Shown here one piece after another: positions 1 through 64,000 of a stretch of 64,000 bases of DNA. Location of the stretch: positions 48,052 to 112,051 of the forward strand of contig CALWXF010000004.1 of assembly GCA_944385445.1 (NCBI GenBank), written 5' to 3'. This DNA comes from an uncultured Oscillospiraceae bacterium (GTDB taxonomy: Bacteria > Bacillota > Clostridia > Oscillospirales > Oscillospiraceae). The notes beneath the pieces are model-generated. The model saw only the letters and a program-made list of their open reading frames with translations. It searched no databases and had not been told where the DNA came from. Position 1 is the first letter of the stretch. Each line of letters begins with the position of its first letter. Made by a program: the position numbers and the translations under genes.

Positions 1-738
1 CTCAATGTTCAAATCGATCTTGTGCCCCACCATCCACTCGGTGAGCTCCTGCTCGTTGGTATCCTTGGTGTCCACGGTGGTGATATACTCGCCCTTGCGG
101 AGGATGGCCACCCGGTCGGAGATGTCCATCACCTCATTGAGCTTGTGGGTGATGATGATGATGGAGTGGCCCTCGTCCCGCATCCGGCGGAGCACGCCGA
201 AGAGCTTTTCGATCTCCTGGACGGTGAGCACGGCGGTGGGCTCGTCCAGAATGATGACCTTGGCCCCGTAGTACAGCACCTTGATGATCTCCAGGGTCTG
301 CTTTTCGGACACCGCCATGTTGCACACCTGCTTGCGGGGGTCCAGGTCGAAGCCGAACTTTTTGGTCATCTCCTCGATTTTGCGGTAGCGGTCTTTTTTC
401 AGCACAAAGCCCGCCTCCTGGGCCCCCATCCAGATGTTATCGGCGGCGGAGAACACATCCACCAGCTTGAAGTGCTGGTGGACCATGCCGATGCCCAGCC
501 GCTTGGCGTCCTGGGGGGAGGAAATGGTCACGGGCTGGCCGTCCACCAGAATGGTGCCGCTGTCGGGGGTGTAGATGCCGGACAGCATGTTCATCAAGGT
601 GGTCTTGCCCGACCCGTTCTCTCCCAACAGGGAGAGAATCTCTCCTTTTCGGAGATTCAGGTTGACGTTGTGGTTGGCCACCACCGGACCGAAGGTCTTG
701 GTGATGCCACGAAGTTCCACGGCATATTCTTCTGCCAT
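1..738 (-). CDS. Nucleoside-type ABC transporter ATP-binding protein (3' end cut by window edge)
   Basis: The first 246 codons are present and the reading frame runs open off the left edge. It is the ATPase of a BMP-dependent importer of the NupO/YufO type, energising nucleoside uptake at the membrane. Visible motifs: Walker A GENGSGKTT (about residue 40), Q-loop in GMVHQHFKLVD, Walker B VIILDEPTAVLT, and the H-loop in IIITHKLNEV. This family normally carries two fused ABC modules of about 500 residues, so roughly half is outside the window. The ATG at 738 is preceded by GAAGGAGG. It lies downstream of the BMP lipoprotein gene on the same strand; permease genes would be expected further left. 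Confidence 0.9.
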   Translation of the reverse strand, partial: MAEEYAVELRGITKTFGPVVANHNVNLNLRKGEILSLLGENGSGKTTLMNMLSGIYTPDSGTILVDGQPVTISSPQDAKRLGIGMVHQHFKLVDVFSAADNIWMGAQEAGFVLKKDRYRKIEEMTKKFGFDLDPRKQVCNMAVSEKQTLEIIKVLYYGAKVIILDEPTAVLTVQEIEKLFGVLRRMRDEGHSIIIITHKLNEVMDISDRVAILRKGEYITTVDTKDTNEQELTEWMVGHKIDLNIE

Positions 739-841
739 GCAATCTGCCTCCTTCTCTCTTGGTTGAAGTTCGCTTTTTCCCATTCCCCACCAGCGGGGTG
801 GGAACCAGGAAAAAGAAAACTTACAGGTTTGTGCCGGAGAA

Positions 842-1013
842 AAGCCTCCCTTGTGTAAAGGGAGGTGGCCCGGCATTACGGGGCCCCCGCCGAAGCCCAG
901 CACAAGTGGGTTCGGTGGGGAGAGGAGGTGCGACGGCGTGAGCGAGACTTGCCCCGCCTCCCAGGGGCGAGGCGAGAGATACACAGTCCGCACCGACGAG
1001 ACGGAGGGATTGA
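842..1013 (+). repeat. Family B repeat, long form (copy 1)
   Basis: Family B is a dispersed repeat of about 55 bp: a CTCCCTT/AAGGGAG hairpin, a second GC-rich hairpin, then GAGGGATTG. In this long form about 110 bp containing GAGGAGGTGCGACGGCGTGA and GCGAGAGATACACAGTCCGC sit between the first hairpin and the terminal GACGGAGGGATTG. Near-identical long forms occur at 11068-11238 (opposite strand) and, lacking the first hairpin, at 57659-57805. Widespread in gut Clostridia as far as I recall; no function is known to me. Confidence 0.8.
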
Positions 1014-1063
1014 CAGGACAAGCCATCCTATTTTTGCTTGTCCTTTGTGCTCCCCAGTACAGA

Positions 1064-1117
1064 CAATCCCTCAGTCAGCCTTGCGGCTGACAGCTCCCTT
1101 TACACAAGGGAGCCAAA
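1064..1117 (-). repeat. Family B repeat (copy 2)
   Basis: Reverse orientation: CAATCCCTCAGTCAGCC at the left, second hairpin GTCAGCC/GGCTGAC, and first hairpin CTCCCTT/AAGGGAG at the right. Confidence 0.8.
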
Positions 1118-1140
1118 GGGCACAGCCCTCTCAGCTCTAC

Positions 1141-1184
1141 AAAATCAAAATCCGGGCCTGCCGGATTTAACCGGCCGGCCCGGA
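1141..1184 (-). terminator. Terminator-like hairpin downstream of the BMP gene
   Basis: On the minus strand TCCGGGCC pairs with GGCCCGGA (1151-1184), with an inner GGCCGG/CCGGCA partial stem, followed by TTTTGATTTT. It could lower expression of the ATPase relative to the binding protein. Confidence 0.6.
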
Positions 1185-1216
1185 TGAATCGGGTCTTGCT
1201 GGGAGAGGGCTGGGTC

Positions 1217-2440
1217 TTAGCCCACCTTCACGCCCTCCACAAAGTAGTTCATGGTACCGGTGATGACGGAGTCCTCCACGCTCTTGCCGCCGGCGGGCAC
1301 GATCTCCTTGCCGTCGTTGGTCTTCAGAGCGGAGTCGGTCTGGGTGATGGTGACAGTGCCGTCCTCATTCTTGGTGTAGGACAGCTTCACGCCGGAGAAC
1401 ACGTCCCACTCACCGGTGGCCAGCAGGTCCACGATGGCGTCCAGGTAAGCCTGGGTGTCGGGGGCGCAGTTGTCGCTGAGCTCGGACACGCCCACCAGGC
1501 CCTTGACCAGGCCCTCGTAGTAGGCGGGGCCGCCCATGGCGGTGACGAAGTTCTCAGCGCCGCCGCAGGTCATGGCGGTCTCAATGGCGGTCTTGTAGTA
1601 CACATCCCAGTTCCACACAGCGGCGGTGAGGTGGGCCTTGGGGGCGTCCACGGTCATGTCGGAGTTGTAGCCGCAGCCGAACACGCCGGCCTTCTCCGCA
1701 GCGATCTGGGGCTGAGCGGAGTCACAGTGCTGGGCGATAATGCCGCAGTCATAGCTGTTGATGAGCTCCTCGGCAAAGGCGTACTCGTTCTGCTCGTCGC
1801 TCCAGGCGCCCAGCTCCTTGACGTACACGGTGGCGTCGGGGTTCACGGACTGCACACCCAGGGCGAAGCCGTTGATGCCGGAGCAGGTCTCGGCGTACTC
1901 GGTGTCGAAGGCGGAGACGTAGCCCACGTTATTGTTGCCGGTCTCCAGGCTCTTCAAACCAGCGGCCACGCCGGTGAGGTAGCGGGCCTGGTAGATGCGG
2001 CCGAAGTAGTTGTTGAAGTTGGTCTCGTTGGACAGGTAGCCAGTGGCGTGGGAGAAGATCACCTCGGGGTACTCCTCAGCCTTGGCGTTCATGGCGTTGA
2101 GGTAGTTAAAGGAGATACCAAAGATGATATCACAGCCCTCACCCACCAGGGTGTCCACAGCAGCGGCCACCTTGTCGTCCTCCTCGGGCACCTCGTCCAC
2201 GATGACCAGCTGGCTGTCAGGGTCCAGGCCCAGCTCGTCCATGGCGGTGGTAATGCCCTTGTGGTGGGCGTAGGTGTAACCGGCGGTGTCGGTCTTCTTG
2301 TTGATATAGATGGCGCCCACCTTAAAGTCACTGTCAGCGGTGCCGGAGTTGGAGCTCTTGGGGTCGCTGTTTCCGCCGCAGGCGGCCAGGCTCAGCGCCA
2401 TCACGCCAGCCATCACCAGGGCAAGGATACGCTTTTTCAT
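1217..2440 (-). CDS. BMP-family ABC transporter substrate-binding lipoprotein
   Basis: A 407-residue extracellular solute-binding lipoprotein of the Bmp/Med family, which binds purine or other nucleosides for a NupO-type importer. The N-terminus has a Lys/Arg start, a hydrophobic stretch and the lipobox LSLAAC with Cys21 as the expected lipidation site, followed by a Gly/Ser/Asn linker. The mature part contains typical family stretches such as VGAIYINKKTDTAGYTYAHH, GCDIIFGISFNYLNA and VGYVSAFDT. The ATG at 2440 follows AAGGAGGAAC. The neighbours are the cognate ATPase (downstream) and xanthine phosphoribosyltransferase (upstream), which supports purine nucleosides as substrate; the exact ligand is inference. 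Confidence 0.93.
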   Translation of the reverse strand: MKKRILALVMAGVMALSLAACGGNSDPKSSNSGTADSDFKVGAIYINKKTDTAGYTYAHHKGITTAMDELGLDPDSQLVIVDEVPEEDDKVAAAVDTLVGEGCDIIFGISFNYLNAMNAKAEEYPEVIFSHATGYLSNETNFNNYFGRIYQARYLTGVAAGLKSLETGNNNVGYVSAFDTEYAETCSGINGFALGVQSVNPDATVYVKELGAWSDEQNEYAFAEELINSYDCGIIAQHCDSAQPQIAAEKAGVFGCGYNSDMTVDAPKAHLTAAVWNWDVYYKTAIETAMTCGGAENFVTAMGGPAYYEGLVKGLVGVSELSDNCAPDTQAYLDAIVDLLATGEWDVFSGVKLSYTKNEDGTVTITQTDSALKTNDGKEIVPAGGKSVEDSVITGTMNYFVEGVKVG

Positions 2441-2490
2441 AGGTTTTGTTCCTCCTTAAAATATCCCATGTTTGATTCCTACGATTATTT

Positions 2491-2512
2491 CAAAAAAGGC
2501 GTCGCCTTTTGA
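2491..2512 (-). terminator. Hairpin terminator after xpt
   Basis: Minus strand AAAAGGCG/CGCCTTTT stem ending in a T run, just past the xpt stop and upstream of the BMP gene. Confidence 0.65.
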
Positions 2513-2519
2513 GAAACCT

Positions 2520-3089
2520 TTAGCAAAACTCGATGCCTTTGGAGCTCATGGACTTGATGCGGGCCAGAGACTCCACCCGCACACCCATGGAGCGGATGAG
2601 ATCGCCCCCGGGCTGGAAGGCCTTCTCCACGGCAATGCCAGCCCCCACCAGAGTGGCGCCGGAATCCCGCACCAGCTTGATGAGGCCCTGGAGCGCCGCC
2701 CCATTGGCCAAAAAGTCGTCGATGAGGAGCACCCGGTCCCCGGGGCCTAAAAACTTCTTGGACACGATGATGTCGTACACCCGGCCATGGGTGAAGGACT
2801 CCACCTGGGCGGAGTACACCTCCCCGGCGATGTTCTTGGTCTTATTCTTCTTGGCAAAGAGCACCGGAACGCCAAACTGCTGGGCCACCACACAGGCAAT
2901 GCCAATGCCGGAGGCCTCAATGGTGAGGATTTTCGTCACATGGTCGCCGGCAAACAACCGTGCCCACTCCTTGCCCATCTCTGCAAAGAGTCCCACGTCC
3001 ATCTGATGGTTGAGGAAGCTGTCCACCTTTAATACGTCTTCGCCCTCCATAACCCCGTCTTCCAGAATGCGCTGTTCCAACAGTTTCAC
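2520..3089 (-). CDS. xpt: Xanthine phosphoribosyltransferase
   Basis: A 189-residue type I phosphoribosyltransferase that converts xanthine and PRPP to XMP in purine salvage. The PRPP loop [14 protein letters not shown] is at about residues 125-138, and the flexible-loop region and TIEASGIG stretch match Bacillus Xpt (about 194 residues). It starts with [12 protein letters not shown] at the ATG at 3089, preceded by AGAGAGGAGCGA. It lies upstream of a BMP-type nucleoside importer on the same strand, a sensible salvage grouping. I looked for a purine riboswitch in the 240 bp upstream and did not find the conserved core, which is unlike Bacillus xpt. Confidence 0.95.
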
Positions 3090-3212
3090 CGCTCTTCGCT
3101 CCTCTCTCTCTGATCATTTCACCGGGAATTCACCCCGGAACAGAAATAAGACACCTGATATTTTAGCAAAAAATCTTCCGCTGTTCCATTCTATTTTTTG
3201 CACATATCTTCC

Positions 3213-3241
3213 TTGTTGTCAAGTGTTATTTCTGGTAGAAT
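3213..3241 (+). promoter_or_regulatory. Sigma-A-type promoter for yitT
   Basis: TTGTTG (3213-3218), a 17-base spacer and TAGAAT (3236-3241), about 90 bp upstream of the YitT-family gene. Confidence 0.55.
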
Positions 3242-3328
3242 ATTTACACTTTAGAAAGGTAATCAACAAATTGTAGAACAGGTCCCAAATTCGCCCAATT
3301 TCACCCGACAGAAAGGGGTACGACGCCC

Positions 3329-4180
3329 ATGAAAGTGAAACAATTCTTGACGGAATATGCCCTGCTCACCCTGGGCACCGCTCTGGTGGCCATGGGTACC
3401 TACTTTTTCAAATTTCCCAATCACTTCTCCACCGGAGGGGTGACGGGCATCGCCGTCATCCTCTCCTCCATCTTCCCTGCGGTGAGCTCCTCCCTGTTTG
3501 CCTCGGTCATCAACGTGGCCTTCCTCCTGCTGGGCTTTGGGGTACTCAACCGGGGCTTCGGGGTGCGCACCGTGTACTGCTCCCTCCTCTTCTCCGGGAT
3601 GCTGGCCGGGCTGGAGTGGCTGGTGCCCCTGTCCAGCCCCCTCACCGACGAGAAGCTGCTGGAGCTGTTCTTCGGCGTCATCCTCCCCGCCCTGGGCTCC
3701 GCCATTCTCTTCAACACCCAGGGCTCCACCGGCGGCACCGATATCCTGGCCATGATACTGAAAAAATTTACCAGTTTGGACATCGGCATGGCCCTGCTCT
3801 ATGTGGATGTCCTCGTCGCCGGGTCCACCCTTGTTTTGATTGACATTGAGACGGGCCTCTTTTCCCTGCTGGGCCTGGTGTTGAAGTCGGTGCTGGTGGA
3901 CTCGGTGATTGAATCTCTCAACCGGAAAAAGAGCTTCATTCTGGTGACCTCCTGTCCGGAGGAGGTGTGCGACTTCATCACCCACACCCTCCACCGCTCC
4001 GCCACCTTCTGGAAGGGGGAGGGCGCCTACTCCCATCAGGACAAGTGGGTGGTGCTCACCGCCCTGTCCCGGGCCCAGGCGGTGGCTCTGCGCCGCCACC
4101 TGAAGAGTGTGGACCCCCACGCCTTCATGCTCATCACCAACTCCAGCGAGATCTTCGGCAAGGGCTTCCTCCGAGCCTGA
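3329..4180 (+). CDS. YitT-family membrane protein (DUF161/DUF2179)
   Basis: A 283-residue integral membrane protein. The N-terminal two thirds contain about five hydrophobic segments, among them LLTLGTALVAMGTYFF and IAVILSSIFPAVSS, and the family's NHFSTGGVTGIA and NTQGSTGGTDILAMIL motifs. The C-terminal 80 residues form the soluble DUF2179 domain (KSFILVTSCPEEVCDFI through MLITNSSEIFGKGF). Length and layout match Bacillus YitT and relatives, whose function is unknown. The ATG at 3329 follows AGAAAGGGG. It is transcribed towards noc with a 113-bp gap. Confidence 0.9.
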   Translation: MKVKQFLTEYALLTLGTALVAMGTYFFKFPNHFSTGGVTGIAVILSSIFPAVSSSLFASVINVAFLLLGFGVLNRGFGVRTVYCSLLFSGMLAGLEWLVPLSSPLTDEKLLELFFGVILPALGSAILFNTQGSTGGTDILAMILKKFTSLDIGMALLYVDVLVAGSTLVLIDIETGLFSLLGLVLKSVLVDSVIESLNRKKSFILVTSCPEEVCDFITHTLHRSATFWKGEGAYSHQDKWVVLTALSRAQAVALRRHLKSVDPHAFMLITNSSEIFGKGFLRA

Positions 4181-4220
4181 CTCACATAAGTGCCATTCCC
4201 CATCCCAGACTCCGACAGAA

Positions 4221-4254
4221 TTTTTCCACACCTTCGTGCTACAATGTGGAAAAA
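4221..4254. promoter_or_regulatory. Inverted pair of DnaA-box-like sites upstream of noc
   Basis: TTTTTCCACA (4221-4230) and its exact inverse TGTGGAAAAA (4245-4254) are separated by 14 bp that include TACAAT, a possible -10 element. Each site differs by one base from the DnaA-box consensus TTATCCACA. Confidence 0.45.
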
Positions 4255-4293
4255 TACAGGGAAACCTGCGTTTCCCCAGGAGGCAGATGAGGA

Positions 4294-5091
4294 ATGGCAC
4301 TTTTTTTAAAGGACAAACGGCAGGTGCTCAACCTGCCCGTGGATCACATCCACCCCAACCCCAACCAGCCCCGGAGCATCTTCTCCCAGGCGGAGCTGCA
4401 AGAGCTGTCCGACTCCATCGTGCAGCTGGGCATCTTACAGCCCCTGTCGGTGCGGAAGGTGGGCAACGAGTGGGAGCTCATCTCCGGGGAGCGGCGGCTG
4501 CGGGCGGCCCAGATGGCGGGGATGACCATGGTGCCCTGCCTGGTGGTGCAGACGGATGAGGAGACCTCCTCCCTGCTGGCCCTGGTGGAGAACATCCAGC
4601 GGCGCAACCTGGACGTGTGGGAAGAGGCCATCGCCCTGCGCCGCCTCATCACCCTCCACCACATGTCCCAGGACGAGGTGGCCCGGCGGGTGGGCAAGAG
4701 CCAGTCTGCGGTGGCCAACAAGCTGCGGCTATTAAAGCTGCCCCCCGACGTCATCGACATTCTCCGCCAGGCCCAGCTCACCGAGCGACACGCCCGGGCA
4801 CTGCTGCGGCTGGACAATGGAGAGGACCAGCGCAAGGCCGCCCAGTACATCGTCCGCAACAACCTCACGGTGGCCCAGTCGGAGGCGTACATCTCCAAGC
4901 TGTGCCAGGACACCAAGGCCAAGCAGCCCCCCTCCCCCATCTTGCGCATCAAGGATGTGCGGCTGTTTCTCAACACCCTGCGCCGCTCGGTGAATCTCAT
5001 GGAGGCGGCGGGGCTGCACACCCAGTGTACCAAGGAGGAAGTGGAGGATGGGGTGAAGGTGACCATCCACATTCAGAAACCTACAGAATAA
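4294..5091 (+). CDS. noc: Nucleoid occlusion protein Noc-like (ParB/Spo0J superfamily)
   Basis: A 265-residue ParB-like CTPase/DNA-binding protein. Its CTP-binding core has the GERRLRAAQ box (around residue 66) and ENIQRRNLDVWEEA; the helix-turn-helix region reads SQDEVARRVGKSQSAVANKLRLL (about 128-150). Two features favour Noc over ParB: GERRLRA instead of GERRWRA, and a short hydrophobic start (MALFLKDK) resembling the Noc membrane-targeting helix. It lies upstream of parA-parB, as in Bacillus. The ATG at 4294 follows CCAGGAGGC. Known Noc keeps the division septum off the nucleoid; that role here is by homology. A second ParB without Noc function remains possible. Confidence 0.82.
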   Translation: MALFLKDKRQVLNLPVDHIHPNPNQPRSIFSQAELQELSDSIVQLGILQPLSVRKVGNEWELISGERRLRAAQMAGMTMVPCLVVQTDEETSSLLALVENIQRRNLDVWEEAIALRRLITLHHMSQDEVARRVGKSQSAVANKLRLLKLPPDVIDILRQAQLTERHARALLRLDNGEDQRKAAQYIVRNNLTVAQSEAYISKLCQDTKAKQPPSPILRIKDVRLFLNTLRRSVNLMEAAGLHTQCTKEEVEDGVKVTIHIQKPTE

Positions 5092-5095
5092 GAGG

Positions 5096-5125
5096 ACACG
5101 CCGTCCCGGGCTCGGGGCGGCGTGT
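5096..5125 (+). terminator. Terminator after noc
   Basis: ACACGCCGTCCC pairs with GGGGCGGCGTGT across a short loop and is followed by TTCTTATT. Confidence 0.7.
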
Positions 5126-5190
5126 TTCTTATTCCTTATATATAATTATATACCTGACTGAGAGATTGCCCCTCTAACCGCCCAAGTCTC

Positions 5191-5726
5191 AGGCTTGCCA
5201 GCCTGGTGGGGACGCTTCCCGCTGGGGGTTCCTTTTGCTCGGTCAAAAGGAACCAAAACCCGCTTAGGGCGTTCCCCCCTAAGGACCTCCCTAGGGTACT
5301 GGTTGGAACGTGCGCCTTCCTCCCTCCGGCCCTGGACGGTTCAGGTCACATAGATGGCGTAGACGTTCTGTGGGTGGTGCCTGCTCCTCTGTAGGATGGT
5401 ACTTCTATTCCCAGGGCCTTACCCTGGTGTGCCGCTGTTCCCAGCGGTGGGAAGCCTGGCCCCCGGCGGCGGGAACGCCGCTTCTCCAGGGTAGGCCCTG
5501 GCAATCGAAGCGTGTACTATCAGAGGAGTCAACACGAACTGTAGAACAGCAAGCCATCTATGTGACCCCACCCGGGCCAGGGCCGAAATAAGAAGGACGC
5601 AGGTGCATCCAGTACCGCGGGGTGGATTCCACAAGGCGGGGGAAGGCCCCGCCTTTGGTGGGTCTTTGGTGACTTTCTGCCCAATCAGAAAGTCACCCTG
5701 CGGAGCAACTCCTGGCTGGCAAGCCT
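5191..5726 (+). repeat. Family A modular inverted element, complete (X arm left, Y arm right)
   Basis: Reference copy. In order: end AGGCTTGCCAGCC; variable hairpin TTCCTTTTG/CAAAAGGAA (about 5229-5252); X module with the CTTAGGG/CCCCTAAG hairpin; GGTCACATAGATGGC (about 5343); a central CCAGGG/CCCTGG palindrome with CGGCGGGAACGCCGC; the matching CCATCTATGTGACC (about 5558); Y module with AAGGCGGGG/CCCCGCCTT (about 5634-5656); variable hairpin TGACTTTCTG/CAGAAAGTCA; end GGCTGGCAAGCCT. The two outer ends are inverted copies. Reading frames through it are not conserved between copies. It fills the noc-parA gap. Confidence 0.85.
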
Positions 5727-5784
5727 GAATTTGGAATAATAGAAGAACGGGCTACCTCAGTCCCTCGACTGAGATAGTCCAATT

Positions 5785-5800
5785 TGTTTCACGTGAAACA
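5785..5800. promoter_or_regulatory. parS: parS site 1
   Basis: TGTTTCACGTGAAACA is the exact 16-bp Bacillus-type palindromic ParB/Spo0J binding site, 103 bp upstream of parA. Confidence 0.97.
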
Positions 5801-5825
5801 CCTATTTTTTCTTACACTGTGGTGG

Positions 5826-5854
5826 TTGAAAAAATCCTCACAAAACGGTATAAT
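5826..5854 (+). promoter_or_regulatory. Promoter of parA-parB
   Basis: TTGAAA (5826-5831), a 17-base spacer and consensus TATAAT (5849-5854), 49 bp upstream of the parA start. parS site 1 lies just upstream, so ParB spreading could affect it. Confidence 0.75.
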
Positions 5855-5902
5855 CAAACACAGTTCTGTTTATCCTTTGAATGAAAAAAGGCGGGTTGTG
5901 TT

Positions 5903-6661
5903 ATGTCAAAAACCATTGCCATTGTTAACCAAAAAGGCGGAGTGGGAAAGACCACCACCTGTGTGAATCTTGCGGCCGCTCTGGGTCAACAGGGCCGCAA
6001 GGTGCTGGTGTGCGACTTCGACCCCCAGGGCAACGCCACCTCCGGGTTCGGTGTGGACAAGTCCCACTCTCCCAGCGTGTACGACGTGCTGCTGGGCAAC
6101 GCCCCCATGTCCAAGGCCATTGTGTCCACCACCTGGGCGGACGTGGTGCCCTCCAACAAGGCCCTGTCCGGCGCCACCGTGGAGCTCATCGGCATGGACC
6201 GTCGGGAGTACCGGCTGAAGGATGCCCTGGAGGAAGTGAAGGACAACTACGACTATATCTTCATCGACTGCCCCCCTTCCCTGGAGCTGCTCACCCTGGA
6301 CTCCCTGTGCGCCGCCGACACCCTGCTGGTGCCCGTCCAGTGCGAGTACTACGCCCTGGAAGGCCTCAGCGATCTGATGTACACCGTGCGTCTGGCCAAG
6401 CGGTCCCTGAACCCCAACCTGGATTTGGAGGGCGTGGTGCTCACCATGTACGACGGGCGCACCAACCTGTCCATGCAGGTGGCGGAGGAGGTCAAGCGGT
6501 ACTTCCCCGGCAAGGTGTACGCCAACGTCATCCCCCGCAATGTGCGCCTGTCTGAGGCCCCCAGCCACGGCAAGCCGGTGCTGGCCTACGACAAGTGGTC
6601 CCGAGGCGCCGAGGCCTATGAGGCCCTGGCGGAGGAGTTTCACAACAAGAACAAAGCCTGA
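5903..6661 (+). CDS. parA: Chromosome partitioning ATPase ParA/Soj
   Basis: A 252-residue deviant Walker ATPase. The signature KGGVGKTTT starts at residue 11 (Lys11 and Lys16 are the signature and Walker lysines), Walker A' is VLVCDFDPQGN (about 36-46) and Walker B is YIFIDCPPSLELL. ParA binds DNA non-specifically when ATP-bound and works with ParB-parS complexes; in Firmicutes Soj also regulates DnaA. Length matches Bacillus Soj (253). The ATG at 5903 has only a weak upstream purine stretch (AAAAAGGCGGG). The parB start is 47 bp past its stop, with parS site 2 between them. Confidence 0.97.
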   Translation: MSKTIAIVNQKGGVGKTTTCVNLAAALGQQGRKVLVCDFDPQGNATSGFGVDKSHSPSVYDVLLGNAPMSKAIVSTTWADVVPSNKALSGATVELIGMDRREYRLKDALEEVKDNYDYIFIDCPPSLELLTLDSLCAADTLLVPVQCEYYALEGLSDLMYTVRLAKRSLNPNLDLEGVVLTMYDGRTNLSMQVAEEVKRYFPGKVYANVIPRNVRLSEAPSHGKPVLAYDKWSRGAEAYEALAEEFHNKNKA

Positions 6662-6677
6662 TGTTTCACGTGAAACA
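6662..6677. promoter_or_regulatory. parS: parS site 2
   Basis: A second perfect TGTTTCACGTGAAACA, starting at the last base-pair boundary of the parA stop and lying in the parA-parB gap. Confidence 0.97.
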
Positions 6678-6708
6678 TCCCACGAAATAGAAAGGAAGGG
6701 ATAGCCAC

Positions 6709-7593
6709 ATGGCAAAAGTCAAAGGCGGCTTAGGCCGGGGCCTGGGCGCCCTCATGGGAGACGCTGCCCTCCAGACCCAAGAGGCGGGGTCCGTCCAGCT
6801 GCCCATCTCCCAGGTGGAGCCGGGCCTGAACCAGCCCCGGAAGCGGTTTGACCAGGAGTCCCTGGCCGACCTGGCGGACTCCATCCGGGAGCACGGCATC
6901 ATCCAGCCCCTCACCGTCCGCCGTCTCTCCACCGGATACTATCAGATCATCGCCGGGGAACGCCGGTGGCGGGCCGCCAAGCAGGCGGGCCTCAGTGAGG
7001 TGCCCGTGGTCATCATTGAGGCGGACGACCGCAAGGTCATGGAGCTGGGCCTCATTGAGAACCTCCAGCGGGAGGACCTGAACCCCATGGAAGAAGCGGA
7101 GGGGTATCTGGTGCTTCTTACCGACTACGGCCTGACCCAGGAGGAGGTGGCCCGGCGGATGGGCAAGTCCCGCCCCGCCATTGCCAACGCCCTGCGTCTC
7201 ACCTCCCTCCCCCCTGCCGTCCGGGAACAGCTGGCCCAGGGCATCCTGTCCGCCGGCCATGGCCGGGCGGTGCTCATGGTGGAGGGCGAGCAGGCCCAGA
7301 CCGCCTTTGGCGCCTGGATCGCCGAACAGGGGCTGTCAGTGCGTCAGGCGGAGGCCGCCGCCAAGCACTTCACCCTGGAGCCCAAGGTGAAGAAGGAGAA
7401 GCCCACCAACGAGAACCAGATGTATATCGACCAGGCCCAGCAGCAGCTGGCCAGCCATCTGGGCCGTAAGGTGAAGATCACCAGCGGCAAGAAGAAGGGC
7501 CGCCTGGAGCTGGAGTTCTACAATGTGGACGATCTGAATAACCTGCTGGAGCAGCTCCAGCAGCTGCCGCATATGGAGCACACCCAGGAGTAA
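6709..7593 (+). CDS. parB: Chromosome partitioning protein ParB/Spo0J
   Basis: A 294-residue CTP-dependent clamp that loads at parS. The N-terminal GGLGRGLGALMG motif (residues 6-17) is the segment that stimulates ParA ATPase. The CTP-binding boxes are visible as GERRWRAAKQAG (about 84-95) and ENLQREDLNPMEEAEGY, and the helix-turn-helix as TQEEVARRMGKSRPAIANALRL. A Lys-rich linker leads to a C-terminal dimerisation domain (VKITSGKKKGRLELEFYNVDDLNNLLEQL, split here only by reading). The ATG at 6709 follows AGAAAGGAAGGG. It is co-transcribed with parA, and the two perfect parS sites next to it are its likely loading points. Confidence 0.97.
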   Translation: MAKVKGGLGRGLGALMGDAALQTQEAGSVQLPISQVEPGLNQPRKRFDQESLADLADSIREHGIIQPLTVRRLSTGYYQIIAGERRWRAAKQAGLSEVPVVIIEADDRKVMELGLIENLQREDLNPMEEAEGYLVLLTDYGLTQEEVARRMGKSRPAIANALRLTSLPPAVREQLAQGILSAGHGRAVLMVEGEQAQTAFGAWIAEQGLSVRQAEAAAKHFTLEPKVKKEKPTNENQMYIDQAQQQLASHLGRKVKITSGKKKGRLELEFYNVDDLNNLLEQLQQLPHMEHTQE

Positions 7594-7605
7594 TATCAGC
7601 CCAAA

Positions 7606-7660
7606 CGCCTCCCTTGTGCAAAGGGAGGTGGCACGGCGTAAGCCGTGACGGAGGGATTGT
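7606..7660 (+). repeat. Family B repeat (copy 3)
   Basis: CCTCCCTTGTG/CAAAGGGAGG followed by a CACGGC/GCCGTG hairpin and GACGGAGGGATTG, immediately downstream of parB. It directly precedes a family A element. Confidence 0.8.
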
Positions 7661-7685
7661 CTGCTGCATGGACACGTCAACCCCT

Positions 7686-8240
7686 CAGTCAGCCTGGCGG
7701 GGACGCTCCCCGCTGGGGGTTCCTTTTGCTCGGGCAAAAGGAACCAAAACCCGCTTAGGGCGTTCCCCCCTAAGGACCTCCCTGGGGTACGAGGCTGGAC
7801 CTGCGTCAAGTCTCGATTCGGCCCGTCACCCTTGCTGTGGCTCCTGTCACTGCCACCACACCAGGCCACCCTGGGCAGCTGGCCCTATGGCTGGTGGTTT
7901 CCACCTCCGGGCCTACCTTGGAGCAGCGGCGTTCCCGCCACCGGAAGCCTGGCCCCCGTTAGCTGGAAACAGCGGCTCACCAGAGTAAGGCCCTGGCAAT
8001 CGAAGAACAACCACACAGAGGAGTAGGCACGTTCGGTAGAAGTTCCACGCCATCTATGTGACCTCTCCAGGCCCAGGGCCGAAACAAGGAGGATGCAGGC
8101 ACATCCAGTACCGCGGGGTGGATTCCACAAGGCGGGGGAAGGCCCCGCCTTTGGTGGGTCTTTGGTGACTTTCTGCCCACTCAGAAAGTCACCCCAGCGG
8201 AGCGTCCCCGGCTGGGGCGCTGGTCTGCGCCTGAGAAATG
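7686..8240 (+). repeat. Family A element, complete (X left, Y right)
   Basis: Variable hairpins are TTCCTTTTG/CAAAAGGAA on the left and TGACTTTCTG/CAGAAAGTCA on the right. The left end is truncated against a B-type tail (CAGCCTGGCGGGG), and the right end is the alternative type, CCGGCTGGGGCGCTGG...GCGCCTGAGAAATGG. It occupies the gap between parB and serS; the remaining 60 bp carry the serS ribosome-binding site. No T-box was seen. Confidence 0.85.
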
Positions 8241-8300
8241 GTCGAAGGTCAAGCCTTCCATGATTCCATAAATACACCTGACAAAGGAGAAAAAGAGACC

Positions 8301-9602
8301 ATGTTAGACATTAAGTTTATCCGGGAAAACCCCGACGTTGTCAAAGAGAACATCAAAAAGAAATTCCAGGACGCCAAGCTGCCCCTGGTGGACCAGGTCA
8401 TTGAGCTGGACCGCCAGAACCGGGACGCCATGACCGAGGCCAACAACCTCCGGGCCTCCCGCAACTCCCTGTCCAAGCAGATCGGCATGCTCATGGGCCA
8501 GGCCAAGAAGGACCCCTCCAAGCTGGAGGAGGCCGAGGCCGTCAAGGCCCAGGTGAAGGCCAACGCCGACCGCCTGGCCGAGCTGGAGGAGCTGGAGGGC
8601 AAGCTGGCGGTGGAGATTCGCTCCATCCTGCTGAAGATCCCCAACATCATCGACCCCTCCGTGCCCATCGGCGAGAGCGACGAGTTCAACGTGGAAGTGG
8701 AGCGGTTCGGCGAGCCCGCCACCCCCGACTTCGAGGTGCCCTACCACACCGCCATCATGGAGTCCTTTGACGGCATCGACCTGGACTCCGCTGGCCGTGT
8801 GTCCGGCAACGGCTTCTACTACCTCATGGGCGACATTGCCCGGCTCCACTCCGCTGTGCTGGCCTACGCCCGGGACTTCATGATCAACAAGGGCTTCACC
8901 TACTGCGTGCCTCCCTTCATGATCCACGGCAACGTGGTGGAGGGCGTCATGAGCCAGACCGAGATGGACGCCATGATGTACAAGATTGAGGGCGAGGACC
9001 TGTACCTCATCGGCACCAGCGAGCACTCCATGATCGGCAAGTTCATCGACCAGATCATCCCCGAGGCCTCCCTGCCCTACACCCTCACCTCCTACTCCCC
9101 CTGCTTCCGCAAGGAGAAGGGCGCCCACGGCATTGAGGAGCGCGGCGTGTACCGCATCCACCAGTTCGAGAAGCAGGAGATGGTGGTGGTGTGCAAGCCT
9201 GAGGAGTCCATGGAGTGGTACGAGAAGATGTGGCGTTACTCCGTGGAGCTGTTCCGCTCCCTGGACATCCCCGTCCGTCAGCTGGAGTGCTGCTCCGGCG
9301 ACCTGGCCGACCTGAAGGTGAAGTCCTGCGACATCGAGGCCTGGTCCCCCCGTCAGCAGAAGTACTTCGAGGTGTGCTCCTGCTCCAACCTGGGCGACGC
9401 CCAGGCCCGCCGCCTGAAGATGCGTGTCAAGGGCGAGAACGGCATGTACCTGCCCCACACCCTGAACAACACCGTGGTGGCTCCTCCCCGTATGCTCATC
9501 GCCTTCCTGGAGAACAACCTCCAGGCCGACGGCTCCGTCACCATCCCCGAGCCCCTGCGCCCCTACATGGGCGGCACCACCGTGCTCACCCCCAAGCACT
9601 GA
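8301..9602 (+). CDS. serS: Serine--tRNA ligase
   Basis: A 433-residue class II aminoacyl-tRNA synthetase charging tRNA-Ser. The N-terminal coiled-coil arm that grips the tRNA covers about residues 1-110 (LDIKFIRENPDVVKENIKKK and many charged heptads). The catalytic core follows, with motif 2 (PCFRKEKGAHG...GVYRIHQFEK) and motif 3 (NTVVAPPRMLIAFLEN). The frame is open 21 codons further upstream, but ATG 8301 is preceded by AAAGGAGA and begins with the universal MLDIK start. mscL follows after 23 bp. Confidence 0.98.
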   Translation: MLDIKFIRENPDVVKENIKKKFQDAKLPLVDQVIELDRQNRDAMTEANNLRASRNSLSKQIGMLMGQAKKDPSKLEEAEAVKAQVKANADRLAELEELEGKLAVEIRSILLKIPNIIDPSVPIGESDEFNVEVERFGEPATPDFEVPYHTAIMESFDGIDLDSAGRVSGNGFYYLMGDIARLHSAVLAYARDFMINKGFTYCVPPFMIHGNVVEGVMSQTEMDAMMYKIEGEDLYLIGTSEHSMIGKFIDQIIPEASLPYTLTSYSPCFRKEKGAHGIEERGVYRIHQFEKQEMVVVCKPEESMEWYEKMWRYSVELFRSLDIPVRQLECCSGDLADLKVKSCDIEAWSPRQQKYFEVCSCSNLGDAQARRLKMRVKGENGMYLPHTLNNTVVAPPRMLIAFLENNLQADGSVTIPEPLRPYMGGTTVLTPKH

Positions 9603-9625
9603 GATACAATACGAGGTAAATACAG

Positions 9626-10009
9626 ATGAAAGCCTTTATTCGGGAATTCAAAACCTTTTTGAACCGGGGCAATGTGCTGGACCTGGCGGTGGGCGTCATC
9701 ATCGGCGGCGCCTTCAAGTCCATCACCGACTCCCTCACCAACGACATCCTCATGCCCCTGCTGGGGCTGCTGGTCAATCGGGTGTCCTTCTCCGATCTGA
9801 CCCTCACCCTGGGCTCCGCCACCATCGCCTATGGCAGCTTCATTGAGGCGGTGCTCAACTTCATCATCATGGCCTTCGCCGTGTTCTGTCTGGTGAAAGC
9901 CTTCAACCGCCTCCACCGGAAAAAGGAGGAGGCAGCCCCCGCCCCCAAGCCCTCCAAGGAGGAGCTGCTGCTGGCCGAGATTCGTGATCTGCTGAAGGAG
10001 GGCAAGTAA
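9626..10009 (+). CDS. mscL: Large-conductance mechanosensitive channel MscL
   Basis: A 127-residue membrane channel that opens on hypo-osmotic shock. The conserved amphipathic N-terminus and first membrane helix read EFKTFLNRGNVLDLAVGVII and GGAFKSITDSLTNDI; the second helix is FIEAVLNFIIMAFAVFCLVKA, followed by a charged Ala/Pro/Lys tail and a C-terminal helix EELLLAEIRDLLK. Length is typical. The ATG has a GAGGTAA upstream. Its stop overlaps the next ATG by one base. Confidence 0.97.
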   Translation: MKAFIREFKTFLNRGNVLDLAVGVIIGGAFKSITDSLTNDILMPLLGLLVNRVSFSDLTLTLGSATIAYGSFIEAVLNFIIMAFAVFCLVKAFNRLHRKKEEAAPAPKPSKEELLLAEIRDLLKEGK

Positions 10010-10335
10010 TGGAGGAGCAAGAACAGGGCTACACCCCCGCCTCCTTTGAAAAGCGGGTGGCGGCCTGGATTGGCATTGGGTACATGCTCATGCTCATCGC
10101 CCTCATCACCTATACCATCGCCACCGCCCGCACTCTCCCCGGCACTGCCCCCCTGCTGGTGGTGCCCGTGGGGATCGGCGTGCCCTTCATCGCCGTTCAT
10201 CGCCAGCGCCAGGGTACCGCCCCCGGCGGCCTGGTGGGCACCATTCTCATCTGTGTGGTGTGTGTGGTGGCGGTGGTGCTGGGGCTGTGGCTGGGCGTGC
10301 CCGCCCTCATCGCCAACGTCACCACCCCCCTGTAA
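10009..10335 (+). CDS. Small membrane protein of unknown function
   Basis: 108 residues that I do not recognise. After about 18 polar residues come three hydrophobic segments: IGYMLMLIALITYTIATA (about 24-41), TAPLLVVPVGIGVPFIAV (about 46-63) and GTILICVVCVVAVVLGLWLG (about 78-97). It is coupled to mscL by a 1-base stop/start overlap (TAATG), and GGAGGG lies upstream in the mscL end, so translation is likely coupled. rsmG starts 12 bp after it. Confidence 0.75.
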   Translation: MEEQEQGYTPASFEKRVAAWIGIGYMLMLIALITYTIATARTLPGTAPLLVVPVGIGVPFIAVHRQRQGTAPGGLVGTILICVVCVVAVVLGLWLGVPALIANVTTPL

Positions 10336-10347
10336 AGGAGCACGCCC

Positions 10348-11058
10348 ATGGAATCTCTCATTTCCACCGGCCTTGCCCAGCTGGACCTCCCCGCCTACCC
10401 GGCGGACGGAGCCGCAAAACTGGCAAAGTATGGTAATTTGTTAATTAAACAAAACCAGGTGATGAACCTCACCGCCATCACCCAGCCCTTTGACGTGGCC
10501 ACCCTGCACATGCTGGACTGTGCGCCCCTATTAAACTGCGGGCGGCTGGAGCATGCCAAGCTCATTGACGTGGGCACCGGGGCGGGCTTCCCCGGCATGG
10601 TGCTGAAAACCCTGTGCCCCACCCTGTCTCTCACCCTGCTGGACGGGCTGCAAAAGCGGCTTTCCTGGCTGGAGACGGTGGCGGAGGAGCTGGGGCTGGA
10701 GGATGTGACCACCCTCCACGCCCGGGCCGAGGAGGCGGGGCAAGACCCGGAGCTCCGGGAGCAGTTTGACTTTGCCACCGCCCGGGCGGTGGCGGACCTG
10801 GGGCTTCTGTGCGAGATGTGCCTGCCCTTTGTGAAGGTGGGGGGCCGTTTCCTGGCCATGAAGGGCCCGGAGTGCCAGGAGGAGCTGGACCGGGCGGCCA
10901 AGGCCATTTCCACCCTGGGGGGGATGCTCAAGGGCTGCTATGACTACCAGATTCCCCACACGGACATCACCCACCGGGTGGTGGTGGTGGAGAAGGTGGC
11001 CCCCTGCCCCGCCAAGTATCCGAGGCGTTGGGCGAAGATGCAGAAGACGCCGCTATAA
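10348..11058 (+). CDS. rsmG: 16S rRNA (guanine-N7) methyltransferase RsmG
   Basis: A 236-residue SAM-dependent methyltransferase of the GidB family, modifying a guanine in the 530 loop of 16S rRNA. The SAM motif I is LIDVGTGAGFPGMVLK (about residues 70-85), preceded by the family's QNQVMNLTAITQPFDVATLHMLDC; a later stretch FATARAVADLGLLCEMCLPF is also typical. The ATG follows AAAGGAGCACGCC. It is the last gene of the serS-mscL-rsmG run; usually it follows mnmG near noc, but mnmE and mnmG are not in this window. Confidence 0.95.
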   Translation: MESLISTGLAQLDLPAYPADGAAKLAKYGNLLIKQNQVMNLTAITQPFDVATLHMLDCAPLLNCGRLEHAKLIDVGTGAGFPGMVLKTLCPTLSLTLLDGLQKRLSWLETVAEELGLEDVTTLHARAEEAGQDPELREQFDFATARAVADLGLLCEMCLPFVKVGGRFLAMKGPECQEELDRAAKAISTLGGMLKGCYDYQIPHTDITHRVVVVEKVAPCPAKYPRRWAKMQKTPL

Positions 11059-11067
11059 CGACAAAGT

Positions 11068-11238
11068 CAATCCCTCCGTCTCGTCGGTGCGGACTGTGTA
11101 TCTCTCGCCTCGCCCCTGGGAGGCGGGGCAAGTCTCGCTCACGCCGTCGCACCTCCTCTCCCCACCGAACCCACTTATGCTGGGCTTCGGCGGGGGCCCC
11201 GTAATGCCGTGCCACCTCCCTTTGCACAAGGGAGGCTT
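11068..11238 (-). repeat. Family B repeat, long form (copy 4)
   Basis: Near-identical to the long form at 842-1013 but inverted, starting right after the rsmG stop and ending in the CTCCCTTTGC/AAGGGAG hairpin. Confidence 0.8.
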
Positions 11239-11258
11239 AAGGGTGCGGCGCAGGAACA

Positions 11259-11310
11259 AGGCCCCCTTGTGTAAAGGGGGCTGTCACCGTAGGTGACTGG
11301 GGGATTGTCG
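11259..11310 (+). repeat. Family B repeat (copy 5)
   Basis: Variant with CCCCCTTGTG/AAAGGGGG and TGTCACC/GGTGACTG hairpins, ending GGGGGATTGTCG. Confidence 0.75.
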
Positions 11311-11361
11311 TTTCCCCAACGCTTAGAACCTACACTTTGCTTCAATTTGTTTACAAAAAAC

Positions 11362-11390
11362 TTGCGGTATGAGACAATTCATGATATGAT
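11362..11390 (+). promoter_or_regulatory. Promoter of the MinD-like gene
   Basis: TTGCGG (11362-11367), a 17-base spacer and TATGAT (11385-11390); the start codon is 27 bp downstream and preceded by GGAGGAGG. Confidence 0.55.
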
Positions 11391-11416
11391 TTTCTTGTTG
11401 TGGAGGAGGTTAAGGC

Positions 11417-12151
11417 ATGGGAACATCGGTAATGGTCACATCTGGAAAGGGCGGAACGGGTAAGACCGCCCTGACTGCCGGCATCGCCTCCTGTCTGGCC
11501 GCCTTGGGCCGTCGGGTGCTGTGCATTGACGTGGACATCGGTCTGCGCAATCTGGACATTGCCCTGGGCATGTCCGACCGGGCAGTGATGGACTTCTCCG
11601 ACGTGATGGAGCACCGCTGTCCCCTGCTCACCGCAGCGGCAGAGCACCCCCAAATTCGAGGTCTCTTTCTCCTCACCGCCCCCCTGTCCCTCATCAACCT
11701 GGATTTGAAGGGATTTCGGGACGTGATCGACGAGGCCCGGGACTACTACGACTTCATCTTTCTGGACTCTCCGGCAGGGCTGGGGGACGGGTTTCAGCTG
11801 GCCATGTACGCCGCCGACCGTGCCATTGTGGTCTCTGCCACCGAGCCCGCCGCCCTGCGGGATGCCCAACGGGCGGTGACCAAGCTCATGGGCCAGATTG
11901 AGGACATCCATCTGGTGGTCAACCGGGTAGAGCCCCGCATGATCGGCAAGCTGCGCACCACCATTGACGTCGCCATGGACACCGCCGGACTGCCCCTGCT
12001 GGGCATGGTGCCGGAGGACCCCCAAGTTACCCTGGCGGCGGCTCAGAGCGTCCCTCTGGTGCTGAAGACCTACAAGGGCGCTGCACCAGCTTATCTCAAT
12101 ATTGCCAAACGCCTGCTCGGCCAGCGGGTGCCCCTGCTGCACATCCGCTGA
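11417..12151 (+). CDS. minD: MinD-like septum-site / P-loop ATPase
   Basis: A 244-residue deviant Walker ATPase. The signature KGGTGKTAL begins at residue 11, followed by VLCIDVDIGLRNLDIALG, the stretch that separates MinD from ParA; the switch region is FIFLDSPAGLGDGF. The C-terminus ends in an amphipathic, basic helix (LNIAKRLLGQRVPLLHIR), consistent with MinD membrane binding. No minC or minE is adjacent, as is common in Clostridia that lack the full Min system. FlhG-type ATPases look similar, so the MinD name is probable but not certain. The ATG at 11417 follows GGAGGAGG. Confidence 0.8.
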   Translation: MGTSVMVTSGKGGTGKTALTAGIASCLAALGRRVLCIDVDIGLRNLDIALGMSDRAVMDFSDVMEHRCPLLTAAAEHPQIRGLFLLTAPLSLINLDLKGFRDVIDEARDYYDFIFLDSPAGLGDGFQLAMYAADRAIVVSATEPAALRDAQRAVTKLMGQIEDIHLVVNRVEPRMIGKLRTTIDVAMDTAGLPLLGMVPEDPQVTLAAAQSVPLVLKTYKGAAPAYLNIAKRLLGQRVPLLHIR

Positions 12152-12177
12152 GCCCCCACAAGAAAGGAAGGATTCCC

Positions 12178-12591
12178 ATGAACATTGCTCTGATGAGTCA
12201 CGACAACAAAAAGGAGCTGATGGTGCAGTTCTGCATCGCCTACTGCGGCATCCTCTCCAAACATACCGTGTGCGCCACCAGCCGCACCGGCCGCCTGGTG
12301 GCCGAGGCCACCGGACTGCCCGTCCAGCTGTTTATGGCCCATGCCCACGGCGGCGCCCAACAGATCGGCGCCCGCATCGCCTACAACGAAATTGACATGG
12401 TGCTGTTTTTCAATGACCCCAATGCGGAGGATCTGGACCAGGACCTGCACTATATCACCCGCCTGTGCGACCAGAACAATGTGCCCATTGCCACCAACGC
12501 CGCCACCGCCGAGATGCTCATCCACGGCCTGGCCCGGGGCGACCTGAACTGGCGTGAGCTCATTAAGCCCTCCACCCCCCTGAAAGTTTAA
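12178..12591 (+). CDS. Methylglyoxal synthase-like protein lacking key catalytic residues
   Basis: 137 residues with the MGS-like fold: MNIALMSHDNKKELM, GILSKHTVCAT, GGAQQIGARIAYNEIDMVLFF and VPIATNAATAEMLI align with Clostridial MgsA without large gaps. At the positions corresponding to E. coli MgsA, catalytic Asp71 (GGDQQ) is Ala60 here (GGAQQ), His98 falls on Leu in DPNAEDLDQDL, and the phosphate-binding TGTTG and LSGP segments read TSRTG and MAHA. Methylglyoxal formation from dihydroxyacetone phosphate is therefore doubtful, and another or no catalytic role is possible. The ATG follows AGAAAGGAAGG, 26 bp after the MinD-like gene. Confidence 0.85.
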   Translation: MNIALMSHDNKKELMVQFCIAYCGILSKHTVCATSRTGRLVAEATGLPVQLFMAHAHGGAQQIGARIAYNEIDMVLFFNDPNAEDLDQDLHYITRLCDQNNVPIATNAATAEMLIHGLARGDLNWRELIKPSTPLKV

Positions 12592-12596
12592 ACCTT

Positions 12597-12635
12597 CTGT
12601 GGAAAAGGCATTCTGCCTTTTCCACAGAGTCTTTT
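12597..12635 (+). terminator. Terminator after the MgsA-like gene
   Basis: A strong stem CTGTGGAAAAGGCA/TGCCTTTTCCACAG with a 3-base loop followed by AGTCTTTT; its arms also contain DnaA-box-like TGTGGAAAA. Confidence 0.85.
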
Positions 12636-12860
12636 GCACCCTGCTGCGCGCAAAGTTCGGCCGCCAACACCGCGGCCGAATTCACACTTGCAGGGCGAGA
12701 AGTATGTTCTCCCGTGCGCATGTCCCGGGAGAACATGGATTTCAATTTCTTCGCAGCTGAAAGCTGCGAACTCTGCGAGGCCTTTGGAACGTCTGAGGTG
12801 TTGCCCAGGCAACACCTCTTTCCTTTGTCTCCCATTCTAGCTGTAAGGAGTCCGATTCAC
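12636..12860 (+). promoter_or_regulatory. Structured leader upstream of hisS
   Basis: Four inverted repeats precede hisS: TTCGGCCGC/GCGGCCGAA (about 12655-12681), ATGTTCTCCC/GGGAGAACAT (about 12704-12736), GCAGCTGAAAGCTGC (about 12753), and GAGGTGTTGCC/GGCAACACCTC followed by TTTCCTTT (about 12796-12826), which is terminator-like. No T-box GGTGGNACC core is present, so any attenuation would use another mechanism. Confidence 0.4.
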
Positions 12861-14324
12861 ATGGCAAAACAAAAACCCCGCACCCTCTCTGGGTTTATGG
12901 AACTGCTCCCCCAGCGTCAGGTGCAGTTTGACCGCATGGTGGAGCTGCTGCGCCGCTCCTATTCCCTCTACGGCTTCACCCCCCTGGACACCCCCGTCAT
13001 CGAGGCCAGCGAGGTGCTGCTGGCCAAGGCGGGCGGCGAGACCGAGAAGCAGATTTACCGCTTTTTGAAGGGCGACACCGACCTGTCCCTGCGCTTTGAC
13101 CTCACCGTGCCCCTGGCCAAGTATGTGGCCCTCCACTATGGGGACCTTTCCTTCCCCTTCCGCCGCTTCCAGATCGGCAAGGTGTACCGGGGCGAGCGCG
13201 CCCAGCGGGGCCGCTTCCGGGAGTTCTACCAGGCGGACATCGACATCATTGGCGACGGCAAGCTGGACATCGTCAACGAGGCGGAGATCCCCTCCATCAT
13301 CTATCAGACCTTCACCTCCTTAGGGCTCAAGCGGTTCCAGATTCGGGTGAACAACCGGAAGATTTTGAACGGCTTCTATGCCATGCTGGGCCTCACCGAG
13401 AAGTCCGGGGACATCATGCGCACCGTGGACAAGCTGGAGAAGATCGGCCCCGAGAAGGTGGCCGCCCTCCTCACCGGGGAGGACATCGGCATCACTGGGG
13501 AGCAGGCCCAGGAGATTTTGAAGTTCATCGCCATCCAGGGCGACAACGACCAGGTGCTCACCGCTCTGGAGGGCTACCGTGGCCGCCACGAGCTGTTCGA
13601 CCAGGGCCTGGACGAGCTCACCTGCGTGGTGAAGTACCTCTCCGCCTTCGGGGTGCCCCAGACCCACTTCGCCGTGGATCTGACCATCGCCCGTGGCCTG
13701 GACTACTACACCGGCACCGTGTACGAGACCACCATGCTGGACCACCCGGAGATCGGCTCCATCTGCTCCGGCGGCCGCTATGACAACCTGGCCGAGTACT
13801 ACACCGACAAGCAGCTGCCCGGCGTGGGCATCTCCATCGGCCTCACCCGCCTGTTCTTTGTCCTGGAGGACCAGGGCTACCTCAATGAGGAGATGGTCAC
13901 TGCCCCCGCCGACGTGCTCATTCTGCCCATGACCGAGGACCTGGCCCCCGCCATCTCCCTGGCCTCCCAGCTGCGCCAGTGTGGCGTGCGAGCCCAGCTG
14001 TACACCGAGCAGAAGAAGTTTAAGGCCAAGCTGTCCTACGCCGACAAGCTGAACATCCCCTTTGCGGTGTTCCTGGGCGAGGACGAGATTCAGGCTGGCA
14101 CCGCCACCGTGAAGAACCTCACCATGGCCAACGACTTCTCCCAGGAGGAGCTGGAGCGCATGGCCCAGGAGGGCATCCACAAGCAGATCACCCTCCCCAC
14201 CCAGGAGGCTGTGGCCTACCTGCAACAGCAGATCGCCCAGCGGGTGGAGGATACCCCCATCTGGGACAAGGTGGATATCGCCCTCCGGTATGATCTGGAG
14301 GCCCCAAAGAAAAACGAATTATAA
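12861..14324 (+). CDS. hisS: Histidine--tRNA ligase
   Basis: A 487-residue class II synthetase. Motif 2 region reads SLRFDLTVPLAKYVALH and FQIGKVYRGERAQRGRFREFYQADIDIIG; the histidine-specific loop is ARGLDYYTGTVYE; motif 3 is around GVGISIGLTRLFFVL. It is about 60 residues longer than the common 425-residue type, mostly in the anticodon-binding C-terminal half. The frame is open 49 codons upstream of ATG 12861, but that start follows GTAAGGAG and begins with the expected MAKQKPRTLSGFMELLP. aspS follows after 38 bp, a common pairing. Confidence 0.96.
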   Translation: MAKQKPRTLSGFMELLPQRQVQFDRMVELLRRSYSLYGFTPLDTPVIEASEVLLAKAGGETEKQIYRFLKGDTDLSLRFDLTVPLAKYVALHYGDLSFPFRRFQIGKVYRGERAQRGRFREFYQADIDIIGDGKLDIVNEAEIPSIIYQTFTSLGLKRFQIRVNNRKILNGFYAMLGLTEKSGDIMRTVDKLEKIGPEKVAALLTGEDIGITGEQAQEILKFIAIQGDNDQVLTALEGYRGRHELFDQGLDELTCVVKYLSAFGVPQTHFAVDLTIARGLDYYTGTVYETTMLDHPEIGSICSGGRYDNLAEYYTDKQLPGVGISIGLTRLFFVLEDQGYLNEEMVTAPADVLILPMTEDLAPAISLASQLRQCGVRAQLYTEQKKFKAKLSYADKLNIPFAVFLGEDEIQAGTATVKNLTMANDFSQEELERMAQEGIHKQITLPTQEAVAYLQQQIAQRVEDTPIWDKVDIALRYDLEAPKKNEL

Positions 14325-14362
14325 TATTTTATATCTATTATACATTTTGGAGTTGATTTCAC

Positions 14363-16141
14363 ATGGTTCAATCCCGTACCCACACCTGTGGGGAGCTGCG
14401 CATGGAGCATGTCGGCCAGACCGTCACCCTGGCTGGCTTCATGGAAAACGTCCGTGAGGTGGGCCAGAATCTGGCCTTTGTGGTGCTGCGTGACTTCTAC
14501 GGCACCACCCAGGTAGTTCTTGAGACCGCCGAGATGATGGCCATCGTCAAGGACCTGAACAAGGAGTCCACCCTCCAGGTCACCGGCGTGGTGCGTGAGC
14601 GTGACAGCAAGAACCCCAAGCTGCCCACCGGCGACATTGAGGTGGTGCCCTCCGCCATCACCGTGCTGGGCCGCTGCCGCCACAACGAGCTGCCCTTCCC
14701 GATTAGCCGCAGCCGGGAGGCGGACGAGACCCAGCGTCTGAAGTACCGCTATCTGGACCTGCGCAACCCTGAGGTGAAGAACAACATCATCCTGCGCTGC
14801 AATGTGGTGTCCGCCCTCCGCCAGGCCATGACCGCTGAGGGCTTTATGGAGATCACCACCCCCATTTTGACCGCCTCCTCCCCCGAGGGCGCCCGGGACT
14901 ACCTGGTGCCCAGCCGCAAGCACCCCGGCAAGTTCTACGCGCTGCCCCAGGCTCCCCAGCAGTTCAAGCAGCTGCTCATGGCCTCCGGCTTTGACCGTTA
15001 CTTCCAGATCGCCCCCTGCTTCCGGGACGAGGACGCCCGTGGCGACCGCTCCCCCGGCGAGTTCTACCAGCTGGACATGGAGATGGCCTTTGCGGGCCAA
15101 GAGGACGTGTTCGCCGTTCTGGAGCGTGTGCTGCCCCCCATCTTCGCCAAGTACGGCACCTACAACGTGGCCTCTCAGGCCCCCTTCACCCGCATCCCCT
15201 TCCTGGAGGCCATGGACAAGTACGGCTCCGACAAGCCCGACCTGCGCATTGACCTGACCCTCACCGACGCCACCGAGGTTTTGGCTGGCTGCGGCTTTGG
15301 TCCCTTCGAGGGCAACACCGTTAAGGCCATTGTGGTCACCGACTTTGTGGGCACCCGCAAGCAGATCGACGGCCTGTGCAACCAGGTGGAAGTGCAGTCC
15401 GGCGAGAAGGCCTACTGGTTCCGGTACGACGAGAAGGGCGAGATCGTGGGCGGCATCGCCAAGTTCGTCCAGCCCATCAAGGAGCAGGTGGTGGAGGCTC
15501 TGGGCCTCACCCCCGGCTGCTTTGTGGGCCTCACCGCTGGCAAACTGCTCACCGCCCAGAAGACCGCCGGTGTGCTCCGCTCCAAGCTGGGCAACTTCTG
15601 CCCCAACCACATGGACCGTGAGCGCTACGAGTTCTGCTGGATCGTGGACTTCCCCATGTACGAGATCGGCGAGGAGTCCGGGCTGCTGGAGTTCTGCCAC
15701 AACCCCTTCTCCATGCCCAACGGCGGCCTGGAGATCCTGAAGAAGGCCGCTGCCGGCGAGGTGGACCCCCTGACCATCACCGCCTATCAGTACGACCTGG
15801 TGTGCAACGGCGTGGAGCTGTCCTCCGGCGCTGTGCGGAACCACGACCCCGAGATCATGCTGGAGGCCTTCCAGCTGGTGCGTCTGGGCGAGGACGACGT
15901 GAAGAGCAAGTTCCCTGCCATGTACAACGCCTTCACCTACGGCGCTCCCCCCCACGCAGGCATCGCCCCCGGTGTGGACCGCATGGTAATGCTGCTGGCC
16001 GGTGAGGACTCCATCCGTGAGATCATCCCCTTCCCCATGAACAAGAACGCCCAGGATTTGATGATGGGCGCCCCCTCCTTCGTGGACCCCAAGCAGCTGG
16101 ACGAGCTGCGCATCGTCTGCGTGGAGCAGGAAGAAGAGTAA
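14363..16141 (+). CDS. aspS: Aspartate--tRNA ligase, bacterial type
   Basis: A 592-residue synthetase. The N-terminal OB-fold (about 1-105) binds the anticodon (CGELRMEHVGQTVTLAGFME); the class II core has motif 2 FQIAPCFRDEDARGDRSPGEFYQLDMEMAF and motif 3 GVDRMVMLLAG. The bacterial GAD insertion domain lies between (about 300-410). The GATCAB genes were not seen, so whether it is discriminating cannot be judged here. The ATG follows TTTTGGAGTTG. A strong terminator follows the stop. Confidence 0.97.
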   Translation: MVQSRTHTCGELRMEHVGQTVTLAGFMENVREVGQNLAFVVLRDFYGTTQVVLETAEMMAIVKDLNKESTLQVTGVVRERDSKNPKLPTGDIEVVPSAITVLGRCRHNELPFPISRSREADETQRLKYRYLDLRNPEVKNNIILRCNVVSALRQAMTAEGFMEITTPILTASSPEGARDYLVPSRKHPGKFYALPQAPQQFKQLLMASGFDRYFQIAPCFRDEDARGDRSPGEFYQLDMEMAFAGQEDVFAVLERVLPPIFAKYGTYNVASQAPFTRIPFLEAMDKYGSDKPDLRIDLTLTDATEVLAGCGFGPFEGNTVKAIVVTDFVGTRKQIDGLCNQVEVQSGEKAYWFRYDEKGEIVGGIAKFVQPIKEQVVEALGLTPGCFVGLTAGKLLTAQKTAGVLRSKLGNFCPNHMDRERYEFCWIVDFPMYEIGEESGLLEFCHNPFSMPNGGLEILKKAAAGEVDPLTITAYQYDLVCNGVELSSGAVRNHDPEIMLEAFQLVRLGEDDVKSKFPAMYNAFTYGAPPHAGIAPGVDRMVMLLAGEDSIREIIPFPMNKNAQDLMMGAPSFVDPKQLDELRIVCVEQEEE

Positions 16142-16149
16142 GAGACCAC

Positions 16150-16185
16150 AAGGCCCGGAGAAAGCCGTTACTTTCTCCGGGCCTT
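16150..16185 (+). terminator. Terminator after aspS
   Basis: AAGGCCCGGAGAAAG/CTTTCTCCGGGCCTT with a 6-base loop; the T tract is short. Confidence 0.75.
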
Positions 16186-16204
16186 GTGTGCTTATTCGGG
16201 AAAA

Positions 16205-16259
16205 AAGCCTCCCTTGTGCAAAGGGAGGTGGCCCGGCGTCAGCCGGGTCGGAGGGATTG
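16205..16259 (+). repeat. Family B repeat (copy 6)
   Basis: CCTCCCTTGTG/CAAAGGGAGG, then a CCCGGC/GCCGGG hairpin and TCGGAGGGATTG. Confidence 0.8.
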
Positions 16260-16264
16260 ACCTT

Positions 16265-16590
16265 CTCCAATGTCTCAGGCGCAACCCTGCGCCCCCGCCG
16301 GGGACGCTCCGCTGGGGTGACTTTTGTTCGGGCAAAAGTCACCAAAACCCGCCAAAGGCGGGGCCTTCCCCCGCCTTGTGGAATCCACCCCGCCGGTACT
16401 GGGTGTGCCTGCGTCCCTCTATCGTCGGCCCTTGGCCCGGTGGGGTCACATAGATGGTGTAAGATTTCTGTGGGTAGTGCCTGCTTCTGGTGGCAGTTGG
16501 TACTTCTACTGCCAGGGCCTTACCCTGGTGTGCAGCTGTTCCCAGCTGCCGGTGGTCTGGCTGTACCATGCTTCAGGACTTCTCCAAGCC
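16265..16590 (-). repeat. Family A element, half copy (Y arm only)
   Basis: Alternative end (TCTCAGGCGCAACCCTGCGC), variable hairpin TGACTTTTG/CAAAAGTCA, Y module, CACATAGATGG, then the sequence breaks off just past the centre, where a family B repeat begins. Confidence 0.8.
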
Positions 16591-16591
16591 C

Positions 16592-16645
16592 AAAGGCTCC
16601 CTTGTGCAAAGGGAGCTGTCAGCCGCAAGGCTGACTGAGGGATTG
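16592..16645 (+). repeat. Family B repeat (copy 7)
   Basis: GCTCCCTTGTG/CAAAGGGAGC and GTCAGCC/GGCTGAC hairpins, then TGAGGGATTG. It sits exactly between two family A copies. Confidence 0.8.
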
Positions 16646-17221
16646 ATCGTCTCCAATGTCTCAGGCGCAACCCTGCGCTCCCGCCGGGGACGCTCCGCTG
16701 GGGTGACTTTTGTTCGGGCAAAAGTCACCAAAACCCGCTTAGGGCGTTCCCCCCTAAGGACCTCCCTGGGGTACGAGGCTGGACCTGCGTCAAGCCTATG
16801 GACGGCCCTGGCCCTGGTGAGGTCACATAGATGGCCTGGCAAGTCTATGGAACGCATTTCCTTCTCTGTGAGACGGTGCCCCTGTTTCCAGGGCCTCACC
16901 CCGGTGTGCGGCGTTTCCGCCGCCGGGAACCAGGCCCCCGTTAGCTGGAAACAGCGGCTCACCAGGGTAAGGCCCTGGCGGTAGAAGGATGCAGGAACAG
17001 AGAAGTAAATCCAAACCATAGAACGGCGAGCTATCTATGTGACCCCACCAGGCCAAGGGCTGAAAAGAGAAAGACGCAGGTGCGCCCAGTACCGCGGGGT
17101 GGATTCCACAAGGCGGGGGAAGGCCCCGCCTTTGGCGATTCTTTCCCCGATTTCTCATCGGGGAGAAATCGGGCCCAGCGGAGCGTCCCCGGCTGGGGCG
17201 CAGGTTTGCGCCTGAGAAATG
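16646..17221 (+). repeat. Family A element, complete (X left, Y right)
   Basis: Both ends are of the TCTCAGGCGCAA type. Variable hairpins: TGACTTTTG/CAAAAGTCA left, CCGATTTCTC/GAGAAATCGG right. The centre carries CGGCGTTTCCGCCGCC. Confidence 0.85.
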
Positions 17222-17250
17222 GTCAAAGTGCAAAGCTTTTTCCCTGCAAC

Positions 17251-17278
17251 AAGGCCCGGAGCATACGCTCCGGGCCTT
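17251..17278. terminator. Terminator-like hairpin after pcp
   Basis: A perfect stem AAGGCCCGGAGC/GCTCCGGGCCTT downstream of pcp on the minus strand, with a weak T tract; could act in both directions. Confidence 0.6.
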
Positions 17279-17285
17279 AAATAGT

Positions 17286-17894
17286 TCATTGGGTTGCTGC
17301 CAGCACTTCTAGCCCCGCCGTCAGCCCCCGCAGGGCCAGCTCCAGCCCCATGCTGGGCTTATCCGGCTTGTCCAGCACCTGCTGGGGCAGGTACGGAATG
17401 TGGACAAAGCCGCTGATCGCTGTGGCCCTGTGTTGGGCCAAATAGTGGGCCACCCCGTACATCACATGGTTGCACACATAGGTGCCGGCGCTGTTGGACA
17501 CAGCCGCAGGCACCCCCGCTTTTCGCATGGCCTCTACCATTTTGTCAATCGGAAGCGTAGACAGATAGGCATCCGGTCCCCCCGCCACAATGGGCAGGTT
17601 CCGGGGCTGCTGCCCCCCGTTGTCCGGGATGGAGAAGTCGTCCACATTCACCGCTAAGCGCTCCACGGTGACGGCGCAGCGGCCCCCCGCCTGGCCCACG
17701 CACACCACAGCGTCAGGGCCGATTTTCTCGATGGCCTCTATGGCCGCCTGTAAGCCGCCTGAGGCCGTCACAGGTAAGATGGCGGTATGGATATGGGCAG
17801 CGCCAATTTGAGGCTCCAGGGCCCTTACAAGCTCCATAGATGGGTTGGTGGCCTCGCCCCCGAAGGGCTCAAAGCCCGTGACCAGGATGTTCAT
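17286..17894 (-). CDS. pcp: Pyroglutamyl-peptidase I
   Basis: A 202-residue cytoplasmic cysteine peptidase of family C15, which removes N-terminal pyroglutamate from peptides. The catalytic triad regions are visible: Glu in FEPFGGEATNPS region and VCVGQAGGR, Cys in SNSAGTYVCNHVMYG, and His in SGFVHIPYLPQQ. Length is typical of the family (about 205-215). Its ATG at 17894 is 3 bp past the rnhA stop, so the two are probably co-transcribed. Confidence 0.95.
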   Translation of the reverse strand: MNILVTGFEPFGGEATNPSMELVRALEPQIGAAHIHTAILPVTASGGLQAAIEAIEKIGPDAVVCVGQAGGRCAVTVERLAVNVDDFSIPDNGGQQPRNLPIVAGGPDAYLSTLPIDKMVEAMRKAGVPAAVSNSAGTYVCNHVMYGVAHYLAQHRATAISGFVHIPYLPQQVLDKPDKPSMGLELALRGLTAGLEVLAATQ

Positions 17895-17897
17895 GGC

Positions 17898-18341
17898 TCA
17901 TTCCCCCTTCAGCCGCTTCCACTCCCCCACCGCCAGCTCGTCGCAGCGGTTGTTGTAGGGGTTGGAGGCGTGGCCCTTCACCCAGTGGAGGTTGACGGTG
18001 TGCTGGTCGCACAAATCCAGCAGTATCTCCCACAAATCGGAGTTGAGGGCGGGCTTCTTGTCCGCCTTCACCCAGCCCCGGGCCCTCCAGCCTCTGGCCC
18101 ACCCCTTTTGCAGGGCGTCAATGACATACTTGGAGTCGGAGTACAGCTCCACGATGCAGGGCTCGGTGAGGGCCTGGAGCCCCCGGATGACCCCGGTGAG
18201 TTCCATGCGGTTGTTGGTGGTGCTGCGCTCCCCGCCGCTGAGCTCCTTTTTGTGGGGCCCATATAGGAGGATGCACCCCCAGCCGCCGGGCCCTGGATTT
18301 CCCGAGCAAGCGCCATCCGTATATAAAGTGACCGTTTTCAT
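17898..18341 (-). CDS. rnhA: Ribonuclease HI
   Basis: A 147-residue endonuclease cutting the RNA strand of RNA-DNA hybrids. All four acidic catalytic positions are seen: Asp in [16 protein letters not shown], Glu in [10 protein letters not shown], Asp in [10 protein letters not shown] and Asp in [12 protein letters not shown] chose ATG 18341 because GGAGA lies 8 bp upstream and the protein then starts [10 protein letters not shown]; an ATG five codons earlier (18356) lacks a ribosome-binding site. Confidence 0.93.
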
Positions 18342-18409
18342 AGATATATTCTCCATTTACAAGGGTCTGTTGCAAAATTATGGTTTTGCAACAGACCCTT
18401 TGGTTGGGT

Positions 18410-18466
18410 CAATCCCTCCGTCACGGCTTGCGCCGTGCCACCTCCCTTTACACAAGGGAGGCTTTT
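18410..18466 (-). repeat. Family B repeat (copy 8)
   Basis: CAATCCCTCCGTCACGGC...GCCGTG and CTCCCTTTACA/AAGGGAG, inverted orientation. Confidence 0.8.
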
Positions 18467-18650
18467 GGCCTGGAGCGTGCTCCGATGTTGTTCTATCAGG
18501 AGAAATTCTGCCTATAAGTTCGCTGAAATCTGACAACAGAAACACCGCAGTACCAAGGCCCCCTTGTGTAAAGGGGGCTGTCACCGTAGGTGACTGGGGG
18601 ATTGTCTCTGGTGGGGAGTTAGGCAATCTACGTATTTTGCAACAGGCCCT
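18437..18650 (+). repeat. 214-bp direct repeat, left copy
   Basis: Base-for-base identical, by eye, to 57445-57658 in the same orientation. It contains parts of two family B repeats, a 70-bp unique stretch (CGATGTTGTTCTATCAGGAG and following) and the IS6-like right end. Confidence 0.9.
18555..18605 (+). repeat. Family B repeat (copy 9)
   Basis: CCCCCTTGTG/AAAGGGGG and GTCACC/GGTGAC variant, as at 11259. Confidence 0.75.
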
Positions 18651-18666
18651 ATTTCTCAAAATTTGG

Positions 18667-21204
18667 TTATTCCTGACCTTCCACAACTTCCACAGAGTTT
18701 TCCACAACTGTTGAAGTGTCGGTGTCAGCGGTCTCCTCGGGGGCCTTGTCGGCCAGGGCCAGGGCGATGACCTGGTCTCCCTCCTCCTTGAAGCGCATGA
18801 CGATGACACCCTGGGTGGAGCGGCCCGCCAGACGGATGCCGTCCACGTCGGTGCGGATGAGGGTGCCGGACTGGGTGACCACGATGATGTCCTCGCTGCC
18901 GTCCACCACCTTGATGGCCACCACGGGGCCGGTCTTGTCGGTGACCATGTAGTTGCGGATGCCCAGACCGCCACGGTTGGTAATCCGGTACTCCTCCACG
19001 GCGGTGCGCTTGCCGTAGCCGTTCTGGGTGATGGACAGCACCGCCTTGCCGGGGGTGGCCCGGGCAGCGCCCACCACATAGTCCCCTTCCTTCAGGCGGA
19101 TGCCCCGCACGCCCACAGCGGTGCGGCCCATGACACGCACGTCGGTCTCAGCAAAGCAGATGGCCTGTCCGTCGTGGGTGGCGATGAGGATGTTTCTCGT
19201 TCCGTCGGTCTCCCGCACGGTGATGAGCTCGTCCCCTTCCTCCAGGGTGATAACCCTAAGGCCGTTGTTGCGCAGGTTTCTGAGGGCGTCCATGGCAATG
19301 CGCTTGACGGTGCCGTTGCGGGTCATCATCACCAGATAGCGGTCCTGGGCGGTGAGGTCCCGGGTGTGAATCATCTCGGTAACCCGCTCGTCCCCGTCCA
19401 CCTGGAGGACGTTTACGATGTTGGTGCCCCGGGCGGTGCGGCCCGCCTCGGCGATCTGATAGCCCTTCTTGCGGAACACCCGGCCCTTGTCGGTGAAGAA
19501 GAGAATCCAGTCATGGGTGGAGGCGGTGAACACGGTGTTCACATAGTCCTCCTCCCGGGTGGCCATGCCCTTCTTACCCATGCCGCCCTTGCCCTGGGCG
19601 GCGTACTCGCTGGCAGAGGTGCGCTTGATGTAGCCGTTGGCGGTCATGGTGAACACGCACTGCTCCTCCACAATGAGGTCCTCGATGTCCAGGTCGTCCT
19701 CGGCAAAGCCGATCTCGGTGCGGCGCTCATCCCCGTACTTGTCCCGGATCTGGATGAGCTCCTCTTTCAGCACGCCACGCAGCATGGTCTCGTCGGAGAG
19801 CAGCTGGTTGTAATAGGCGATACGGGCCTGGAGCTCGTCGAACTCGGCCTGCAGCTTCTCCCGGTCCAGACCCTGCAAAGCCTTCAGGCGCATGTCCAGA
19901 ATGGCCTGGGCCTGCACGTCGTCCAGCCCGAAGCGCTCCATCAGCTTCTCCTTGGCGTCGTCGTAGCTGGAGCGGATGATGCGGATGACCTCGTCGATGT
20001 TGTCCTGGGCGATGAGCAGGCCACGGAGCAGGTGGGCCCGCTCCTGGGCCTTTTTCAGGTCGTACTGGGTGCGCCGGGTGAGCACTTCCTCCTGGAAGGC
20101 GATGTACTCGTCCAGAATCTGGCGCAGAGTGAGAATCTTGGGCTGCTTCTGGTTGTTCACCAGAGCCAGCAGAATCACGCCGAAGGTGGTCTGCATCTGG
20201 GTCTGGGCAAACAGCCGGTTCAGGGTGACCTGGGGGTTGGCGTCCTTTTTCAGCTCGATGACAATGCGCATGCCCTTCTTGCCGTCGGACTCGTCCCGCA
20301 GCCCGGAGATGCCCTCCAGCCGCTTGTCCTTCACCTGGTCGGCGATGTTCTCCACCAGACGGGACTTGTTGACCTGATAGGGCAGCTCGGTGACGATGAT
20401 GCGGGTGCGGCCGTTGCCGAACTCCTCCATCTCGGTCCTCGCCCGCACCTTGATGTGGCCCTTACCGGTGGCGTAGGCGGCCCGGATGCCCGCCCGGCCC
20501 ATAATGACACCCCGGGTGGGGAAGTCAGGGCCCTTGATGTGCTCCATCAGGTCGTCCAGGGTGGCGTTCTCGTTGTCCAGCACGCAGATGGTGGCGTCAA
20601 TGACCTCCCGCAGGTTGTGGGGCGGGATGTTGGTGGTCATGCCCACGGCGATGCCGGAGGAGCCGTTGACCAGCAGGTTGGGGAACCGGGAGGGGAGCAC
20701 CCGGGGCTCTTTCAGGGACTCGTCGAAGTTGGGGTCCCAGTCCACGGTGTCCTTGTCGATGTCCCGGAGCATCTCGTTGCACATCTTGGACATGCGGGCC
20801 TCGGTGTAACGGTAGGCGGCCGGGGGGTCGCCGTCCACGGAGCCGAAGTTGCCGTGGCCGTCCACCAGGGGGTAGCGCATGGAGAAGTCTTGGGCCAGAC
20901 GCACCATGGCGTCGTACACGGAGGCGTCGCCGTGGGGGTGATATTTACCCAGCACGTCGCCCACGCAGGTGGCGGACTTCTTAAAGGGCTTGTCGCTGGT
21001 CAGGCCGCTCTCGTACATGGAGTAGAGGATGCGGCGGTGCACCGGCTTCAGGCCGTCCCGCACGTCGGGCAGGGCACGGCCCACGATGACGGACATGGCG
21101 TACTCGATGTACGCGTTCTCCATCTCGTGTTCCAAATTGATCTCTACAATTTTCTGGTCGGGAAAGGTAATGTCCCGACTCTGGTAATCTTCTTTGTTTG
21201 CCAT
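18667..21204 (-). CDS. gyrA: DNA gyrase subunit A
   Basis: An 845-residue type IIA topoisomerase subunit that breaks and rejoins DNA. The quinolone-resistance region and active-site Tyr are in [17 protein letters not shown] and [10 protein letters not shown]; the N-terminal [20 protein letters not shown] is diagnostic. The C-terminal beta-pinwheel repeats include the GyrA box stretch [11 protein letters not shown], which indicates gyrase rather than topoisomerase IV. The last codons ([13 protein letters not shown]) are encoded by the tandem TGTGGAA repeat D. It starts 13 bp after the gyrB stop. Confidence 0.98.
18681..18716. repeat. Family D tandem TGTGGAA repeat in the gyrA 3' end
   Basis: On the minus strand TGTGGAAAACTC is followed by TGTGGAAGT and TGTGGAAGG, spaced 12 and 9 bp. 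The pattern recurs at 26917-26945 and 53219-53256. Each TGTGGAAAA is one mismatch from a DnaA box. Confidence 0.7.
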
Positions 21205-21217
21205 GGATGCAATCTCC

Positions 21218-23191
<1,974 letters not shown>

Positions 23192-23267
23192 TTATATAAA
23201 AACTGTCATGTTCTCCTCCTCAAAGAGGAGAACTCAGGTGTCGTCTGTCTATTCGGCCAGGGGGCCC

Positions 23268-23535
23268 GGCCTGCCAGCCTGGTGGGGACGCTCCCCGCTG
23301 GGGGTACCTTTTGAGCGGGCAAAAGGTACCAAAACCCGCTTAGGGCGTTCCCCCCTAAGAACCTCCCTGGGGTACGGGGCTGTCCCTGCGTCAAGTGTCA
23401 GTTCGGCCCTGGCCCCGGTGGGGTCACATAGATAGCCTGGCAAATCTATGGGCAGCGCCCCCTTCTCTGTGAGTCGATGCCGCTCCTTCCAGGGCCTTAC
23501 CCTGGTGTGCGGCGTTTCCGCCGCCGAGCGAATCC
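23268..23535 (+). repeat. Family A element, half copy (X arm only)
   Basis: Type I end, variable hairpin TACCTTTTG/CAAAAGGTA, X module, CACATAGATAGCC and the left part of the centre ending in CGGCGTTTCCGCCGCC. It lies between remB and gyrB; the rest of that 449-bp gap is a family C repeat and AT-rich sequence next to the gyrB start. Confidence 0.8.
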
Positions 23536-23567
23536 TCCGGTAACTGCCAGCCTCAAGCCTCCCGGAG

Positions 23568-23624
23568 GGAGCCATAATCCGTGCCGCCGACGGCGGCACA
23601 CCACAATTCTTCATTCTTCATTTT
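23568..23624 (-). repeat. Family C repeat providing the remB stop codon
   Basis: On the minus strand AATGAAGAATGAAGAATTGTGG leads into GTGCCGCCGTCGGCGGCACG. The remB frame ends KNEE-stop inside the AATGAAGAATGA segment. Relatives at 36382-36432 and 61557-61592. Confidence 0.65.
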
Positions 23625-23889
23625 TCACGCCCCACAGGCCCATGTTGGCCCGCTTGGCCAGGGTGGCAGAGCTCAATTGGGAGAGAAACACCACTTCCTC
23701 CCCCTCCTCCGTCTCACACAGAATGAAGGAGCGAGGCAGGTCCTCACCCACAAAAATCACCCGTCCCTCCTCCTCGGCCCGGTCCAAAAAGGCCCGGGTA
23801 CGGTGGGACCAGGTGGTGTTGTCCAAGTCGAAGATGCCCACCAGGTCCTCCTCAGGCACCATGACTTGCTGTCCCATATACAGATACAC
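23611..23889 (-). CDS. remB: DUF370 / extracellular matrix regulator RemB-like
   Basis: A 92-residue protein of the RemA/RemB family, recognised by VGIFDLDNTTWS and SQLSSATLAKRA. In Bacillus RemB (YaaB) is encoded between recF and gyrB, as here, and regulates biofilm genes; its role outside Bacillus is open. I chose the GTG at 23889 because GGAGGAG overlaps the recF stop at the right distance and the protein then begins VYLYMGQQVMV; an ATG four codons later is an alternative. The C-terminal KNEE comes from a family C repeat. Confidence 0.85.
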   Translation of the reverse strand: MYLYMGQQVMVPEEDLVGIFDLDNTTWSHRTRAFLDRAEEEGRVIFVGEDLPRSFILCETEEGEEVVFLSQLSSATLAKRANMGLWGVKNEE

Positions 23890-23894
23890 AGCCC

Positions 23895-25004
23895 TTACTC
23901 CTCCTGTAATGCCCCTTGGCAGATGTGGAACACCTTGCCCTCCCGCAAAAGCTCCTGTTTTTCCACCTCGCAGCAGGTGATGAACACCTGACCCGTGGGG
24001 ATGCGGTTGAGGACAAACTCCTGCCGCCGCCGGTCCAGCTCGCTGAGTACGTCGTCCAGCAGCAGCACCGGCCATTGCCCGGTGTCCTGAAACATGATGT
24101 CCCGGGCCGCCAGCTTCAAGGCCAGGGCGGCGGTACGGGTCTGCCCCTGGGAGGCAAAGCCCTTGGCGGACTGGCCGTTGATGTCCAGCACCAGGTCGTC
24201 CTTGTGGGGCCCGGACAGACAGCTTCGGCTGTGAATCTCCGCCTTTTTGTGGCGCTCCATATGGTCCAGCAGCTGCTCCAAAATCACTTTTGGGGCGGCT
24301 AAGGGGTCGGTGACAGTGGACACGGTGTGGTAGTTCAGGTCCAGCACCTCCCCGCCCCCGGAGCAGTCGGCGTGGATGGCGGGTGCGGTCTCCTGGAGTC
24401 GCTTCACAAAATGGGCCCGGTAGTGGATCAAAATGGCCCCATACTCCGCCATCTGCTGGGAAAAGGCGTCCAGGGCGTACATCAGCGAGGGCTTCTCCCC
24501 GCAGTCCCGCAAAATCCGGGTCTTGTGCTCCCACAGCCGCCGATAATTGGACAGGGCCATGGCATACCTGGGGCGGAGCTGACAGATGCAGTCGTTTAAA
24601 AACCGACGCCGCACCCCGGCCCCCTCCCGGATCAGGTGCAGGTCCTCCGGGCAGAAGAGCACCGAGGGCAACAGCCCCGACAGCTCCCCCAGGGTCTTGA
24701 GCGCCACCCCGTTGCAGGTAAACTTCCGCCGTGCCCCCACGGGCAGCTGGGCGTCCAGCACCAGCTCCCGCTGGCCGTTCCACAGCTTCCCGGTCACCCA
24801 GGCCCGGTCACAGCCAAACTGCACCAGCTCCCGGTGGTTTCTCGCCCGGTGGGACCCGCCCGAGGAGAGGTAGCCGATGGCCTCCAACAGATTGGTCTTG
24901 CCCTGGGCGTTCTCCCCCACGATGACGTTGACCCCCCCGTGGAAGTCCGCCTCCAGGTGGGTGTAATTGCGGAAGTGCTCTAAGGTGAGCCGCTGGACGG
25001 TCAT
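23895..25004 (-). CDS. recF: DNA replication and repair protein RecF
   Basis: A 369-residue SMC-like ATPase that helps load RecA at gapped DNA. Walker A is [24 protein letters not shown] (about 32-55, quoted in part: GENAQGKTN); the ABC signature lies in [13 protein letters not shown]; Walker B is [12 protein letters not shown] near residue 305. Length is standard. The start overlaps the end of the S4-domain gene by 4 bp (ATGA type), so the two are translationally coupled. Confidence 0.97.
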
Positions 25005-25216
25005 TCCACCGTCAGCTCCAGCTGTGCGTCCACCTCCACCACGTCGCCGGGGCGGATTTTCTTACCCCGCATGGTGCAGGTCTCGCCGTTGACCTTCACC
25101 AGACCGTCCTGGACGATCTGCTTGGCCTCACCGCCGGTGGCCACGGCGTTGGCAAACTTCAAAAGAGAGTCCAGCTTGATGAACTCGGTGGTGATCTGAA
25201 TCTTGTCCTTTTGCAT
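25001..25216 (-). CDS. yaaA: S4-domain RNA-binding protein (YaaA/RlbA type)
   Basis: 71 residues forming a single S4 RNA-binding fold: [27 protein letters not shown] followed by [24 protein letters not shown]. In Bacillus the same small gene sits between dnaN and recF. Its role is thought to be in ribosome biogenesis. The ATG at 25216 follows AAGGAGGAAC. Confidence 0.92.
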
Positions 25217-25261
25217 GGAATGTTCCTCCTTGCAGAGCCTTGGCCCTGCACTTCTTCACTC

Positions 25262-25310
25262 GTCTCTCCCCCTAGGAGAGGTGGCAGCCCACAGGGCTGA
25301 CGGAGAGGGC
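25262..25310 (+). repeat. Degenerate family B-like repeat (copy 10)
   Basis: CTCTCCCCCTAGGAGAG hairpin, then GCAGCCC/GGGCTGA and GGAGAGGGCTTG. The architecture is that of family B but the sequence is diverged; it abuts a family A element as the B copies do. Confidence 0.5.
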
Positions 25311-25315
25311 TTGTC

Positions 25316-25502
25316 CTTCTCCGATTCCCCAAGCGGAAACCAGCGCCCCCGCCGGGGACGCTCCGCTGGGCCCGATTTCTCCCCGATGAGAAATCGGGGA
25401 AAGAATCGCTTAGGGCGTTCCCCCCTAAGCGGGTTTTGGTTTCTTTTGCCCGCTCAAAAGAAACCCCCAGCGGGAAGCGTCCCCGCCAGGCTGGCAAGCC
25501 TA
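25316..25502 (+). repeat. Family A miniature element (ends fused around one X hairpin)
   Basis: About 190 bp. The two ends with different variable hairpins (CCGATTTCTC/GAGAAATCGG and TTTCTTTTG/CAAAAGAAA) flank a single CTTAGGG/CCCCTAAG hairpin; the whole centre and Y module are missing. It fills the dnaN-yaaA gap together with a B-like repeat and 70 bp of AT-rich sequence. Confidence 0.8.
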
Positions 25503-25573
25503 CGCCAAGGAATCCTTTACAAGGAAAATCTAATATTTCAATCGGAAATAAATATACATCAATTATTGTATAT

Positions 25574-26692
25574 TTATTCACCTGCTTTCAGCCGCACCGG
25601 CAGGATCATATACAGGAAGTTATCGGGCTCCCCGTCCTTGGGCAGCAACAGGCAGGGGGAGGTGGGGGTGCCCAGCTCCATGCGTACCTCCTGGGCGGGG
25701 GCGGCCTTCACCGCTTCCATTAAATACCGGTTGTTGAAGCCGATCTCCAGCCCCTGGCCGTCTCCGGCGATGGGGCAGCGGTCAAAGGCGGAGCCGATGG
25801 CGGTTCTGGAAGAAATGGCCAGAGAGCCGTCCTCAAACTTGCACCGCAGGGGGCTCTTCAGCTTATCATTGATGATGAGAGAGGCCCGGTCGATGGACAT
25901 TTGCAGCATAGAGGTGTCCACATACAGGGAAATGGGGTTATTTTGGGGGATGGTCTGGCGATAATTGAGGAATTCGCCCTCCAGACGCCGGGACACCAGC
26001 AGGGTCTGACCCACCTGGAAGGTGACGTGGCGGTCACCCAGGGTGACGATCACCTCGTCGTCGCAGTCGGCGCAGATGCGCTCCACTTCGGTCAAAGCGT
26101 TACCAGGAACCACAAAAGAGAAGGTATTCATGCCAAATTTTCGGATAAAAGTTTCTCTTCTCAGGGCCAGGCGGTAGCCGTCCACCGCCACCAGGGTCAG
26201 GGTGGTGTCCTCCACCTCGAAGAGGGCTCCGGTGTGGACGGGCCGGGACTCGTTGGTGCTCACGGCAAAGAGCACCTGGGAGAGCATGGACCGGAGGGCG
26301 GACTGGGTTAGGGTGACGGAACTGCCGTCGTCCACGGCGGGCAGTTCGGGGAATTCGTCGGCGGGGCTGCCCATGATGTCAAAGGAGGTGGGTCCACAGG
26401 CGATGTGGACGGAATTTCCCTCGGTGGACACGGTGATCATGTCGTCGGGCAGCTTTCGGATGATCTCACCAAACAGTCTTGCCGACAAAATCAGAGAACC
26501 GGGCTGGGTGACCTGGGCGTCGACCCGGGTGATGATGCCGGTTTCCAGATTATACCCGGACAGGCGCAGACCTTCGGTGGAGGCCTCCACTAAGATGCCT
26601 TCCAGAGCAGAAATGGTGCTTTTGGTGGCGACCACTCGCCCTGCGATCAATACTGCTGACTGTAAAATGGCTTTTTCACAGGAAAATTTCAT
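25574..26692 (-). CDS. dnaN: DNA polymerase III beta clamp
   Basis: A 372-residue sliding clamp with the three repeated domains of the family, including MKFSCEKAILQSAVLIAGRVVATKST at the start (quoted stretch MKFSCEKAILQ), VVPGNALTEVERIC in the middle and YLMEAVKAAPAQEVRMELG near the end, finishing with the MILPVRL-type C-terminus. The frame is open ten codons upstream, but ATG 26692 is preceded by GAAAGGATG and gives the family start. Confidence 0.97.
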   Translation of the reverse strand: MKFSCEKAILQSAVLIAGRVVATKSTISALEGILVEASTEGLRLSGYNLETGIITRVDAQVTQPGSLILSARLFGEIIRKLPDDMITVSTEGNSVHIACGPTSFDIMGSPADEFPELPAVDDGSSVTLTQSALRSMLSQVLFAVSTNESRPVHTGALFEVEDTTLTLVAVDGYRLALRRETFIRKFGMNTFSFVVPGNALTEVERICADCDDEVIVTLGDRHVTFQVGQTLLVSRRLEGEFLNYRQTIPQNNPISLYVDTSMLQMSIDRASLIINDKLKSPLRCKFEDGSLAISSRTAIGSAFDRCPIAGDGQGLEIGFNNRYLMEAVKAAPAQEVRMELGTPTSPCLLLPKDGEPDNFLYMILPVRLKAGE

Positions 26693-27028
26693 GGTGTGCA
26701 TCCTTTCTCGTTTCCCCGCCAAAAAGAGAGGAAAGGTTTAAAAAAATCGTAGTAGACAGTAGGGGGTGCGGAAGCTGTGGAGATTTCCACAACACCTACG
26801 GCCCCAAGGGTTTCCGGGTTTTGAAAACTTCCACACAGCTTCCACAGCCTCCATAGGTGGCGTGGGTGACCGGGGAGCCTCCACAGGCTTCCACACCACA
26901 GTCCGCAGGATTGTGGAAAACTCGGTTGAAGTTGTGGAAGCTGAATTCCATGCCATGCACGCATGTCATGGAGGGGGTTGCAGACCGCCTGCGGGCGGAA
27001 AAACTCTGCCGAGGGCTTTTGTCCCGAT
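26693..27028. other. dnaA-dnaN intergenic region, DnaA-box-like cluster
   Basis: This 336-bp gap has no gene but at least eight TTCCACA/TGTGGAA motifs, among them TTTCCACAAC, TTCCACACAGC, TTCCACAGCC, TTCCACACCAC, TTGTGGAAAAC and TTGTGGAAGC. Clusters of such sites beside dnaA are typical of origins; the sites differ from TTATCCACA, so binding is an inference. Confidence 0.55.
26917..26945. repeat. Family D tandem TGTGGAA repeat, dnaA-dnaN gap
   Basis: TGTGGAAAACTCGGTTGAAGT followed by TGTGGAAGC in the plus direction; a diverged copy of the array at the gyrA 3' end. Confidence 0.6.
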
Positions 27029-28345
27029 TTACCAGGCCGAATTGACGGCGTTGGTGATGTCCCGGATGATTTCGGTCAGCTCCGGCTGGTCCTTCATCAT
27101 CTTCTCCACTCGGTTGATGGAGTTGAGGACGGTGGAGTGGTGGCGGCCGCCGAACTGCTGGCCGATTTCCGCCAGAGACAGCTGGGTCATCTCACGAATA
27201 ATATACATGGCCACGTTGCGGGCGGTGGTGATCTCCTTGTTCTGGCTCTGGCCCCGCAGGGCGTCGCTGTCCAGCTCGTAGAACCGGGCCACCTCCTGGA
27301 TGATGGTCTCCGCCGAGGGCAAGAAGTCCTCTTTGGCCCGGAGAATGTCCCGCACCGCCCGGATGGTGTTCTCCACATCCACCTGGGCCCCCATCAGCTC
27401 CTGGAAGGCCATGATCTTGTTGACTACGCCCTCAATTTGCCGCACGTTGGAGGTGATGTTCTCCGCCACATAGGACAGCACCGGGTCGGGGAGCACGATG
27501 CCCCGCTCCAGAGACTTGTTTTTCAGAATGGCCATACGGGTCTCGTAGTCCGGGGGCTGAATGTCCGCCGGGAGGCCCTGCTCGAACCGGGTCTTCAGCC
27601 GCTGCTCCAGCCGCAGCATCTCCTGGGGCGGGCGGTCGGAGGTGAAGACGATCTGTTTTTTCTGCTCATACAGGGTATTAAAGGTGTGGAACAGCTCCTC
27701 CTCGCTGGAGTCCTTGCCGGCGATGAACTGCACGTCGTCCATCAAAAACAGGTCCACCGTCCGATACTTGTCCCGGAAGCCCTGCATGTCGTTGCCGTGG
27801 CGCAGATTCGAGATGAGCTCGTTGACGAAGTCCTCGCTTTTGATGTACATGATCCGGTAGTTGGGGTGATTTTCCCGCACCCGGTTGGCGATGGCGTGGA
27901 GCAAGTGGGTCTTGCCCAGACCGGATTGGCCGTAGATAAACAGGGGGTTGTAGGCCCCGCCCGGCTCGTTGGCCACCTTCACGGCGGCGGTGAAGGCGAA
28001 TTTGTTGGTGGAGCCCACCACAAATCGGTCGAAGGTGTACTCCTGGAAGGCGGGGTCCCCGGGCTGGGTGGGTCCGGCCTTGCGGTACTGGTCCCGCTCC
28101 TGGGGGAGCATCAGGGTCACCGCCACATCAAAGGAGAACAGCTCCCGCAGTGCGTGTTCCACATTGGTCTGAAAGCGGGTGCGGATGATGTTGCGCTTGA
28201 ATTCGGTGGGGACGCAGAGAATGAGGCCGCTCTCATCCAGAGCCACCGCCTCCACGTCTCCAAACCAGGTTTCGATGGATACGGCGGTCATCTCCTTCTC
28301 CATCAAAGTCTTTACTTTTTCCCATACGTCAGCAGCTGACTTCAT
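27029..28345 (-). CDS. dnaA: Chromosomal replication initiator DnaA
   Basis: A 438-residue AAA+ initiator. Domain I spans about 1-85 (ADVWEKVKTLMEKEMTAVSI); a short linker follows; the AAA+ core has Walker A GQSGLGKTHLLHA, Walker B LFLMDDVQFIAGK and the arginine-finger region; domain IV ends with the DNA-recognition signature GGRHHSTVLNSINRV. The frame is open 79 codons upstream, but ATG 28345 follows GAGGAGGCTC and starts domain I correctly. Transcribed away from the divergent rpmH operon. Confidence 0.98.
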   Translation of the reverse strand: MKSAADVWEKVKTLMEKEMTAVSIETWFGDVEAVALDESGLILCVPTEFKRNIIRTRFQTNVEHALRELFSFDVAVTLMLPQERDQYRKAGPTQPGDPAFQEYTFDRFVVGSTNKFAFTAAVKVANEPGGAYNPLFIYGQSGLGKTHLLHAIANRVRENHPNYRIMYIKSEDFVNELISNLRHGNDMQGFRDKYRTVDLFLMDDVQFIAGKDSSEEELFHTFNTLYEQKKQIVFTSDRPPQEMLRLEQRLKTRFEQGLPADIQPPDYETRMAILKNKSLERGIVLPDPVLSYVAENITSNVRQIEGVVNKIMAFQELMGAQVDVENTIRAVRDILRAKEDFLPSAETIIQEVARFYELDSDALRGQSQNKEITTARNVAMYIIREMTQLSLAEIGQQFGGRHHSTVLNSINRVEKMMKDQPELTEIIRDITNAVNSAW

Positions 28346-28380
28346 GGCATGAGCCTCCTCAAACAAAACAAGAACATCGT

Positions 28381-28562
28381 CCCGCCTTCCCCACAGGAGG
28401 GCGGAACACCAAGCCGCTTCATGGGAACCCGGAGGTTCCGGCGGGTGCAGCGGCGCAGATCTCATACAAAGAATGCCCCAAAGGCGCAAAAAACCGTTCC
28501 CCTGGTCCTGTGTGCCGGGACTTTGGAGACAAGCGCCAAAGCCCCGGTGATCATCACCGGGG
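28381..28562 (-). promoter_or_regulatory. Structured 5' leader of dnaA
   Basis: Between the likely dnaA promoter and its start codon lie four hairpins: CCGCCTTCC/GGAGGGCGG (28381-28403), GGAACC/GGTTCC (28429-28444), a CTTTGG/CCAAAG stem (about 28521-28541) and a perfect 21-bp palindrome CCCCGGTGAT/ATCACCGGGG (28542-28562). The last two are close enough to compete. Its regulatory role is inference. Confidence 0.45.
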
Positions 28563-28600
28563 AAGCAGGAGAGCATGAGCATTGTGGATTGGTAACAAGC

Positions 28601-28629
28601 ATTATATCAAAAAAAACGCCAGAGGGCAA
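28601..28629 (-). promoter_or_regulatory. Promoter of dnaA
   Basis: On the minus strand TTGCCC (28629-28624), a 17-base spacer and TATAAT (28606-28601). This gives a leader of about 250 nt. Confidence 0.6.
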
Positions 28630-28770
28630 TTCTATATTTATATTGTAGCAGAAAAATTTCCACACTTTCTCCACAAATTGAGGAAAAACGGATGGTGTTG
28701 TTAAAAGGAAAAAATACCACCACAACATCTTGTGTTACCCAATTTGTGCGAAAAAAGATTGGAATTTTTC

Positions 28771-28799
28771 TTGACAGAAGGGGCAGATTTGGGTATAAT
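28771..28799 (+). promoter_or_regulatory. Consensus promoter of rpmH
   Basis: Perfect TTGACA (28771-28776), 17-base spacer, perfect TATAAT (28794-28799); a GCGCTATTGAGCGC hairpin lies about 7 bp downstream. Confidence 0.9.
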
Positions 28800-28919
28800 T
28801 TCGTGTGCGCTATTGAGCGCATTGATTTTACCGACCGCATCCCAATCGGGATGTTGTGGAGGGCGGCACAGCCCCCAGGGGCTTCGTGCTTTGCCAATCT
28901 GTACAGGAGGTGTTTCCGC

Positions 28920-29054
28920 ATGGTTCGTACCTATCAGCCCAAGAAGCGTCATCGCTCCAAGGTCCATGGTTTCCGTAAGCGCATGGCCACTGCCAACGGC
29001 CGCAAGGTTCTGGCTCGCCGTCGTGCCAAGGGCCGCGTCCGTCTCACCCACTGA
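28920..29054 (+). CDS. rpmH: 50S ribosomal protein L34
   Basis: 44 residues, beginning [21 protein letters not shown] and ending GRVRLTH, the full-length L34 pattern. The start ATG at 28920 follows ACAGGAGGTG. The frame is open further upstream without homology to anything. Confidence 0.98.
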
Positions 29055-29076
29055 TGGTGGCAACAGCGGCAACATC

Positions 29077-29133
29077 GGATATATGTGAATAAAGCAGGGG
29101 CGCGGGAGTAATCCCTCGCCCCTACATTCATAT
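29077..29133 (+). terminator. Long hairpin between rpmH and rnpA
   Basis: ATATGTGAAT/ATTCATAT enclosing AGGGGCG/CGCCCCT and GGGA/TCCC steps. No T tract; it may attenuate or process the rpmH-rnpA message. Confidence 0.5.
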
Positions 29134-29269
29134 GGGAGACCTTCCTCATGCCTCTGGGATGGATGGCAACGTCTCCTGGAGACCTTCCCATCTGTGCTCA
29201 CTCGGCCCCTTGCGGCCCGGGGAGCCTGTCATATTCCGATGTTCCAACCCTGATGAAGGGAGTTTTTTT

Positions 29270-29608
29270 GTGAAATACACGGTATCGTTAAAGGAAAACC
29301 ACATCTTCCGCCGTCTCTACCGCAAGGGCAGCACCGCCGCAGACAGCCGTCTGGCCATCTATGTGCGGCGCAACGGACGGCCCGGCAATCGGCTGGGCCT
29401 CACCGTGTCCACCAAGGTGGGACATGCTGTGGTGCGCAATCGGCTGCGCCGCCGCCTGCGGGAGATCTACCGCCTCCATGAGCAAGAGCTGGTGCGGGGG
29501 GTGGACCTGGTGGTGGTGGCCCGGGTGCGGGCCGGTTCCTCGTATTACCGACAGCTGGAGGAGTCCTTTGTGCGGCTGTGCCGCAAGCTGAATCTGGTGG
29601 AGAAGTGA
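29270..29608 (+). CDS. rnpA: Ribonuclease P protein component
   Basis: 112 residues; the protein partner of RNase P RNA in tRNA 5' maturation. The signature is [15 protein letters not shown] with the RNR motif, and the N-terminus has [15 protein letters not shown]. The start is GTG at 29270, preceded by GAAGGGAG; the upstream open frame (from 29132) crosses the intergenic hairpin and has no homology. yidD starts 4 bp after the stop. Confidence 0.95.
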
Positions 29609-29612
29609 GACG

Positions 29613-29858
29613 ATGAAGCAGGTTTTGCTGTTTCTGGTGCGGTTTTACCGCAAGAACATCTCCCCCACCCGGCCTCCCTGCTGCCGCTTTATTCCCACCT
29701 GCTCCACCTATGCCCTTCAGGCCATTGAGGTCCACGGGGCGCTCAAGGGTGGGCTGTTGGCGGTGTGGCGGGTGCTGCGCTGCCATCCATTTCACAAGGA
29801 AAAAGGCTTCATCTACGACCCCGTACCACCGAAAAAAACTCGATTATCCAGGAGGTAA
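29613..29858 (+). CDS. yidD: Membrane protein insertion efficiency factor YidD
   Basis: 81 residues with the family core [20 protein letters not shown] (residues 11-30), [12 protein letters not shown] and [14 protein letters not shown]. Small membrane-associated helper thought to assist YidC. It lies in the usual rnpA-yidD-yidC order with 3-4 bp gaps. Confidence 0.96.
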
Positions 29859-29861
29859 CAT

Positions 29862-31154
29862 ATGGATATCTGGCAAATCCTTATGACGCCCTTTAGCTGG
29901 CTGCTGGAGACCTTCTGTCGGGTCTTCGACAACTACGGCGTGGCGCTGATCTTCTTTACCCTGGTGGTGAAGGTCATCCTCTTCCCCCTGTCTTTGAAGG
30001 GCAAGAAGAGCATGATCAAGATGAATCTGCTCAACAGCCAGGTCAAAGAGATCCAGCAGCGCTGCGGCAATGACCGGGAGCGTTATAGTCAGGAGGTCAA
30101 CAAGCTCTATGCGGACAACAACGTCAGCCCCATGGGCGGCTGCGGTTGGTCCCTCATCCCTCTGGCCATCCTGATGCCTCTGTATGCCATCATCCGCCGA
30201 CCCCTCAAGTATTTGATGGGTCTGAGCGATGCAGGCACCACCGCTGTGGCCAACGCCCTGGGATTGCAGGGCTTTGTGGCCGGCTCCGGCTACGGTGAGC
30301 TGACCCTGGCTTCCCTAATCAATAGCGACCAAGCGGTATCAGCCGCAACGACTGCGGCTGGTGTGTCAACTGGCACCATCTTTGTCATCAACTTTAACTT
30401 CCTTGGCCTGGATCTGTCCCAGATCCCCAACTGGAACTTCTGGGATGGCGGCATCACCCCCAACTCCGTGGGTCTGTTCCTGCTGCCCGTCATCTCCGCC
30501 TGCCTGTCCCTGCTGTCCATGATCGTGTCCCAGCGCACCAACCAGATGAACGCCAACCAGAAGCCCGCCGGCATGAACTCCATGATGATCATGAGCCCCC
30601 TGATCTCTCTGTGGATCGGCTTTGCCATGCCCGCCGGCTTGTGTGTGTACTGGATCGCCAACTCCCTGTTCATGATGGTGCAGGAAGTCATCTGCGGCAA
30701 GATGCTCAAGAAGGACTATGAGGCCGTCCAGCGTGAGATGGAGGCCGCTGCCCTGCGGGCCAAGGAGGCCGAGAAGGAGCGCCGCCGCCAGGCCGCCCAG
30801 CGCAAGGCCCAGGCCATCGCCGCCAACAAGGGCAAGAAGGTCAAGGAGAAGAAGAACAAGGGCGTGGATGTCACCGCCAGCCGGGAGGGTATGCGTACCT
30901 ATGCCCGTGGCCGTGCCTACGACCCCAACCGCTACCCCATCACCCCCTATGTGGACCCCAACCCCGTCCGCCACACCGTGGAAGAGGACGTGGAGCCGGA
31001 GGAGACCGAGAACGTGGTGGAGGAGAACACCACCACCCCGGTGATCCCCCCCGTGGTCCCCGAGGCCGTGGAGGCCGACCAGGACCTGGACCAGGATGGG
31101 GAATATGAGGAGGCCTACGCCCCCGAGAGCGAAGAGCAAGACCCCAAGGGCTAA
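29862..31154 (+). CDS. yidC: Membrane protein insertase YidC/OxaI family
   Basis: 430 residues. Segments that would span the membrane include GVALIFFTLVVKVILFPLSL, WSLIPLAILMPLYAIIRRPL, GLFLLPVISACLSLLSMIV and ISLWIGFAMPAGLCVYWIAN. The conserved positive residue of the insertase groove (Lys in LSLKGKKSMIKM region) is present. After about residue 285 comes a long Lys/Arg/Ala-rich then acidic tail (EVEADQDLDQ-like), extended compared with Bacillus SpoIIIJ (261); longer tails are common in this clade. The ATG follows AGGAGGTAAC. khpB follows after 17 bp. Confidence 0.96.
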   Translation: MDIWQILMTPFSWLLETFCRVFDNYGVALIFFTLVVKVILFPLSLKGKKSMIKMNLLNSQVKEIQQRCGNDRERYSQEVNKLYADNNVSPMGGCGWSLIPLAILMPLYAIIRRPLKYLMGLSDAGTTAVANALGLQGFVAGSGYGELTLASLINSDQAVSAATTAAGVSTGTIFVINFNFLGLDLSQIPNWNFWDGGITPNSVGLFLLPVISACLSLLSMIVSQRTNQMNANQKPAGMNSMMIMSPLISLWIGFAMPAGLCVYWIANSLFMMVQEVICGKMLKKDYEAVQREMEAAALRAKEAEKERRRQAAQRKAQAIAANKGKKVKEKKNKGVDVTASREGMRTYARGRAYDPNRYPITPYVDPNPVRHTVEEDVEPEETENVVEENTTTPVIPPVVPEAVEADQDLDQDGEYEEAYAPESEEQDPKG

Positions 31155-31171
31155 GGAAGGAGTGCACCATC

Positions 31172-31948
31172 GTGCTGAAGTTTATTGAAGTAACCGGCAA
31201 GAATGAGGACGAGGCCATTGCCAAGGGTCTGGCCCAGCTGGGTCTGGACCGGGACGATGTGTCTCTGGAGATTTTGGAGCGAGGCAAGACCGGCTTTTTG
31301 GGCATCGGTTCTGTGCCCGCCAAGGTAAAGCTCACCTATGAGGCCCCCGATGAGGCCCCTGTGGTGGAGGAGAAGCCCGCCCCTGCCCCCGCCCCCGTGG
31401 TGGAGGAGAAGGTGGTGCCCGTGGTGGCCACCCAGAGCGTGGAGGTGGAGCCCGCCCAGACTTCCACACCTGTGGTGGAAGTTGTGGACGACGACGTGGC
31501 CCAGGCCATTCTCCGCTTCCAGTCCGGCCTGTTCGCCCAGATGGGTGTGGAGGCCACGTCCCAGGTGACCCGGGACGGGGACACCTACCAGGTGGTGCTG
31601 CAGGGGGACAACATGGGCGCCCTCATTGGCCACCGGGGCGAGACCCTGGACGCCATCCAGCAGCTCACCGGCTATGTGGTCAACCGTGGCCGCAGCCACC
31701 GGGTGCGCATCCATGTGGATGCGGAAGGGTATCGTGCCCGCCGGGAGGAGGCCCTCCAGCGGCTGGCCCACAAGACCGCTGCCAAGGTGGTCAAGTACCG
31801 CCGCAACATCACCCTGGAGGCCATGAACGCCTACGAGCGCCATGTCATCCACGCCGCCCTCCAGGATGTGGCTGGTGTGAGCACCTATTCCACCGGCACC
31901 GAGCCCAACCGCCGCACGGTTGTGGCTTACACCCCTCAGAAGCGCTGA
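31172..31948 (+). CDS. khpB: RNA-binding protein KhpB/Jag (EloR)
   Basis: 258 residues. The Jag-N domain covers about 1-52 (FIEVTGKNEDEAIAKGLAQLG), followed by a Pro/Val/Glu-rich linker, a type II KH domain with the GxxG loop in LIGHRGETLDAIQQL (about 150-164) and a C-terminal R3H domain (RRNITLEAMNAYERHVIH). It partners KhpA and affects cell elongation in other Firmicutes. The start is GTG 31172 after GGAAGGAG. In Bacillus mnmE follows; here a family A element does. Confidence 0.95.
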   Translation: MLKFIEVTGKNEDEAIAKGLAQLGLDRDDVSLEILERGKTGFLGIGSVPAKVKLTYEAPDEAPVVEEKPAPAPAPVVEEKVVPVVATQSVEVEPAQTSTPVVEVVDDDVAQAILRFQSGLFAQMGVEATSQVTRDGDTYQVVLQGDNMGALIGHRGETLDAIQQLTGYVVNRGRSHRVRIHVDAEGYRARREEALQRLAHKTAAKVVKYRRNITLEAMNAYERHVIHAALQDVAGVSTYSTGTEPNRRTVVAYTPQKR

Positions 31949-31964
31949 GAGATCAACCATTTTA

Positions 31965-31993
31965 TGGCCTGCTGTGGAAGTCCACGGCAGGCC
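31965..31993 (+). terminator. Hairpin after khpB
   Basis: TGGCCTGCTGTGGA/TCCACGGCAGGCCA followed by TTGTTGT; T tract weak. Confidence 0.55.
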
Positions 31994-32050
31994 ATTGTTG
32001 TATTCCTGCTTTCTCTCTGGGGAGAGGGGACAGTCCGTAGGGCTTGTCCT

Positions 32051-32616
32051 TCTCCGATTTCCTCGGTGGAAACCAGCGCCCCCACCGGGGACGCTCCGCT
32101 GGGGTGACTTTCTGAGTGGGCAGAAAGTCACCAAAGACCCACCAAAGGCGGGGCCTTCCCCCGCCTTGTGGAATCCACCCCGCGGTACTGGGTGTCCCTG
32201 CGTGCTCCTTGTTTCGGCCCTGGTCCTGGTGGGGTCACATAGGTGGCGTGAAAATTCTACCGAACGTGCCTGCTCCTCTGTGTGGCTGTTCTTCTATTGC
32301 CAGGGCCTTACTCTGGTGTGCCGCTGTTCCCAGCGATCGTGGGCTTGGCTCCCGGCGGCGGGAACGCCGCTTCTCCAAGGTAGGCCCGGATGTGGAAATT
32401 GCCCAGCTGTAGGGCCAGCTGCCCAAGGTGGCCTGGTGTGGTGGCAGTAGCAGGAGCCACAGCAAGAGTTGCGGGCCGAACCTAGGCTTGACGCAGTTCC
32501 AGCCTCGTACCCCAGGGGGGTACTTAGGGGGGAACGCCCTAAGTGGCTTTTCGTCCATTTTGGCCAGTCAAAATGGACCCCCAGCGGGGAGCGCGTTCCC
32601 TAGGCTTCCAAGCCTG
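32051..32616 (-). repeat. Family A element, complete (Y left, X right)
   Basis: The opposite orientation to the copy at 5191. Variable hairpins: TGACTTTCTG/CAGAAAGTCA left and TCCATTTTGG/TCAAAATGGA right, the latter a stem sequence seen only here. A degenerate B-like tail (GGAGAGGGGACAGTCCGTAG, about 32020-32044) adjoins its left end. It fills most of the 754-bp khpB-yaaO gap. Confidence 0.85.
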
Positions 32617-32702
32617 AACTATCTAAAATAGATGAACCATCTCCACATAGGACTGGAGACAAACCCTGTTTTTCATAAAGCATGAAAAAGGATGTGATTC
32701 CT

Positions 32703-34013
32703 ATGACTCCCCTCTACGACCGTCTGGTGGAGCTGTCCCAGCTCCCCCTCACCCGCCTGGATATGCCCGGCCACCACGGCCGCCCCGCCCCCCCGCTGGA
32801 CTTCTGGCCCGCCCACCTGGATGTCACCGAGCACCCCGCCACCGGGGACCTCTTCGACCCCGAGGAGGATGACCCCATCGCTGAGGCCCAGGCCCTGTGG
32901 GCCAAAGCCGTGGGCATGGAGTCCTGCCTCTTCCTCACAGGCGGCTCCACCCAGGGCATCCACGCCGCCCTGGCCCTCACCGCCGGAGTGGGCGGTGAGG
33001 TGCTGCTGGACCGGGGCTCCCACCGCTCCGTGTTCAACGCCCTGGCCCTCTTGGACCTCACCCCCCACTACCTCCCCCGCCCCTGGCTGGCCCAGGAGGG
33101 GGTCACCGGGCCCATCCAGCCCCAGGACGTGGAGCAAGCCCTGAAAAACCACCCAAATATTAAAACGGTGTGTATAACCTCTCCGACTTATTACGGCATG
33201 TTGTCTGATATTCCCGCCCTTGCGGAAATTTGCCACGCCCACGGGGCCAAGCTCATGGTGGACGGGGCCCATGGGGCCCACCTGCCCTTTTTGGGTTACA
33301 CCGGGTACCAGGCCGCTGATGTAGTGGTGGTGTCCGCCCACAAGACCCTCCCCGCCCCCGGCCAGACCGCCCTGCTGCTGGCCCAGGGGTACACCCCGGA
33401 CCAGCTGCGGTGGGCGGCCTCCCTCTACGGCACCTCCTCCCCCAACTATGTGATGATGGCGGCGTTGGATGTGGTGCGGGACTACCTGGAGGGGGACGGG
33501 CGGCCAGCTTACACAGAAACCGTGCAGCTTGTGGAAAACTTGCGGTGTACCTACCCCGCCCTGCGCCCGGTGGGCGTGGAGCTGGACCCCACCCGGCTGG
33601 TGCTGAAGTGTAAGGACGGCTATGGGGTGGCCCGCACCCTCATGGACCGGGGGATTTATTACGAGATGGCGGACTCGGGCCATGTGGTGTTCATCTTCAC
33701 CTGTGCCGACGGCCCCCGCACGGTGGCCGCCCTCACCGCCGCCCTGAAGGGGGTAGAGCTGGGGGGAGCCTCCCTCCTGCCCCCGCCGCCCCCGCCCCCC
33801 CAGCAGCTCATGAGCCCCCGGCAGGCCCTGTTTGCCCCCACGAAAGAGGTGGCCTGGGACCAGGCGGAGGGGGAAGTGTGCGCCCAGCAGCTGGCCCCCT
33901 ATCCCCCGGGTATCCCCGTGGTGGCCCCCGGCGAAAAAGTAGACAAAAAACATCTGGCCTATTTGGCCCAGATAGGATATAATACTGAGTATATCAAAGT
34001 GGTCCATCGTTGA
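32703..34013 (+). CDS. PLP-dependent Orn/Lys/Arg decarboxylase family protein (YaaO-like)
   Basis: 436 residues of the fold-type I arginine/lysine/ornithine decarboxylase family. The PLP-lysine is in VVVSAHKTLPAPGQTALL (about residue 210), the Asp contacting the PLP nitrogen in LMVDGAHGAHLPF, and the N-terminal LTRLDMPGHHGRP corresponds to the family's PGHK box. It is shorter than inducible decarboxylases (700+), like Bacillus YaaO/SpeA. Substrate is not predictable from sequence. I prefer ATG 32703 (AAAAAGGATG upstream); an in-frame ATG at 32682 lacks a ribosome-binding site. A proline run (PPPPPPPQ) lies near residue 360. Confidence 0.85.
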   Translation: MTPLYDRLVELSQLPLTRLDMPGHHGRPAPPLDFWPAHLDVTEHPATGDLFDPEEDDPIAEAQALWAKAVGMESCLFLTGGSTQGIHAALALTAGVGGEVLLDRGSHRSVFNALALLDLTPHYLPRPWLAQEGVTGPIQPQDVEQALKNHPNIKTVCITSPTYYGMLSDIPALAEICHAHGAKLMVDGAHGAHLPFLGYTGYQAADVVVVSAHKTLPAPGQTALLLAQGYTPDQLRWAASLYGTSSPNYVMMAALDVVRDYLEGDGRPAYTETVQLVENLRCTYPALRPVGVELDPTRLVLKCKDGYGVARTLMDRGIYYEMADSGHVVFIFTCADGPRTVAALTAALKGVELGGASLLPPPPPPPQQLMSPRQALFAPTKEVAWDQAEGEVCAQQLAPYPPGIPVVAPGEKVDKKHLAYLAQIGYNTEYIKVVHR

Positions 34014-34035
34014 CCCGACGTAAGGGGGAGATCCT

Positions 34036-34359
34036 ATGAAATTGATCATTGCTATCATCAACCATGACGACGTGGGTACCGTGACCCAGAACCTGTCCAA
34101 GAAGGGGTTTTCGTCCACCCGTCTGTCCACCACCGGCGGCTTTTTGATGGCGGGCAACGTGACGCTGCTCATCGGTGTGGAGGACGAGAAGGTGCAGGCA
34201 GTGATGGACATCATCCGGGAGTACTCTCACAGCCGCAAGCAGCTCATCCCCACCGCCTCCGAGATGACCTATGGGTACATCCCCACCATGCCTGTGGAGG
34301 TCACCGTGGGGGGCGCCACCGTGTTTGTGGTGGATGTGGAACGGTTTGAACGGCTGTGA
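34036..34359 (+). CDS. darA: Cyclic-di-AMP receptor protein DarA/PstA (YaaQ)
   Basis: 107 residues of the PII-like family that binds c-di-AMP as a trimer. Diagnostic stretches: MKLIIAIINHDDVGTVTQNL, the T-loop region STTGGFLMAGNVTLLIGVED, and the C-terminal VEVTVGGATVFVVDVERFERL. The ATG follows AAGGGGGAG. Bacillus has the same yaaO-(tmk)-yaaQ-(yaaR)-holB-yaaT order; tmk and yaaR are missing here. Confidence 0.96.
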   Translation: MKLIIAIINHDDVGTVTQNLSKKGFSSTRLSTTGGFLMAGNVTLLIGVEDEKVQAVMDIIREYSHSRKQLIPTASEMTYGYIPTMPVEVTVGGATVFVVDVERFERL

Positions 34360-35105
34360 TGGACCTGCCCCAGACCCTCTCCCACGCCTATCTCATCACC
34401 GGAGGCAGTGAGGAAGGCCGACGGGAGCTGGCCCTGCGGCTGGCCTCGGCCTATCTGTGTACGGGACACCCCGTCCCCTGCGGGGTGTGCCGGCATTGCC
34501 GGAAGGTACAGGGCGGCATCCACCCCGATGTGCAGTGGGTGACCACCCTGGCGGACAAGCGGGAAATTACCGTAGATCAGGCCCGGAAGCTCCGGGCCGA
34601 TCTCTATGTCACCCCCAATGAGGGGGCCCGGAAGGTGTATATCATCCACCCCGCCGACGCCCTCAACCCGGCGGCCCAGAACGCCCTGCTGAAAAGCCTG
34701 GAGGACGGCCCTGCCTACGGGGCCTTTCTTCTGCTGGCAGAGCAGCCCGGGCGGCTGCTGGAGACGGTGCGGAGCCGGTGCGAGACCCTGTCCCTGCCCC
34801 CCCAGGAGGACCAGCCCGACCCCCAGCAGCTGGAGAAGGCCCAGGCCCTGGCCCAGCTGCTGCTGACGGGCAGCGAGCTGGAGGTGGCCGGGCAGCTCAC
34901 CGCTCTGGAGCTGGAGAAGCCCAAGAGCGCCCAGCTGCTGGAGCTGCTCTCCCTCACCGAGGGGTGTGTAGCCGGACAGCTGGCCCAGCATCCCCAGCGA
35001 GGGGTGAAGCTGCTGAAAATCTTGAAGCAGTGCCGGGAAAACGGGGTGTACAACCCCGGCCCCGGCCACATGCTGGGGTGGGTGTGCGCCCGCCTGTTCG
35101 CCTGA
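34359..35105 (+). CDS. holB: DNA polymerase III subunit delta'
   Basis: 248 residues of the clamp-loader family. A zinc-type Cys cluster is visible in CTGHPVPCGVCRHC (about 30-43), then ITVDQARKLRADLYVTPNEG and the SRC-type motif in LLETVRSRCETLSLP. The Walker A site is degenerate, as expected of delta'. ATG 34359 overlaps the darA stop by one base; a GTG one codon earlier is an alternative. Confidence 0.92.
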   Translation: MDLPQTLSHAYLITGGSEEGRRELALRLASAYLCTGHPVPCGVCRHCRKVQGGIHPDVQWVTTLADKREITVDQARKLRADLYVTPNEGARKVYIIHPADALNPAAQNALLKSLEDGPAYGAFLLLAEQPGRLLETVRSRCETLSLPPQEDQPDPQQLEKAQALAQLLLTGSELEVAGQLTALELEKPKSAQLLELLSLTEGCVAGQLAQHPQRGVKLLKILKQCRENGVYNPGPGHMLGWVCARLFA

Positions 35106-35131
35106 TTTCCATATACGACGGAGGAACATCC

Positions 35132-36388
35132 ATGACAGAGATCATCGCAGTCCGCTTCAAAGCGGGCGGAAAGCAGTATTATTTTGACCCCCAGGGCCTC
35201 ACGGTCCCGGTGGGCGCCGGGGTCATTGTGGAGACGGGAAAAGGGGTGGAATACGGCACCTGTTCCCGTTCCAATGACATGGTGCGGGACGACGTGGTGG
35301 TGCAGCCCCTGCGCCCCGTGGTGCGTCTGGCCACCCAGAAGGACGAAAAGCAGGTCCAGGACAACCACCGCAAGGAAAAAGAGGCCATGAAGATCTGCCA
35401 GCAGCTGGTGGAGCGCCACGGCCTGGACATGAAGCTGGTGGAAGTGGAGTACAGCTTCGACGGCAGCAAGATCATCTTCTTCTTTACCTCCGAGGGCCGG
35501 GTGGACTTCCGGGCCCTGGTGAAGGACCTGGCCAGCATCTTCCGCTCCCGCATCGAGCTGCGGCAGATCGGCGTCCGGGACGAGGCCCGGATGCTGGGCG
35601 GCTTAGGGATCTGCGGAAAGCCCTTCTGCTGCCACCAGTTTTTAGACGAGTTCCAGCCCGTGTCCATTAAGATGGCCAAGACCCAGAACCTGTCCCTCAA
35701 CCCCACCAAGATTTCGGGTACCTGCGGCCGTCTGATGTGCTGTTTGAAGTACGAGCAGGAGGCCTATGAGGACGCTGTGAAGCGGTGCCCCAAGCAGGAG
35801 TCCTTTGTGGAGTGCCCCGACGGCGTGGGCAACATCACCGCCGTCAACCTTCTGCGGGAGCAGGTGAAGGTGCGGCTGGAGGACTCCACCGAGCAGCCCA
35901 AGACCTACCGTACCACCGAGATTCGGGTGGTGCGCTCTGGCAAGGGCAAGCGCCCCGAGGACTATATGGCCCCGCCCAAGGAGGAGCTGGAGAAGCTGCG
36001 CTATATTCCCCCCGAGGAGGAGCGCAGCCTGGGCAGCACCGCCAGCCTGGCGGCGCTGTTGGAGCAGTATATGGGGGCCAATGAGGACAGCGAAGAGAAG
36101 AAGTCCTCCCGCAATCGCCGCCGCCGGGGCGGCGGGGCCAAGAAGGAGACCCAGCCCCAGCCGGACAAGCCCGCCAAGGCCAAAGCCCCCCAGCAGCGGG
36201 GCGGCTCCAAGCAGTCCCAGGCCCAGAAGGGCACGCAGCAGCCCCGCCAGGGGCAAAAGCAGGCCCAGCCCCGCCCTCAGCAGCAGGCCAGGCCCAAGCC
36301 CGTCCAGCCCCAGGCCGGGGAGGGCGGCGAGAAGCGGCGGCGCAGCCGGCCCCATCACCGCCGCAAGAAGCCCCAAAATAATGAATAA
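35132..36388 (+). CDS. ricT: PSP1-domain protein RicT (YaaT)
   Basis: 418 residues. The conserved N-terminal 265 residues contain the PSP1 domain with YEQEAY and the Cys-rich stretches GGLGICGKPFCCHQFLDEF and GTCGRLMCCLKYE; in Bacillus these cysteines help the RicA-RicF-RicT complex bind iron-sulfur clusters and promote RNase Y processing. The last 120 residues are a basic Lys/Arg/Pro/Gln-rich disordered tail. Its final NNE and stop are encoded by a family C repeat. ATG 35132 follows CGGAGGAAC; the frame is open well upstream inside holB. Confidence 0.93.
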   Translation: MTEIIAVRFKAGGKQYYFDPQGLTVPVGAGVIVETGKGVEYGTCSRSNDMVRDDVVVQPLRPVVRLATQKDEKQVQDNHRKEKEAMKICQQLVERHGLDMKLVEVEYSFDGSKIIFFFTSEGRVDFRALVKDLASIFRSRIELRQIGVRDEARMLGGLGICGKPFCCHQFLDEFQPVSIKMAKTQNLSLNPTKISGTCGRLMCCLKYEQEAYEDAVKRCPKQESFVECPDGVGNITAVNLLREQVKVRLEDSTEQPKTYRTTEIRVVRSGKGKRPEDYMAPPKEELEKLRYIPPEEERSLGSTASLAALLEQYMGANEDSEEKKSSRNRRRRGGGAKKETQPQPDKPAKAKAPQQRGGSKQSQAQKGTQQPRQGQKQAQPRPQQQARPKPVQPQAGEGGEKRRRSRPHHRRKKPQNNE

Positions 36389-36432
36389 TTTAGAATGAAT
36401 AATGAAGAATTATGGTGTGCCTGCGGCACGGA
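36382..36432 (+). repeat. Family C repeat at the ricT stop
   Basis: AATAATGAATAATTTAG, AATGAATAATGAAGAATTAT and GTGCCTGCGGCACGGA. The ricT TAA lies inside it. An inverted relative (GCATTCTTCATTATTCAATA) at 36616-36642 closes a 260-bp composite that encloses two family B repeats. Confidence 0.65.
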
Positions 36433-36461
36433 TGGAAAAGGCGGAGCTGTGTCACGCACCA

Positions 36462-36518
36462 AAGGCTCCCCTGTGTAAGGGGAGCTGTCAGCCCATAAGG
36501 GCTGACTGAGGGGTTGAC
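36462..36518 (+). repeat. Family B repeat (copy 11)
   Basis: GCTCCCCTGTG/TAAGGGGAGC and CAGCCC/GGGCTG hairpins, TGAGGGGTTGACG end. Confidence 0.8.
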
Positions 36519-36534
36519 GGTACGAGTAGAAGTC

Positions 36535-36590
36535 AATCCCTCCGACCCGGCTTACGCCGGCCCACCTCCCTTTGCACAAGGGAGGCTTTC
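36535..36590 (-). repeat. Family B repeat (copy 12)
   Basis: Inverted relative to the preceding copy, 17 bp away: CAATCCCTCCGACCCGGC...GCCGG, CTCCCTTTGC/AAGGGAG. Confidence 0.8.
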
Positions 36591-36687
36591 GGCCCAGCAG
36601 AGACTTGATGGCCTGCATTCTTCATTATTCAATATTCATTCAAAAGGTGCAGCCGTAAGACTGCACCTTTTTCACAAGGAGGACGTT

Positions 36688-37326
36688 ATGAAAACCTACC
36701 AAGCGGTGCTCTATGACATCGACGGAACCCTGCTCAACACCGTCAACATGAACATGTACCCCCTGCTTCGTATTATAAAGGAGGAGCTGGGGGAGGAGCG
36801 CACCCTGGACGACGTGGTGCAATTCATGGCCTGCCCGGGCATGAAGGTCATGGAGGAGCTGGGCATCCGGGACCCTGAGGCCACCTACCAGCGCTGGGTG
36901 CGCTACGTCAACGAGTACGAAGAGGGGGCCACCCCCTACCCGGGCATGGTGGACACCCTGGAGGGATTGAAACAACTGGGGGTGCGCCAGGCGGTGGTAT
37001 CCTCCAAAATGCGGGCCCAGTACCAGATCGACATGGTGGGCAACGGCCTGGATAAGTACATGGAGACGGCGGTGCTGGAGGAGGACACCCAGCTCCACAA
37101 GCCCCACCCCGACCCTCTGCTGGAGTGCCTGCGCCGCATGGACCTGGAGCCCAGTCAGGTGCTCTATGTGGGGGACACCCCCTCGGACAGTCGGGCGGCC
37201 CAGGCCGCAGGGGTGGACTTTGCCTACGCCACCTGGAACGGCGTGGACTATGGCAGCGTGGACTACGCCGCCTGTGTGTTGACGGCCCCCGGCCAGCTGC
37301 TGGCCCTGTTTGCCCCAGAAAACTGA
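36688..37326 (+). CDS. HAD-superfamily phosphatase (phosphoglycolate phosphatase-like)
   Basis: 212 residues of HAD subfamily I. Motif I is LYDIDGTLLNT (nucleophile Asp9 region), motif II VVSSKMR, the Lys is in HKPHPDPLLE and motif IV is YVGDTPSDSRAA. The helical cap lies between motifs I and II. Similar to PpaX/Gph-type enzymes; substrate uncertain. ATG 36688 follows AAGGAGGACG; the upstream open frame is repeat sequence. Confidence 0.92.
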   Translation: MKTYQAVLYDIDGTLLNTVNMNMYPLLRIIKEELGEERTLDDVVQFMACPGMKVMEELGIRDPEATYQRWVRYVNEYEEGATPYPGMVDTLEGLKQLGVRQAVVSSKMRAQYQIDMVGNGLDKYMETAVLEEDTQLHKPHPDPLLECLRRMDLEPSQVLYVGDTPSDSRAAQAAGVDFAYATWNGVDYGSVDYAACVLTAPGQLLALFAPEN

Positions 37327-37350
37327 AAAGAAACTGAAAAAATTTTTTTC

Positions 37351-37393
37351 AGCGGGAATGGACTCCAGCGGCGTCCATTCCCGCTTATTTTTT
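37351..37393 (+). terminator. Terminator after the HAD gene
   Basis: AGCGGGAATGGAC/GTCCATTCCCGCT stem followed by TATTTTTTAA. Confidence 0.88.
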
Positions 37394-37488
37394 AATAAAA
37401 ATTCAAAAGGGGGAACAATTTGGTGTCAAAAAAATCGGCTTCGGGAAAAGATTACCAGTGGAATGTAGCGAAATACCTAAAAGATGGG

Positions 37489-37517
37489 TTGATTGTCCCA
37501 TACAGTTTTGGTATGAT
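37489..37517 (+). promoter_or_regulatory. Promoter of the beta-galactosidase gene
   Basis: TTGATT (37489-37494), 17-base spacer, TATGAT (37512-37517); the leader is about 75 nt, and GGGAGGATG precedes the ATG. Confidence 0.6.
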
Positions 37518-37597
37518 GATGAAAATGGCGGGCCTATGGGGACAAGCCCATGGTATTCCGCTGAAACCGCAGGATCTTGAAAGGGAGGATGTAGAAC

Positions 37598-40500
37598 ATG
37601 AAACCCGCGTTGAAACGAAAATTACGACGCACCATCTCTGCAACTCTGGCAACACTCCTGGCCACCGGACTGGTCGCCCCAGCCCTGGCCGCCCGGTACT
37701 CCGGCGCAGAGGTCTATGACCATGTGCTGGAGATGCGGGAGGAGCATTTCCAGAACAGCATCCGCTTCAATGAGGATGGCACCGCCAACATTTCCGGTGA
37801 CGAGTGGTACGACCAGAGCGAAGTCATCGGCATCAACCGTGAGCGGGCCAAGAGCCAGTTCATCTCCTATCAGGACACCGCCACCGCTCTGAAGGCAGAG
37901 CAGTCCGTGCTGGACGACGTGGGTCCTGAGACCTCGGACTACTACATGCTGCTGTCCGGCAAGGACTGGGACTTCGCCATGGTGAAGACCCCCGAAGAGG
38001 CCAAGAAGGTAGACGAGACCTATCTGGCCAAGGACTACACCGGGGATGCCTTCCAGCCGGAGTATGTGCCCCAGGCCTGGCAGACCTACCGCAATGAGGA
38101 CGGTACCTTCAAGTATGACGAGCCCATGTACACCAACCATGCTCTGCCCTGGTTCAGCAACTTTGAGCCCGTCAACTATGGGGACCCCCATGCCCCCACC
38201 GTATACAACCCCGTAGGCTACTACCGCACCAGCTTTGAGGTGCCTGAGAATTGGGATGGACGTGAGGTGTTCATCTCCTTCCAGAGCGTGGAGTCCGCCT
38301 ACTACCTGTATGTCAACGGCCAGAAGGTGGGCTATTCCACCGACGCCTTCACCGCCCACGACTTCAACATCACCCCCTACCTCACCGAGGGTGAGAACAC
38401 CATCGCTCTGAAGGTGTTCCGTTGGTCCATCGGCAGCTGGCTGGAGAACCAGGACTTCATCCGCCAGAGCGGTATTTACCGTGATGTGTACCTGTACTCC
38501 AAGGACGAGGCAGAAATCCGGGACTTCTTCGTGAAGACCCAGTTTGACGACCGCACCAGCGAGGACAGCGACGTGGCCGTCACCGTGGAGACCGACGTGC
38601 GCGCCCTCCACAATGAGCAGGCGGGAACTTACACAATTTCCTCCTACATTGTGGATAACTCCGGCGAGACCGTGGCCACCGCCGACAACCAGACCGTGGA
38701 GCTGAAGGCCGCTGGTTCCTATGAGGACAAGCTGTCCGACGCGGGCACCACCGTCACCAGCACCATGAAGGTGACCAATCCCGCCAAGTGGTTCCCCGAC
38801 ACCCCCAACCTGTACTCTCTGGTGCTGGAGCTCAAGGACGCCGACGGTAACGTCATGGAGTCCGTGGTGGAGCGCATCGGCTTCCGTGAGATCTACAAGG
38901 TGGACATCGACGACCAGGGCCACGAGCAGATGCAGATCACTGGCCGTCAGGTGGTGCTGCGTGGTGTCAACCGCCACGACACCGATCTGGAGACCGGACA
39001 TGCCCTCACCTTCCAGGACTACCTCACCGATCTGACCCTGATGAAGGAGCACAACCTCAACGCCATCCGTACGTCTCACTACCCCAACGACAAGGCTCTG
39101 TACGACCTGGCCGATGAGCTGGGCCTGTATGTGTGCGCCGAGGCCAACATTGAGAGCCACCGTGCCGCTATGCAGGGCGTGAAGGTACCCACCGGTACCG
39201 GACAGGGTATGCCCGAGTGGGTTGCCACCGTCACCGACCGTGTGGTCACCAACCTGGAGCACTACAAGAACAACCCCAGTGTCATCATGTGGTCCCTGGG
39301 CAACGAGGCCACCTACAGCTACGCCCCCCTCAATGAGGACTACGGCTTCTGGGTTGCCTCCATGTACCTGCTCAAGCGTGACCCCAGCCGTCTGCGCAAG
39401 TACGAGCGTGAGAGCGAGAACTATCAGCACCCCTACGTCAAGCAGAACGGTCAGGACCCCTGGAGCACCGACGTGCGTAAGAACAACATCGTGGACGTGC
39501 ACTCCACTCAGTATGTGCTGCCCAACTACGTGGCCGGCTACAATGGACGCATGCCCCTCATCCACTCCGAGTACAACCACGCCATGGGCCTGTCCTACGG
39601 CAATGCCATGGAGCACTGGGACGCCATCCGTGAGAACGACCAGGCTCAGGGCGGCTTCATCTGGGACTACATCGACCAGTCCATCCGCACCGTGCGGGAC
39701 AACGGCGACGGCACCTATGACGAGTTCTGGGGCTACGGCGGCGACTGGATCGACCCCAACGCCAACGACGACGCCTTCTGCGGCAACGGTATGCTCTTTG
39801 CCGACCGCACCCCCACCCCCAAGATGACCGAGGCCAAGAAGGTCCACCAGCAGGTGAACTTCTACCTGGATGACCAGACCGTCACCTCCGGCCAGGACGT
39901 GACCTTGAAGGTGGTCAACGAGTATGAGAACACTACCCTGGACGCCTTCGACATCACTTGGAAGCTCACCAAGGACGGCCTGACCGAGCTGGGCTCCGGC
40001 ACTCTGGACCTGAACACCCCCAACATGGACGGTCAGTCCCTGATGAGCGGTCAGCAGGTGGAGAATGTCACCATCACCCTGCCCGAGTTTGAGGCTGTGG
40101 AGGGCAGCGACTACCTGCTGGACATCTCCGTCACCCTCAAGAACGCCACCAACTGGGCCGAGGCCGGCTACGAGGTGGCCTATGAGCAGTTCCAGCTCAA
40201 CCCCGACGACGCTCAGGCCACTGAGACCCAGGTGCCCGACAAGGCCTTCGAGTCCGTGGAGGAGCTGGGCAGCCAGATGACCCTCACCGGTACCACCGAC
40301 AACGGCCAGAAGTTTGAGATCGTGCTGGACACCGAGAGCGGCACCATCGTCTCCTACAGCCTGGACGGCAGCGTGGTCATGACTCAGGGCCCCGAGCAGA
40401 GCCTGTACCGCGCTGAGACCTACAACGACACCACCGTGGCCAAGAACGCCAACCTGAAGAACGCCGGCGCCACCGAGAACCTGTCCAACCTGGAGGTCTC

Positions 40501-43500
40501 CGTGAACACCAGCGAGAACAAGGTGCTCATGGCCATGAACGGCACCATGAAGGTGTCCGCCTCTGCCCTGATGGCCTACGAGATCTACGGCAACGGCGAG
40601 ATCGTGGTCCTCAGCCAGTTCATCCCCACCAGCAACTTCGCCCCCAACGGCCTGCCCAAGATCGGTGGCCGTATGATCATCAACGGCGACTATGACAACC
40701 TCACCTTCTATGGCCGTGGTCCCGACGAGAACTATGTGGACCGTAAGAGCGGCTCCACCGTGGGCGTGTACACCTCCAAGGTGTATGATCCCGACGACGC
40801 CATGGGCGAGAACTCCAACTGGGACGGCAAGAGAATGCTCAAGCCCCAGGAGAACGGCAGCCGCACCGACATCCGCTGGACCGCTCTGACCAATGACCAG
40901 GGCGTGGGCCTGATGGTCACCGGCGACGGCCTGCTGGAGAGCTCGGTGAGCCACTACACCGCCGAGGACATGAACTCCGGCACCTACAACAGCGCCACCT
41001 ATCGTCACCCCAACCAGGTTCCTCAGCGTCAGGAGATCGTGTGGAACATCGACCTGCACCAGAACGGTGTCAGCGACACCGCCTTCATGGGTCACAAGCC
41101 TCTGGACGGCTACTTCTTCCCCACCAACCAGAGCTACTCCTACTCCTATCGCATCTCCCCCGTCAGCACCAACGATGTGGGCCAGCTGATGGACAAGAGC
41201 AACGAGGGCTTTAAGGTTCCCACCTCCTCTTACCCCATCACCGGCATCTACATCAACGACAACGCTGTGGCCGGCTTTGACGTCAACAGCGAGACCGGCG
41301 CCAGCTACACTCTGGCCGCCAACGAGTCCATCGAGTCCGTCACCGTGGACGGCACCAACGACTTCACCGTCACCTACAACGAGGACGGCACCCTCACCGT
41401 CTCCGCTGCCAACAGCTATGGCCAGGAGTTCAACTATGTGGTCAAGCTGGGCCGTGAGGGCAAGGAGCTGGACCGCTCCGTCCTGTCCAAGGTCAAGGTG
41501 GACAACTACTATCCCGGCGAGGATGGCAGTAAGCTCATCGACGGCAACAACAACTCCATCTGGCACTCCAACTGGAGCATCTCCACTCCCATGAACAAGC
41601 TGTGGTTCATGGTGGAGCTCAAGGACGAGACCGCCATCAACGGCATCCGCTACCTGCCCCGTAGCCAGGGCTACAACGGTACCTATGGCCAGCACGAGGT
41701 CTATGTCAGCTCCAAGTCCATTGACCAGCTCACCAGCGACGTGAGCAGCGGCGACTGGACCAAGGTGGGCACCGGCAGCTGGCCCAAGACCCACGACTGG
41801 AAGACCACCGCCTTCGGCGAGATGGTCAACGCCAAGACCGTCATGGTGGTGCCCAAGACCACCTACGGCGACACCGAGAACGCCTGGGGCTCCGGCGCTG
41901 AGTTCCGTGTCACCGCCGGCACCGTCATCAACGCCGCCGATGTCACCGTCAACCTGGAGGACAGCTACACCTACAAGGGTGAGGCCGTCCGTCCCGCCCC
42001 CGAGGTGAAGCTGGGCGACCAGACCCTCATCCGTGGCGTGGACTACACCGTGGACTACACCGACAACGAGGCTGTGGGCACTGGTAAGCTCACCATCAAC
42101 TTCTGCGGCGCCTTCGCTGGCGATGCCATCGAGAAGGAATTCAACATCGTGGAAGGCCAGCAGCGCACCCTGACCCTGACCCTGGGCGACCGCACCACCC
42201 AGGAGCAGGTGTATGTGGGTCAGACCATCACCCTGGAGGCCGGCGAGGCCCCCGAGAACAAGATGTTCGACCACTGGTCTGCTGACAACGACGGCGTGAA
42301 GTTCGCCGACGCCAACAGCGAGACCACCACCTTCGTGATGCCCGACGCCAACGTCACCGTCACCGCCAACTATGTGGACGCCTACACCGTCACCGTAGTG
42401 AACGGCTTCCTGGACGAGGACGGCACCATCACCTCTCAGAAGTACAAGGTCGGCTCCTCCGTGGTCTTCTACGCCGACATCCCCGAGGGCAAGGTTTTCG
42501 ACGTGTGGACCATTGACAGCGAGGATGCCAGCATCACCGACCCCGCCCGGAACCCCGGCCTGATGAACTCCACCCCCGCCCACGACATCGTGGTCACCGC
42601 CAACTTCAAGACCGATCCCAACTACTTCGCCGTTCTGGAGACCCTGCCCGATCACCACTATCTGGGCACCACCTTCACCGCTCCCGAGACCCTGCGCATC
42701 GTCCAGGGCGACCAGGAGTCTGAGGCCGCTGTGACCTGGAACGAGGCCCAGGTGAAGGCCATCCAGGACGCCACCTCCGTGTGCACCCTGCCTCTGACCG
42801 GCACCGTGGCCGATCATGAGATCTCCACCACCGTGGCTGTGGTGCCCGGCAACGTGGTCTACTTCGTGGACAACGGCTCTGAGGCCTTCTCTCAGCTGGC
42901 CCAGACCATCCTGAAGTACAACGCCGACACCGTGCGCAACACCACTCCCGATCAGTTCTATGATGCCGAGAGCGGCTGGGGCTGCACCAACCCCGAGTCT
43001 GAGGTTGAGACCCACAACGACTACGGCACCGACGCCTATTCCACCATCCGCAACATGACCGATACCAAGGGCGAAGACCCCAACGACGGCCGTGGCAAGC
43101 CCCTGACCTACCAGTTCGACAACCTGGAGGCCGGCACCTATCAGGTGTTCGTGGGCTACAAGAACATCTGGTATCAGACCACCTGGCAGCGCAACGCCAC
43201 CATCGAGCTGCTCCAGGGTGACAGCGTTCTGGCTTCCGTGGAGAAGAACCTGAACGTGGAGAAGGGCCAGTTCGTCCAGATGGAGATGGAAGTCACCGAG
43301 GCTGGCTCTGTGGAGCTGAAGATGACGCCCAAGGAGAACGCCAACGCCAACAACGACATGCTGGTCAGCTACATCCTCATCACCAAGGACGGCGAGATCG
43401 TCCAGCCTGAGGAGTACACCGTTACCGTGAATACCCAGGGCGAGGGCACCGCTGCTGCCGAGCCCACCACCGCTACCGCTGGCACCACCGTGACCCTGAC

Positions 43501-44497
43501 TGAGCAGGCTGCTGAGGGCTGGCACTTCGTGGAGTGGCAGAGCGAGGACGTCACCGTCACCGATAACACCTTCGTGATGCCCGAGGGCAACGTCACCGTT
43601 ACCGCCGTGTTCGAGAAGGACGCCGCCCCCGGCGAGGTCAACAAGAGCCTGCTGGAGAAGACCGTCAAGTACGCCGAGACTCTGTCCACCGAGGGCGTCA
43701 CCGACACCGCCAAGAAGGCCTTTGAGGACGCTCTGGCCAACGCAAAGACCATCCTGGCCAAGGATGACGCCACCCAGGAAGAAGTCAACGCCGCTTGGGA
43801 CGCCCTGCTGGAGGGCATCTGGGGTCTGGGCCTGACTCAGGGCGACAAGACCCTGCTGAACCTGACCATTGAGCGCGCCGAGGACATGATGGCCAACGCC
43901 GACAAGTACATGCCCGACCACTGGCAGGATCTGGTGGACGCTCTGGAGGCCGCCAAGAAGGTGGCTGAGGACGGCGACGCCATGCAGGAGGACGTGGACA
44001 AGGCCGCTGGCGACCTACTCAACGCCATCCTGGCCCAGCGCTACAAGGCCGACAAGTCCATCCTGGAAGACCTGCTGAACCAGGCTGAGGGCATGGACCT
44101 CTCCGGTTACACCGAGGAGTCCGTGGCCACCTTCCGCACCGCTCTGGCCGCTGCCCAGGCTGTGATGGCCGACGCCACCCTGTCTGAGGACGATCAGGCC
44201 AAGGTGGACGACGCCGTGGCTGCGCTCCGCAGCGCCATGGAGGGCCTCACCGCTGAGGGCGAGACCCAGCCCAGCGATAAGCCCGAGGCCTCTGAGAAGC
44301 CCGAGACCACCGATCAGCCTGAGGCTACGGACAAGCCCGAGGGCACTCAGAAGCCGGATGCCACTGAGAAGCCCGACACCGAGGGTCCCGCTCAGACTGG
44401 CGATTCCGCTCAGCTGATGCTGTATGTGGCCGCTCTGGCTGCCGCTGTGGCCGTGCTTGGCGCTGTCACCGTGATGCGCCGCCGTCGCAGCCACTAA
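37598..44497 (+). CDS. Secreted multidomain GH2 beta-galactosidase with C-terminal anchor
   Basis: 2299 residues. Signal peptide about 1-32 (ending VAPALAA); GH2 sugar-binding domain about 180-305; Ig-like about 305-435; TIM barrel about 435-750 with acid/base Glu570 in WSLGNEAT and nucleophile Glu658 in IHSEYNHAMG; LacZ-type small-chain domain about 900-1190 (FYGRGPDENYVDR); discoidin-like domain about 1300-1446; Ig-like and bacterial beta repeats about 1447-1670; Ig-like about 1685-1750; a carbohydrate-binding-type domain about 1750-1935; another beta repeat; three FIVAR-like helical repeats about 2010-2210; a Pro/Glu/Thr linker; then QTGD, a membrane helix and RRRRSH. Sugars with terminal beta-galactose, such as mucin or milk glycans, are likely substrates. 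QTGD is a poor match to the sortase LPXTG signal. The ATG follows AAAGGGAGG. Confidence 0.93.
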   Translation: MKPALKRKLRRTISATLATLLATGLVAPALAARYSGAEVYDHVLEMREEHFQNSIRFNEDGTANISGDEWYDQSEVIGINRERAKSQFISYQDTATALKAEQSVLDDVGPETSDYYMLLSGKDWDFAMVKTPEEAKKVDETYLAKDYTGDAFQPEYVPQAWQTYRNEDGTFKYDEPMYTNHALPWFSNFEPVNYGDPHAPTVYNPVGYYRTSFEVPENWDGREVFISFQSVESAYYLYVNGQKVGYSTDAFTAHDFNITPYLTEGENTIALKVFRWSIGSWLENQDFIRQSGIYRDVYLYSKDEAEIRDFFVKTQFDDRTSEDSDVAVTVETDVRALHNEQAGTYTISSYIVDNSGETVATADNQTVELKAAGSYEDKLSDAGTTVTSTMKVTNPAKWFPDTPNLYSLVLELKDADGNVMESVVERIGFREIYKVDIDDQGHEQMQITGRQVVLRGVNRHDTDLETGHALTFQDYLTDLTLMKEHNLNAIRTSHYPNDKALYDLADELGLYVCAEANIESHRAAMQGVKVPTGTGQGMPEWVATVTDRVVTNLEHYKNNPSVIMWSLGNEATYSYAPLNEDYGFWVASMYLLKRDPSRLRKYERESENYQHPYVKQNGQDPWSTDVRKNNIVDVHSTQYVLPNYVAGYNGRMPLIHSEYNHAMGLSYGNAMEHWDAIRENDQAQGGFIWDYIDQSIRTVRDNGDGTYDEFWGYGGDWIDPNANDDAFCGNGMLFADRTPTPKMTEAKKVHQQVNFYLDDQTVTSGQDVTLKVVNEYENTTLDAFDITWKLTKDGLTELGSGTLDLNTPNMDGQSLMSGQQVENVTITLPEFEAVEGSDYLLDISVTLKNATNWAEAGYEVAYEQFQLNPDDAQATETQVPDKAFESVEELGSQMTLTGTTDNGQKFEIVLDTESGTIVSYSLDGSVVMTQGPEQSLYRAETYNDTTVAKNANLKNAGATENLSNLEVSVNTSENKVLMAMNGTMKVSASALMAYEIYGNGEIVVLSQFIPTSNFAPNGLPKIGGRMIINGDYDNLTFYGRGPDENYVDRKSGSTVGVYTSKVYDPDDAMGENSNWDGKRMLKPQENGSRTDIRWTALTNDQGVGLMVTGDGLLESSVSHYTAEDMNSGTYNSATYRHPNQVPQRQEIVWNIDLHQNGVSDTAFMGHKPLDGYFFPTNQSYSYSYRISPVSTNDVGQLMDKSNEGFKVPTSSYPITGIYINDNAVAGFDVNSETGASYTLAANESIESVTVDGTNDFTVTYNEDGTLTVSAANSYGQEFNYVVKLGREGKELDRSVLSKVKVDNYYPGEDGSKLIDGNNNSIWHSNWSISTPMNKLWFMVELKDETAINGIRYLPRSQGYNGTYGQHEVYVSSKSIDQLTSDVSSGDWTKVGTGSWPKTHDWKTTAFGEMVNAKTVMVVPKTTYGDTENAWGSGAEFRVTAGTVINAADVTVNLEDSYTYKGEAVRPAPEVKLGDQTLIRGVDYTVDYTDNEAVGTGKLTINFCGAFAGDAIEKEFNIVEGQQRTLTLTLGDRTTQEQVYVGQTITLEAGEAPENKMFDHWSADNDGVKFADANSETTTFVMPDANVTVTANYVDAYTVTVVNGFLDEDGTITSQKYKVGSSVVFYADIPEGKVFDVWTIDSEDASITDPARNPGLMNSTPAHDIVVTANFKTDPNYFAVLETLPDHHYLGTTFTAPETLRIVQGDQESEAAVTWNEAQVKAIQDATSVCTLPLTGTVADHEISTTVAVVPGNVVYFVDNGSEAFSQLAQTILKYNADTVRNTTPDQFYDAESGWGCTNPESEVETHNDYGTDAYSTIRNMTDTKGEDPNDGRGKPLTYQFDNLEAGTYQVFVGYKNIWYQTTWQRNATIELLQGDSVLASVEKNLNVEKGQFVQMEMEVTEAGSVELKMTPKENANANNDMLVSYILITKDGEIVQPEEYTVTVNTQGEGTAAAEPTTATAGTTVTLTEQAAEGWHFVEWQSEDVTVTDNTFVMPEGNVTVTAVFEKDAAPGEVNKSLLEKTVKYAETLSTEGVTDTAKKAFEDALANAKTILAKDDATQEEVNAAWDALLEGIWGLGLTQGDKTLLNLTIERAEDMMANADKYMPDHWQDLVDALEAAKKVAEDGDAMQEDVDKAAGDLLNAILAQRYKADKSILEDLLNQAEGMDLSGYTEESVATFRTALAAAQAVMADATLSEDDQAKVDDAVAALRSAMEGLTAEGETQPSDKPEASEKPETTDQPEATDKPEGTQKPDATEKPDTEGPAQTGDSAQLMLYVAALAAAVAVLGAVTVMRRRRSH

Positions 44498-44537
44498 GGC
44501 TGATTCGGCGCTGAGCAAACAGCCCGAATAAGACACG

Positions 44538-44574
44538 AGCCCGGAGGAAGCGCCTGCTTCCTCCGGGCTTTTTT
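44538..44574 (+). terminator. Terminator after the beta-galactosidase gene
   Basis: AGCCCGGAGGAAGC/GCTTCCTCCGGGCT stem followed by TTTTTTG. Confidence 0.92.
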
Positions 44575-44585
44575 GTCCGTTTATA

Positions 44586-44637
44586 GGGCTCCCTTGTGCC
44601 ACAGGAGCGGTCAGCCGCTAGGCTGATTGAAGGATCG
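44586..44637 (+). repeat. Family B repeat, degenerate (copy 13)
   Basis: GGCTCCCTTGTGCCACAGG, then GTCAGCCGCTAGGCTGAT and GAAGGATCG; the first hairpin is damaged. Confidence 0.6.
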
Positions 44638-44641
44638 TACT

Positions 44642-45038
44642 CCTCCGATTTCCTTGGCGCAAACCAGCGCCCCCGCCGGGGACGCTCCGCTGGGCCCCCT
44701 TTCTCAGCGATGAGAAAGAGGGGAAAGAATCGCCAAAGGCGGGGCCTTACCCGGGTGAGCCGCTGTTCCCAGCTATCGGCGGCGGGAACGCCGCTTCTCC
44801 GGGGTGAGGCCCTGGAAGGAGAGGCACCATCTTACAGAGAAGGGGGCGCTTCCCATAGACTTGCCAGGCCATCCATGTGACCCCACCAGGGCCTGGGCCG
44901 ACCATAGCCTTGACGCAGGTCCAGCCTCGTACCCCAGGGAGGTCCTTAGGGGGGAACGCCCTAAGCGGGTTTTGGTTCCTTTTGACCGAGCAAAAGGAAC
45001 CCCCAGCGGGAAGCGTCCCCACCAGGCTGGCAAGCCTG
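44642..45038 (-). repeat. Family A element, shortened (Y left, X right)
   Basis: The Y arm loses the part between its hairpin and the centre (it jumps from AAGGCGGGGCCTT to the central CGGCGGGAACGCCGC region); the X arm is intact. Variable hairpins: CCCTTTCTC/GAGAAAG left and TTCCTTTTG/CAAAAGGAA right. Confidence 0.8.
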
Positions 45039-45082
45039 AACTGGTTCAAAAAGAAGGACAATCCCCCTGTGATTGAAAAAAT

Positions 45083-45112
45083 ATCCCCGTGAAACCAAAG
45101 CTTCACGGGGAT
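45083..45112 (-). terminator. Terminator of the GNAT gene pair
   Basis: Minus strand ATCCCCGTGAA/TTCACGGGGAT followed by a T-rich run. Confidence 0.85.
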
Positions 45113-45121
45113 GGATAGAAA

Positions 45122-45631
45122 TTACAAATTTAAATACATAGGAATACAGCCCTCAATAAAACGATTGGACGGCATTTCCATCAGCTCCACAAAGGAGCCA
45201 AATCCATGACGCTGATAGAAGGTTACGGCTTCGGGCACCGAGTATAACACAATGTGGTTTGCTCCACACTGTGTTTCCACAATGGTGTAGATTAACTGGA
45301 TGAGATAGTACAGGCAGTAGTCGCTCCAATGCCCCTGATCTTCGCCGGAGTTGGGAAACACCTGATGTTGATACTTTTCATCCAGAGCAAAAATCTTAAT
45401 TTCAATGGCGGGTGTGAGATTGAAGTGGGAGCCGGAGTGAATCACAATGCCGCTGCATGACAGGGCAGCAATTCCCACAAGCTGTGTTTTGTCCGTGTCA
45501 GCCCAGAAACAATATGGTACGGCATCCTCATCCCACAGAAATTTCTCACGAAAATAGTCGTTGATACCGGCATGGCCGCAGTGAAAGGAAATCTGGTCCA
45601 GATCCTCTGGGGTGGCCTGAGAACAAATCAT
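45122..45631 (-). CDS. GNAT-family acetyltransferase, divergent
   Basis: 169 residues. The fold is suggested by LVGIAALSCSGIVIH (beta 4), IEIKIFALDEKYQ, and the terminal VTFYQRHGFGSF motif; the acetyl-CoA loop (usually RxxGxG/A) is not well conserved, reading HQVFPNSGEDQGHW. Size and gene arrangement resemble GNAT toxins of toxin-antitoxin pairs, but I cannot show that. It overlaps the upstream small gene by 4 bp (ATGA). Base composition is clearly AT-richer than neighbours, suggesting horizontal acquisition. Confidence 0.8.
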   Translation of the reverse strand: MICSQATPEDLDQISFHCGHAGINDYFREKFLWDEDAVPYCFWADTDKTQLVGIAALSCSGIVIHSGSHFNLTPAIEIKIFALDEKYQHQVFPNSGEDQGHWSDYCLYYLIQLIYTIVETQCGANHIVLYSVPEAVTFYQRHGFGSFVELMEMPSNRFIEGCIPMYLNL

Positions 45632-45834
45632 GGGTTGCGGCTAGATCGTCTGGTTTTCACAGACTGAATCTGACGGTCCAGCTGTTGCAGACGGGAAGGA
45701 CTAGCTGTGTGAAGTTCAGCTTGCCGAATCTTCTGGAGAGCATCCAGAACAGTGGTGTTGGGCTGGTGTAATTTCTGCTCCATATTGGAATCCATACGAA
45801 AAGCCTCTCGACAAGGGACTGCAAACAACGCCAT
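45628..45834 (-). CDS. Small protein upstream of the GNAT gene, unknown function
   Basis: 68 residues that I do not recognise: MALFAVPCREAFRMDSNMEQ, a helical middle (VLDALQKIRQAELH) and a basic end (KTRRSSRNP). ATG 45834 follows AAAGGAGGC, which is strong; the frame is open 19 codons upstream. The 4-bp overlap with the GNAT gene and a private promoter and terminator make a compact two-gene unit. It is not a typical ribbon-helix-helix DUF1778 antitoxin by eye. Confidence 0.72.
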   Translation of the reverse strand: MALFAVPCREAFRMDSNMEQKLHQPNTTVLDALQKIRQAELHTASPSRLQQLDRQIQSVKTRRSSRNP

Positions 45835-45890
45835 TTTGGTGCCTCCTTTCTTTTGTATGCTATGTTTCTTCTTGGTTTCCTTTCGCTTCA

Positions 45891-45919
45891 ATCATACCAC
45901 GCCCTGAAAAAAACTTCAA
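45891..45919 (-). promoter_or_regulatory. Promoter of the GNAT gene pair
   Basis: Minus strand TTGAAG, 17-base spacer, TATGAT. Confidence 0.6.
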
Positions 45920-45981
45920 TACAGATTATGTGCAAGCATGTGAAGAATATCCCTGGTGACAAAGGGCGCAGAGGAAAAGAG

Positions 45982-46017
45982 AAAAACCCCCGTGAAACCT
46001 CAGTTCCACGGGGATTT
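45982..46017 (-). terminator. Terminator after divIVA
   Basis: Minus strand CCCCGTGGAA...TTTCACGGGG followed by GTTTTTC. Confidence 0.85.
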
Positions 46018-46023
46018 AAGTAC

Positions 46024-46695
46024 TTACTTGATTTGATAGTCCTTGCCAAACTGCAAGTCGTCAAACCGGCGGGTAGCATCCAGATACAGATCGTCCACGG
46101 GGTCGTCTTGGGTCTTCTGGGACTGCTGGAGGGGCTGAGAAATGGTGGGCTCCTCCACTTCCTCCTCAGAGGCGGTCTCCACGGGGATGGTGGGCTCCTC
46201 AGGGACAATGGCCTGGGCCTTGGCGGCCTGCGCCATCTCCGGGGGAACCAGCTGGCCCAGGCGGGACAGGTAGTCCAGCTCCTCCTGGTGGAGGGCGTGG
46301 AGCTTCATCACATAGTCTGCCGTGGCCTTCTGGGCCTGCTGGAGCCGGAACTCCTCAGCGGCGATCTCGGCTTCCAACTTGGATTTGCGGGCGGCAGCCT
46401 CCTGGGTGGCGTCCAGCTCCAGCTGGGTCTTCTTCTTCTCCGCATCGCTGACCATGTCGTCGGCCATCTGCTGGGCAGCCAGCAGGGTCTTACGCATAGC
46501 CACGTCGGTGGCCCGGTACTCTTCAATGGAGTCGGAGAGCACCTTCAGCTTATTTTTCAAAATGGTATTGTCGTTATACAGTGCGGTGTAGTCCTCGGTG
46601 AGCTGATCGAGGAACTCATCCACCATGGTCATGTTGTAGCCGCCAAAGGTCGCTTTGGCAAAGACATGGCTGGCTACCTCCTGCGGAGTCATCAT
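46024..46695 (-). CDS. divIVA: DivIVA-domain cell division / polarity protein
   Basis: 223 residues. The N-terminal membrane-binding DivIVA domain reads VFAKATFGGYNMTMVDEFLD (about 10-29) and is followed by long coiled coils (about 30-150) and an acidic, disordered C-terminus. DivIVA marks negatively curved membrane at poles and septa. The start is ATG 46695 (or 46692), with AAAGGAG upstream. Last gene of the mnmA-to-divIVA minus-strand run, directly after sepF, as in the Bacillus ylm cluster (though ylmG and ylmH are absent). Confidence 0.9.
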   Translation of the reverse strand: MMTPQEVASHVFAKATFGGYNMTMVDEFLDQLTEDYTALYNDNTILKNKLKVLSDSIEEYRATDVAMRKTLLAAQQMADDMVSDAEKKKTQLELDATQEAAARKSKLEAEIAAEEFRLQQAQKATADYVMKLHALHQEELDYLSRLGQLVPPEMAQAAKAQAIVPEEPTIPVETASEEEVEEPTISQPLQQSQKTQDDPVDDLYLDATRRFDDLQFGKDYQIK

Positions 46696-46745
46696 TGTGC
46701 AAGTCTCCTTTATTTCTATTTCTCAACTGTGGTACAGACCGGTGC

Positions 46746-47192
46746 TCAGAAATACAGTCCGTTGTTCTCCAGTTCATCGATGAGGTCACCCATGATCTCC
46801 ACGTTGTAGGGGGTCATGATGTAGGTGGCCATAGACACCTTCTTGATGGTGCCCTCGTTGGCGTAGGTCACGCCGGAGAGGAAGTCAATGAGACGGCGGG
46901 CAACGGTCTTGTCGGTCTGCTCCAGGTTCAGCACAACGGTGCGCTTCTCCCGCAGGTGATCGGCGATTTCAGAGGCATTTTCAAAGCGTTCGGGCTTGAC
47001 CAGCACCACCTGCAGCTGGGTGGTGGTGTGGATGTTGACCACCTTGTTGTTGCGGCGCTCAGGCTCGCTGGTGCGGGTGGTCTCGCTGGCGGGTGCGTTG
47101 TTGTTCACAGGGGTGAAATCCTCCTCGTAATCATCGTCCTCCTCATCCTCATAAGGACGGGCCAGACGCTTCAGTTCATCCAAAAAGCTCAT
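46746..47192 (-). CDS. sepF: Cell division protein SepF
   Basis: 148 residues. Short N-terminal amphipathic helix (MSFLDELKRLARP) for membrane binding, an acidic linker (about 15-50), then the SepF core: VVLVKPERFENASEIADHLR, RTVVLNLEQTDKTVARRLID and FLSGVTYANEGTIKKVS. It anchors and organises FtsZ filaments at the septum. The ATG follows GAAGGGAG. Placed between a PLP protein and divIVA, the standard division-cluster context. Confidence 0.96.
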   Translation of the reverse strand: MSFLDELKRLARPYEDEEDDDYEEDFTPVNNNAPASETTRTSEPERRNNKVVNIHTTTQLQVVLVKPERFENASEIADHLREKRTVVLNLEQTDKTVARRLIDFLSGVTYANEGTIKKVSMATYIMTPYNVEIMGDLIDELENNGLYF

Positions 47193-47219
47193 GGGTGAGA
47201 ACTCCCTTCTATATATCGT

Positions 47220-47930
47220 TCAAAGTGGGTTGGAAATGGGCGAACGAGGGCCAAAAATCGCCGTCCCCACCCGGATATGGGTGGCGCCAGCGGCAATGGC
47301 TGCGGTGAAATCGCCGCTCATCCCCATGGACAGTATCTTGGTATCTGTTTTATTATCTCCCATTCTTTCCTGTATGTCAACAGCAAGAGCCTGCAATTTA
47401 TGAAAAAATGGTAAATTTTCCTCAGGAAAGGTTGCGGCGGGGGGAATGCACATCAGCCCTCTCAGCCGCACATGGGTAAGCTGCGAACACAGCTGGGCGG
47501 CAGGCCCCACTTCGGGGACCAAAAAGCCGGATTTGGACGGCTCTTGGGCCAAGTTGACCTCCAGCAAAATGTCCTGCACCAGCCCGGCCTTCCCTGCCTG
47601 CTTGTCAATTTCCAGCAGCAGCTTCTGGGAGGACACCGAGTGGATCAAATCCACCTTGCCCATGAGGTATTTCACCTTGTTGGTCTGCAAGTGGCCGATG
47701 AAGTGGACCTGTGCCCCCTCATAGGCCCCCGCTTCCCAGTGGGCGGTGAGCTCCTGGACCCGGTTCTCTCCGCACACCGTCACCCCGGCGGCAATGGCCT
47801 GCCGGATGACCTCGTCGGTCTGGGTCTTGGTGGCAGCCACCAGGGTGATCTCCGCCGGGTCCCGGCCAGCGGCCAGGGCGGCGGCCCGGATCTCTTCCAC
47901 AACGTGGGCCAAATTTGTGGAAATACTCAT
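47220..47930 (-). CDS. YggS-family PLP-binding homeostasis protein
   Basis: 236 residues of the PLPBP/YlmE family; the PLP lysine is in ITLVAATKTQ (about residue 36), and GENRVQELTAHWE and FIGHLQTNKVKYL are family signatures, as are LSMGMSGDFTAAIAAGATHIRVG near the end. It buffers pyridoxal phosphate and has no known enzyme activity. Its ATG overlaps the HlyD-like stop by 4 bp. Confidence 0.95.
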   Translation of the reverse strand: MSISTNLAHVVEEIRAAALAAGRDPAEITLVAATKTQTDEVIRQAIAAGVTVCGENRVQELTAHWEAGAYEGAQVHFIGHLQTNKVKYLMGKVDLIHSVSSQKLLLEIDKQAGKAGLVQDILLEVNLAQEPSKSGFLVPEVGPAAQLCSQLTHVRLRGLMCIPPAATFPEENLPFFHKLQALAVDIQERMGDNKTDTKILSMGMSGDFTAAIAAGATHIRVGTAIFGPRSPISNPL

Positions 47931-49195
47931 GAGCGCACCACCATCCCATCGGTGATGTTGGTGGTGTTGAGGATGACCTCATCCCCTGCCCGCAGGCGGG
48001 AGGAGGCGGTCTCATCCACCGGCTGGACCAGGTAGAAGGAGTCGTCGTCGCTGTAGACCACCTTCACCTCCTGCCACTCCGCCTGGGTGCCCACCACCGT
48101 GTACACGCCGTAGGAGTTGACCTGGCTCTGGTTGCCCTCGTCGTCGGTGACGGTCTCGGTGTTCACCCGCAGGGCTTGGCGGGGAATGCGGATGCCCTCC
48201 ACCTGCTGGGCGATGATGTCCACCGTCTGCTGGCGCAGCAGGGTGGTGTCAGACAGGTTGGTGTTGGTGGAGAAAATGGCCATGGTCTGGTCATTTTCCA
48301 TGACCAGACGGTCCAAATTCATGGAGATCATGCCGTAGTAGTCGTCCGAGAAGGAAATTTTGTAGGTCTTGCCCTCCAGCAGGCCCTCTACCGACGCCTG
48401 GTCGATGAGGGTGGCCAGGTACCAGGTGTTGCTGGTCACCACCTTGCCCAGGGCGGTCTGGGTGTCCGCCACCTCCCGGTGGAGCAGCTCGTTGAGCTGC
48501 TGCATGGTCAAGGAGGAGAGCATGGAGGGGTTGATGAGGCTCTCAAAGCCGTCCACTTCCCCGGAGAAACACCCGGAGGCGGGGGAGGTGATGGTCTGGG
48601 AGACCTGGCTGAGAGAGGCGTTGAGGGAGTCCAATTGCTTTTGCTTGTCGGAAATCAGTTGTTTGATCTGGGTGGCGGCCTCGGTGTTGCCGTAGCTGTA
48701 ATCCCGCTGGAACACCATGGTGCGCAGGTGGAGGGCGGAGTCCTCCAGGGTGGACAGGTCACCCGAGGCGGCCAGGGAACGGATGGCCACCATGGAAGAG
48801 ATCACCTCTTCGTCCAGCTTGGAGGAGTTGGTGGCCTGGGTGCCCGTGGACAGAGAGTACTCCAGCTGCTGAATCTCCGCCTCCAGGGACTGGATGGTCT
48901 GGCGGGTCTCCAAGGAGTCCTGGCTGGCGTGAATCAGGGCGATTTTTCCGCCTTTGGACACCTTTTCGCCCTCGTCCAGTAGGATGTCCACATACTGTCC
49001 GGTGGTGGAGATCACCTGCTCGTCCCGCACCAGAAGGGCGGAGGCCTCGGTGCCGATGTCCACCGAATAGGAATAGGCGGTGGTGGTCACCAGGTCGGGC
49101 TTGAAGCCCAGGGCCAGATAGACGGCGAAGTATAGGATCACCGCAGCGCAGATGACGCCGATGATGACTTTATTGACCAATGTACTCTCTTTCAT
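47927..49195 (-). CDS. HlyD-like membrane-anchored adaptor protein in the division cluster
   Basis: 422 residues. One N-terminal membrane helix (VIIGVICAAVILYFAVYLAL, about 8-27), a biotinyl-lipoyl-like half motif (VDILLDEGEKVSKGGKIALIH), a coiled-coil hairpin (about 95-200) and a C-terminal beta domain (about 250-420, VTDDEGNQSQVNSYGVYTVVG). It has the architecture of HlyD/MFP adaptors, but no transporter partner gene is nearby; in other Firmicutes a similar gene accompanies sepF. Its role is unknown. ATG 49195 follows AAAAGGAAT. Confidence 0.78.
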   Translation of the reverse strand: MKESTLVNKVIIGVICAAVILYFAVYLALGFKPDLVTTTAYSYSVDIGTEASALLVRDEQVISTTGQYVDILLDEGEKVSKGGKIALIHASQDSLETRQTIQSLEAEIQQLEYSLSTGTQATNSSKLDEEVISSMVAIRSLAASGDLSTLEDSALHLRTMVFQRDYSYGNTEAATQIKQLISDKQKQLDSLNASLSQVSQTITSPASGCFSGEVDGFESLINPSMLSSLTMQQLNELLHREVADTQTALGKVVTSNTWYLATLIDQASVEGLLEGKTYKISFSDDYYGMISMNLDRLVMENDQTMAIFSTNTNLSDTTLLRQQTVDIIAQQVEGIRIPRQALRVNTETVTDDEGNQSQVNSYGVYTVVGTQAEWQEVKVVYSDDDSFYLVQPVDETASSRLRAGDEVILNTTNITDGMVVRS

Positions 49196-49280
49196 AGGCT
49201 CATTCCTTTTTATGTGGGAAACGCTTGCCAATGGAACGGCACGTTTCCGTGGGGTTGGAACACGCCTTCTGGTTTCGGGA

Positions 49281-49523
49281 TTACCCCTCCATATTCACCG
49301 CTTTTTCCGGGGTGATGGTGGAAATGGCGTGTTTGTAGATGATTTGCTGTTTTCCGTCACTGACCAGCACCACCACATAGGGGTCAAAGGCGGTGATGAC
49401 CCCCCGGAGCTGGAAGCCGTTGATCAAAAAGACGGTGACCCGGGCGGCGGTGCGGCGGAGGGTGGCCAGGACGGTGTCCTGGACGTTGGGCTGTTTGCCC
49501 ACGGCGACTGCGGTAAAACTCAT
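49281..49523 (-). CDS. hfq: RNA chaperone Hfq
   Basis: 80 residues with the Sm1 region VQDTVLATLRRTAARVTVFLINGFQLRGVI (start of the fold at VQDTVL) and the Sm2 motif IIYKHAIST. It forms a hexamer binding small RNAs and mRNAs. ATG 49523 follows AAAAGGAGTG. It follows miaA, the most conserved Hfq neighbourhood in bacteria. Confidence 0.97.
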   Translation of the reverse strand: MSFTAVAVGKQPNVQDTVLATLRRTAARVTVFLINGFQLRGVITAFDPYVVVLVSDGKQQIIYKHAISTITPEKAVNMEG

Positions 49524-49579
49524 ATATATCAGCACTCCTTTTCTTTTTTGGGCCAGGCGTGGCCTGTCCCAGAGTGCTG

Positions 49580-50533
49580 TTATTGTAAGCCATGGGCGTG
49601 GGCAAGTTCTGTCGAACTTGCGACGGCCTGGGAAAAATTGGGGTTTTCTCCCCAGCGAATCCAGTGGGTGTTGGGGTTGCGGCGGAACCAGGTGAGCTGC
49701 CGCTTGGCGTACTGCCGGGAGCGCAGCTTCACTTCCTCTGCCCCCTCTTCCACGGGGCGGCCCTGCTGAAGGGCGGAGATGATCTCCTTGTAGCCGATGG
49801 CCTGCATGGCGGTGCAGGTGGGGGGGATTCCGGCGTCCAGAAGCCGCCGCACCTCCTCCTCCAGCCCCTGCTCCATCATCACATCCACCCGGCGGTCGAT
49901 GCGCTGCCACAGGTGGGGACGCTCCTGGAAATCCAGGCCGATGGTGAGGGGGTGGTACCGGGGCGGGATGGCTTGGGACTCCCGGTTGTGCTGGGAGATG
50001 GTTGTTCCGGTGGTGAGATACACCTCTAGGGCCCGGATGATGCGCTTTTCGTCGTTGGGGTGCAGCCGCTGGGCGGACTCCGGGTCCACCTGAGAAAGCT
50101 GTTCCCGCAGGGGCTCCAGCCCCTCCTCCCTGGCCTGCTGCTGGAGCTGCTGGCGCACCCCGGCGGTGTCGGGGGCAAAGGGGGCGAACTCCCGCCCGGC
50201 CATGAGGTTGTCGATGTACAGCCCGGTGCCTCCTGCCACAATGGGCAGCTTGCCTCGGGCGAGAATGTCGTCCATGACGGGGATGGCCTGGGAGACATAG
50301 CGGCCCACGGAGAAGTTCTCCCAGGGATCTGCCACGTCCAGCATGTGGTGGGGCACCCCCTGCATCTCCTCCGCCGTGGGCTTGGCGGTGCCGATGTCCA
50401 TGCCCCGGTAGACCTGCATGGAGTCGGCGGACACCACTTCCCCGTTCAAGCGTTGGGCCAGAGCCACCGCCAGGGCGGTTTTGCCGGAGGCGGTGGGGCC
50501 GCAGATGACCAGACAGTCGGGTGTGTGATTCAT
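49580..50533 (-). CDS. miaA: tRNA dimethylallyltransferase
   Basis: 317 residues. P-loop GPTASGKTALAVALA near the start, the substrate region SADSMQVYRGMDIGTAKP, and the C-terminal QYAKRQLTWFRRNPN typical of MiaA. It adds the isopentenyl group to A37 of tRNAs reading UNN codons; MiaB, which acts next, is encoded at 57.9 kb. ATG 50533 overlaps the mnmA stop by 4 bp; three upstream in-frame codons are inside mnmA. Confidence 0.97.
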   Translation of the reverse strand: MNHTPDCLVICGPTASGKTALAVALAQRLNGEVVSADSMQVYRGMDIGTAKPTAEEMQGVPHHMLDVADPWENFSVGRYVSQAIPVMDDILARGKLPIVAGGTGLYIDNLMAGREFAPFAPDTAGVRQQLQQQAREEGLEPLREQLSQVDPESAQRLHPNDEKRIIRALEVYLTTGTTISQHNRESQAIPPRYHPLTIGLDFQERPHLWQRIDRRVDVMMEQGLEEEVRRLLDAGIPPTCTAMQAIGYKEIISALQQGRPVEEGAEEVKLRSRQYAKRQLTWFRRNPNTHWIRWGENPNFSQAVASSTELAHAHGLQ

Positions 50534-51552
50534 CGGATCCACCCGCTTCCCAGCACCTGGTCTCCCTGGTAGAATACCGCCAGCTGCCCCGGCGTGGGGG
50601 CTCGGGCGGGGTGCTTCATGTGGATGTCCACCCGTCCGCCGCCCAGGGGAATGATGGTGGCGGGGTCGGAGCGGCGGGAGTGGCGCAGGCGCACGTCCAC
50701 CTCCATGGGGGCGGACAGGGGGTGTTCCCTCAGCCAGTTCAGGGAGTCGGTGTGCACCATGAAGGCGTGGAGCCCCTCCCCGTGGGAGAGCACCACCTCA
50801 TTGGTGTGGGGGCGGATTTCGGTGACAAACAGCCGCCCGGTGGAGGAGACCCCCAGCCCCCGGCGCTGGCCGATGGTGTAGTGGTGGAACCCCTTGTGGG
50901 TGCCCAGGACGTTGCCGTTGGCGTCCACAAAGTTCCCCGGCGGGGGTGTGCCGCCCCGGGCGTCCAGCCAGGCGGCGTAGTCATCGTCGGGGATGAAGCA
51001 GATCTCCATGGAGTCGGGGCGGTCGGCGGCGGGCAGCTGCCCGGCCTCCGCCTCCTGGCGGGTCTGCTCCTTGGGGCCGTCCCCCAGGGGGAAGAGGACG
51101 TGGGAGAGCATGTCCCGGGTGAGCCGGGAGAGCATGTAGGACTGGTCATTGGCGGAATTGCCCCGCAGCAAAATGGGGCCGCCGTCGCACCCGGTGCCGA
51201 TGCGGGCATAGTGTCCGGTGGCCACCCAGTTGGCCCCGATTTCCCGGGCAAAGGAGATGAGGGCGGGGAACTTCACCGCCCGGTTGCATCGGGCGCAGGG
51301 AATGGGGGTGCGGCCGGACAGGTAGTCGGCGGCAAAGGGGGCACACACGTGCTCCTCCAGCTCCTGCTGGATGGAGCGCACGGTGAGGGGGATGCCCAAT
51401 TTGGCAGCGTTGTCCCGGGCGGACTGTTCGCCCCCCAGTCCGATGTCCAGGTACAGCCCGTGTACCTCATAGCCCTGGCCCAAGAGCCGCTGGGCGGCTA
51501 CGGCGGAATCCACCCCGCCGGAGAGCCCCAAAACCACCTTCTTGTCTGCCAT
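50530..51552 (-). CDS. mnmA: tRNA-specific 2-thiouridylase MnmA
   Basis: 340 residues. PP-loop LGLSGGVDSAVAAQRLL at the N-terminus, first catalytic Cys in CARCNRAVKF and second in SMEICFIPDDDY; the C-terminal domain reads RRGLGVSSTGRLFV. It makes s2U34 in Lys, Glu and Gln tRNAs. ATG 51552 follows CAGGAGGACG. It heads the minus-strand run down to divIVA. Confidence 0.97.
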   Translation of the reverse strand: MADKKVVLGLSGGVDSAVAAQRLLGQGYEVHGLYLDIGLGGEQSARDNAAKLGIPLTVRSIQQELEEHVCAPFAADYLSGRTPIPCARCNRAVKFPALISFAREIGANWVATGHYARIGTGCDGGPILLRGNSANDQSYMLSRLTRDMLSHVLFPLGDGPKEQTRQEAEAGQLPAADRPDSMEICFIPDDDYAAWLDARGGTPPPGNFVDANGNVLGTHKGFHHYTIGQRRGLGVSSTGRLFVTEIRPHTNEVVLSHGEGLHAFMVHTDSLNWLREHPLSAPMEVDVRLRHSRRSDPATIIPLGGGRVDIHMKHPARAPTPGQLAVFYQGDQVLGSGWIR

Positions 51553-51730
51553 GTGCTGCGTCCTCCTGTGGAAATGATTTACCGTTTAGTATACCAGAAA
51601 ATTGTGAACGGTTCAACCAAATGAAGCATGAAAAATAGGGGGAAAGGGATGCAAAATCTGGCGGGTTTTGCCCCCTTTCTGGCGCAGTGTGCCCCATCTT
51701 GTAAGGGGGTGGTTTCCACATCTCTGTCTC

Positions 51731-51768
51731 AGGCTTGCCAGCCTGGTGGGGACGCTCCCCGCTGGGGA
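51731..51768 (+). repeat. Family A end fragment
   Basis: AGGCTTGCCAGCC through CGCTGGGG only, the X-arm end with no hairpins. A family B repeat follows 17 bp later. Confidence 0.7.
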
Positions 51769-51784
51769 CTGGCAGCGCACTTCC

Positions 51785-51836
51785 AAAGGCTCCCCTGTGT
51801 AAGGGGAGCTGTCTGCGAAGCAGACTGAGGGGTTGT
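51785..51836 (+). repeat. Family B repeat (copy 14)
   Basis: GCTCCCCTGTG/TAAGGGGAGC and TCTGC/GCAGA hairpins; the second stem is different from all other copies but still paired. Confidence 0.75.
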
Positions 51837-51857
51837 TCTTCTAAAAGGACTGTTTCC

Positions 51858-52400
51858 GGCTTGCCAGCCAGGTGGGGACGCTCCCCGCTGGGGGTTCCTT
51901 TTGCTCGGTCAAAAGGAACCAAAACCCGCTTAGGGCGTTCCCCCCTAAGGACCTCCCTGGGGTACGGGGCTGTCCATGCGTCAAGTCTAAATTCGGCCCG
52001 TCACCCTTGCTGTGGCCCCTGGTACTGCCACCACACCAGGCTACCCTGGCAGCTGGCCCTATGGCTGGGTGATTTCCCTATCCGGGCCTACTCTGGAGAA
52101 GCGGCGTTCCCGCCGCCGATAGCTGGGAACAGCGGCTCACCCAGGTAAGGCCCTGACGATAGAAGCACTGTCTGCCAGAGGAGTAGGTATTTTCCGTAGA
52201 ACATCCACGCCATCTATGTGACCCCACCAGTTCAAGGGCCAAAAAGAGGAAGGCGCACGCTCCATCCAGTACCGCGGGGTGGATTCCACAAGGCGGGGGA
52301 AGGCCCCGCCTTTGGCGATTCTTTCCCCTCTTTCTCATCGCTGAGAAAGGGGGCCCAGCGGAGCGTCCCCGGCTGGGGCGCTGGTTTCCGCCTGAGAAAT
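51858..52400 (+). repeat. Family A element, complete (X left, Y right)
   Basis: Variable hairpins: TTCCTTTTG/CAAAAGGAA left, CTTTCTC/GAGAAAG right. It lies between mnmA and mobA, flanked on both sides by B repeats. The remaining 180 bp next to mnmA is unremarkable. Confidence 0.85.
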
Positions 52401-52410
52401 CGGAGAAGTA

Positions 52411-52463
52411 CAATCCCTCCGTCAGCCGGGCGGCTGACAGCTTCGCTTTTTACAAGGGAGCCT
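52411..52463 (-). repeat. Family B repeat (copy 15)
   Basis: CAATCCCTCCGTCAGCC, then CTTCGCTTTTTACAAGGGAG; the first hairpin is damaged. Confidence 0.65.
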
Positions 52464-52521
52464 TGCCAAGGCCCCCTTCGTGAAATTTCATAAATTTGGT
52501 GTGGCGCACAGCAGCACAGTG

Positions 52522-52530
52522 TGCTATACT
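52522..52530 (+). promoter_or_regulatory. Possible extended -10 promoter of the mobA-like gene
   Basis: TGCTATACT matches an extended -10 element; no good -35 was found 17 bp upstream. Confidence 0.4.
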
Positions 52531-52569
52531 GTCCTTAGTGACTACTCTGGCGACGGGAGGTAAATCCCA

Positions 52570-53145
52570 ATGAAAAAACATGAACTCACCGTTCAGATTA
52601 TGTTAGGCGGCCCCTCCAAGCGGATGGGGACGGACAAAGCCCTGGTGACCCTGGGGGGCAAAACCCTGTTGGATCGGGCGGTGGAGACCTGGAACGATTA
52701 CGGCGCAGGAGTCCAGCTGTCTGTGGGCGCACCCGAGCGGAAGGCTCTGGCCCCTGCTGGCACCATGGCCGTGGCAGATATTTATCCCGACCGGGGCCCT
52801 CTGACCGGACTCCATGCGGGTCTGCGGGCCTGTACCACCCGCTGGATGCTGCTGGTGGGCGTGAACTTCCCCTTCCTCACCCCGGCCCAGGCCGACACCC
52901 TGGTGGACGCCATCGGCGATGCCGATGCCTGTGTGTACACCATGGACGGGGTGCCTCAGCCCCTGTTTGGCGTGTACCGCAAGCGTTGCATGTCCTTTGC
53001 GGAGACCATGATGCTCAACGGCGATTACGACATCCGCAATCTGCTCAATTGGGCCAACACCGTGTACATCCCTCTGGAGGACACCGCCCCCTTCCGCAGC
53101 GTGGACACCCCCGCCGATTTGGAAGAGGCCGAAAACCTGATCTGA
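52570..53145 (+). CDS. mobA: Molybdenum cofactor guanylyltransferase-like protein (MobA family)
   Basis: 191 residues of the nucleotidyltransferase A fold. The GTP-binding signature is MLGGPSKRMGTDKAL (residues 11-25); IYPDRGPLTGLHAGL (71-85) and QPLFGVYRK are also typical. MobA joins GMP to molybdopterin. Two departures: Leu replaces Ala in the usual LAGG, and the stretch normally ending in a metal-binding Asp before the Pro (E. coli Asp101) reads VGVNFPFL with Asn99. Activity or exact substrate is therefore uncertain. ATG 52570 follows GGGAGGTAA. No other molybdopterin genes are in the window. Confidence 0.78.
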   Translation: MKKHELTVQIMLGGPSKRMGTDKALVTLGGKTLLDRAVETWNDYGAGVQLSVGAPERKALAPAGTMAVADIYPDRGPLTGLHAGLRACTTRWMLLVGVNFPFLTPAQADTLVDAIGDADACVYTMDGVPQPLFGVYRKRCMSFAETMMLNGDYDIRNLLNWANTVYIPLEDTAPFRSVDTPADLEEAENLI

Positions 53146-53164
53146 ACCACCCAAAAACGAGACA

Positions 53165-53201
53165 AAGACCCCCCTTCCCAAAGAAATTGGGAAGGGGGGT
53201 C
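53165..53201. terminator. Bidirectional terminator between mobA-like and MATE genes
   Basis: AAGACCCCCCTTCCCAA/TTGGGAAGGGGGGTCTT, serving the convergent genes on both strands. Confidence 0.88.
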
Positions 53202-53218
53202 TTGTACTTGAACAGCTT

Positions 53219-53256
53219 GTGGAAAACTTTGTGGAAGTTGTGGAAGCTGTGGAAAT
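53219..53256. repeat. Family D tandem TGTGGAA repeat
   Basis: TGTGGAAAACTT, TGTGGAAGT, TGTGGAAGC, TGTGGAAAT: four units, spaced 12, 9 and 9 bp, directly after the MATE gene stop. Confidence 0.75.
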
Positions 53257-53261
53257 CTGCC

Positions 53262-54632
53262 CTAGATCGCCCCTGCAAAATTGTGACCATGGGAGAGAGG
53301 ACGGTACACGGTGCGATACATGGTGAAGAAACACAGGAAACCGCAGACGAACTGGGAGACGGCCTCCGCCACAAAAACACCGTTTACCCCCCACAAAAAG
53401 GCCAGGAGCACCGTGAGGGGGGCGTTGATGACGGCTTTGCGGAGGATGGAGAAGAAAATGGCCTTTTTGGCCTGGCCCAGCCCCACAAAAATGGACTGGC
53501 TGGAGATCATCAGGGCCATGAACACGAACATGGAGAAGTACACCCGCAGGGCAGGCACACCCGCCTGGAGCATGTCCGGGTTGTTGTTGAAGATGCGGAT
53601 GAGCAGGCCGGGGATGGTCATGTTCAACAGCCAAATGAGGGCCGCATATCCCACCGTCACCCCTACGGCGAAGCGGATGCAGGCGCACACCCGGCGCTTC
53701 TCCCCTGCCCCGTAGTTGTACCCCAGCACCGGCTGGACGCCGCTGCTGAAGCCCTGAATGAGCATGAAGGTGACCTCTCGCAGGGAGTTGATGATGGTCA
53801 TGACCCCCACGTACAGGTCGCCGCCGTAGATGTGCAGCACCTTGTTGCACACAATCTGTACCAGGGAGTTGGTGATGCTGGTGAAGAAGCCGGACAGCCC
53901 CAGGGTGATAATGCGCCGCAGGTGGTCCCACCGGGGACGCAGGTGGCACAGATGCAGGGGAAGCAGAGATTTCTTCCCGGTGAGGAAGCTCAGCACCCAC
54001 ACCGCCGAACAGGCCTGGGCGATGATGGTGGCGATGGCGGCTCCCTTTACCCCCAGGTTCAGACCATAGATGAGAATGGGGTCCAGCACCAGATTCACCA
54101 CCGCACCCAGCATGACGGTGAGCATCCCCTTGTTGCCGAAGCCCTGGGAATTGATGAAGGGGTTCATACCCAGACCCACCGTGACAAAGGGGGTGCCCAG
54201 CAGGTAGATGAAACTATAGTCCTTGGCGTAGGGCAACGTGGCGTCGCTGGCCCCGAAGGCCATCAGAATGGGGTCCAAAAAGGGAATGGTCACCAGAGGG
54301 ATGGCAAACCCAAAGAACAACAGCAGAGACAGGGTGTTGCCCATGACGGCGCTGGCCAGCCCCTCCTCCCCTTTGCCCCGGTAGATGGAGCACAGGGGGC
54401 TGCCCCCCATGCCACCCAGGTTGGCAAAGGCCAGCACAATGGAGATGAGGGGCAGGGTGAGGCCCATGCCGGTGAGGCTGGTGTGGCCCACCCCGGGGAC
54501 GTGGCCGATATACATGCGGTCCACCAGGGAGTAGAGAATGTTCACCACCTGGGCCACCGTCATGGGCACGGCGATGGAGAGGATATTCCGGGCCACAGAG
54601 CCCTGGGAAAAGTCGTTTTGTACGGGGGTCAA
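53262..54632 (-). CDS. MATE-family efflux transporter
   Basis: 456 residues with 12 hydrophobic segments in two halves, as in the NorM/DinF family; the first half has PMTVAQVVNILYSLVDRMYI and GGSPLCSIYRGKG, the second LGLSGFFTSITNSLVQIV and GYNYGAGEKRRV. Exports cationic compounds in exchange for Na+ or H+; substrate unknown. The best start is TTG 54632 (LTPVQNDFSQGSV), preceded by GGAGGG at 7 bp; the frame runs further up into the PBP2 gene without homology. It starts 24 bp after the PBP2 stop. Confidence 0.9.
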   Translation of the reverse strand: MTPVQNDFSQGSVARNILSIAVPMTVAQVVNILYSLVDRMYIGHVPGVGHTSLTGMGLTLPLISIVLAFANLGGMGGSPLCSIYRGKGEEGLASAVMGNTLSLLLFFGFAIPLVTIPFLDPILMAFGASDATLPYAKDYSFIYLLGTPFVTVGLGMNPFINSQGFGNKGMLTVMLGAVVNLVLDPILIYGLNLGVKGAAIATIIAQACSAVWVLSFLTGKKSLLPLHLCHLRPRWDHLRRIITLGLSGFFTSITNSLVQIVCNKVLHIYGGDLYVGVMTIINSLREVTFMLIQGFSSGVQPVLGYNYGAGEKRRVCACIRFAVGVTVGYAALIWLLNMTIPGLLIRIFNNNPDMLQAGVPALRVYFSMFVFMALMISSQSIFVGLGQAKKAIFFSILRKAVINAPLTVLLAFLWGVNGVFVAEAVSQFVCGFLCFFTMYRTVYRPLSHGHNFAGAI

Positions 54633-54655
54633 GACAGGTCCCTCCAGAGGAAAGT

Positions 54656-56770
54656 TTAGTGCAGCAGGGTATTTTCCTGATCGGTGACGCTCAGGTTGTC
54701 CTCGTTGGAGAAGTACTCCTCCAGCATGGAGGCCGCCAGAGCCGCCAGATTGCCGCCGGCGGAGCCCTTCTCCGCCACCAGGCACAGGGCCACCTGGGGG
54801 TCGTCGTAGGGGGCAAAGCAGACGAAGGTGGCGGTGGCGTCGCTGCCCGACACCTCGGCGGTACCGGTCTTACAGCCCACGGAGACGGGCAGGTCGGCAA
54901 AGTACCGGGCCATGGAGGCGGTCTGGGACAGGTCGTACATGCCCTGTTTCACCGCTGCCAGATCCTCGGGGTCAATGTCGATGGTGGAGGCCAGCTTGGG
55001 CTCATATTCATACACCACTTGGGAGTAATCGCTGGACTTCACCTCTTTCAAAAGGTGAGTCTCATAGCGGTTGCCCCCGTTGACCAGGGTGGCCACGTAG
55101 TTGGCCAGCTGGATGGGGGTGAACTGGTTGTCGCTCTGGCCGATGGCGGCAGACAGGGTCTGACCGGCGTACCACACGTCCCCCAGCTTCTCGGCGGTCT
55201 CCGGCCCGGCCACGGTGCCCTTGGACTCGGGCAGCTCGATGCCGGTGTACTGGCCCAGGCCGAAGGCGGTGGCGTAATCCACCAGCTTGTCAATGCCCAG
55301 GCGGCGGCCCAGGTCGTAGAAGAAGATGTTACAGGAGTCCTTGATGGCCTCGCTCACCGTCTCGCTGCCGTGGGACCCGCCGGTGCTGGTACGAATCCAG
55401 CACACGGGCTGATAGTCGGGATAATACGTGTAAATGCCGGAGCAGTAGGTGGTGCTGGACGGAGTGATCAGCCCCTCGGTGAGGCCTCCCACGGCGGTGA
55501 CCATCTTAAAGATGGAGCCGGGGGCGTACACGCCCTGGGTGGCCCGGTTCAGCAGAGGCTTGGCGGGGTCGGTGAGCAGGTCGTTGTAGTCCTCCGAGTA
55601 GGTGGACAGGTCGTAGGTGGGGTAGGAGGCCAGGGCCAGCACCCCGCCGCTCATGTCCACCATCACCGCCGCCGCGCCCGCGGGGTCGGACAGCCCGGAT
55701 ACGAAGTCCCCCAGCAGCTGCTCGGTGTGGGCCTGGAGCTGGCTGTCCAGGGTGAGCACCACATGGTTGCCCGGCTGGGGCTCGGTCTGCCACTGCTGGC
55801 TCACCACCGCCCCGTTCTCGTCGGTCTCCAGCAGCCGGGTGCCGCTGGTGCCGTGGAGGTAGGACTCAAAGGCCAACTCCACCCCGTCCTTGCCCACATA
55901 GGCGTTCATGGGGTAGTTCAGGGCCTGGTAGGTGGGCCACTCCTCGGCGCTGATGAGGCCAATGCGGCCCAGCACATGGGCCGCCGAGGTGGTGTTGTAC
56001 ACCCGGTTGGTGGAGGTGACAATGGACACCCCGGGCAGGCCCAGCTCTTTGACCTGGGTGATGAAGGAGATGGACACGTCGGTGGCGAAGGTGTAGGAGT
56101 TGTAGGTGATTTCCTCCTGGCGCAGGGCCACCTCGTAGAGCACCCCCAGCAGCGCTCGCACCTGGGGGGTGAGGGTCTTGGTCTCCACCGAGAAGGTCTC
56201 GCACATGGCCTCCATCAGCGCTTCGGCGGAGATGCTGGCGGTTTCGGCGCTTTTCACCCACTTGTGTTTCTCCGCCAGCTGGCCCAGCTGGGTGGGGAGA
56301 ATCCGGGAAGTGCCGTCGTCACTGTCCACCCGGTAGGCGAACAGGTTTTCCTCCTTGGTGTAGGTCCAGGGTGCCTCTTTGGAGATGGGCAGGGAGTCGG
56401 ACCACTCCACCCCCTCCTTCTCACTCAGCTCCAGCAGCTGGGAGATCACCTCATTGACGTGATCTCCCATGGAGGCGGTGTCCAGTTCCACCGAGTAGCC
56501 CAGGGAGTTGGACACCAGCACCCGGCCATATCGGTCCAGAATCTCCCCCCGCACCCCGTCCACCGTCTCGGACTGGGTGATGTTGTAGTTGGCATTGGCC
56601 CGCCACTGGGCTCCGTCCACCACCTGCAGCTGGTAGAGGATGGAGAAGAAGCCCAGGAGGAGACTGCCGAACAGCACCATCAAAAGGGTGGAGCGCACCC
56701 GCAGCCGATGCCCTTCGTCCTCGGTGCGGCCGTCTTTGTTGTTGGCGTTAAAGTCGATAAATCTACTCAT
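54656..56770 (-). CDS. mrdA: Penicillin-binding protein 2 (class B transpeptidase)
   Basis: 704 residues. Single N-terminal membrane helix (TLLMVLFGSLLLGFFSILY), then the dimerisation domain starting at VRGEILDRYGRVL, and the transpeptidase domain with SxxK in APGSIFKM (Ser419, Lys422), SxN in KDSCNIFFYDLG and KTG in VGCKTGTAEV. It cross-links peptidoglycan during elongation. The following MreD-like gene is upstream in the operon, supporting an elongation (PBP2) rather than a division (FtsI) role. Confidence 0.94.
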   Translation of the reverse strand: MSRFIDFNANNKDGRTEDEGHRLRVRSTLLMVLFGSLLLGFFSILYQLQVVDGAQWRANANYNITQSETVDGVRGEILDRYGRVLVSNSLGYSVELDTASMGDHVNEVISQLLELSEKEGVEWSDSLPISKEAPWTYTKEENLFAYRVDSDDGTSRILPTQLGQLAEKHKWVKSAETASISAEALMEAMCETFSVETKTLTPQVRALLGVLYEVALRQEEITYNSYTFATDVSISFITQVKELGLPGVSIVTSTNRVYNTTSAAHVLGRIGLISAEEWPTYQALNYPMNAYVGKDGVELAFESYLHGTSGTRLLETDENGAVVSQQWQTEPQPGNHVVLTLDSQLQAHTEQLLGDFVSGLSDPAGAAAVMVDMSGGVLALASYPTYDLSTYSEDYNDLLTDPAKPLLNRATQGVYAPGSIFKMVTAVGGLTEGLITPSSTTYCSGIYTYYPDYQPVCWIRTSTGGSHGSETVSEAIKDSCNIFFYDLGRRLGIDKLVDYATAFGLGQYTGIELPESKGTVAGPETAEKLGDVWYAGQTLSAAIGQSDNQFTPIQLANYVATLVNGGNRYETHLLKEVKSSDYSQVVYEYEPKLASTIDIDPEDLAAVKQGMYDLSQTASMARYFADLPVSVGCKTGTAEVSGSDATATFVCFAPYDDPQVALCLVAEKGSAGGNLAALAASMLEEYFSNEDNLSVTDQENTLLH

Positions 56771-56813
56771 GATAATTCCTTCCGTATCGGAGACAAAAAG
56801 CCCGGGTCAAATT

Positions 56814-57317
56814 TTATTCGTGGTAAATTCGACCGTAGTGGACGCAGCAGAAACGGTTCATGCCATAGATGGGGAACGCACACACCAGGGAGCACAGCCC
56901 CTCCCCTGCTGCCAGGGAGAGCAGCACCCCCAGGGGGGCGGAGGTGGAGGTGGCCACGGCCAGCAGCTGCACCGCCTCCCACAGCACCAGCAGCACCAGG
57001 CAGCAGATGACATGGCCCCACAGGTCCTGACGCAGGACGTACTGGCCCAGCAGGCCGGACAGCCAGCCCACGAAGGCCAGCAGGGCCACGAAGCCCCAGC
57101 CGCCGTGGCCCAGGGTGGCCAGCAGCAGCCCGGAGGCCACCCCGAAGCCGGCCCCGAACTGGCCCCCCTCCAGACAGCCCGCCGCCACGGTGCACACCGG
57201 CAGCAGCAGGGGCACGGGGAGCGGGGTGAGGGGGAGGACAAAGTAGTTGAATATGGCGCACAGCACCAGGGTGATGCCGTAGGCCAAGAGTTTTAAGATG
57301 AAATCCCGGCGGGTCAT
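56814..57317 (-). CDS. mreD: Rod shape-determining protein MreD-like
   Basis: 167 residues, five or six hydrophobic segments including LAYGITLVLCAIFNYFVLP, AAGCLEGGQFGAGFGVASGL and VICCLVLLVLWEAVQLLAVA. Sequence is only weakly diagnostic; the position just ahead of PBP2 makes MreD the best call. mreB and mreC are not here. ATG 57317 follows GAAGGTGG; an ATG three codons upstream is less well placed. Confidence 0.78.
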   Translation of the reverse strand: MTRRDFILKLLAYGITLVLCAIFNYFVLPLTPLPVPLLLPVCTVAAGCLEGGQFGAGFGVASGLLLATLGHGGWGFVALLAFVGWLSGLLGQYVLRQDLWGHVICCLVLLVLWEAVQLLAVATSTSAPLGVLLSLAAGEGLCSLVCAFPIYGMNRFCCVHYGRIYHE

Positions 57318-57345
57318 GGGCACCACCTTCTTTCCACGAGTCTCG

Positions 57346-57401
57346 AAGGCTCCCCTGAGTCAGGGGAGCTGGCAGCCCGTAGGGCTGACTGAGGGGTTGA
57401 C
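57346..57401 (+). repeat. Family B repeat (copy 16)
   Basis: GCTCCCCTGA/TCAGGGGAGC, CAGCCC/GGGCTG, TGAGGGGTTGACG. First of five B-type copies packed between mreD and miaB (57346-57881). Confidence 0.8.
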
Positions 57402-57417
57402 GCTACCCAGGTGCCGA

Positions 57418-57474
57418 CAATCCCTCCGACCCGGCTCACGCCGGGCCACCTCCCTTTACACAAGGGAGGCTTTT
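57418..57474 (-). repeat. Family B repeat (copy 17)
   Basis: Inverted; shares GACGCTACCCAGGTGCCGAC on its left with the copy at 57822, so this piece has been duplicated. Confidence 0.8.
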
Positions 57475-57658
57475 GGCCTGGAGCGTGCTCCGATGTTGTT
57501 CTATCAGGAGAAATTCTGCCTATAAGTTCGCTGAAATCTGACAACAGAAACACCGCAGTACCAAGGCCCCCTTGTGTAAAGGGGGCTGTCACCGTAGGTG
57601 ACTGGGGGATTGTCTCTGGTGGGGAGTTAGGCAATCTACGTATTTTGCAACAGGCCCT
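57445..57658 (+). repeat. 214-bp direct repeat, right copy
   Basis: Identical to 18437-18650. Here only the right IS6-like end (TATTTTGCAACAGGCCCT) is present; the left end is missing. Confidence 0.9.
57563..57613 (+). repeat. Family B repeat (copy 18)
   Basis: Same variant as at 18555; part of the 214-bp duplication. Confidence 0.8.
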
Positions 57659-57805
57659 GTCTGCCCGTTACGGGGTCCCCGCCGAAGCCCAGCGCAAGCG
57701 GGTTCGGTGGGGAGAGGAGGTGCGACGGCGTGAGCGAGACTTGCCCCGCCTCTCAGGGGCGAGGCGAGAGATACACAGTCCGCACCGACGAGACTGAGGG
57801 GTTGA
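57659..57805 (+). repeat. Family B repeat, long form without first hairpin (copy 19)
   Basis: Joins the 214-bp segment exactly at its IS6-like end, and then matches the long form (ACACAGTCCGCACCGACGAG) to the terminal TGAGGGGTTGACG. Confidence 0.75.
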
Positions 57806-57821
57806 CGCTACCCAGGTGCCG

Positions 57822-57881
57822 ACAATCCCTCCGACCCGGCTCACGCCGGGCCACCTCCCTTTACACAAGGGAGGCGTTTGG
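57822..57881 (-). repeat. Family B repeat (copy 20)
   Basis: Inverted; nearly the same as 57418-57474, and lies just downstream of miaB. Confidence 0.8.
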
Positions 57882-57900
57882 GCGGGCACACCTAGAATTC

Positions 57901-59313
57901 TTACAAAAGTTCGCCAAACAGCGCCCAGGTGGAACAATCGGTGATCTTCACATCCACAAACTGACCAATGAGCCCCACGTCGCCGTTGAGGTGCACCAGG
58001 CGGCCGCCGGGGGTGCGGGCGTTGAGATTGTTCCGGGGGTCTTCGCTCTCCCCGTCCACCAGACAGTGCTGAATGGTGCCGATATAGGCCTGGTGCTTTT
58101 CCAGGGAAATGCGGTTTTGAGCCTCCACCAGGCGGTTGAAGTTGGCGGACTTCTCCTCTTTACTCATGGGGTCCTCCATCTCGGCGGCAGGAGTGCCCTT
58201 TCGAGGGGAGTAGATGAAGGTGAACAGGGCGTCGTAGCGCACCTCCTCAATGAGGGACAGGGTGTCCTCAAACTCGGGGGTGGTCTCGCCGGGGAAGCCC
58301 ACGATCACGTCGCTGGTGAGCACCACGTTGGGAATGCGCTCCCGGAGAGCCTTCACCTTGTCCAGGTACTGCTCCCGGGTATAGCGGCGGTTCATGGCCT
58401 GCAAGACCCGGGTGTTGCCGGACTGGAAGGGCAGGTGGATGCAGGGGGCCACCTTCTCGCACTTGGCCATCACGTCAAAGAGCCGCTGGGTGGCGTCCTT
58501 GGGGTGGCTGGTCATGAAGCGGAGCAAGAACTCCCCTTCGATGGCGTTGGCCTGCTCCAGCAGGGTGGGAAAGTCCATGCCGGTGCCCAGGTCCTTGCCG
58601 TAGGAGTTCACGTTCTGGCCCAATAGGGTGATGTCCTTGTACCCCTCCGCCACCAGCTGGCGAATCTCATTGAGGATGATTTCCGGCTCTCGGCTGCGCT
58701 CCCGGCCCCGGGTGTAGGGCACAATGCAGTAGGTGCAGAAGTTGTTGCAGCCGTACATGATGGACACCCAGGCCTTGATCTTGCCGGAGCGGCGCACGGG
58801 CAGACCCTCGGCAATGGCCCCTTCGGCGGGGGCGGTCTCAAAGACACGGCCCCGGCGCAGGTAGATGCGGCGCATAAACTCGGGGAATCGCCACAGCACC
58901 TGAGGGCCGAACACCAGGTCCACATGCTGGTAGGACTGACGCAGCCGCTCCACCACATGGGGCTCCTGGGCCATGCAGCCGCACAGGCAGATGATCTGGT
59001 TGGGATTGCGCCGCTTGCCGTGGACCAGGGCGCCCACGTTGCCGAACACCCGCTGCTCGGCGTGCTCCCGGATGGCGCAGGTGTTGATGAGGATGAGGTC
59101 GGCGTTGTCGCCGTCGTTTACGATCTCATAGCCCATCTCGCACAGCATGCCCCGCAGCAGCTCCGAGTCCGCCTCATTTTGCTGGCACCCGTAGGTGTCC
59201 ACAAAGGCGGTGGGAGCCTGGGCGTGCTGGGCATTGATGGCCCGGATTTCCTGACAATATTCCCGCTGTTTTGCCACGTCCTGAGCGGGGATGACGGGGG
59301 TCGTTCTCTCCAT
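57901..59313 (-). CDS. miaB: tRNA-2-methylthio-N6-dimethylallyladenosine synthase
   Basis: 470 residues. N-terminal UPF0004 domain with three cluster cysteines (DTYGCQQN, LINTCAIR, CLCGCMAQ), radical-SAM motif GCNNFCTYCIVPYTRGRERSR (CxxxCxxC), and a C-terminal TRAM domain. It methylthiolates i6A37 in tRNA, completing the product of MiaA. ATG 59313 follows GGAGGAACTC. Confidence 0.97.
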   Translation of the reverse strand: MERTTPVIPAQDVAKQREYCQEIRAINAQHAQAPTAFVDTYGCQQNEADSELLRGMLCEMGYEIVNDGDNADLILINTCAIREHAEQRVFGNVGALVHGKRRNPNQIICLCGCMAQEPHVVERLRQSYQHVDLVFGPQVLWRFPEFMRRIYLRRGRVFETAPAEGAIAEGLPVRRSGKIKAWVSIMYGCNNFCTYCIVPYTRGRERSREPEIILNEIRQLVAEGYKDITLLGQNVNSYGKDLGTGMDFPTLLEQANAIEGEFLLRFMTSHPKDATQRLFDVMAKCEKVAPCIHLPFQSGNTRVLQAMNRRYTREQYLDKVKALRERIPNVVLTSDVIVGFPGETTPEFEDTLSLIEEVRYDALFTFIYSPRKGTPAAEMEDPMSKEEKSANFNRLVEAQNRISLEKHQAYIGTIQHCLVDGESEDPRNNLNARTPGGRLVHLNGDVGLIGQFVDVKITDCSTWALFGELL

Positions 59314-59350
59314 GGGGAGTTCCTCCAGTATTCATAAGGTTATAACATAT

Positions 59351-59468
59351 ATGATACCAGGACGGCGAAGCCGACATGGTATCATGCCATGTTTGTTCGG
59401 TTGCCCCGTAAGGGGCGAGAAAAACGGCAAAAATCAAAGTATAATAGCCGCAGCTGCGGCTATTATAC
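59351..59468. promoter_or_regulatory. Two palindromes upstream of miaB
   Basis: ATGATACCA/TGGTATCAT (59351-59385) and a perfect 30-bp palindrome starting GTATAATAGCCGCAG (59439-59468), which places TATAAT on both strands. Could be a bidirectional promoter with operator symmetry or hairpins in a leader. Confidence 0.4.
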
Positions 59469-59527
59469 CATGACAGTGGTGGCAAAACAAGACGAACCGC
59501 ACCCGGGGCATTCCCAGGTCTTGTGCG

Positions 59528-59556
59528 TTGACAGCACCAGGGCGACGTGATAGAGT
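59528..59556 (+). promoter_or_regulatory. Promoter of the LTA-synthase-like gene
   Basis: TTGACA (59528-59533), 17-base spacer, TAGAGT (59551-59556); start codon 49 bp downstream. Confidence 0.65.
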
Positions 59557-59604
59557 AGAGCAAATTGTTTCAAATCCGTAGGTTCCCCATAAGGAGACTA
59601 TCAT

Positions 59605-61560
59605 ATGCTACATACCGCTGAACGTCTGCGCCAGGCCCTGCTCCGCCGCTGTGGGGGAGCTGCTGTGGTGCTGCCGGTGGCCGTGGTGCTCCATGCCCTG
59701 GTGGTGGCCCTGGTGGACCAGGTCATCGTCCACCAGAGCTTGGCCGTCCTGCCCTCCTGCCTCACGGCCGGGTGGTTTTGGTGGACGGTGGGGCTTATGG
59801 CCCTCTTCACCGGCCTGCTCACCTTCTTCACCCGCACCATTCTGCCCGGGGCCATCCTCACCGCCGTGGCCCCCACCATCATGGTGTTTTCCAGCTACTT
59901 CAAGGCCCTCATCACCTCGGTGCCCCTCACCGTCCAGGACTTCCTGCTCCTGGGCCAGCTGGGGGATATCACCCAGCTCAACGCCTCCTCCCTCCACTTC
60001 TCCCCCCTCAGCCTGGGGTGCATCCTCTTCTTGGTGCTGTGGCTGGTGGTGGTGTGCCTGCTGCTCTACCCCGTGCGCCTGGAGCGCAAGGTGAGCCTGT
60101 GGGCGGGAGCGGGCTGTGTGGCCGCTGTGGCCCTAGTGTACGGGGTGGCGGCCAACCCCCTCATCTTCGCCCCCAGAGGGGTGAGCATCGACCAGAAGCT
60201 GTCCCAGGCCACGGTGAACCGGGAGACCGGGGTGCTGTTGGGCCTGTGGCGGGGCGCCCTCAACCAGGTGTACATGGCCCTCCATGAGGGGGACACCTCA
60301 CCGGAGGAGCTGGAGCGGGCGGCCCAGCAGGCCGCAGAGTTGGCCAGCCAGGAGGCGGATGCCACGGTGGAAACCCAGCCCAACGTCATCCTCATCCTCT
60401 CCGAGTCCTTCTTCGACGTCACCCGCCTGCCCGGGGTCACCTTTGACGGGGACCCCTTGGAGACCTTCCACAGCCTGCAACAGGAAGGAGTATCCGGGAC
60501 CTTTTATACTCGGAGTTTAGGATATGGCACCTGTAACATCGAGCTGGAGATCCTCACGGGGATGAACACCGGCCTTTTGTGGGGGGAGGACCTGTACAAC
60601 ATGGACCCCCAGGTGTTCTCCCGTCTGCCCTCGGTGCCCTCGGTGCTGCGGGACAGCGGCTACTCCACCCGGATGGTGCACATGTACGACGACTCCATCT
60701 ACAAGCGCACCCCCATGTTTGAGGCCATGGGCTTTGAGGAGACGTACTTCCAGGACGACTTTGCCGCCATCGACCCCCAGGCCGGGGACGAGGCCTACCT
60801 GGAGGGGCAGCGGGAGGGCAGCTTCTACTCGGACGCCTACCTGTCCCAGCTGCTCATGGACCTGTACGAGGACGGCAAGGGGGAGGGGCCCCAGTTCCTC
60901 TACGGGATTTCCATGGAGAACCACGCCCCCTATGACAAGGAGAAGTACGACGCCCAGGAGCTGACGGTGGCTTTCCAGTCCGACCTCAAGGGTCAGGCCC
61001 AGGAGATGCTCCAGGCGGTGGTACAGGGCACCCACGACGCCAGCGAGGCTCTGGGGCAGCTGGCCGACTACTTCCGGGACCAGGAAGAGCCCACGGTCAT
61101 CGTGTTCTTCGGGGACCACCGCCCTGGGGTGGGCCTCACGGACGGGGGCACGGTGTACTCCAAGCTGGGGCTGTGCTCCTCCGATTACAGCCGCTGGTCC
61201 ACCCAGGAGATGAAGGAGCTGTACTCCACCGACTATCTCATCTGGTCCAACGACCCGGACTACCTGCCCGGGCAGCCTGGAGACCAGATGGACCGGGGGT
61301 CCAACTACCTGGGGGTGGATCTGCTGAACCTGGCAGGGGTGGAGAAGCCCGTGTACTGGAGCTTTTTGCAAAACCTGTCCCACACCCGGCTCAACGACAC
61401 CTGGGTGTATAGTTTGGCCCAGGACGGCACCCTCACCTACAGGCACCCCACCACCGGGTCGGACGGGGAGAAGCTGGACCTGCTGAGTACCCTGCTGGAC
61501 GATGCCTTGTACGGGGACCAGGTGGCGACCCCTGTGCTGAGGGAACGGGGGATCAAATGA
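59605..61560 (+). CDS. LTA synthase family sulfatase (phosphoglycerol transferase-like)
   Basis: 651 residues. About five N-terminal membrane segments (residues 15-185), then a linker and an extracellular sulfatase-fold domain (about 255-570). The likely nucleophile is Thr309 in GYGTCNIELEILTGMNTG; metal-binding residues are in LILSESFFD and IVFFGDHRPGVG. Such enzymes add glycerol-phosphate units to cell-surface polymers; whether the product is classical lipoteichoic acid is not known. ATG 59605 follows TAAGGAGAC. The TGA stop is the first part of a family C repeat. Confidence 0.88.
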   Translation: MLHTAERLRQALLRRCGGAAVVLPVAVVLHALVVALVDQVIVHQSLAVLPSCLTAGWFWWTVGLMALFTGLLTFFTRTILPGAILTAVAPTIMVFSSYFKALITSVPLTVQDFLLLGQLGDITQLNASSLHFSPLSLGCILFLVLWLVVVCLLLYPVRLERKVSLWAGAGCVAAVALVYGVAANPLIFAPRGVSIDQKLSQATVNRETGVLLGLWRGALNQVYMALHEGDTSPEELERAAQQAAELASQEADATVETQPNVILILSESFFDVTRLPGVTFDGDPLETFHSLQQEGVSGTFYTRSLGYGTCNIELEILTGMNTGLLWGEDLYNMDPQVFSRLPSVPSVLRDSGYSTRMVHMYDDSIYKRTPMFEAMGFEETYFQDDFAAIDPQAGDEAYLEGQREGSFYSDAYLSQLLMDLYEDGKGEGPQFLYGISMENHAPYDKEKYDAQELTVAFQSDLKGQAQEMLQAVVQGTHDASEALGQLADYFRDQEEPTVIVFFGDHRPGVGLTDGGTVYSKLGLCSSDYSRWSTQEMKELYSTDYLIWSNDPDYLPGQPGDQMDRGSNYLGVDLLNLAGVEKPVYWSFLQNLSHTRLNDTWVYSLAQDGTLTYRHPTTGSDGEKLDLLSTLLDDALYGDQVATPVLRERGIK

Positions 61561-61592
61561 ATAGTGAAGAATGCCTGCGGCACGGATTTTAT
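61557..61592 (+). repeat. Family C repeat at the LTA-synthase stop
   Basis: AATGAATAGTGAAGAATGCC then TGCGGCACGGATT; the stop TGA is inside AATGAATAG. Confidence 0.6.
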
Positions 61593-61616
61593 AAGGGTCT
61601 GGGAATCACCGGAAGT

Positions 61617-61888
61617 CAGGCTCTCGGCGGCGGGAACGCCGCTTCTCCATGGTAGGCCCGGACATGGAAACCACCCAGCTGTAGGGCCAGCTGCCCAGGG
61701 GGGCCTGGTATAGTGGCAGGAACAGGAGCCACAGCAAGGGTGACGGGCCGACCATAGACTTGGCGCATGGACAGCCTCGTACCCCAGGGGGGTGCTTAGG
61801 GGGGAACGCCCTAAGCGGGTTTTGGTTCCTTTTGACCGAGCAAAAGGAACCCCCAGCGGGAAGCGTCCCCACCAGGCTGGCAAGCCTG
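61617..61888 (-). repeat. Family A element, half copy (X arm only)
   Basis: Begins in the centre (CTCGGCGGCGGGAACGCCGC) and ends with TTCCTTTTG/CAAAAGGAA and GGCTGGCAAGCCTG. The break point in the centre is the same as at 23535. Confidence 0.8.
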
Positions 61889-61954
61889 ATACGGGGGCCG
61901 TGGAATGCTCCATTCTTCTGTGATGGTTGATGCCAGGATGGGACAAATCCCGTC

Positions 61955-61983
61955 TTGACACCCGGCAAAAAACGTGATACAGT
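61955..61983 (+). promoter_or_regulatory. Promoter of the glyS T-box leader
   Basis: Perfect TTGACA (61955-61960), 17-base spacer, TACAGT (61978-61983). Confidence 0.75.
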
Positions 61984-61989
61984 GGCTCC

Positions 61990-62236
61990 AATATGCGAAG
62001 ACGGAGATAAGTACCCAGGTGTGGAAGGTTTGAAAGAGAGAGGATGGTCGGTGCAAATCCTCACCCCTATCCTGTGGGAAGGCCCTCCTGAGCTGTGACC
62101 CCAACGGGAGACCCTAGTAGGCGTCACCGGCCCCCGCCGTTACCGGGTGAGAGTGCGCACATACCCTGTGCGAATTCAGGTGGAACCACGGACATTTTGT
62201 TCGCCCTGAGCCGCTGGCTCAGGGCGTTTTTCTTTG
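61990..62236 (+). promoter_or_regulatory. T-box riboswitch, glycine specifier, controlling glyS
   Basis: Stem I elements GATAAGTA and AGAGAGGATGGTCGGTGC are recognised, followed by GGGAAGGCCCTCCTGAGC, where GGC (62081-62083) is the glycine specifier. The T-box core AGGTGGAACCACGG is at 62178-62191, and a terminator CGCCCTGAGCC/GGCTCAGGGCG with a T run ends the leader. Uncharged tRNA-Gly should favour the antiterminator and glyS transcription (known mechanism). Confidence 0.92.
62202..62236 (+). terminator. T-box terminator of glyS
   Basis: CGCCCTGAGCC/GGCTCAGGGCG hairpin with TTTTTCTTT. Confidence 0.9.
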
Positions 62237-62460
62237 GGTCAACACCGAACCCGTTACGCCTAACGGCTCAGACGGCACCTCGCGCCAAAATTTTCCGTGA
62301 TATTTTGCAAAAATACTCGCCAATACACAAAGTATTGCCTGCGCTTTTTGCTGCATCTGACGAAAAATTTTCTGGTGCGATCTACCGCCTGAACGGATTC
62401 GATGCTGCCCCTTGAGCCAGCGAGATATGGAAGGTAAAAACGAAAAAAGGAGTGTCATAC
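62237..62460 (+). other. Unusual AT-rich stretch between T-box terminator and glyS
   Basis: A 220-bp untranslated segment. AAAATTTTCCGTGATATTTT (about 62286) and GACGAAAAATTTTCTGGTGC (about 62359) are partly inverted to each other; the middle is AT-rich with AATACACAAAGTATT. Antisense there is an open frame without recognised homology (62219-62458). It may be an inserted repeat. Confidence 0.4.
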
Positions 62461-63891
62461 ATGAAGAACACCGAGAAAACCATGGAGAAGATTGTAAACC
62501 TGTGTAAGGGACGCGGCTTCATCTTCTCCGGCTCTGAGATCTACGGCGGCCTGGCCAACACTTGGGACTACGGCCCCCTGGGCGTGGAGCTGAAGAACAA
62601 CGTCAAGAAGGCCTGGTGGAAGAAGTTCGTCCAGGAGAACCCCTACAACGTGGGTCTGGACTGCGCCATCCTCATGAATCCCCAGGTGTGGGTGGCCTCC
62701 GGCCACGTGGGCGGCTTCTCCGACCCCCTCATGGACTGCAAGGAGTGCAAGGAGCGCTTCCGTGCCGACAAGGTCATTGAGGACTGGTGCCAGGAGAACC
62801 ATTTTGAGCTGGGCAAGCCCGTGGACGCCATGAGCCAGGCTGAGATGAAGGCCTTTGTGGACGAGCACCAGATCCCCTGCCCCTCCTGCGGCAAGCACAA
62901 CTGGACCGATATCCGCCAGTTCAACCTGATGTTCAAGACCTTCCAGGGTGTCACCGAGGACGCCAAGAACACCGTGTATCTGCGCCCCGAGACCGCTCAG
63001 GGCATCTTCGTCAACTTCCAGAACGTCCAGCGTACCACCCGCCGCAAGCTGCCCTTTGGTGTCTGCCAGATCGGCAAGTCCTTCCGCAACGAGATCACCC
63101 CCGGCAACTTCACCTTCCGTACCCGTGAGTTTGAGCAGATGGAGCTGGAGTTCTTCTGCACCCCCGGCACCGAGCTGGAGTGGTTTGCCTACTGGAAAGA
63201 CTTCTGCCACAAGTGGCTGCTGGACCTGGGCGTGAAGGACGAGAATCTGCGCCTGCGGGACCACGACCCCGAGGAGCTCTCCCACTACTCCAACGCCACC
63301 ACCGACTTCGAGTTCGTCTTCCCCTTCGGCTGGGGCGAGCTGTGGGGCGTGGCCAGCCGCACCAACTTCGACCTCACCGCCCACCAGAACACCTCCGGCA
63401 AGGATATGACCTACTTCGACCAGGAGAAGAACGAGCACTATATCCCCTACGTCATTGAGCCCTCTCTGGGCGCTGACCGTGTGACTCTGGCCTTCCTGGT
63501 GGATGCCTACGACGAGGAAGTGGTGGGTCAGGACAAAAACGGCAAGGACGACGTGCGCACCGTGCTGCGCCTCCACCCCGCTCTGGCCCCCTACAAGGTG
63601 GCCGTGCTGCCCCTGTCCAAGAAGCTGTCTGACAAGGGCCGTGAGATTCAGGCCGAGCTGTCCAAGTACTTCATGGTGGACTTCGACGACGCCGGCTCCA
63701 TCGGCAAGCGCTACCGCCGCCAGGACGAGATCGGCACCCCCTACTGTGTCACCGTGGACTTCCAGACCGTGGGCAGCGACACCGAGGAGGCCGACCACGC
63801 CGTCACCATCCGGGACCGTGACACCATGGAGCAGGTGCGGGTGCCCATTTCTGAGCTGAAGGCCTGGCTGGATGCCAAGCTGGCTTACTAA
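62461..63891 (+). CDS. glyS: Glycine--tRNA ligase, single-chain (eukaryote-like) type
   Basis: 476 residues of the alpha2-type class II enzyme. N-terminal [25 protein letters not shown], zinc-type cysteines CKECKERF (about 97-104) and CPSCGKHNW (about 141-149), motif 2 region [21 protein letters not shown] and C-terminal anticodon domain from about residue 370. The start ATG 62461 follows AAAGGAG; a GTG three codons earlier overlaps that site. Regulated by the T-box upstream. Confidence 0.97.
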
Positions 63892-63929
63892 GACAAACAT
63901 CTTCAAAAAAGACCGGGAGACGGTGTGAT

Positions 63930-63985
63930 ATGCTCCCTCTATGAGAGACAGTGAAATAAAACACTGTCAATCATGGAGGGAGCAT
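63930..63985 (+). promoter_or_regulatory. Hairpin covering the ribosome-binding site of the next gene
   Basis: ATGCTCCCTC/GAGGGAGCAT and GACAGTG/CACTGTC with an 8-base A/T loop. GGAGGG (63975-63980), the likely ribosome-binding site of the following start codon, is in the 3' arm. Confidence 0.5.
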
Positions 63986-63989
63986 TGTT

Positions 63990-64000
63990 ATGCCATACAA
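63990..64000 (+). CDS. Start of an unidentified gene (cut by window edge)
   Basis: Only ATGCCATACAA (Met-Pro-Tyr) is inside the window, 10 bp after GGAGGG. No identification is possible. A shielded ribosome-binding site behind a palindrome is common at transposase genes, so a mobile element is one possibility. Confidence 0.35.

What the first reader, a model, noticed from the sequence alone, without database searches (positions are those of the whole stretch)
5191..61888. A dispersed family of large modular inverted elements (family A) with compensated stem changes
Ten copies plus one end fragment, about 4.5 kb in total, sit only between genes (5191, 7686, 16265, 16646, 23268, 25316, 32051, 44642, 51731 fragment, 51858, 61617). 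Every complete copy joins one X arm (CTTAGGG/CCCCTAAG hairpin) to one Y arm (AAGGCGGGG/CCCCGCCTT hairpin) in inverted orientation around a CCAGGG...CCCTGG centre, with CACATAGATGG and CCATCTATGTG paired across. The outer hairpin of each arm varies in sequence but stays paired: TTCC/GGAA, TGAC/GTCA, TACC/GGTA, TTTC/GAAA, TCCA/TGGA, CGAT/ATCG. Such compensation argues for selection on structure, either an RNA or extruded DNA. No frame is kept among copies. It may be a non-autonomous mobile element or a structured non-coding RNA family; I do not know a described family that matches.
Basis: seen in the sequence. Interest (0 to 1): 0.85.

Follow-up and report, generated by a model that had tools for sequence, protein, structure and literature searches.

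The report
Pseudoknot-ended dispersed DNA elements
Dozens of copies of a non-coding element, about 530 bases long when complete, sit between the genes of this gut bacterium; each complete copy has two inward-facing ends that fold into a hairpin, a pseudoknot and a second hairpin, and the same kind of end occurs in many genera of its order, which suggests a widespread, so far unnamed sort of dispersed, probably mobile DNA recognised by its folded shape.

Summary
The repeat is real, but only 5 of the 11 window places are complete; the genome regions fetched hold 55 clusters, 39 complete. CACATAGATGG and CCATCTATGTG occur together in only 13 of 83 copies.

Compensation lies in the arms. Each arm is a hairpin (S1), a loop pairing with four bases downstream (S2, an H-type pseudoknot), an A-rich linker and a second hairpin (P3). 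Models of S1 plus P3 hit 69 of 400 genomes of the family and 41 of 394 of the order. In the family set 17 of 18 pairs change on both sides; loop and S2 match at 3.50 of 4 bp against 2.24 shuffled, 0 of 3000, although S2 was not modelled. G.U is almost absent and G.T equals A.C, so RNA selection is not indicated. Copies lie mostly beyond the genes' own terminators, without strand preference. Between sister species, arms swap as blocks and flip.

Best reading: a non-autonomous palindromic DNA element family whose ends are read as folded single-stranded DNA. No transposase, target duplication or empty site was found, so mobility is inferred. It resembles BOX and REP elements; no Rfam family matched.

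The parts
5192..5725 (+). Complete copy (X to Y); X-arm core 5227-5283 (+), Y-arm core 5630-5697 (-); centre inverted relative to most copies and to the An44 orthologue
7688..8215 (+). Complete copy; X core 7718-7774 (+), Y core 8126-8193 (-); the sister species has a different intergenic sequence here
16296..16560 (+). Partial copy, Y half; core 16316-16380 (+)
16680..17196 (+). Complete copy; X core 16702-16758 (+)
23268..23540 (+). Partial copy, X half to the centre; X core 23303-23359 (+); nearly identical in the sister species
25350..25500 (-). Short form: two outer hairpins sharing one inner hairpin (25409-25465 (-) and 25371-25429 (+))
32086..32614 (-). Complete copy, opposite orientation; Y core 32103-32170 (+), X core 32523-32579 (-)
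44673..45036 (-). Internally deleted copy; X core 44945-45001 (-)
51732..51769 (+). Terminal fragment of an X arm
51858..52375 (+). Complete copy; X core 51893-51949 (+); opposite X/Y orientation in the sister species at a shared left junction
61619..61886 (-). Partial copy, X half; X core 61795-61851 (-)

Best explanation
Family A is one branch of an order-wide class of non-coding, non-autonomous dispersed DNA elements about 270-770 bp long. Shown: two inward-facing arms lie at the ends, each with hairpin S1, a pseudoknot helix S2 between the S1 loop and the four bases before the second hairpin, an A-rich linker and hairpin P3. Shown: Watson-Crick covariation in S1, S2 and P3 across genera and families. 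Shown by comparison with one sister species: block exchange within arms and opposite orientation at shared junctions. Inferred: the folded arm is read as single-stranded DNA (or an extruded hairpin) by an enzyme acting in trans that needs one arm of each kind, and this spread the copies; the two different P3 hairpins would be its two end signals. Inferred: copies survive in untranscribed gaps behind terminators because they do least harm there, and repeated inversion and gene conversion between copies shuffle outer hairpins, linkers and terminal modules.
For: 55 clusters, 39 complete, 25.8 kb in the G000 regions fetched. Arm core in 69 of 400 genomes and 35 of 106 genera of the family at E<=0.01 per genome (some 4 genomes expected by chance at that limit), and 41 of 394 genomes and 28 of 168 genera of the order at E<=1e-4 (at most 14 candidates scored per genome). 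138 distinct arms from 210 kept of 251 matches: 88 loop/S2 combinations, mean 3.50 of 4 bp against 2.24 shuffled, 0 of 3000, 20 kinds of full S2 helix; outside the window's family 26 combinations, 3.38 against 2.25, 0 of 3000 (a few antisense matches remained in the set). Covariation 0.635 against 0.188. One search lists 44 inward pairs; less one locus listed twice (L201/L269), one sharing an arm (L272), two with a probably antisense arm (L297, L298) and one of the window's genus (L240), 39 remain, spans 266-770. G.T 304 against A.C 314 in 129 strand-symmetric pairs, 137 against 113 in the window genome alone. Gene context of 36 placed copies: convergent 14, same sense 11, opposite 9, divergent 2; terminator-like hairpin at 29 of 48 gene 3' ends, 1 of 24 control 5' ends. 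Ten loci complete in both sister species: 6 same and 4 opposite orientation, 3 of the 4 sharing a junction by eye; arm block swap, centre inversion and co-changed outer hairpins.
Against: No transposase was tied to it: Y1_Tnp (PF01797) has no match in G000 (91% complete), and of the 5 carriers of A in that search one has strong matches, two weak ones and two none; other transposase families were not searched. No clean empty site or target duplication was seen; at 3 of 4 loci aligned the whole intergenic stretch differs. No autonomous copy: the longest ATG ORF inside the 44 pairs is 170 aa. No plasmid, phage or viral match. Two Y-arm types (loop GCCGCC with linker ACCGCC, 17 of 84; GCTGCC with ACCACC, 5 of 84) do not form S2, and 35 of 88 S2 combinations fall short of 4 bp. 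The A-rich linker is also what RNA H-type pseudoknots have (recalled).
Confidence: 0.55

Rival explanations
1. A structured RNA class: each arm is an RNA domain (hairpin, H-type pseudoknot with A-rich third loop, hairpin) that binds a protein or acts in cis when copies are transcribed; the inverted layout gives one sense domain on either strand.
For: Strong covariation including a pseudoknot; conserved A-rich linker.
Against: Seven G.T among 1543 S1 and P3 pairs of distinct arms and 7 G.U cells among 1660, where 5 tRNAs from the same loci give 6 among 105 pairs (small, and found by pairing); G.T equals A.C; no strand bias, and terminator-like hairpins between genes and copies.
Confidence: 0.2
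2. Passive palindromic DNA: S1 and P3 stay perfect because template switching at replication forks corrects imperfect palindromes, and copies spread by gene conversion; structure is not recognised by anything.
For: Most distinct stems are perfectly paired with hardly any one-sided changes; block swaps and inversions between orthologues.
Against: It does not readily make a 4-bp complementarity between a loop and bases lying beyond the 3' strand of the stem, seen in 20 different sequences; nor the one-X-one-Y rule (34 of 39).
Confidence: 0.12
3. A bidirectional gene-end element (terminator, insulator or mRNA 3'-end protector) kept for the host.
For: Common at gene 3' ends, rare between divergent genes.
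Against: 29 of 48 genes have a terminator-like hairpin before the copy; at syntenic loci between genes mostly 93-98% identical the element can be absent and another sequence present; patchy presence, 9 of 40 relatives by DNA search.
Confidence: 0.08

Closest known systems
Pneumococcal and S. suis BOX elements (PMC3049150, passages read)
   Same: Modular intergenic repeats with two different end modules, folded as a whole, clustered with and inserted into other repeats, over-represented between convergent genes; S. suis end modules of 115 and 133 nt are of similar size to X and Y arms
   Different: No loop-linker pseudoknot is mentioned in the passages read; here the ends covary across an order, orientation differs at shared junctions, and no IS partner was found
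REP / BIME repeats and RAYT or TIRYT transposases (PMC3733652, passages read)
   Same: Palindromic units in inverted pairs; subfamilies with alternative complementary stem residues; some sit inside larger palindromes
   Different: The GTAG or CGTC tag of REP was not looked for; units here are about 50-100 nt with two hairpins and a pseudoknot, paired at 270-770 bp; no Y1 transposase match in the window genome; that paper reports G.T pairing often, here almost none
MITEs (review PMC10969869, passages read)
   Same: Short, non-coding, inverted-repeat ends, many copies, intergenic
   Different: Not A+T-rich (61.4% G+C against 61.1% for the window); no target duplication or parent IS found
Integron attC sites and IS200/IS605 hairpin ends (recalled)
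   Same: Structure rather than sequence is recognised, on single-stranded DNA
   Different: No integrase or Y1 gene linked; ends are inverted relative to each other

Membership tests
MITE | Terminal inverted repeats | tested here: met
   Two inward-facing homologous arms
MITE | Target-site duplication | tested here: inconclusive
   No clean empty site among the loci aligned
MITE | A+T-rich | tested here: not met
   One copy 0.614 G+C against 0.611 for the window
MITE | Related autonomous IS in the host | tested here: inconclusive
   Only Y1_Tnp searched, no match in G000; no long ORF inside pairs
REP/RAYT system | RAYT (Y1_Tnp) gene in the genome | tested here: not met
   0 matches in G000, 91% complete
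REP/RAYT system | GTAG or CGTC tag at the foot of the palindrome | not tested
   No pattern count was made
BOX-like modular repeat | Two distinct end modules, variable interior, whole element foldable | tested here: met
   34 of 39 copies one X and one Y inner hairpin; z -11.5 for one copy
BOX-like modular repeat | Sequence homology to BOX | not tested
   No BOX sequence was compared
Any Rfam 15 RNA family | Match at the gathering score over the element | tested here: not met
   Window: only a T-box outside the element; lower-threshold scans of one copy, 7 loci and 18 loci mostly of other genera gave no gathering-level match over an element (a T-box and a tRNA beside elements)
Structured RNA | Covarying base pairs | tested here: met
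Structured RNA | Strand asymmetry (G.U tolerated, A.C not) | tested here: not met
   304 against 314; 137 against 113; arms G.T 7, A.C 14
Structured RNA | Transcription | not testable with these tools
   No RNA-seq available

The most novel reading that the evidence does not exclude
An order-wide class of mobile DNA whose ends are folded single-stranded-DNA pseudoknots: the loop-to-linker S2 helix (at least 20 sequence versions, almost without G.T) works as a specificity code between an end and its recombinase or partner end, and hairpin cassettes carrying different codes are swapped between copies.
Probability: 0.3. Interest if true: 0.92.

Novelty: new variant of a known kind. Interest (0 to 1): 0.76.

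Why it matters
Dispersed palindromic repeats are known, but conserved pseudoknots at their ends, covarying almost without G.U across an order of gut bacteria, would point to an unknown recombination machinery that reads folded DNA. The covariation gives a ready model for finding carriers, a way to look for the enzyme by co-occurrence, and a test for structure selection on DNA rather than RNA. Several arm matches lie within a few dozen bases of contig ends, so these repeats probably break assemblies.

Tried and rejected
RAYT/IS200 as present driver: Y1_Tnp has no match in G000 and does not parallel the carriers. DUF3800-XI RNA: one match of 19.3 bits, gathering 37.8, none in 7 other loci, no DUF3800 gene match in G000. 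Clostridiales-2 RNA: 22-27 bits against 58.6 with one hairpin aligned. Plasmid, phage and viral carriage: none found. Centre orientation as a common switch: 58 of 83 copies one way, 1 clearly inverted, 24 not classified by my pattern. Long-range X-Y stems as conserved RNA: few two-sided changes and equal G.T and A.C. Stretches of An44 (L092 and half of L086) were sought in G000 for clean empty sites; none came out of it. Literature: the searches listed no description of this repeat; the 250 palindromic candidates of PMC8040213 (passages read) could include it, its supplement was not readable here.
Full report
OBSERVATION. The window is G000:C4:48052-112051 of a 2.15-Mb draft. Profile searches with X- and Y-arm models find arms at the places named. 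Complete copies span about 515-535 bp in the window; five are complete, the rest partial. In the genome regions fetched there are 104 arms in 55 clusters, 39 complete, 25.8 kb; the true number may be higher because the draft is incomplete and only stretches could be read. X-Y orientation on the contigs is 21 to 18.

TAXA. Named genomes with an exact X-arm pattern are Pseudoflavonifractor sp. An44 and An85, P. capillosus An386a, Candidatus Enterenecus avicola and uncultured bacteria, 48 stretches. G010 is An44 by matching contig lengths. A whole-element DNA search hit 9 of 40 relatives, all in one genus, G000 among them.

WHERE COMPENSATION LIES. I aligned 83 distinct complete copies and folded both strands; 129 pairs are common to both folds. 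G.T cells 304, A.C cells 314, so neither strand is favoured. On the 39 copies of G000 alone: 137 and 113 in 110 pairs. In one search, 13 of 22 outer-hairpin pairs had two or more Watson-Crick types, 8 of 107 elsewhere, 11 of the 14 such pairs fall in the outer hairpins by their columns. Inner hairpins are the most conserved segments, 1.86 and 1.83 bits per column against 0.85-1.65 for the other segments. Outer stems such as GGTGAC, CCCGAT, GTCCA and GGTTCC occur in both X and Y arms.

PSEUDOKNOT. In the window's genus the loop of the outer hairpin matches the linker beyond chance: 55 combinations, mean best run 3.89 against 3.18 shuffled, 0 of 2000 (194 of 199 arms parsed). Two Y-arm types are exceptions (17 and 5 of 84). 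A DNA search of 300 family genomes found two genomes of another genus with 79-85% identity; their arms keep the layout with new loop and linker sequences. A covariance model R1 of S1 plus P3 only, from 20 X arms, matched 69 of 400 family genomes, 35 of 106 genera, at E<=0.01. A second model R2 from 103 matches matched 41 of 394 order genomes, 28 of 168 genera, at E<=1e-4. On the R1 matches 17 of 18 pairs changed on both sides; 398 cells with two-sided change against 104 shuffled; 98.1% of cells paired; 7 G.U cells of 1660. That alignment is fitted to the model, so S2, unpaired in the model, is the independent evidence: 0 of 5000 shuffles in the family set, 56 combinations, 3.57 against 2.25; 0 of 3000 in the joint set of 88 and 0 of 3000 for 26 combinations outside the family. 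In S2, 311 of 352 positions are Watson-Crick, 1 G.T, 6 A.C, 34 other; 53 of 88 combinations make all 4 bp. E-values of both models are rough because calibration was short.

ARCHITECTURE ELSEWHERE. One search lists 44 inward pairs. L201 and L269 are the same locus, two L272 pairs share an arm, L297 6664-7068 and L298 3418-3847 probably use an antisense match, and L240 is of the window's genus, which leaves 39, spans 266-770. In family f7, five of six aligned elements share one interior and pair one P3 of type TTAAGGGAGAGGG with one of type CAAAGGGGAGAAA, as X and Y do here; the sixth pairs the same two types with another interior (by eye). The longest ATG frame inside the 44 pairs is 170 aa.

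DYNAMICS. Long syntenic blocks of An44 and the window genome are mostly 93-98% identical. Of 45 clusters then known, 28 could not be compared, mainly because little of An44 had been fetched. Among 10 loci complete in both, 6 keep orientation (84-95% identity) and 4 are reversed; the reversed ones, turned round, are 75-81% identical, no more than paralogues (median 79%, maximum 88% of 300 pairs). For one same-orientation locus (L058) a paralogue is as close as the orthologue. Three reversed loci share a junction with the sister by eye, which suggests flipping or conversion in place rather than independent insertion. At 5192 the X-arm terminus, outer hairpin and linker differ as a block, and the centre is inverted; at L064/L090 both outer hairpins changed with their partners while 582 of 625 aligned bases agree overall. 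At 7686, 25316 and L068:6103 the whole intergenic stretch differs; at 23268 the partial copy is nearly identical. These data show turnover, not transposition.

CONTEXT. 36 placed copies of 39: convergent 14, same sense 11, opposite 9, divergent 2; terminator-like hairpins lie between 29 of 48 gene 3' ends and the copy, against 1 of 24 5' ends (genes from a hexamer score trained on the window, not from annotation). With An44 included: 19, 12, 10 and 4 of 45 placed and 44 of 62. So copies sit mostly where little should be transcribed.

INTERPRETATION. S2 needs a single strand, so a plain double-stranded site does not explain it. Near absence of G.U and equal G.T and A.C argue against RNA but rest on expectation plus a small tRNA control (6 G.T, 0 A.C in 105 pairs). 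I therefore favour recognition of folded single-stranded or extruded DNA at the ends of a non-autonomous element, working like BOX, REP or attC systems without being filed in any of them. The enzyme is unknown; this is the weakest link.

NOVELTY. No Rfam family matched the arms at its gathering score in the scans made, and the paper searches named in Tried and rejected listed no description; the library is open-access only. I call it a new variant of a known kind (dispersed palindromic repeat), with a fair chance of something categorically new.

Noticed in passing
window 841-57878, 18 sites (for example 7604-7659, 36461-36589, 51785-51835): A second repeat, family B: two small hairpins (CTCCC..GGGAG and GTCAGCC..GGCTGAC..GAGGGATTG), 60 copies in 443 kb of loci; it abuts A arms facing inward at 23-37 nt in 24 of 131 arms, away in 1.
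   Followed up: partly
An44 loci syntenic to window 7593-8300 and 25216-25549, and to L068:6071-6686: Other sequence, by eye including a repeat (AATGAAGAATGAAAAAT with GTGTGCCGC..GCGGCACA), fills the intergenic stretch where the window genome has family A.
   Followed up: no
L061 2150-3180, L073 1980-3020, L077 12080-13480: Other repeats lie between the two apical hairpins of A, so repeats appear nested in one another (by eye).
   Followed up: partly
window 37598-44497 and G000 surface-protein genes: A 2299-aa surface beta-galactosidase with FIVAR domains; by my count 8 of 27 matches that reach this C-terminus have an A copy within about 500 nt of the 3' end.
   Followed up: partly
window 61989-62211: T-box leader (114.7 bits) just downstream of a partial A copy.
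   Followed up: no
window about 5785-5800 and 6662-6677: parS-like TGTTTCACGTGAAACA sites beside parA/parB-like genes (names recalled from sequence).
   Followed up: no
Y arms with loop GCCGCC or GCTGCC (22 of 84): Loop and linker do not pair as they stand, but would pair over 3 bp if the S1 hairpin were inverted in place; inversion of single hairpins may occur (read by eye).
   Followed up: no
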